A stretch of 20,723 nt of DNA. Source: a virus. This document shows, piece after piece, positions 1 to 20,723 of this stretch (position 1 is its first letter; each line of letters opens with the position of its first letter). Under the pieces are notes generated by a model. The model worked only from the letters and a program-made list of their open reading frames with translations, had not been told where the DNA came from and made no database searches. The position numbers and the translations under genes are program-made. Location: IMG/VR virus record IMGVR_UViG_3300021092_002390, positions 1 to 20,723 of that record, one strand, 5' to 3'.

Positions 1-553
1 TAAATCTACTGTCCATATTGGCTCCATTGCCATACTCCTCCAGTTCGAACATTATGGGATTGAGTCCTTGCCAATAGAATTCTTTTTCTGCACTCAACAT
101 GGTGCCTGCCTGCACTGGTTGATTGTGTATTAGGCTTTCGCCGTTCAATTTAAAATGAAAGTATTCTTGATTGATTCCAAATTTTTCATTGAAAGATTGC
201 AATGATTGTGCATCACACATTGATAAATTGTACACAAATTTACATGTCCACTGGTCTGCGTCTTTGTAAATCAATTCAATCTGTGCTGTGAGTGATATGT
301 GTTTGTCATCTTGCCAGCTTTGTTTATTTTGCAGTTTCAATGTGTTGATATTTTTTTGTAAAACAATTTCAGCATTTCTGCTTATGCTTTTTTTTTCAGC
401 AGTGTCCTTGCTTAATTCTATGGTATCAAACAGTAAGGCATTATTCCATTGCAGTGTCAATTGATCCTGTAGTGTGCCTTCAGCAACCAGTGCATTGGGT
501 GCATAAGAAGCACGCATCACTGGAAAATAATCAAACTGTAATGTTTTTTTCAT
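1..553 (-). CDS. Unknown protein, C-terminal end cut by the window edge
   Basis: An open frame begins with ATG at 553 and runs without a stop for 184 codons to the left edge, so only the N-terminal part is visible. It starts MKKTLQFDYFPVMRASY and is rich in Gln, Asn, Lys and aromatic residues. I see no signal peptide, membrane segment or catalytic motif and do not recognise the family. The start overlaps the stop of the upstream oxygenase gene by 4 bases (ATGA), so it belongs to the same minus-strand operon and is probably translated by coupling. No clear ribosome binding site precedes it. Its mixed soluble composition would fit a small virion-associated or substrate protein, but that is only a guess. 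Confidence 0.75.
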   Translation of the reverse strand, partial: MKKTLQFDYFPVMRASYAPNALVAEGTLQDQLTLQWNNALLFDTIELSKDTAEKKSISRNAEIVLQKNINTLKLQNKQSWQDDKHISLTAQIELIYKDADQWTCKFVYNLSMCDAQSLQSFNEKFGINQEYFHFKLNGESLIHNQPVQAGTMLSAEKEFYWQGLNPIMFELEEYGNGANMDSRF

Positions 554-1305
554 TGTTTTAATTTTGCTACTAGCTTTTTATTGAAAATACCTTCTATTCT
601 CATAGACCAACTGACTTTGTTGGTGTTTTCCAGTCCGCCATGCCAATCGTGATTGTTCCAGTAGAATGAGCTGCCGGGTTTCATGTGTATTTTTTCGTCT
701 CCGTTTTCCACATACAAAGATCTGTCGTTCATAGGGTCAAACCATATGAAATGCTCTTCTTGTTCATAGGGCTCCATATGTAAAAAACAATCTCTGTGTC
801 TGATAGTTTTTAGTCCAGAATTTTTCAACAACAGTATGATTGGCCCCAGTGGCTTGAATGGCAGTTTTTTAGCCCAATCCACCAGCGTGGGAAAATATTT
901 GGATGCCTCTGTCCATCTACAGTCATACATTGGTTTTTTATTTGCATCATAAGGCACACATGGAGCATTTATGCATCTGTCAAATTCTCTTATCACAAGA
1001 TAATTCAGTGCTTCATACACAGGATATTGATACATCAGCCAGTAATGAAAACCTACCATGTCGGTTTTTTCCAACTCTGCACCATACTGTTTTAATTTGG
1101 AATCTGTTTCTCTATCACGCCAATAATTATAGGCTCCTCTAATATCATCCACATATTCATCATGATTTTCTATGCCGTAGTTCAATCTAATATGTGCGTG
1201 AGCCTTGCCAATGCCATAGTGAATATCTTTGGTGATGTCTTTTAATTGTTGTATATTCACATACGGGTCCATACAGATGTATGGCTTACCATAAACACCT
1301 TTCAT
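550..1305 (-). CDS. 2-oxoglutarate/Fe(II) oxygenase, Asp/Asn beta-hydroxylase-like
   Basis: The predicted 251-residue protein carries the metal site of the cupin-fold 2OG oxygenases in its C-terminal third: HRD (HxD) at residues 170-172, a second His at 222 in DWHGG, and Arg236 in SMRIEG as the likely 2-oxoglutarate anchor. The spacing (about 50 residues from HxD to His, then 14 to Arg) suits the family. Known members hydroxylate protein side chains or small molecules; the substrate here is unknown. The first 120 residues match no domain I know. A longer frame begins at 1443, but the ATG at 1305 is preferred because a GGGGG ribosome-binding-like run lies just upstream and the preceding stop is one base away. 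It is one of three oxygenases in the same operon. Confidence 0.8.
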   Translation of the reverse strand: MKGVYGKPYICMDPYVNIQQLKDITKDIHYGIGKAHAHIRLNYGIENHDEYVDDIRGAYNYWRDRETDSKLKQYGAELEKTDMVGFHYWLMYQYPVYEALNYLVIREFDRCINAPCVPYDANKKPMYDCRWTEASKYFPTLVDWAKKLPFKPLGPIILLLKNSGLKTIRHRDCFLHMEPYEQEEHFIWFDPMNDRSLYVENGDEKIHMKPGSSFYWNNHDWHGGLENTNKVSWSMRIEGIFNKKLVAKLKQ

Positions 1306-1306
1306 G

Positions 1307-1855
1307 TTACCCCCACACGTTGAAAATATATTTGGGCACCAGTCCTGCATTGGATCCTGCATGCCATGCAGTGCGTCGGGGCCATTTCCAAGTGCTGCCT
1401 GTTTCTTGATTGTACAAACAATCATCCTCCACAATGAGCACATGTCCTGGTGCTGGTGGACTAATATGACAATGAAATCTTACTATTTCTTTTTTGTGTT
1501 CCAAAGTTTTTTCATCATCGGTGATATCCCAATGCCAAGGTGCCACATCACCTGGTTTTACTCTGCTGATCCAAGCATTGATATAACTTTTCATACCCAC
1601 CCATGCACAAAACTTTTCCACTATCTTTTTGTCAAAATTTGTGTTTGGTAAGTACATGTCCCAACTGGCATTGCCTCCTTCATGTTTCATTTTGTATCCA
1701 GCTTCTCGCAAGGGTTTGGCTACTTCTTCTACCCCTGGCACAAGATGCCCCACATCATGTCTTGGTCCAATGTAAGCACCCTGTTGATTTTCAATGTCTC
1801 TTATCACATTGCTCCAATCTATTATGTTTTTGCAGTTGCCCACATACTCAAGCAT
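1307..1855 (-). CDS. 2-oxoglutarate/Fe(II) oxygenase, Asp/Asn beta-hydroxylase-like (second of three)
   Basis: The 182-residue protein has HWD (HxD) at 108-110 in PWHWD and a distal His165 in AWHAGSN, which together form the expected iron-binding facial triad. At the place where the family usually has an Arg that binds the 2-oxoglutarate carboxylate, the sequence reads VPKYIFNVWG, so Lys175 may take that role or the co-substrate site may differ. The protein ends almost directly after this strand. The ATG at 1855 has AGGAG about nine bases upstream and overlaps the preceding gene by 8 bases (ATGCTTGA). Its sequence differs clearly from the oxygenases on either side, suggesting a different substrate rather than a recent duplicate. 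Confidence 0.78.
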   Translation of the reverse strand: MLEYVGNCKNIIDWSNVIRDIENQQGAYIGPRHDVGHLVPGVEEVAKPLREAGYKMKHEGGNASWDMYLPNTNFDKKIVEKFCAWVGMKSYINAWISRVKPGDVAPWHWDITDDEKTLEHKKEIVRFHCHISPPAPGHVLIVEDDCLYNQETGSTWKWPRRTAWHAGSNAGLVPKYIFNVWG

Positions 1856-2480
1856 TTAAAAAATCTCCTGGCCATTCACCAATATTCATGTGTATAGTGT
1901 TGTCATATATTTTCCATATGTCATACGTGTCTCCTTGCAACGCTGTCTTGGATCTTGGATGTGTGTGATCAATCACAACACTTTCATACACAGATTTGTG
2001 AACATATCTGTCTTGTTCGGACGCAGTGGCATACCAATCCATACAATGCATGCAGTTTTTGTTGTCCAAATAGAATGTGTGTGGATAAATGTTAATTTTT
2101 CTTAGATTTTTATCGCAAATATCTTTAAGCACATTTTTTATTTGCTGTTGCCAGTTGGGAATTTCTTCTATCGCGCCTGTATGTATCATTTCGCTGACAC
2201 TGCGATCATACCATTTAAAATCTATCAGTCTATTTTTTCTATCAATATCAATAATTTCTGGTGCATAACTTGTGCCACTCACCTTTACTATGTTGTTCAC
2301 TTCGTCTTCAAAAAATCTTTGCCTTTCGCTGTCAGAGAGATTAGATGCAGCATATTGATTGGGATTGAAATTCATGCGGAAAATAGTTTTAGCAGGATTA
2401 ATTAATGGTTCATAAATTAGATTGGCCACCATACGCATACCATTTTGCCATTTGTAAAAATTACTCCAGTATTCAATCAT
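1848..2480 (-). CDS. Unknown protein with faint protein-kinase-like architecture
   Basis: This 210-residue protein is not recognised with confidence. Its order of features resembles a minimal kinase or aminoglycoside-phosphotransferase fold: a basic strand KTIFRMNFN at 31-39, an acidic helix FFEDEVNNI at 56-64, a hinge-like strand RLIDFKWYDRS at 84-93, then NIYPHTFYLDN at 130-140 followed by CMDWY at 146-150. The last two could stand for a catalytic loop and a DFG-like metal-binding loop. The canonical HxD catalytic Asp is not evident, so it may be a divergent kinase, a pseudokinase, or something else. A GAGGAT ribosome binding site precedes the ATG at 2480. It overlaps both neighbours by 8 bases and sits between two 2OG oxygenases. 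Confidence 0.7.
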   Translation of the reverse strand: MIEYWSNFYKWQNGMRMVANLIYEPLINPAKTIFRMNFNPNQYAASNLSDSERQRFFEDEVNNIVKVSGTSYAPEIIDIDRKNRLIDFKWYDRSVSEMIHTGAIEEIPNWQQQIKNVLKDICDKNLRKINIYPHTFYLDNKNCMHCMDWYATASEQDRYVHKSVYESVVIDHTHPRSKTALQGDTYDIWKIYDNTIHMNIGEWPGDFLNA

Positions 2481-3168
2481 GATCTATCCTCACTTTAAAT
2501 CCGCAATTTTCGGAAATGTTATTTAATTCTGTCAAATATTCTTGTTCTAAATCCAGATGTATTTCTTCATCTGTGATAGCTTTAAAATTATTAATAATTT
2601 TTGCCTTATTTGCTTTGTTTAACCAGATAGAAAAAGTTTGATCAAAAAGATATCTCAAATTGTAAGGGCTATCAATGGCTCTAATTTTTATCTGGATTGG
2701 ATTTTTTAATTGACTTTTATTGAGCAAACGTCTTACTACCAATTGGATTCTGTCTAAATAACCAAAATTTACAGCAGTGTGTATGCGTGATGTGTCCATG
2801 AGATAGCAACAGTTGTCCACCAATGTAGGATACATTTTGCCATGGGCTAGATCTATCAAATAACTGTGTTCACCCTGCAAATTGACATGATATCTGTCAT
2901 CTATGTCTGCATGTGCTGTGTAATTGCAGCCAGGTTTGATCATCACCAGTCTTGCTTGACCCACAGGACCCAATTGTTCAAAAAAGGAAATTAAATTGGC
3001 ATGTTGAAATGCCGGTTTTAGATGCCAAGGATCATAAAACCAATTTCCACTGGGTGAATTGATTTCGATTTTTTGCATTAAGTCCTCAGGATCTTCATCA
3101 AATTTGCAGTTTGTGATAGCTTTTAAGATATCAGCTGATGAAAATTTAATATCTATTTTTTGCAGCAT
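2473..3168 (-). CDS. 2-oxoglutarate/Fe(II) oxygenase, Asp/Asn beta-hydroxylase-like (third of three)
   Basis: The 231-residue protein contains HAD (HxD) at residues 86-88 in YTAHADIDD, a distal His130 in RIHTAVNFG, and Arg140 and Arg146 downstream, one of which would anchor 2-oxoglutarate. The core occupies roughly residues 70-150; the C-terminal 80 residues are charged and unassigned. A longer frame starts at 3252, but it would cross the divergent promoter region, and its extra residues do not look like part of the fold, so ATG 3168 is chosen. No clear ribosome binding site is visible. This is the first gene of the leftward operon and is divergent from the QueC-like gene at 3230. Confidence 0.75.
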   Translation of the reverse strand: MLQKIDIKFSSADILKAITNCKFDEDPEDLMQKIEINSPSGNWFYDPWHLKPAFQHANLISFFEQLGPVGQARLVMIKPGCNYTAHADIDDRYHVNLQGEHSYLIDLAHGKMYPTLVDNCCYLMDTSRIHTAVNFGYLDRIQLVVRRLLNKSQLKNPIQIKIRAIDSPYNLRYLFDQTFSIWLNKANKAKIINNFKAITDEEIHLDLEQEYLTELNNISENCGFKVRIDHD

Positions 3169-3208
3169 AATAGTAATTATCGCAAAAAAAATGTGGTTAT
3201 GAAAATCC

Positions 3209-3216
3209 GATAAATA
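3209..3216 (+). promoter_or_regulatory. T4-like late-promoter octamer upstream of the plus-strand cassette
   Basis: The octamer GATAAATA lies 13 bases before the ATG at 3230. It differs at one base from the T4 late consensus TATAAATA and fits the NATAAATA form described for T4-like cyanophages. The same octamer precedes the tail gene starting at 19455 on the other strand. If it works as a late -10 element, the leader would be only about 7 bases long, and no Shine-Dalgarno sequence is visible. Confidence 0.55.
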
Positions 3217-3229
3217 CCTTGTCCATAAT

Positions 3230-4045
3230 ATGCCTAAATTTGAATTGATCAAAAAAATTTATCGTACAAGTGTGTTCAGCAAAATTTTGCATGAGCAGGA
3301 CGGAGTAATACTTCCTTTTCAACTCAATTGGAAAAAAATTGGTATCAGCGTGAGCGGAGGAGCCGACAGTGCTCTAATGTCCTATCTCCTGTGCAATATC
3401 ATTACTGAAAATAGATGCGAAACTGCAGTGCATATCATCACCAATGTGAGATGCTGGAAAACTCGACCTTGGCAGCAACAAAACAGCATAGATGTATATA
3501 ATTGGTTGCTGAAAAAATTCAAACACATACAGTTTTATCGTCATGAAAATTTTATAGCTCCTGACTTGGAGTGGGGTTCCAAAGGACCCAATATCGTGGA
3601 TGAATATGGAAAATTAAAAAGCGGCAATCAAATTGAACTGCGAGCACACGCAGAATATGTGGCTCACACGCAGCAATTAGATGCTTGGTATTGCGGGGTT
3701 ACTAAAAACCCTGATAAAGAATTTGATGGAAGACTGGTGGATCGAGATGTTGTCATAGACGCAGACTTAGATATTACACTGGATCGTCTGATCAAAGCAC
3801 ACATGGGCGGCTATGCTTGTCACCCATTCACATATGTGCAGAAGGACTGGATAGTTGCCCAATATAAAAAATTAGGCATTATGGACCTATTCGATCTTAC
3901 TCGCAGTTGTGAAGGTGACAAAGAAACTCATCCCAAAGTCTTTGGTGACTTGGATTACAGGACCTACAAGCCTGGGCTGCCCGTGCCAGTGTGTGGAGAA
4001 TGTTTTTGGTGTAAAGAAAGAAATTGGGGGTTAAACAATGCGTGA
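3230..4045 (+). CDS. QueC-like PP-loop ATPase with four-cysteine zinc site
   Basis: The 271-residue protein has the PP-loop SGGADS at residues 42-47, preceded by a hydrophobic strand (IGISV), as in N-type ATP pyrophosphatases that adenylate a carbonyl or carboxylate. Near the C-terminus, Cys227 and the CGECFWC cluster (Cys255, Cys258, Cys261) reproduce the C...CxxCxxC zinc site of QueC, the 7-cyano-7-deazaguanine synthase. Length is a little above usual QueC. No other deazaguanine genes (queD, queE, folE, tgt) are in the window, so it may have been recruited to adenylate another substrate, as in QueC relatives of defence systems (QatC, type IV CBASS Cap9). It leads a plus-strand cassette and overlaps the next radical SAM gene by 8 bases. 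Its CpG content is higher than that of most neighbours. Confidence 0.8.
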   Translation: MPKFELIKKIYRTSVFSKILHEQDGVILPFQLNWKKIGISVSGGADSALMSYLLCNIITENRCETAVHIITNVRCWKTRPWQQQNSIDVYNWLLKKFKHIQFYRHENFIAPDLEWGSKGPNIVDEYGKLKSGNQIELRAHAEYVAHTQQLDAWYCGVTKNPDKEFDGRLVDRDVVIDADLDITLDRLIKAHMGGYACHPFTYVQKDWIVAQYKKLGIMDLFDLTRSCEGDKETHPKVFGDLDYRTYKPGLPVPVCGECFWCKERNWGLNNA

Positions 4046-5456
4046 TCACAGTGAATATTGGATGAATGAGGAAGATTCACAACTGGGCAAATGGCAGAGA
4101 GAAATAGAATCTGTCACAGGCACATCTACCTACTGTATATTGCCTTGGATACACTTTGCCACCAGACCCAATGGTGACATGCGACTGTGTTGTTCAGCCA
4201 ATGCCAGTGGTGCCGGATCAGATCACACAGTGGGTATTATTAAACGAGAAGATGGCAAGCCTGCCAATTTTGGAGTGGACACTCCTATGAGTGCTTGGAA
4301 TAATGACTACATGAAAAGTGTGAGAACCACCATGTTAAAAGGTCAAATACCTGCCAGTTGCACCAAGTGTTTTGCTGAAGAAAGTGTGGGAGTGGTCAGC
4401 AAAAGGATTTGGGAGACTGGCACTTGGCACCGTGATGGGGTTGATGTGCCTGAATTGATACGACAGACTAAAGCAGATGGCACAGTGCCTGAAAAATTGT
4501 TGTATCTGGACCTGCGTTTAGGTCACACCTGCAATATCAAATGTGTGATGTGTTCACCACATGACAGCAGCAAGTGGGTACAAGATTGGCAACAACTGAT
4601 GCCACAACTGCAGAATAAAGAAGTTAAAGATCAAATTCAGTGGGATAGAAAGGAATTCAATAATTTTTGGCATGAAAAAGATACCTTCTGGCAAGAAATG
4701 TACAAACAAATACCCAATCTGAAACAAGTGTATTTTGCCGGTGGTGAACCTCTTATGATCAAAGAACATAAAACATTCATAGAAGAAATTGTTCGTCAAG
4801 GATATCAGGATACTATATTGTTGCGTTACAATTCTAATGGCATACTGGTGGATGAAGATTTAATCAAATTATGGAGTAAATTTAAAAAAGTAAAATTTGC
4901 TGTGAGCATGGATGCCACTCATCAGCGTGATGAATACATACGTTTTCCCACTCAATGGAGTACTGTGGAAAAGAATTTACATATGTTGGACAATACTCCT
5001 GACAACATTCAAGTGAGTTTGGCCACTGCCATACAAATTTTTAATATCAAACATCTTCCAGATTTTATGAAATGGAAAATTAAGAGTGGTTTTAAAAAAT
5101 TAAACGTAGGCACTGTGCCTGGCGGAGTACAAATGGGTGGTGGATTAGTCAACATGCATTTATTGTACATACCAACTTTTTTAAGCATACAAATATTGCC
5201 ACAAGAAGACAAAAAACAAATAAGAGCACTGTTTATGGATTTTAAAGATTGGTTGTGGCACAATTATAGACAGGACGATGATTTTTGGAAAATAAATCCT
5301 TATGGTTGGAGACGTTGGGAGGCAGTGTTGGATCATATGGACTCACAGGATCATTCTAGATTGTTGCCTGGTTTCAAAGATTACGTGAATAAATTAGATG
5401 CTATTAGAGGAATTTCTGCAGTGCATACCTTTCCTGAACTGGCACATTTGTTATGA
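4038..5456 (+). CDS. Radical SAM enzyme with N-terminal twitch/SPASM-like cysteine domain
   Basis: The 472-residue protein has two parts. Residues 33-111 form a cysteine-rich auxiliary-cluster-like region (CILPWIHF from Cys33, CC at 51-52, CTKC at 108-111) preceding the core. The radical SAM core then shows CNIKCVMC (Cys165, Cys169, Cys172), which binds the S-adenosylmethionine-cleaving 4Fe-4S cluster, and AGGEP at 234-238. An N-terminal placement of the auxiliary cysteines is characteristic of a radical SAM group seen in marine phages and often labelled twitch-domain proteins; their substrates are unknown. A GGGGG run upstream of ATG 4038 may serve as ribosome binding site. The gene overlaps its neighbours by 8 and 4 bases, which argues for coordinated translation with the QueC-like protein and the next radical SAM enzyme. 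Confidence 0.9.
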   Translation: MRDHSEYWMNEEDSQLGKWQREIESVTGTSTYCILPWIHFATRPNGDMRLCCSANASGAGSDHTVGIIKREDGKPANFGVDTPMSAWNNDYMKSVRTTMLKGQIPASCTKCFAEESVGVVSKRIWETGTWHRDGVDVPELIRQTKADGTVPEKLLYLDLRLGHTCNIKCVMCSPHDSSKWVQDWQQLMPQLQNKEVKDQIQWDRKEFNNFWHEKDTFWQEMYKQIPNLKQVYFAGGEPLMIKEHKTFIEEIVRQGYQDTILLRYNSNGILVDEDLIKLWSKFKKVKFAVSMDATHQRDEYIRFPTQWSTVEKNLHMLDNTPDNIQVSLATAIQIFNIKHLPDFMKWKIKSGFKKLNVGTVPGGVQMGGGLVNMHLLYIPTFLSIQILPQEDKKQIRALFMDFKDWLWHNYRQDDDFWKINPYGWRRWEAVLDHMDSQDHSRLLPGFKDYVNKLDAIRGISAVHTFPELAHLL

Positions 5457-6412
5457 TAACTCAAGTTTACAATCCGCAACGTAAAGACGTCTTACGTTTG
5501 GAATTTATGATAGGTAATACCTGCAATTATAAGTGTTGGTATTGTTTTGAAGGATCACATGAAGGCACGCACAGGTGGACTAATGACTTGGATCAACTGG
5601 TGATAAATTTTGTTCATTTGTTTGATAGATACAGAGCGATAGGCAAACGCAAACTAGAACTGCACATAGTGGGAGGAGAACCCACTTTGTGGCCTCAGTT
5701 GGGAGAATTCATAGAAAAAATACGCAAACAAATTCCGTCACATATTTCTATCAGCAGCAACGGCAGTAGAACACTGAGATGGTGGGAACAATATGCACAT
5801 GTGTTTGATAAAATTTTATTGAGTTGTCATCATCAACAAGTGCAAGTGCAAGATTTTATCAAAGTGGCTGACATGTGCCATAAAAAAGGACGCAGTCCCA
5901 CTGTGATGATGTTGATGGACCCTACTGCTTGGCAAAAATGTTTAGATTTAATTGAAACTTTAAAAACCAGTCGTTACAAATGGTTTATAGTGGCCATGGA
6001 GGTCATGCATAAGACTATCAAATTCACTGACGAACAAAAAAAATTTGTTGCTGACCCAATTAAACGTATGCCTAATCTTTGGACAATCTTTCGTCAATCT
6101 AAACACATGAAAGGTTCGCCCAAAGTTAAATTTGAAGATGGCTCCATTAAATCTGTGAATAGAAACTGGATTGTGCTGAACAAACAGAACAATTTTTATG
6201 GCTGGATGTGCAACATTGGAGTGGATAGCATGATGATAGATCCTGCTGGCGTGATCACAGCAGCTTGTAGAACAAAATTATTTGAACAGTACAACATATA
6301 TGATACTGATTTCACAAAAAAATTCAATCCTAATATTAAGCCAAAAATTTGTGACAAAAAAAATTCCTGCATGTGCCAACCTGAAAGTTTGTTAGACAAA
6401 TATAGAATTTAA
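5453..6412 (+). CDS. Radical SAM enzyme with C-terminal auxiliary-cluster motif
   Basis: The 319-residue protein begins almost directly with the radical SAM core: GNTCNYKCWYC (Cys24, Cys28, Cys31) and VGGEP at 73-77. The C-terminus holds five cysteines in a SPASM-like arrangement: Cys253 in GWMC, Cys272 in AACR, then Cys300 and CMC (Cys306, Cys308). Three minus-strand proteins in this window (starts 8033, 8935, 12773) share this plan, defining a local family of four. Such auxiliary clusters in characterised enzymes bind extra 4Fe-4S clusters and often go with peptide or protein substrates. The ATG at 5453 overlaps the previous stop as ATGA, with no obvious ribosome binding site. The stop codon overlaps that of the convergent SGNH gene. 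Confidence 0.9.
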   Translation: MITQVYNPQRKDVLRLEFMIGNTCNYKCWYCFEGSHEGTHRWTNDLDQLVINFVHLFDRYRAIGKRKLELHIVGGEPTLWPQLGEFIEKIRKQIPSHISISSNGSRTLRWWEQYAHVFDKILLSCHHQQVQVQDFIKVADMCHKKGRSPTVMMLMDPTAWQKCLDLIETLKTSRYKWFIVAMEVMHKTIKFTDEQKKFVADPIKRMPNLWTIFRQSKHMKGSPKVKFEDGSIKSVNRNWIVLNKQNNFYGWMCNIGVDSMMIDPAGVITAACRTKLFEQYNIYDTDFTKKFNPNIKPKICDKKNSCMCQPESLLDKYRI

Positions 6413-7089
6413 TCTTTAAAGGCGTTCAGAGCTAATTTCAACACCCAGCGATCACCTTCTGGACCCATATGATTGGTGATAAAAAGGGATGGTATATGTT
6501 TGAAAAATGTTTTATCCAGCAACTGACGAAATTTATCAGTATTACAACTGATGTAATACAATGTAGTATCCACTTGAGTGCCATGAGTCCATTGGTATAA
6601 TATTTTTATGTCTTTCAGTTCTGCTTTGTGCCATTCTTCTATCTGTGGTTGTCCAAAACTGTAAAAATGAATTATCTTTCCTTTCACATTTTTTAAAAAT
6701 TCATTATCCAGCCAATAGGCCACTGCTTGGAACTCCAAATCTTCTTTTTCATAATCTTGTAGATGCTCAATATACATCTGTGCAGCTTTATGTCTGCCGT
6801 TATTCTCATTAAAAGATGAGCCGTGATTGAAATCACCCTTAGGATGATATATCCTATGTGTTTCGGTCCAGCAGAATACTGTGTAATCTAAATTTTTGTA
6901 TCTATCGAAGTTTTTTGTGTAGTCTATCACTGTGGTCCAATAGCTGGAACCCCCCACTCCTGTGTGCACAATTTTACTGTCGAGATGATCTGCCAGTTGT
7001 CCCATCCAATTGTGTTTTTCGGCCCTGGCACAAAAACTGTCTCCAAAAAATCCTATCTGCTTTTGGGCACTTGCACGTCCGCGATACAT
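6409..7089 (-). CDS. SGNH/GDSL-hydrolase-like protein
   Basis: The 226-residue protein matches the block pattern of SGNH hydrolases: IGFFGDSFC (Gly16-Asp17-Ser18, the nucleophile block), GVGGSSYW at 44-51 (oxyanion Gly block), VFCWTETHR around 71-79 in the place of block III, and NHMGPEGDRW at 206-215 in the place of the catalytic-His block. The Asp of the usual DxxH is not evident, and the block III Asn appears to be replaced, so activity is uncertain. Family members are esterases, often removing or transferring acetyl groups on sugars, which would fit the glycosyltransferase-like genes upstream. ATG 7089 is chosen over 7110 because AGGAGAG stands at the right distance before it. It overlaps the preceding radical SAM gene by 37 bases. 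Confidence 0.75.
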   Translation of the reverse strand: MYRGRASAQKQIGFFGDSFCARAEKHNWMGQLADHLDSKIVHTGVGGSSYWTTVIDYTKNFDRYKNLDYTVFCWTETHRIYHPKGDFNHGSSFNENNGRHKAAQMYIEHLQDYEKEDLEFQAVAYWLDNEFLKNVKGKIIHFYSFGQPQIEEWHKAELKDIKILYQWTHGTQVDTTLYYISCNTDKFRQLLDKTFFKHIPSLFITNHMGPEGDRWVLKLALNAFKD

Positions 7090-8033
7090 ACGCAACTCTC
7101 CTGTGTACATTTGGTTGGTTTGTTGGGAAATATAATATCGTCATCATCTATCCTCTTGCCAACAAAATTTTTGTAATTCATATAACAACCTGCTCCTAAT
7201 TTAAGTGTCTGATCATAATTTATGTAGATACGATTAACTCCTATCCAGCATTGATAACCCCTCCAGTCAACTATGCGATTGGTTACTGCCCAGTAAGCGT
7301 CAAATGACTGCTCCCCTTGATCCGTAACTGCTATCATGCTGCGATCTACATCAGCATTTTCTCCGTCTAATCTCTTCTGCTCTCGCACTGGTTTGTTGAA
7401 AATTATTTTTTGCTCATCGGTGTAGCTGTACAATTGTCTTAGACTGGAGATATCAGTCTCCCAAGTGTGAAACAGAGGTTTGGCCTGTATGCCCCATTCC
7501 TTTCTGCGACTGAGTTTTAACATATCGATGATTGCTAAACATTTTTCAAATAGTGTGGGCATCATCATCACGTGGCATGTGACCTCTACTCCCATGTCTG
7601 TTAGCATATCACACACAGCTGATATGTGACTGCCATCTGCATATTCAGGGTGAATGCTGAAGTGTGCAGCAAAAAAATTTTTGCCATATGTGCGCCAATA
7701 GTCCTTACTGGCTGCAGCATTACTGGCCACTATCACTATGCTATTTTTTTTTGAATTGATGTATTGGCACAGTGTGATGAAATCACCATACATCAATGGT
7801 TCTCCACCACCGAATTTCCATATGTAATTTTTTATGCCAATTTGTGAATAGTGTGTGATGACCTTGTCTACAAATTTCATAGCTGATTCTATATTAGCCC
7901 ATGCATGGCTGCCGCTGCGCAGTTCATCTATACAATAAGAGCATTTATAATTGCACGTGTTGCCTAGCAACCATTCTATCTCTAACACGTCATTAAATAA
8001 CTTGTGCTTGTAATCTATGCTGTGTATCTGCAT
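7053..8033 (-). CDS. Radical SAM enzyme with C-terminal auxiliary-cluster motif
   Basis: The 326-residue protein has GNTCNYKCSYC (Cys27, Cys31, Cys34) and GGGEP ending at residue 79, the hallmarks of the radical SAM core. The C-terminus carries GYQCWIGV (Cys262), Cys283, Cys309 and CVC (Cys314, Cys316) followed by IADV, matching the cysteine plan of the proteins starting at 5453 and 8935. Upstream in-frame starts exist (GTG at 8090), but ATG 8033 with AAAGAGA just before it gives an N-terminus that lines up with its paralogues. It overlaps the preceding radical SAM gene by 19 bases and the SGNH gene by 37, so the three are probably co-translated. Substrate unknown. Confidence 0.88.
   Translation of the reverse strand: MQIHSIDYKHKLFNDVLEIEWLLGNTCNYKCSYCIDELRSGSHAWANIESAMKFVDKVITHYSQIGIKNYIWKFGGGEPLMYGDFITLCQYINSKKNSIVIVASNAAASKDYWRTYGKNFFAAHFSIHPEYADGSHISAVCDMLTDMGVEVTCHVMMMPTLFEKCLAIIDMLKLSRRKEWGIQAKPLFHTWETDISSLRQLYSYTDEQKIIFNKPVREQKRLDGENADVDRSMIAVTDQGEQSFDAYWAVTNRIVDWRGYQCWIGVNRIYINYDQTLKLGAGCYMNYKNFVGKRIDDDDIIFPNKPTKCTQESCVCIADVQVPKSR
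7096..7102 (-). promoter_or_regulatory. Ribosome binding site that fixes the SGNH gene start
   Basis: On the minus strand AGGAGAG lies seven bases before the ATG at 7089. The alternative ATG at 7110 has no purine-rich run upstream. The site lies inside the coding end of the preceding radical SAM gene. Confidence 0.65.
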
Positions 8034-8935
8034 ATTTTCTCTTTGGTTATGTTTATGTCTGCAGCACAAGTACACCAATCTCTTGTGCACACTATGAACT
8101 CTGTTGGCAAAATGAAAGTGTTATTGTAGATGTTGCCCAAACTGCCTCCCACTCTACAAGTGGCCCTATGCACTTCACCATCCCAATTGATCATGAGACT
8201 TTCCACACCCGCTTGACACTGCCATCCTTTGAAATGATTGATTTTTTCTATCAACAAGTCATTCACATTGCACTGCCTGCTGCCATCTATGATGGTATTT
8301 TTTGGTGGAGTATGATTTTCTTTGTCCAAAAATTTTCTCTCTGCTTTGCTGTATTTCTCCATGTCCACAAAATTATCGTGACTTTCGGTCCAGCGTATGG
8401 GTCTCAAAGCATATCTGATACCGATTCCCTTCAGTTGGGCACACACTGTTTTAACGTCATTAAGACGCCCCGGCAACATCATCAAGTGTACTAGAACATT
8501 TTTGTTGTTGCTGCCCTTATACGCCTTTATAATTGAATCTAATACACGTTTATAATTGTATTCTAAATGCACACTGAACACCATGTGATCCACGTATTCG
8601 CTCAGTAATTTTTGGTAATATTCTGCAGTTCTGGTGCCATTGGAGGTGATGTTGATCCAACTAACTTTTGGTCTAATGTGCTGCAATAATTCCACAAGAT
8701 TTGGATGCACACAGGGTTCTCCTCCAGTGAAACTGATGCGTAATTTTTTGTTAGTTATTAATGTTGTCAGTTTGTCAGCAGTGTTTTTCAACACTGTGAT
8801 ATCCTGATGTTCACTGTGATTGTCATGTATCTCAGTGGGACAATATGAGCAGTCATAATTGCATCTTTTGCCCAAATTCCATTCAATTTTCACAGCCTGT
8901 TTGTAATGAGGATAAAGATTTTCTACTTTATACAT
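8015..8935 (-). CDS. Radical SAM enzyme with C-terminal auxiliary-cluster motif
   Basis: The 306-residue protein shows GKRCNYDCSYC (Cys25, Cys29, Cys32) and TGGEP ending at residue 74. Its C-terminal half ends with GWQCQAGVES (Cys240), Cys260 in ATCR, a GNIY segment, Cys283 and CTC (Cys288, Cys290) followed by AADINITK; a further Cys302 lies near the end. This is the clearest version of the shared C-terminal signature. ATG 8935 is chosen over a TTG nine bases upstream; it overlaps the stop of the twitch-type radical SAM gene by 8 bases (ATGTATAA). The order twitch-type enzyme then short enzyme repeats that of the plus-strand pair at 4038-6412. Confidence 0.9.
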   Translation of the reverse strand: MYKVENLYPHYKQAVKIEWNLGKRCNYDCSYCPTEIHDNHSEHQDITVLKNTADKLTTLITNKKLRISFTGGEPCVHPNLVELLQHIRPKVSWINITSNGTRTAEYYQKLLSEYVDHMVFSVHLEYNYKRVLDSIIKAYKGSNNKNVLVHLMMLPGRLNDVKTVCAQLKGIGIRYALRPIRWTESHDNFVDMEKYSKAERKFLDKENHTPPKNTIIDGSRQCNVNDLLIEKINHFKGWQCQAGVESLMINWDGEVHRATCRVGGSLGNIYNNTFILPTEFIVCTRDWCTCAADINITKEKICRYTA

Positions 8936-10199
8936 ACTTTGCAAACTCTGGATTTATTTTTTCAAATGGGCCTTGATTGCGTGTGGCATCCAATTCTCTA
9001 TTGAAATCCACGCAGTCATGCCACAAATGATTGAGATCGGTGGCTTGTAAAAAATTAATATTGTCCTGTATCTGTTGCAAAGTAATTTTTTCCAGCACAG
9101 GATGTTGTTGCACAATTTGATAATTTTTAATTTTAGTTTTCATTAATTCCAGTTTGCGTATTACTCTTCTTTTCAATTGTGGATGTATGACCTGTGCACT
9201 GAGCACTTTAGGATAATTCACTCTGTGACTGTAGAACACAATGCCCAATTTGTCTAAAAAATAATCAATCACTTGATCAATCTGCATGATGTTGTTGACC
9301 TGCACTGTGAATGCTCCCACTATGCGTGTGACTTTGGGTATCTGTTTCATTATTTTGATGTTTTCAATCACGTCCTGGAATTTTCCGTTGCCTCGCACAT
9401 ATTCATACACTTCGTTAAGACCATCTATGCTCACGTTCACTGCAACGCTTTTGAATTTCGGCCAATATTCATGCACGGTTCTGCTGCCTTTGATACCCAG
9501 CACTGTGCCGTTGGTGGCATATTTTATTTCGATATTCTGGCCATATCTGCTCAACATGTCCAGTATTTTATAGTGTGTTGGATCCATAAGTGGTTCACCG
9601 CCTGCGAATTCCACACGTCGAAAATGTGGCAGCAATTTTTCAAGATTTTCCCAAAATTCTGCTTTGCTGGAAAATAAATCCACATATGGAGCCTCTGTGA
9701 GTCCTAGTTTTTCCACAGCATCCACAAGATAATTGCCTTCTGCTTTGTAGTGATGCACAATGTGTTTCCAGTCTTTCCATGATGTGCTGTCTAATGGATT
9801 ACACATTCTACATCTAAGATTGCATAGATTATTGATTTTTATCTCTATGGTAGGCAGTTCAAAAGGCATACTGTAATCTTCACGCAGAGTATCTAATGCA
9901 TTGGGATATAGATTTATTCTTGCCTCAGGTGAACTGTCGCTGATGTGCCGCTGTCGTAAACTCTGCACTCCTTGTGCTTCTAAATCAAAACAAGGCTGGC
10001 ACACATCAGGTTTTTCATTGTTCAAGACCTGTTTGCGTATCTCTTTCATTTTGTCACTGTTCCATGCCTGTTCCAAAGTTTGTTGCTGTATGTTTGCTAT
10101 GGGCAAACTGCGGCAGCATATCTTAATAGCTCCATCTTCTCTGGTGGCCAACCCTGTGAAAGGATGCATGCAAAATGTACAACTGTTATTATTTTTCAT
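8928..10199 (-). CDS. Radical SAM enzyme with N-terminal twitch/SPASM-like cysteine domain
   Basis: The 423-residue protein parallels the enzyme at 4038. An N-terminal cysteine region contains CTFC (Cys7, Cys10), CC at 28-29 and CQPC at 67-70. The radical SAM core has CNLRCRMC (Cys126, Cys130, Cys133) and AGGEP at 199-203. The C-terminal 100 residues are helical-looking and free of a second cysteine cluster. AGGT stands about eight bases before ATG 10199, which overlaps the methyltransferase stop by 11 bases. Between 9301 and 9620 the DNA is unusually rich in CpG compared with the remainder of the gene, hinting at mosaic origin. The substrate is unknown; the neighbouring methyltransferase may act on the same product. 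Confidence 0.9.
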   Translation of the reverse strand: MKNNNSCTFCMHPFTGLATREDGAIKICCRSLPIANIQQQTLEQAWNSDKMKEIRKQVLNNEKPDVCQPCFDLEAQGVQSLRQRHISDSSPEARINLYPNALDTLREDYSMPFELPTIEIKINNLCNLRCRMCNPLDSTSWKDWKHIVHHYKAEGNYLVDAVEKLGLTEAPYVDLFSSKAEFWENLEKLLPHFRRVEFAGGEPLMDPTHYKILDMLSRYGQNIEIKYATNGTVLGIKGSRTVHEYWPKFKSVAVNVSIDGLNEVYEYVRGNGKFQDVIENIKIMKQIPKVTRIVGAFTVQVNNIMQIDQVIDYFLDKLGIVFYSHRVNYPKVLSAQVIHPQLKRRVIRKLELMKTKIKNYQIVQQHPVLEKITLQQIQDNINFLQATDLNHLWHDCVDFNRELDATRNQGPFEKINPEFAKYV

Positions 10200-10803
10200 T
10201 TTTTTTACCTATGATCATAAAACGTTTGTATTTTTCGGTTTGTAGTTCCACAGGTTCCAACAGTGGAGTTATACCGCTACTGTCAACAAAGTCATTGAGA
10301 GATTGTTTGATGTTGACATGCTCCGCTATCTCAAAATTGTTGCTTTGAATGGCCAAAGTTGCACTATGTGGCACAAGTTGCAGCCATGTATCATATTCTA
10401 ACTGGGTGATGTGTTCACAAGCAGTGTTAATAATTAGATCAAATTTGTTATAATTTTTATATTTGGTCATATCTTGAGTAATCGCAAAGAATCTACCAGC
10501 TATTTCATATTGTTTATTCATGTTTCTTGCCACAACTTCACACTTTTTGTCTTTGTCCATGCTGGTTATTTCTTTCACAAACAAATTGCTGTTGAACATC
10601 AGTGTGGCCAACACACCATACCAACCACCACATATGAGAACTTTCTGATCAAATGGCCTGGTCAGTTTACTCAAATGCTCAATCAACCAAACCTTGCTGT
10701 TGATTTGACCTTTCCAAAAACTTTCCAATGTGCGATATTTGTCATCGGATTGCCTGATAGCATCCATCCAGAACAAAATGTCGTCTATTTTAATTTTTAA
10801 CAA
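10189..10803 (-). CDS. Class I SAM-dependent methyltransferase-like protein
   Basis: The predicted protein has the Rossmann-type methyltransferase order: a strand with VLICGGWYGVLATLM as motif I (glycine-rich S-adenosylmethionine loop), SMDKDKKC as the acidic end of strand 2, and FDLIINTACEHI as the motif IV-like strand. The target atom is unknown. The start is uncertain: a frame open to 10959 overlaps the upstream radical SAM gene deeply, and no ATG occurs near the junction. TTG 10803 (204 residues) is preferred because GGGGGT lies six bases upstream and the overlap is a modest 14 bases; ATG 10767 (192 residues) is the alternative. It sits between two radical SAM genes in one operon. Confidence 0.75.
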   Translation of the reverse strand: MLKIKIDDILFWMDAIRQSDDKYRTLESFWKGQINSKVWLIEHLSKLTRPFDQKVLICGGWYGVLATLMFNSNLFVKEITSMDKDKKCEVVARNMNKQYEIAGRFFAITQDMTKYKNYNKFDLIINTACEHITQLEYDTWLQLVPHSATLAIQSNNFEIAEHVNIKQSLNDFVDSSGITPLLEPVELQTEKYKRFMIIGKKNEK

Positions 10804-11779
10804 ATTGCACCCCCAGTTTGTCAAATGAACCACACTGCTTGCTGCATTCTTGCAGCCCTGTGGTGGACCATTTGGATTCAATTTTTTCAAAATAAGCACT
10901 GTCAAATATTTCTTGCAGAGTTTGTCTGTGCAGATTGGGAAATTGTCCAATCTTGTCAATGTAATCTATTCTGCTCTCCTGCATAGGTGGTATCCATTCC
11001 ATGTCTAGCCAACAACAAGGAGACACATTGCCACATGAACTCACATACAATTGTTTGTATTTCTGTGCTTTGCACACAATTATAGGATTTTCTTCTTTTT
11101 GTGATGATTCAATCAGTGGTATCATGTCTCTGCTGATGCTGCTGGCATACAGTTTATGAGTTGGTCTTCCCTGTTCATCTATCACTTGATGAAAATCTTT
11201 TTTGAATCTACTTGTGTGTTTCACTGTGAATTCTTTGAAACCCATGTCTATGCTGATTTGTTTGGCAGTGTTGATTTGATGTTCATTGTGTGCAAATACC
11301 AGCATGTGCCATCTGGCATGACCTCCTGCTGTGATGAATGCTTGTGCATTCTGTATTATTTTGTTGTAATCTGTGGCCACCCTATACAATTGATGCGTGT
11401 CTTGCAGTCCATCGATTCCAAATATCACACGCACCTGCAATTTAGCCAGTTTTATCCACCATTCTGCGTCTCGAGCACTGCCGTTTGTGTGCATGCTCAA
11501 TCTGATTGCTGAATTGGTGCTGCGAAGATATTCATAAATTTCCAATGTGTCTCTTGCCACCACAGGATCTCCAAGATTACCACACATAAAAAGACTGTGC
11601 AACTGTTGAATAAAATCTTTTGGGAACCATTTTTTAAATAATTCTAAATCTATTTCCTCCAGTTTGATAAAAGGATTTATTGGGCCACCATTTATGCGCC
11701 TTGGGCACATAGGACAGCGTGCTTGACACTTGCTGGTGTTTTCCAAATGAATTTCTCTTATGTCGGACAGTTTATACAT
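10790..11779 (-). CDS. Radical SAM/SPASM enzyme
   Basis: The 329-residue protein has CQARCPMC (Cys18, Cys22, Cys25) and, in place of GGEP, CGNLGDP at 66-72, as in SPASM enzymes of the MoaA/PqqE type. The C-terminus carries Cys236, then CGNVSPCCW (Cys249, Cys255, Cys256) and CSKQC (Cys312, Cys316), a more classical SPASM layout than in the other enzymes here. SPASM enzymes such as sulfatase-maturing and peptide-maturing enzymes commonly modify proteins or peptides; a few act on small molecules. AAGG precedes ATG 11779, which overlaps the preceding gene by 8 bases (ATGTATAA). It is not closely related to its neighbours, so it may catalyse a distinct step. Confidence 0.9.
   Translation of the reverse strand: MYKLSDIREIHLENTSKCQARCPMCPRRINGGPINPFIKLEEIDLELFKKWFPKDFIQQLHSLFMCGNLGDPVVARDTLEIYEYLRSTNSAIRLSMHTNGSARDAEWWIKLAKLQVRVIFGIDGLQDTHQLYRVATDYNKIIQNAQAFITAGGHARWHMLVFAHNEHQINTAKQISIDMGFKEFTVKHTSRFKKDFHQVIDEQGRPTHKLYASSISRDMIPLIESSQKEENPIIVCKAQKYKQLYVSSCGNVSPCCWLDMEWIPPMQESRIDYIDKIGQFPNLHRQTLQEIFDSAYFEKIESKWSTTGLQECSKQCGSFDKLGVQFVKN
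10809..10814 (-). promoter_or_regulatory. Possible ribosome binding site for a TTG start
   Basis: GGGGGT on the minus strand lies six bases before TTG 10803 of the methyltransferase-like gene. Similar GGGGG runs precede the starts at 1305 and 4038, so the phage may use this variant. Confidence 0.4.
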
Positions 11780-12773
11780 GTTTGACCTTGGGGATTTTAG
11801 AATCTGCTGAACTCACACAGCTGGGAGTTAAACAGATATTTGGTTTATCAAACAACTTGAACCCTTGTTCTATGTTGCCTAAAGGTTCATCATGACAACT
11901 GTAACTTCTTTTCACTTCACCTCCTGGTTCACGAATAATACAGCTTTGATAACCTGCATTACAATACCAACCTTTGAATTTGTTGAAACCAAAAGCATTG
12001 AATCTTTCTGCTTGATCCATAAAATACACATTGCCTTTGCTGTCTTTCAACTCAATTTGAAATAGATCTTCTATCACTGTGCCCTTTTTGATCTGTTGCG
12101 GGAAACCAGTCTGCATTTGATCAATTTGTTTTGCACTATATCCTTCTATCACTCTGCTGGCAGTGGGGTCACTTTGAGGTTTTAAAGTCACATTGATACC
12201 TCTTGAATGAAATCTAGTACATCTATCAAAATATTCATTAAATCTTGTGGGCACCATGACTTGATTAATTGTGACAAACACATTGTGAGACATCAACATT
12301 AGTATTTTATCTCCGAATGATTGTTCATCTGCGAATTCCGCATGAAAACTTGCAGTGATACTGCGTCTATTCAGTCTAGCTGTGGTATCCAACCATCTCT
12401 GCCACCATTTGACTGATGGACTGAGATTGGTGGTCATGTGTATGCTTTGATATTCAGGTTGTTTATCATCACTGTAGTGTTGTATCAGTTTTAAAAAATC
12501 CTTGTATGCAGTGGGTTCACCACCTGAAAAACTGAAATGAAAGTTGGAAAATCCATTTGATCTAGCCTGTCTCTTTATTTCATCCACAGTGTTGGTATAG
12601 ACCTGCAATGATCTATGATCTTTTGTTTTGCTCTTGGCATAAGGCCAACAGTAAGAACAATCATAATTGCAAAAACGTGCTAGAATCCAACTCACAGAAA
12701 ATAATTTGCTGTTCAACATGGTTTTTTGTCCAAAACTTTGGATATCTTCAAAAGGAATGTTGGTATCAATCAT
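11772..12773 (-). CDS. Radical SAM enzyme with altered C-terminal auxiliary-cluster motif
   Basis: The 333-residue protein has ARFCNYDCSYC (Cys35, Cys39, Cys42) and SGGEP ending at residue 87. The C-terminus follows the local family plan, with GWYCNAGYQS (Cys271), Cys293 and a GNIE segment, then CLTPSC (Cys314, Cys319) and SSADSKIPK. Where its three relatives have CxC, this protein has CVS: Ser321 replaces the second Cys, so one auxiliary-cluster ligand is lost; Cys278 is an extra cysteine that might compensate. ATG 12773 is preferred over an in-frame start at 12815 because it gives the 8-base overlap (ATGATTGA) seen elsewhere. It follows two glycosyltransferase-like genes. Confidence 0.9.
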   Translation of the reverse strand: MIDTNIPFEDIQSFGQKTMLNSKLFSVSWILARFCNYDCSYCWPYAKSKTKDHRSLQVYTNTVDEIKRQARSNGFSNFHFSFSGGEPTAYKDFLKLIQHYSDDKQPEYQSIHMTTNLSPSVKWWQRWLDTTARLNRRSITASFHAEFADEQSFGDKILMLMSHNVFVTINQVMVPTRFNEYFDRCTRFHSRGINVTLKPQSDPTASRVIEGYSAKQIDQMQTGFPQQIKKGTVIEDLFQIELKDSKGNVYFMDQAERFNAFGFNKFKGWYCNAGYQSCIIREPGGEVKRSYSCHDEPLGNIEQGFKLFDKPNICLTPSCVSSADSKIPKVKHV

Positions 12774-13455
12774 GTGTTGAGCTTTCAAATTGTGCTTGCA
12801 GCCATGCAAAGTCATTTATTTTTTTCAAAGCAGTAGGATTTCCTCTATGTTGTTCACCATATTGTCTGCCTAACACTGCCCCTTGTATTGTTTGTCGACC
12901 AAAAGGTTTTTCTTTGCCTTCATTACACCATATGTGCAATCTTTTTTCTGTTTCTACGTCATTCTGTCGATCAATAATCTTACTGCTCAGTTTTACACAC
13001 TCTCTAAAAGCTGACTTCCATGCACTGAAAGCATCTGTGTTGAAGGCTGTGACATTTGATATCTGTGGCATAGGAATAAACCAATCTGAAATACTGCTGG
13101 TCATATCTGTGCTGTCCATATTCATCTGCATGGTTTTTCTTTTTGGCAGTAATTTTACTCCTCCATAGCCATATTCTAAATTATTCACTGGATTCCTGCT
13201 GCGCCACACGTGCACTGCTTGTAGATGATATAGTTTAGGCACAAATTTGAAATCAAAATCAGGTTCAATCACTGCATCTGCATCAACCACCCAGAACATT
13301 TTAGTGATGCTCCTGTTGGCAGCTTGTTTGTGTGCTTCATGTATGCCTTTGACACCATGTACCCGCTGCGCAAATCCAAATCTCTGCTTTAACATTTGCC
13401 AATTGTGATCTGCGTTTGATTCTTGATAACTTATGAACATTATATCAAACATCAT
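12766..13455 (-). CDS. Glycosyltransferase-like protein (GT-A fold, DxD)
   Basis: The 229-residue protein opens with a hydrophobic strand DIMFISYQESNAD and carries WVVDADA at residues 55-61, whose Asp58-Ala-Asp60 fits the DxD metal and nucleotide-sugar motif of GT-A enzymes. It shares several blocks with its neighbour at 13452 (ISYxE-N, RVHGVKGIHEAH, a glycine-rich GYGGVKLL, and AF..W.SAFRE), so the two are paralogues. The sugar donor and acceptor are unknown, and a nucleotidyltransferase role cannot be excluded. AAGGA precedes ATG 13455, which overlaps the neighbour as ATGA. It lies between the glycosyltransferase group and the radical SAM group. Confidence 0.72.
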   Translation of the reverse strand: MMFDIMFISYQESNADHNWQMLKQRFGFAQRVHGVKGIHEAHKQAANRSITKMFWVVDADAVIEPDFDFKFVPKLYHLQAVHVWRSRNPVNNLEYGYGGVKLLPKRKTMQMNMDSTDMTSSISDWFIPMPQISNVTAFNTDAFSAWKSAFRECVKLSSKIIDRQNDVETEKRLHIWCNEGKEKPFGRQTIQGAVLGRQYGEQHRGNPTALKKINDFAWLQAQFESSTHD

Positions 13456-14366
13456 ATGGTTTTCCTTATGGTCCTTGGTGTGTTAATGTAGACTTTTTTG
13501 AAGAAGTCGCTCTGTTCATCCATCAAAGGGTGTGTTGGAAAATCTAGATCAATGTGTTTTTTTATATTGTTGCCTAAAAAACATATCTTATCCAATATCT
13601 GTTGATTGTTTTCAAGTCCATGTGAACTACTGATCCAAAGATCTTCTAATTTTTTGAAGTCTCTCACCTCAGTAAAGTCCCAAGGAGTTGCAGCCGGCGC
13701 AAATATTCTGTTGCAGGCTTCTCTTGCTCCCAATATGCTGTAAATTCCGTTTTCAACATCACAACCCACAGTCATCCATATGCACAATCTGTGCACATTT
13801 TGCCACCATAGTTCGTTTTTAGATTTAATTTTTACATTCTTATTGATACTCATTTTCACTCCTTCACGAAATCCAGCACGCCATGCTTGCTTGGGAGTGG
13901 CGTTGACATAACTGGTTGAAAAATTTTCATTAAATTGGAAAAGATTTTTGAAGAAGCAAAATTCAATCTCATTACTGTCCTGTCCTGCAAAATTTTCGTG
14001 AGTTTTCATAGTTTTAACAAAGTCTTTGGTCCACAATTTTAAACTTCCATTACCATATCTTAAACCATTCACATTGATGTGCCCACACCAACTGAATATC
14101 CAAGTGTCATCCATGCCCATTTGTTTCAGATTTATTTCCATATCTAATATTTTTGGGTCTAATTGGGTGTCTCCGTCCACAGTCATGAAATAATGTGTGC
14201 TTGACAGCTCACCACAGGCCTTGTGTGCAGTATCTGAACCATGCACGCCATGTATTCTTTTGGCCCAAGGTACTTTTCGCACAAGATCCGCGTAGTTTTT
14301 TTCACAATTGGGTTCATCATAACTTAGAAAAATTATATCGCAGTCTTTGATAGCAATTTTATCCAT
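13452..14366 (-). CDS. Glycosyltransferase-like protein (GT-A fold, DxD), paralogue of the neighbour
   Basis: The 304-residue protein shows IIFLSYDEPNCEKN at 11-24, AKRIHGVHGSDTAH at 35-48 and TVDGDTQLD at 62-70, with Asp64-Gly-Asp66 as the presumed DxD motif. A later block, RYGNGSLKLWTKD, and a QAWRAGFREGVKMS segment match the shorter paralogue encoded directly downstream. The C-terminal extension of about 70 residues is unique to this copy. ATG 14366 overlaps the preceding unknown gene by 8 bases (ATGGATAA). Two adjacent divergent copies suggest that two different sugars or acceptors are handled. The family assignment rests on the DxD block and the strand pattern only. Confidence 0.72.
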   Translation of the reverse strand: MDKIAIKDCDIIFLSYDEPNCEKNYADLVRKVPWAKRIHGVHGSDTAHKACGELSSTHYFMTVDGDTQLDPKILDMEINLKQMGMDDTWIFSWCGHINVNGLRYGNGSLKLWTKDFVKTMKTHENFAGQDSNEIEFCFFKNLFQFNENFSTSYVNATPKQAWRAGFREGVKMSINKNVKIKSKNELWWQNVHRLCIWMTVGCDVENGIYSILGAREACNRIFAPAATPWDFTEVRDFKKLEDLWISSSHGLENNQQILDKICFLGNNIKKHIDLDFPTHPLMDEQSDFFKKVYINTPRTIRKTI

Positions 14367-14934
14367 GTGTTCTTACAACTCCATAGTCGAATATTTTTTT
14401 ACAATAGAAATCAATGTTATAATCTTGCTGCCAATCATAATTCACACTGTCTTGATCACACAGCATTTTAAGATCTACTTCAAAGATATTAAGTATTTGT
14501 GTGGCATCATTGCGTTTACAACAATAAAACATATGGGATCTATTTTGATCATCAGGATTAAATGCTTGTAGTGTTTTTTTAAAACGACTAGAAGCAGAAA
14601 ATTCTATGCGATTAAGTGTTTTGTTCACAGTGATACATATGGCCGAATCATTTTGGTGTGTGTCAGGTATTTTATACACATTTGGATTAATGATTTCAGT
14701 GGTGGATACAGTGTTGTTGGAATCTATGTGCTGCAAAACTCCTTTTTTTCTCAAACTGTAACTGCTATTGTCATAGTGCACTTCATAATTGCTCATGTTT
14801 TCCATGCCCATGATAAATTTTTCACCCAAATTTAATTCTATTTCCATGCTGTTTGGCATTTGAGTAGTGCTGCATCCTAGACAACGTCCTGTGGCAGGAT
14901 CAAATTGTACAAACATTTTAGTTTGTGTGTTCAT
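14359..14934 (-). CDS. Unknown 191-residue protein with an N-terminal CxxC
   Basis: I do not recognise this protein. It starts MNTQTKMFVQFDPATGRCLG, with Cys18 and Cys21 as CLGC, and continues with beta-rich, Ser/Asn-rich sequence; a CC pair occurs near residue 138. There is no signal peptide or membrane segment. The opening, a short strand followed by a turn, resembles small phage tail-associated proteins, but I cannot support more. It lies between two pairs of glycosyltransferase-like genes, overlapping them by 8 and 17 bases, so it is co-expressed with them. It could be an acceptor protein, a virion component or an accessory factor. Confidence 0.7.
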   Translation of the reverse strand: MNTQTKMFVQFDPATGRCLGCSTTQMPNSMEIELNLGEKFIMGMENMSNYEVHYDNSSYSLRKKGVLQHIDSNNTVSTTEIINPNVYKIPDTHQNDSAICITVNKTLNRIEFSASSRFKKTLQAFNPDDQNRSHMFYCCKRNDATQILNIFEVDLKMLCDQDSVNYDWQQDYNIDFYCKKIFDYGVVRTHG

Positions 14935-15766
14935 AATATTTTTTTTCCAATGATTGCAACAACATGTCAGTTAAAAATTCACTTTCTACATAGTGTAGCA
15001 CTCCTTTTTGTAAGAAATTATCTATTTTTATTTCACAATCTTCATTGAAATACACATTTACTTTTTCCATCCAGTGTGTGGTAGGATACGTCCAATGTTG
15101 ATTATGTGATTTCATATGAGTAAAAGTCACGTATGAATTTTTCGATGTGATTTCATGCACGTTGTTCATTATTTTTGATGTGATGGCACCACTCACATCC
15201 ATACTGCGCCAATTTTGCTGATGTTTTGGCGTGAATTTTTCATAAAATGTTTGATAGGTCAGCAGCACAGTTTTTAACATTTCAAGAAACATTTTGTTTT
15301 TCTTGGTTTTTTTATAAAAGTGCAATCCAAAATACAAATTAGGCAGTTGATTTTCAACAAATGTTCTGCGATAAAAACTATTATCAGATACTGCATCGCG
15401 ATAGGTACGCACTTGACTGACAAAATACAAATTGTAGTTGCTGAGAAAGTTCCACCAATGACTGATATCATTCAATATCAACATGTCGGCGTCCATTATG
15501 ATCGTTTCATCATAGGGAGTTACACTGTAAATTTTGTACCTATTGGCTATTTTCCATGAGTCGTTCACAGCATCATCACTGCCAGGAATATCACACACGT
15601 GGTCAAACACTTTCATCATGTGGGAGGGCACTTTGACATTGGTAATAAGACAAAATTTCGCTGATGGCATGTGTATTTTTGTTGACAAAGCCAATGCATA
15701 TGCTTGTTTCATATAATCCACTTGATCATTGTGCTGCACAAATGTACAAAAACCGCGAGTGATCAT
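14918..15766 (-). CDS. Glycosyltransferase-like protein (GT-A fold, DAD motif)
   Basis: The 282-residue protein has FCLITNVKVP early on and VTPYDETIIMDADMLIL around residues 82-98, with Asp92-Ala-Asp94 as a DxD motif preceded by a hydrophobic strand, as in GT-A glycosyltransferases (GT8-like layout). The upstream neighbour has the matching block TPYEETLVMDTD, so the two are distant paralogues. Donor and acceptor are unknown. A longer frame starts at 15883, but ATG 15766 is preferred: AGGAG lies eight bases before it and it overlaps the preceding stop as ATGA. The overlap with the next gene is 17 bases. Confidence 0.75.
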   Translation of the reverse strand: MITRGFCTFVQHNDQVDYMKQAYALALSTKIHMPSAKFCLITNVKVPSHMMKVFDHVCDIPGSDDAVNDSWKIANRYKIYSVTPYDETIIMDADMLILNDISHWWNFLSNYNLYFVSQVRTYRDAVSDNSFYRRTFVENQLPNLYFGLHFYKKTKKNKMFLEMLKTVLLTYQTFYEKFTPKHQQNWRSMDVSGAITSKIMNNVHEITSKNSYVTFTHMKSHNQHWTYPTTHWMEKVNVYFNEDCEIKIDNFLQKGVLHYVESEFLTDMLLQSLEKKYYEHTN

Positions 15767-16620
15767 TGAAGCACTCCTGAATTTATTATGCCATCCAATG
15801 AAAATTTGTTCATCACATGCAAATTTATGTTGACAGCTGATGTATCCAGCAGGCCTTCTGCTGTGATCAGCTGTAGATGCCATTTGTTGTCTTTGAAACT
15901 CACAGCCACATCTCTATCTGTGATATAAAATAAAGAGTCAGGCAACTGCTGTGGCCAGAAACTGCGTTGTTTGTGATTGATTTCGTGCAGTGCCATACTG
16001 AAAGCATAGTCATTTCTAAAATTTTTTTCATGTATTGTCCAAATAAACCTATAATATGCCCAATTGTGTTTGATGTGGGCTATTAATTCAAACAATTTCT
16101 GCACACGTGGCGTTTTTCTAAAAAAGAAAACAGTAGCCCAATACATTTTGATGCCTGTGTCGCTCATATTTTCTATTTGATATTCTGGTTTATGTTGACG
16201 GTTGATATATTTGGCATGTTGGTTGATTAAAAAGTCTTGTTTGCTGTGAAAACATTTCAGTAAATTTTTGTTGCCAATAATAAAATCTGTGTCCATAACC
16301 AATGTTTCTTCATAGGGAGTCAATGCATAGGCAGATGAACGCAATTGGTTGTGCCATTGATCGCTGATTTTATTCAATGCTCCATTGTAAAAATCCCTCA
16401 ATTGTGATTGTGTGTTATCATCGTTGATGATCACGTGTTGAAACACTGTGCTATATTTTTTAAATTTATTGTGTAGATGTACAGAACCTTGTGCACTGGT
16501 TACCAAACTGACAGGCAAATTAAGAATTTTTTTTACCTGCACAGCAGCAAATATGGATTGTTTGATATAATCTATGGTGTTGTTGTTGTATGCAAACATC
16601 ACCACCCCTTGATTGCTCAT
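15763..16620 (-). CDS. Glycosyltransferase-like protein (GT-A fold, DTD motif)
   Basis: The 285-residue protein begins with VVMFAYNNNTIDYIKQ, then LPVSLVTSAQG, and carries ALTPYEETLVMDTDFIIGN around residues 99-117, with Asp110-Thr-Asp112 as the putative DxD motif. The same order of blocks occurs in the downstream neighbour, which supports a shared fold and an old duplication. The C-terminal 100 residues, including a KDNKWHLQLITAEGL segment, have no recognised motif. ATG 16620 overlaps the preceding gene as ATGA. As in the other pair at 12766-14366, tandem divergent copies are kept in one operon, possibly for successive sugar additions. Confidence 0.73.
   Translation of the reverse strand: MSNQGVVMFAYNNNTIDYIKQSIFAAVQVKKILNLPVSLVTSAQGSVHLHNKFKKYSTVFQHVIINDDNTQSQLRDFYNGALNKISDQWHNQLRSSAYALTPYEETLVMDTDFIIGNKNLLKCFHSKQDFLINQHAKYINRQHKPEYQIENMSDTGIKMYWATVFFFRKTPRVQKLFELIAHIKHNWAYYRFIWTIHEKNFRNDYAFSMALHEINHKQRSFWPQQLPDSLFYITDRDVAVSFKDNKWHLQLITAEGLLDTSAVNINLHVMNKFSLDGIINSGVLQ
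15774..15778 (-). promoter_or_regulatory. Ribosome binding site that fixes the start at 15766
   Basis: AGGAG on the minus strand lies eight bases before ATG 15766 (spacer TGCTTCA plus one base). It supports this start over the longer frame that would reach 15883 and overlap the preceding gene deeply. Confidence 0.65.
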
Positions 16621-16967
16621 GTGATTTGCACTTTGCCTCTTTCCTGAATCAATCTGTTGTATTCAGTGTGGTAGGAATTAAGATTGCCTTGATACAGGTT
16701 CCAAATTTCATCATAAAACTCCTGCAAATTTGATACCAGCACTGGCAGCCTATAATCATCCAACAAAATCACGTCAGACTGTCGCTGTTCATTGAGATAA
16801 TTTTTACAGAGTGCAATTAATTTTTCATTCACAGTGAATTGATGACCCTGATGAAACCATATGTTGCTGTCCAAAAATTTATCCTGCAGAATCTGCAACT
16901 GATTGTTGAAACTTTGGGTGGCAATAGACATCTCCAAAATTTCAATAGCATTTATATTTTTTTTCAT
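16617..16967 (-). CDS. Small unknown protein, first gene of the long minus-strand operon
   Basis: The 116-residue protein is charged, apparently helical, and not recognised. Notable segments are VILLDDYRLPVLVSNLQEFY and a C-terminal YHTEYNRLIQERGKVQIT. It lacks cysteines apart from one near the middle and has no membrane segment or catalytic motif. Short helical proteins with a similar LQEFY...Y...EYNRL pattern occur near tail genes of marine phages, but that is a memory-based impression. ATG 16967 is preferred over an in-frame TTG at 16982, which would fall inside the promoter -10 element. The gene directly follows a sigma70-like promoter and overlaps the next gene as ATGA. Confidence 0.65.
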   Translation of the reverse strand: MKKNINAIEILEMSIATQSFNNQLQILQDKFLDSNIWFHQGHQFTVNEKLIALCKNYLNEQRQSDVILLDDYRLPVLVSNLQEFYDEIWNLYQGNLNSYHTEYNRLIQERGKVQIT

Positions 16968-16981
16968 GATTTTACTATGCA

Positions 16982-17010
16982 AGTATAAAACACTTTTTGT
17001 AAAAAGTCAA
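16982..17010 (-). promoter_or_regulatory. Sigma70-like promoter for the modification operon
   Basis: On the minus strand, TTGACT (17010-17005) and TATACT (16987-16982) are separated by exactly 17 bases; each hexamer matches the sigma70 consensus at five of six positions. It lies in the longest gap of the window, before the 116-residue gene that heads the leftward operon. The predicted transcript start would be about 8 bases before ATG 16967, leaving almost no leader. Confidence 0.55.
16993..17006. repeat. Short perfect inverted repeat inside the promoter
   Basis: CTTTTT and AAAAAG form a perfect six-base inverted repeat around a central GT. It fills most of the spacer between the -35 and -10 elements and touches the -35 box, so it could be an operator. 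AT-rich palindromes also arise by chance. Confidence 0.35.
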
Positions 17011-17020
17011 TTGTTTCAAA

Positions 17021-17028
17021 TATTTAGA
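17021..17028 (-). promoter_or_regulatory. Possible late-promoter-like octamer
   Basis: TCTAAATA on the minus strand differs from T4 late TATAAATA at one position. It lies 53 bases before ATG 16967 and upstream of the sigma70-like promoter. If real, the modification operon would have both a host-type and a late promoter. Confidence 0.3.
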
Positions 17029-17062
17029 TGATAATTTGATAGGTGTGATGTAATTTGGTAAA

Positions 17063-17959
17063 CTATGTGGTCACTGTGCCACTCATGGCACCAAAAGTTG
17101 GTTCTGTGATTATGATGGGATCAGCCAATGCAGCATTGGCTATGCGTCTATTCACATTAATGTTAAGGTTGCCATTCACATCTTCATCTATGGTACCAAC
17201 TGCTGCGTCATTCAGTGTGATTTGAAATTGTATCACAAGATTGAAAGCATCTGTAAATCTTGCTTGTATGTTGTAGTTGTTTGCTGCATATGCACCTGCA
17301 CCTGTGCTGGTGTAAATTGTTTGAAAAGATGTGGTCAATGTGGTGTAGGCCACTGAACTGGTCAACGTGCCGCCTGCACCTGATCTGCTGCTGGCATTGT
17401 TGGCAAATGTCAGCGTGCCCATGCCAGAATACATAGTGTTCCAGTCAGACACTTTGCTTGCGCCACTGCCTGATATGTTGATATCTATTTGCACTGCACC
17501 ACCTGAATTGAAAAAATGTCTAGCATGATTAGTTGTGCCAAAGGTCACTGTGAATGTGCCCACTCTGGTGGCATTCCACACAGTGGTTCTCACATATGAA
17601 CTGGCTGTGTTTCCTGTGGTCAATCTGCTGGCACTGATGGTGTTTCTGTTTGTGTCTATGTTGGTAGATAAATTTTCAAACACTGCATAAGAGTTAGGCA
17701 GCGTGTTGTCAGTCACTATGTCGCTGGTGGTAACCACGTTCAATGTTGGATAGCTGTTGTTCTGATGCAGATATGCCTTACGTATGTCCGATCTCAAATC
17801 ATTCATATGACTGTCTTCAATCAACTGTGCCACTGCCACTTGAGAGCTGGTGAGAGTTTGGCCATAACCTTTGTCGCCTGAGCCAGTGCCCAATATGTTA
17901 GACACTTGACCTTGCATCGCATTGTATCTTGCTGCTGTTATTAGATCACCTACTGCCAT
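17063..17959 (-). CDS. Phage virion structural protein, probably tail-associated
   Basis: The 298-residue protein starts MAVGDLITAARYNAMQGQVS and continues with GSGDKGYGQTLTSSQV, an opening I associate with structural proteins of T4-like marine cyanophages and pelagiphages. After about residue 80 it turns into Ser/Thr/Asn/Gly-rich beta sequence typical of fibre or baseplate-attached proteins. No enzymatic motif is visible. The many Ser, Thr and Asn side chains make it a plausible acceptor for the neighbouring glycosyltransferases, which is inference only. It has its own start after a short gap and follows the tail gene at 18019. Its DNA is strongly depleted in CpG (6 in 17041-17640). Confidence 0.75.
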   Translation of the reverse strand: MAVGDLITAARYNAMQGQVSNILGTGSGDKGYGQTLTSSQVAVAQLIEDSHMNDLRSDIRKAYLHQNNSYPTLNVVTTSDIVTDNTLPNSYAVFENLSTNIDTNRNTISASRLTTGNTASSYVRTTVWNATRVGTFTVTFGTTNHARHFFNSGGAVQIDINISGSGASKVSDWNTMYSGMGTLTFANNASSRSGAGGTLTSSVAYTTLTTSFQTIYTSTGAGAYAANNYNIQARFTDAFNLVIQFQITLNDAAVGTIDEDVNGNLNINVNRRIANAALADPIIITEPTFGAMSGTVTT

Positions 17960-17965
17960 ATGTTC

Positions 17966-17973
17966 TATTTAGT
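17966..17973 (-). promoter_or_regulatory. Possible late-promoter-like octamer close to a start codon
   Basis: ACTAAATA on the minus strand lies only six bases before ATG 17959. If it were a -10 element, the transcript would begin at or near the start codon. The match is imperfect and the position awkward, so this is weak. Confidence 0.25.
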
Positions 17974-18018
17974 TGGGATAAATTTGCCCTGGTGAATTCT
18001 AGAATACATTTTGGTAAT

Positions 18019-19455
18019 TTATTTTATGAAGCACTCAACAAATGTGACTATTTCGCGAGGATCTGACTCCAAAGCAACGGCAAAATACTCACCTTCAGTG
18101 ACAACCTTGCCCACTCCCGCTTCAGCACTGATACCAATTTTATCGCCTTTGCTGACAACGCCTTTTACTTTGACTGGGACTCTACCTTTGATTGCAACTG
18201 TGGTGCCACCTTGCAGATCTGTGTTCATTAAGAATGCTGGAGCAGCACTGACCACTCCAATCACAGGTTTACCCAGAATGGCTGCTGTCACCTCTTTATC
18301 TCCGCCGATCATTAAAACTGTTCCCACTTCATATGTGGCATCCGCCAAATATTTTTCTGCCAAGTCCGCATATCTTGCTTGTGTGGCAATACCATTGAAT
18401 ATGTTTGCAGCCAAATTGCCAGAAGCATCTCTCAATGCCACAGAGTTTGAAGTGGCTGTGGTGCTGCCCAAATAGTTTGTGGCTCCTAAATTAATGGCTG
18501 ATGCTTTTTCTGATAAACCATATATGTTGTCTGCATACACATTGGCAAATCTATTTGCGTTGGTGCCAATGTCATATGTGCTGTCCACTGCTGGAATAAA
18601 GCCTGCAGCAGTGATGCTGACTGAATGCACGTTGCCAGCTCCTAGTTTTATAATCGCACCTACTTCATTAATAACTTTTGCTTCGTTGCCATTCACAATG
18701 TTCACTCGCAGGTCATTGCCGGTTCCCACTGTGTATCCTGTGTCATCAAAATTTGTATTGCCACCCACTTGTAGGAAGTTGGCTGCAGGTACTCCACCCA
18801 GTTTCAATGAGTTTGCTGCTGTACCCCAGAATCTATGATCAGTTGTGGTGACCCCACCTGCTGCATTGAGCGTGTTCACCATGGTGATACCTTTTCTTAC
18901 TTTGTCAAAACCTGTGATGAGATTCAAAGGATCAGTGGTTAAAATATCAAATTCTGATTTGCTGATTAAAAATATAGTGACACCATCAACAATTGCTTCA
19001 ATGATGGGTTGATTGACGTTGAATGAATCTTTTACTGTTCTGCTTTTTAAATTTGTGACTGTGGCTCCAACTCCTTGAGGACCAACCAACACAAAACTGC
19101 TGCCGCTGTAGGCATACAATTGATTGTTAGCGGTGTCCCACCAAAAATCTCCTGTGGTCAATCCAGCTGGTTGAGATGTGCCAATTTCTGCACCGCCAGT
19201 AGTTCTAAATTTAGTGCCATCATAAAACTTTAATTTGTTGGTGGCACTGTCAAACCACAGCATGCCTGATAGTGGTCTGCTAGGCTGATTGGCTCCTGAA
19301 AAATTTTCTAATAAATGTACGAAATTTTCGTTTTGTATTTCCCCATATCCAGCATAGTTTTTACCCACTAATTTCAAGTTGGTGGTTTGGTCAATTGTGC
19401 CATCTTCAATGTTGGCCAATAAAACCCCGTTAAATCTGTCTATTTGATATGGCAT
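18019..19455 (-). CDS. Tail-fibre-like virion structural protein
   Basis: The 478-residue protein begins MPYQIDRFNGVLLANIEDGT and has SRPLSGMLWFDSATNKLKFY from residue 59. A second copy of the same motif (GDFWWDTANNQLYAYSGSSF, 102-121) follows, so residues 64-121 hold two tandem repeats with the pattern G-x-x-W-x-D. A long Gly/Asn/Thr-rich stretch leads to a C-terminal domain from about residue 357, marked by YADLAEKY, GTVLMIGGDKEVT, IKGRVPVKVKG and KGDKIGIS. I have seen this combination in tail-fibre or other virion proteins of marine T4-like phages. AAAGAAAA before ATG 19455 may bind ribosomes, and a late-promoter-like GATAAATA lies upstream. Confidence 0.82.
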   Translation of the reverse strand: MPYQIDRFNGVLLANIEDGTIDQTTNLKLVGKNYAGYGEIQNENFVHLLENFSGANQPSRPLSGMLWFDSATNKLKFYDGTKFRTTGGAEIGTSQPAGLTTGDFWWDTANNQLYAYSGSSFVLVGPQGVGATVTNLKSRTVKDSFNVNQPIIEAIVDGVTIFLISKSEFDILTTDPLNLITGFDKVRKGITMVNTLNAAGGVTTTDHRFWGTAANSLKLGGVPAANFLQVGGNTNFDDTGYTVGTGNDLRVNIVNGNEAKVINEVGAIIKLGAGNVHSVSITAAGFIPAVDSTYDIGTNANRFANVYADNIYGLSEKASAINLGATNYLGSTTATSNSVALRDASGNLAANIFNGIATQARYADLAEKYLADATYEVGTVLMIGGDKEVTAAILGKPVIGVVSAAPAFLMNTDLQGGTTVAIKGRVPVKVKGVVSKGDKIGISAEAGVGKVVTEGEYFAVALESDPREIVTFVECFIK

Positions 19456-19473
19456 ATGTTTTCTTTACAAGTT

Positions 19474-19481
19474 TATTTATC
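19474..19481 (-). promoter_or_regulatory. T4-like late-promoter octamer before the tail gene
   Basis: GATAAATA on the minus strand immediately follows the TAA stop of the upstream tail gene and lies 18 bases before ATG 19455, leaving room for a short leader with a ribosome binding site. It is identical to the plus-strand octamer at 3209-3216. Confidence 0.6.
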
Positions 19482-20723
19482 TTACACGCTCGATGTTAAA
19501 TTGCTGTGGAAAGTCCAAGTACCACCTGAAACAATGAATTGTTTCAGTGTTCTGCTTACCACACTGGACACAGCACCTGCCACTGCAATATCAAAGGATA
19601 CGTCATTTAACACAGTTTTGTTGGAATTACCCACTTGAGGAGTTCTAGTGGTGCTAGCAGAGCTGGCTGTGTAACTGGCTCCTGTTTCTGTGTTAATAGT
19701 GGCTACTGTTGCACTCACATCAATCACAAACTGTGTGCTTGGTATGGCATTTGCTATCACTTGTTCTATCACATATACTCCATCTATACCTGATGCTGCA
19801 AAACCGTTGCTACCAGCACAGCCTGATATGGTGATTGTGTTGCCCACTTCATAAAAATGTCCAGTGGTTGTGGTGATTCGCACTCTGCCGCTGGCCAAGC
19901 TGGGCACGTTGAGCTGGGTGGCCACTGCCAACACAGTGTTGGGTGCAGCGTTCAGTGTTTGATCCACTGCAGTGGTGGCCTTGTCTAAAGATGAATTCAA
20001 ATTGGCAAAAGGCACGTTCACTGTGAGTGCTCCAAATTCCACACAGTGCACTCTGGCCAGTCTTCCATTTATGCTGGCTGGAATTCCAAATCCTGCTCCT
20101 GTGTATGCAGTTGTAGGATAAAGATCTCCCAATACCAAGGCAATGGAACCGTTCACACCGCCTGCCAGTGCTGAAAAACCTGTGATATCCAACACCAGAC
20201 TGACTGGTGTGTAGGTATCCACATACTGCTTGTTGGCTGCCTCTGTGTTTGCTGTGGGCACTCCTAGATTGGTGATCCTTTGCGTAGTGATGCCATCTGT
20301 CACATATATTGGATGTGGACTCTGTAATATCAACTGATCAGTGGGAGTGCCACTGGCTGCTCTGCTGATGGTTTGTCCATTAATTGTTATGTTGTCCACT
20401 GTGAGTGAAGTCAACACACCTGTGCTTACCAAACCTGGAGCGCTGGTGATTGTGGCTCCCAATGCTGTGCCACTGAGCACAGTGGTGCCATTGATTTTGT
20501 ATTCTTTGCCTGTGGCAAGATTAAAATGTTCTGAACTTTTCCAAGTGTCTGTGGAATCCTGCCACAATAATGTTTTGTCTCCTGCTGTGGATTTCAGCAC
20601 AATACCACCACCATCTATGTATGCATCATTGCCCAATGCTGCACCAGTAATGGTTGCCAGTTCAATGGTTTTATCTTCTACTCTTAAATCTTCTACTGTG
20701 ACCGATGTGCTGGAACCACTGGT
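19482..20723 (-). CDS. Tail-fibre-like virion structural protein, N-terminus outside the window
   Basis: The frame is open from the right edge to a TAA at 19482, giving 413 visible residues. Near the visible start it reads TVEDLRVEDKTIELATITG, followed by DGGGIVLKSTAGDKTLLWQD and TWKSSEHFNLATGKEYKING. These segments are typical of large fibre-like structural proteins in T4-like marine phages. Further on, TSLTVDNITINGQTIS and NTEAANKQYVD mark a repetitive beta-structured shaft. The C-terminal half is Thr/Ser/Ala-rich. It is the upstream member of the three structural genes, about 26 bases before the next start, with a late-promoter-like octamer between them. The true start lies beyond 20723. 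Confidence 0.85.
   Translation of the reverse strand, partial: TSGSSTSVTVEDLRVEDKTIELATITGAALGNDAYIDGGGIVLKSTAGDKTLLWQDSTDTWKSSEHFNLATGKEYKINGTTVLSGTALGATITSAPGLVSTGVLTSLTVDNITINGQTISRAASGTPTDQLILQSPHPIYVTDGITTQRITNLGVPTANTEAANKQYVDTYTPVSLVLDITGFSALAGGVNGSIALVLGDLYPTTAYTGAGFGIPASINGRLARVHCVEFGALTVNVPFANLNSSLDKATTAVDQTLNAAPNTVLAVATQLNVPSLASGRVRITTTTGHFYEVGNTITISGCAGSNGFAASGIDGVYVIEQVIANAIPSTQFVIDVSATVATINTETGASYTASSASTTRTPQVGNSNKTVLNDVSFDIAVAGAVSSVVSRTLKQFIVSGGTWTFHSNLTSSV

Follow-up and report, generated by a model that had tools for sequence, protein, structure and literature searches.

Why some T4-like phages should carry a dozen radical SAM (rSAM) genes is an old puzzle. The T4-related Campylobacter phages CP220 and CPt10 are described as having 11–12 of them, five in an exchangeable module (PMC2853527), and 12 are recorded for one published T4-like marine genome; the statement in the first-pass annotation of the present locus, that phages usually carry at most a few such enzymes, was therefore too strong in the light of these reports. 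Here we ask what is made by an island of this kind in a 20.7-kb stretch of viral DNA, the whole of IMG/VR record IMGVR_UViG_3300021092_002390 (20,723 nucleotides; hereafter the window). Our preferred reading, to which we give an even chance, is that the island is a late pathway putting a sugar-containing modification on tail proteins of uncultured T4-like phages.

The window encodes seven rSAM proteins, three 2OG-oxygenase-like proteins, a PP-loop protein, two GT8-like and two weaker glycosyltransferase (GT)-like proteins and the kinase-fold protein g4 (Table 1), which bears out the dense enzyme locus described at first pass. Genes overlap or are separated by gaps within about 80 b. The island comes after the tail module: a giant tail protein is succeeded by c13, a tail protein of 200 aa, and then by the fibres, the GT pair and the rSAM genes; in relatives the island continues beyond the window's left end. 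A family search with g1 gave no match.

Table 1. Genes and promoter-like sites of the window, with the basis of each assignment.
Feature	Assignment	Position	Strand	Basis
g1	cassette gene of unknown function, truncated at window end	2..553	-	relatives in L005, L087-L089, L097 and others, 41-100% identity
g2	Fe(II)/2OG-oxygenase-like	550..1443	-	H216, D218, H268 invariant, 16 aligned sequences
g3	2OG-oxygenase-like	1307..1855	-	H108, D110, H165 invariant, 16 aligned sequences
g4	protein-kinase fold	1848..2480	-	AlphaFold2, Foldseek, alignment
g5	Asp beta-hydroxylase-like 2OG oxygenase	2473..3168	-	7v4f match; invariant HxD...H...R
NATAAATA	T4-type late-promoter-like site ahead of g6-g8	3209..3216	+	sequence motif
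g6	PP-loop protein, QueC/Cap9/QatC-like fold, four invariant Cys	3230..4045	+	alignment, model, PHROG
g7	N-terminal twitch/SPASM rSAM	4038..5456	+	NF033640, 386 bits
g8	rSAM	5453..6412	+	PF04055, 48.6 bits
g9	SGNH-hydrolase-like by motif only	6409..7110	-	invariant GDS and late N-H in 5 sequences
g10	rSAM	7053..8090	-	CxxxCxxC; PF04055 24.6 bits, sub-cut-off
g11	rSAM	8015..8944	-	PF04055, 49.4 bits; in 34/34 loci of at least 20 kb
g12	N-terminal twitch rSAM, scan query	8928..10199	-	NF033640, 317 bits; 80 loci kept
g13	methyltransferase-like	10189..10800	-	sub-threshold Pfam MTS match; alignment
g14	rSAM, SPASM at C-terminus	10790..11779	-	PF04055 35.2 bits, PF13186 26.3 bits
g15	rSAM	11772..12815	-	PF04055, 51.3 bits
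g16	GT-like (GT2, weak)	12766..13455	-	sub-threshold GT2 match, E 0.004
g17	GT-like, g16 relative	13452..14366	-	27% identity to g16, DxD in both
g18	unknown	14359..14934	-	PHROG match weak, sole match; in 33/56 c13 loci
g19	GT8/glycogenin-like GT	14918..15883	-	joint profile A4 vs glycogenin
g20	GT8/glycogenin-like GT	15763..16620	-	alignment; joint profile A4 vs glycogenin
g21	small conserved unknown	16617..16982	-	in 50/56 c13 loci
g22	tail-module gene	17063..17959	-	in 56/56 c13 loci
g23	tail-fibre protein, weak Peptidase_G2 autocleavage domain	18019..19455	-	PHROG tail fibre; Peptidase_G2 E 8e-4, sub-cut-off
NATAAATA	late-promoter-like site, start 26 b ahead of g23	19474..19481	-	sequence motif
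g24	fibre paralogue, truncated at window end	19482..20723	-	PHROG virion structural; 738 aa in G001

All seven CxxxCxxC cores reported earlier were recovered in a motif census (g7, g8, g10, g11, g12, g14 and g15), and six of the seven proteins pass the cut-off of 29.5 for Pfam Radical_SAM (PF04055), g10 lying under it (E 3e-5). Both g7 and g12 are members of the N-terminal twitch rSAM subfamily NF033640 of NCBIfam, with 386.3 and 317.3 bits against a curated cut-off of 170 bits. Weak, sub-cut-off resemblances to NCBIfam peptide maturases were also seen among the window proteins.

The three oxygenases first recognised by HxD...H motifs are upheld by alignment, HxD and the distal His being invariant in each protein. 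In g5 (H89/D91/H133 in alignment numbering; start set at an internal ATG, the ORF as listed extending to 3252), the motif is accompanied by homology to the solved beta-hydroxylase 7v4f (E 1.3e-14), and on these sequence features g5 is a predicted Asp beta-hydroxylase. Family, profile and PDB searches with g2, and profile searches with g3, returned nothing significant. The g3 family reaches up to 5 copies in one relative (G007), one of them a fusion, and in the same relative g4 is fused to a g3-like domain. The kinase fold of g4, overlooked in the first reading, comes from a model with mean pLDDT 92.9 that matches PRPK/Bud32, CurKC and WbdD; no HRD-type catalytic Asp was apparent when the alignment was inspected by eye, and g4 is possibly a pseudokinase or another transferase.

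The four DxD glycosyltransferases originally listed fall into two pairs. Profile A4, built from g19 and g20 and present in 23 of 28 records, matches glycogenin (E 7.5e-5, N-terminal part), and both proteins carry DxD with its second Asp invariant across the alignment, a combination that predicts GT8 enzymes. The other pair is weaker, resting on the GT2 match of g16 and the mutual relationship of g16 and g17, whose joint profile had no match in the PDB; repeated segments related to g16 occur in the relatives G007 and G024. The methyltransferase and the SGNH-like hydrolase named alongside them are kept as weak labels: all matches of g13 (ORF as listed to 10959) are sub-threshold, further family searches giving none, and g9 is labelled from its motifs, family searches with it being without significant result.

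The SGGADS PP-loop protein, g6, is real by both motif census and structural model. Across 22 sequences S42, G43, G44, D46 and S47 are invariant, as are C227, C255, C258 and C261, so that g6 has the SGGxDS loop and putative four-Cys zinc site expected of QueC. PHROG 1550 ('QueC-like') matches its C-terminal part (E 4.7e-6). The spacing from first to second Cys exceeds that of canonical QueC, the canonical motifs YxQxHxxE, VPxRN and YPDC (as given in PMC13329287) are absent from the alignment by eye, and g6 is unreported by Pfam QueC (PF06508) at E 0.1. The model gives Z scores of 14.0 with TilS (1ni5), 13.9 with QueC (3bl5), 13.3 with Cap9 (9nto) and 12.8 with QatC (9y01); since TilS scores on a par with the others, the fold alone cannot single out one of them. 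Cap9, from type IV CBASS, and QatC are described as QueC-like protein-conjugating enzymes (PMC11996544, PMC13279940, PMC13329287). With Cap9, g6 shares the fold, the SGGxDS loop and the CE...CxxCxxC and PF(x)4K motifs, but unlike the Cap9 and QatC systems it is phage-borne and lies within an rSAM island. A conserved N-terminal Gly, the kind of target known for Cap9 and QatC, was found in 0 of 42 protein families examined.

The scan with g12 showed that the enzymes travel together. Identity to g12 is 58–81% in 76 of the 80 loci. All 34 loci that span 20 kb or more, some of them redundant, have g7 and also g11; g5 is present in 33, g14 and g3 in 32 each, g13 in 31, g2 in 30, g6 and g15 in 29 each, g4 in 28, g8 in 25 and g16 in 16. 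Some ten families thus form a core kept in most long loci; gene order and number differ among relatives. The position is similarly stable: fibres are present in all 56 loci that extend 9 kb or more beyond c13, and g19 and g20 in 49 each. From the 80 loci, 39 longer records were tested, and the 26 of these that reach at least 14.5 kb past c13 all hold rSAM genes (median 8, maximum 21); every one of the 150 rSAM places listed is downstream of c13. Adjacency to tail genes mostly holds, but in 2 of 12 phages (G006 and G008) the core cassette is displaced far from the fibres, leaving beside them the GT pair together with some rSAM genes, at least 2 in G006 and at least 4 in G008. Because the tail link, the conservation of the set and the single island mostly hold, the genes cannot be called independent or scattered in relatives. 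The position of the island may stem from a recombination hot spot rather than from function.

Late-promoter-like sites point to when the island may be expressed. Of 49 distinct stretches upstream of g6, 20 contain ATAAATA within 60 b of the gene; once near-identical stretches are collapsed the count is 11 of 37 (0.2 expected). Among spaced genes it precedes 22/30 on the tail side, 6/47 in the island and 3/48 elsewhere, and since only 6 of 47 island genes are so marked, the case for the entire cassette being expressed late depends in part on its running in the same direction as the fibres. TM-like segments occur in none of the 24 window proteins and 6 of 404 island ORFs, so that there is no sign of a flippase or polymerase encoded by the phage. 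Both the late motifs and the scarcity of membrane proteins agree with a substrate present late and in the cytoplasm, as a tail protein might be.

We propose that the locus forms one half, the enzymatic one, of an island serving the tail and host recognition. Its GT8-like and GT2-like enzymes would be transcribed late, together with the fibre genes, and would assemble on tail or receptor-binding proteins a modification that contains sugar, while the rSAM proteins, Asp-hydroxylase-like oxygenases, kinase-fold and methyltransferase-like proteins and QueC/Cap9-like ATP ligase would tailor the attached group or its protein residues; receptor binding would be altered, or host factors resisted. Our computations establish the gene set, its conservation, its usual position by the tail genes, the late-promoter motifs at tail genes and at part of the cassette operons, and the scarcity of membrane proteins; that the product is covalent, that its substrate is a tail protein and that expression is late are what we infer, together with the sequence of steps and the advantage gained. 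Of the fibre modification suggested at first pass, the tail link and the conserved set stand, and the fibres themselves are a presumed substrate. It is a more tentative idea, held at less than even confidence, that several rSAM proteins, 2OG hydroxylases and the QueC/Cap9-like ligase act together to place a hybrid modification that bears sugar on tail proteins; equally tentatively, this may amount to rSAM-dependent virion maturation, encoded behind the fibres and diversified between phages. We know of no virion with such chemistry. If true, it would be a new virion chemistry on the receptor-binding tails of a widespread uncultured phage group, would affect sequence-based host-range prediction and would add a source of rSAM protein- or sugar-modifying enzymes. 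Mycobacteriophage virions are reported to bear phage-encoded sugars on capsid and tail proteins (Freeman et al. 2023, via PMC12619734), a system described there with no mention of rSAM or 2OG tailoring enzymes.

As a kind, the island is already published, both as rSAM-rich phages and as the host recognition cluster (HRC) of the T4-like pelagimyophages. The HRC is defined as a variable island of tail fibres and GTs between the large tail gene VrlC and the neck gene gp14, and is described as lying downstream of VrlC and holding tail fibres, GT8 glycosyltransferases and, in some genomes, rSAM cassettes (PMC7029224). Compared on the giant-tail-protein side, the present island has fibres and GTs behind a giant tail protein that may correspond to VrlC; it differs in that rSAM, 2OG, QueC-like, kinase-fold and methyltransferase-like genes are kept as a core. 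The published view of the HRC GT8 genes (PMC7029224), on the account given there, supplies the main rival to tail decoration, in place of the small molecule once put first: that the island remodels a host-surface glycan (the LPS O-chain) during infection, for example excluding rival phages. We think this rather unlikely. The GT8 pair suits it, as do the sugar-nucleotide enzymes of sister islands, which hold a UDP-sugar dehydrogenase, a class-III aminotransferase, an epimerase, a cytidylyltransferase and a carbamoyltransferase, but membrane proteins are almost absent, and the island is co-directed with the fibres, late motifs marking tail genes and some of the cassette operons; remodelling late in infection could still proceed through host export machinery. 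The sugar-nucleotide enzymes are compatible with tail decoration and host-surface remodelling alike, and none of our sequence tests draws a clean line between the two.

Production by the island of a small molecule, or of a free peptide carrying modifications, for release or for action within the host, seems improbable. Natural-product clusters commonly hold rSAM/SPASM, 2OG and PP-loop enzymes, and the peptide-maturase resemblances point the same way, but gaps of at most about 80 b in the window's operons leave little space for a precursor-peptide gene. No RiPP precursor gene was found in the free intergenic space of the window's operons, though a tail protein may itself act as precursor, and neither carrier-protein nor exporter families appear among the genes scanned, TM-like segments being nearly absent. 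We put at a similarly low level a hypervariable recombination island that gathers unrelated auxiliary metabolic genes, with fibre proximity incidental. Variable gene order and number would be expected of it, and the rSAM modules of Campylobacter phages have been called interchangeable and probably non-essential (PMC2853527); against this, most long loci retain the core families, g12 is well conserved and every listed rSAM place is on one side of c13. The CP220/CPt10 module, from which the window set differs, holds a putative glycine amidinotransferase and is read as metabolic in that account (PMC2853527), and a search for relatives of g7 found no Campylobacter phage. Least probable of all is hypermodification of the phage's own DNA or RNA, as with sugar-bearing bases of the 7-deazaguanine type. 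The QueC-like fold and PHROG match of g6 and reports of DNA glycosylation by phage GTs (PMC12619734) speak for it, but the island sits with tail and not replication genes, g6 is without the canonical QueC substrate motifs (by eye), and among 15 records, perhaps fragments whose host might supply the precursor, QueD-type PTPS occurs in 1 and PF06508 QueC in 2 (one above cut-off). These counts of the QueD/QueC set, taken in possibly fragmentary records, speak against a DNA 7-deazaguanine modification system.

The puzzle of the dozen rSAM genes becomes testable because two cultured phages carry rSAM genes at the same place. In the jumbo phages Phosso (Sinorhizobium) and Atu_ph07 (Agrobacterium), a giant tail protein, a c13 homologue and a g23-like fibre are followed by rSAM genes; the set is smaller and includes, in Phosso, a gene with a cupin domain that has a relative in Atu_ph07, and the similarity of these rSAM genes to those of the window is only distant. 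Across the 25–29 kb read, the related tail modules of slurp01, PA5oct and Vibrio phage 2.275.O were free of CxxxCxxC ORFs of 150 aa or more, so that rSAM chemistry is dispensable for such tails generally. As a further difference from the pelagimyophage HRC, the capsid protein of one relative (G003) is closest to those of jumbo phages Phosso, Vibrio phage 2.275.O and PA5oct. In PA5oct, gp359 is a homologue of g23 and gp360 resembles a g22-like protein of G015 (26%, E 8e-19), and both are annotated ESI-MS/MS.

The first-pass annotation had described a dense block of modification enzymes beside tail genes and proposed that it perhaps modifies tail fibres. The observation is sound, and stronger than a reading of sequence alone could show: the core of the block is conserved, it has a preferred location, and similarly laid-out relatives exist in culture. 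The window, which is an entire IMG/VR virus record of 20,723 bases, was read as twenty-four genes (g1 to g24) in tight and mostly overlapping operons. All seven genes called radical SAM (rSAM) bear CxxxCxxC, present in seven window proteins by motif census; Pfam Radical_SAM scores clear the cut-off for six of them, g10 scoring lower, and two (g7 and g12) are members of NF033640, the N-terminal twitch subfamily. The three proposed oxygenases (g2, g3 and g5) likewise hold, the HxD...H pattern of Fe(II)/2OG oxygenases being invariant across 16 aligned sequences for each, with g5 clearly beta-hydroxylase-like (E 1.3e-14). Among the four supposed glycosyltransferases (GTs), g19 and g20 are GT8-like, with a match to glycogenin (E 7.5e-5), and the mutually related g16 and g17 bear a weak GT2 likeness. 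Enlarged g16-type proteins with repeated related segments were seen elsewhere (L121:10598-12532, 644 aa; L170:9699-12872, 1,057 aa). The labels methyltransferase for g13 and SGNH for g9 are weak; neither the g16/g17 profile nor that of g13, whose homologue alignment was built from hand-picked ORFs, matched any PDB entry. Kinase-fold g4 had gone unnamed: its confident model (pLDDT 92.9) predicts a protein-kinase fold with structure matches that include PRPK/Bud32, CurKC and WbdD, and a fusion of this type with a g3-like oxygenase domain occurs in one relative (L122:3921-5120; g4 type at residues 1-229, g3 type at 229-396).

The PP-loop assignment of g6 stands, since SGGxDS is kept in 22/22 aligned family members, as are four cysteines ordered SCE...CxxCxxC and the motif HPF(x)4K. 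QueC was the best Foldseek match to the predicted model (pLDDT 89.4; E 1.8e-7), with TilS, NcsA and TtuA at similar scores in the fold lists; on re-alignment, TilS (Z 14.0), QueC (13.9) and Cap9 with its target (13.3) were tied, and QatC scored 12.8. The protein matches PHROG 1550, 'QueC-like' (E 4.7e-6), and has no reported match to Pfam QueC. According to PMC13329287, Cap9 is characterized by CE(x)6CxxCxxC and PF(x)4K, and canonical QueC by YxQxHxxE, VPxRN and YPDC, none of which was seen in g6 across the alignment of 22 members. Hence g6 has a QueC-like fold without being a canonical QueC, and may plausibly act as a ligase; Cap9 itself, according to an excerpt of PMC11996544, links deazaguanine to a protein N-terminus. 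A conserved N-terminal glycine, as in Cap9/QatC-type targets, was found in 0 of 42 protein families, each present in at least four phages and with guessed start codons. The canonical QueC/DNA deazaguanine route was rejected because 15 long records showed little trace of either QueD or QueC.

IMG/VR was scanned with g12 (80 of 83 relatives kept) and with g6 (36 relatives), and the expectation that related contigs conserve the set was borne out. Among the 34 g12 loci that reach 20 kb or more, which amount to fewer independent cases because some are near-copies (e.g. L060-L062), g7 and g11 occur in all 34, g5 in 33, g3 and g14 in 32, g13 in 31, g2 in 30, g6 and g15 in 29, g4 in 28, g8 in 25 and g16 in 16, with 4 to 13 matches per locus to the window's rSAM families. 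The Pfam rSAM model recovered 3 to 17 rSAM genes per record in 27/27 records tested. The g12 copies of 76 loci are 58-81% identical to that of the window, three match it at 100% and the one in locus L082 reaches 40%; gene order and strand differ among subgroups of relatives. In 50,697 records of isolated phages no match was obtained for g12 (E 1e-5), g6 (0.01) or g20 (0.001), and three weak matches for g7. A bacterial source of the cassette gained no support from the best of 11 genome_contigs matches, which sits on a 108-kb phage-like contig binned with a gammaproteobacterial MAG; the other ten are known here by score and are weaker (E 7e-14 to 2e-4), so the cassette may yet have a bacterial home. 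A weaker g12 relative on a Defluviitaleaceae MAG contig (L143; 30%, E 7e-14) is a possible cellular cousin, and two gammaproteobacterial MAG contigs that resemble T4-like phage and carry the same island type, G028:C3 (L153-L158) and G028:C12 (L159), were probably co-binned.

In extended contexts a giant tail protein (4,907 aa in genome G001, 5,182 aa in G015) comes first and c13, a 200-aa tail protein, second; between one and four fibre paralogues follow, then g22 and g21, the GT pair (g20, g19), g18, g17 and finally the rSAM genes. Gene family c16 closes the far end of the island in 6/7 extended contexts, G001 stopping earlier, and the single c16 protein scanned contains an Mtd_N receptor-binding-protein domain (E 6e-12). 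The 4,907-aa protein (L129:3374-18097) has a carbohydrate-binding module 5/12 above cut-off and an FG-GAP repeat match. An extra rSAM gene, whose product bears an HMPTM-type zinc ribbon at the N-terminus, lies near the far end of one island (L132:18495-19643), and its family occurs in 4/7 contexts.

The link was tested from the tail side with c13 as query, keeping the best 80 of at least 580 relatives, a sample therefore biased towards the window's own lineage. In 56 c13 loci with at least 9 kb downstream, fibres and g22 are present in all 56, g21 in 50, g20 and g19 in 49 each and g17 in 27; rSAM genes are visible in just four, because the first ones listed lie about 10-25 kb from c13. When records of 39 of the 80 loci, chosen for length and some perhaps near-copies, were searched with Pfam PF04055, 30 contained rSAM genes, and all nine rSAM-free records end within 14.2 kb of c13. 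Every record extending at least 14.5 kb past c13 bears rSAM genes (26/26; median 8, maximum 21; near-copies possible), and among the matches listed 150/150 rSAM places are downstream of c13, up to 91 kb distant. The 170-kb record of L212 (G044) has 21 rSAM genes by Pfam, those listed spanning about 55 kb downstream of the tail gene. The claimed link to tail genes thus survives for rSAM genes in the long c13 records, and does not extend to the core cassette in 2 of 12 phages with extended context: in G006 it lies at 145-173 kb vs fibres at 60-80 kb, and in G008 at 149-180 kb vs 10-30 kb, the fibres still having beside them the GT pair and two or more (G006) or four or more (G008) rSAM genes.

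In two cultured relatives, Sinorhizobium phage Phosso and Agrobacterium phage Atu_ph07, a giant tail protein, a c13 homologue and a g23-like fibre are followed by rSAM genes. Four Phosso genes among those scanned match Radical_SAM, two of them above cut-off, with a cupin gene alongside; Atu_ph07 has four CxxxCxxC ORFs in the matching place, annotated as hypothetical, and four protein pairs are 56-81% identical between the two phages, although their rSAM proteins are only distantly similar to those of the window. The capsid protein of relative G003 has one of its closest matches in Phosso (73%), and a T4-type Gp23 is present in 8/21 records tested. Three phages have related tail modules free of rSAM genes: in PA5oct, slurp01 and Vibrio phage 2.275.O, the 25-29 kb read around c13 or the fibre encode homologous giant tail, c13 and fibre proteins, and CxxxCxxC is missing from every ORF of 150 aa or longer. 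The PA5oct record marks ESI-MS/MS on the giant-protein, c13 and g23 homologues as well as on a distant g22 relative, which supports these types being virion proteins. Vibrio phage K566 (L140) has another cluster, of several N-twitch-like rSAM genes with two GT8 genes and GT4-like genes, near NAMPT and PagP-like genes and away from annotated tail genes within the stretch shown.

Modification of tail proteins is the best reading of the island, and we regard it as evenly balanced between right and wrong. A live, rather improbable rival is that the island alters the host surface. It draws on the pelagimyophage host recognition cluster, which in PMC7029224 combines tail fibres, GT8 genes and rSAM cassettes, the GTs being taken as LPS-modifying; the scarcity of TM-like segments under a simple hydropathy rule (0/24 window proteins, 6/404 called island ORFs) argues against membrane export steps, but is not a distinguishing mark of the island (9/255 outside). 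Sister islands add a UDP-glucose/GDP-mannose dehydrogenase, a class-III aminotransferase and a short epimerase-like protein, and the G028 contigs a full-length NAD epimerase, class-I/II aminotransferase, cytidylyltransferase, carbamoyltransferase and TauD. The sister-island enzymes point to a decorated sugar, in part of the group at least, and do not themselves reveal its destination.

Variable islands that are linked to tail genes and combine GTs with rSAM enzymes were already known; the present one varies this theme in new ways, by its retained enzyme set with a putative QueC/Cap9-like ligase and by the placing of rSAM genes to one side of c13. The excerpts consulted also report 11-12 rSAM proteins in Campylobacter phages (PMC2853527), a T4-like marine genome with 12 rSAM (PMC5332604), and cupin, rSAM and 2OG genes inside gp70-gp82 of jumbo phage FLC6 (PMC8066314); rSAM tail modification is not proposed in the available parts of these three or of PMC7029224, and searches of an open-access library found no report of joint virion modification by rSAM enzymes.

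The heptamer ATAAATA, the core of the T4 late promoter, is the most enriched upstream of genes having at least 20 b of free upstream space (31/125). It precedes 22/30 tail-side genes (c12, c13, c16, c40, g22-g24), 6/47 island genes and 3/48 others, so the tail genes are very probably late. Among the island genes so marked are g6, one resembling g2, and the divergently oriented c52 and c53. Upstream of g6 it occurs in 20/49 distinct 60-base stretches, or 11/37 with near-identicals collapsed vs 0.2 expected, and 18/28 g5/g6 spacers bear it (20 sites vs 0.6 expected, both strands). The cassette lies mostly on the tail genes' strand in the window and partly has late-type sites of its own, from which late expression is predicted in part. 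On closer checking the late-promoter case for the cassette became weaker and the negative controls firmer; our estimates for the readings are unchanged.

Late-promoter-like sites in the window
Feature	Position	Strand	Context
Late-promoter-like site	3209-3216	+	ahead of g6
Late-promoter-like site	starts 26 b before g23		ahead of g23

Across seven contexts TATAAATA, the full T4 late motif, occurs less often than expected from base composition (0-7 sites per context vs about 7-19), possibly reflecting avoidance outside promoters.
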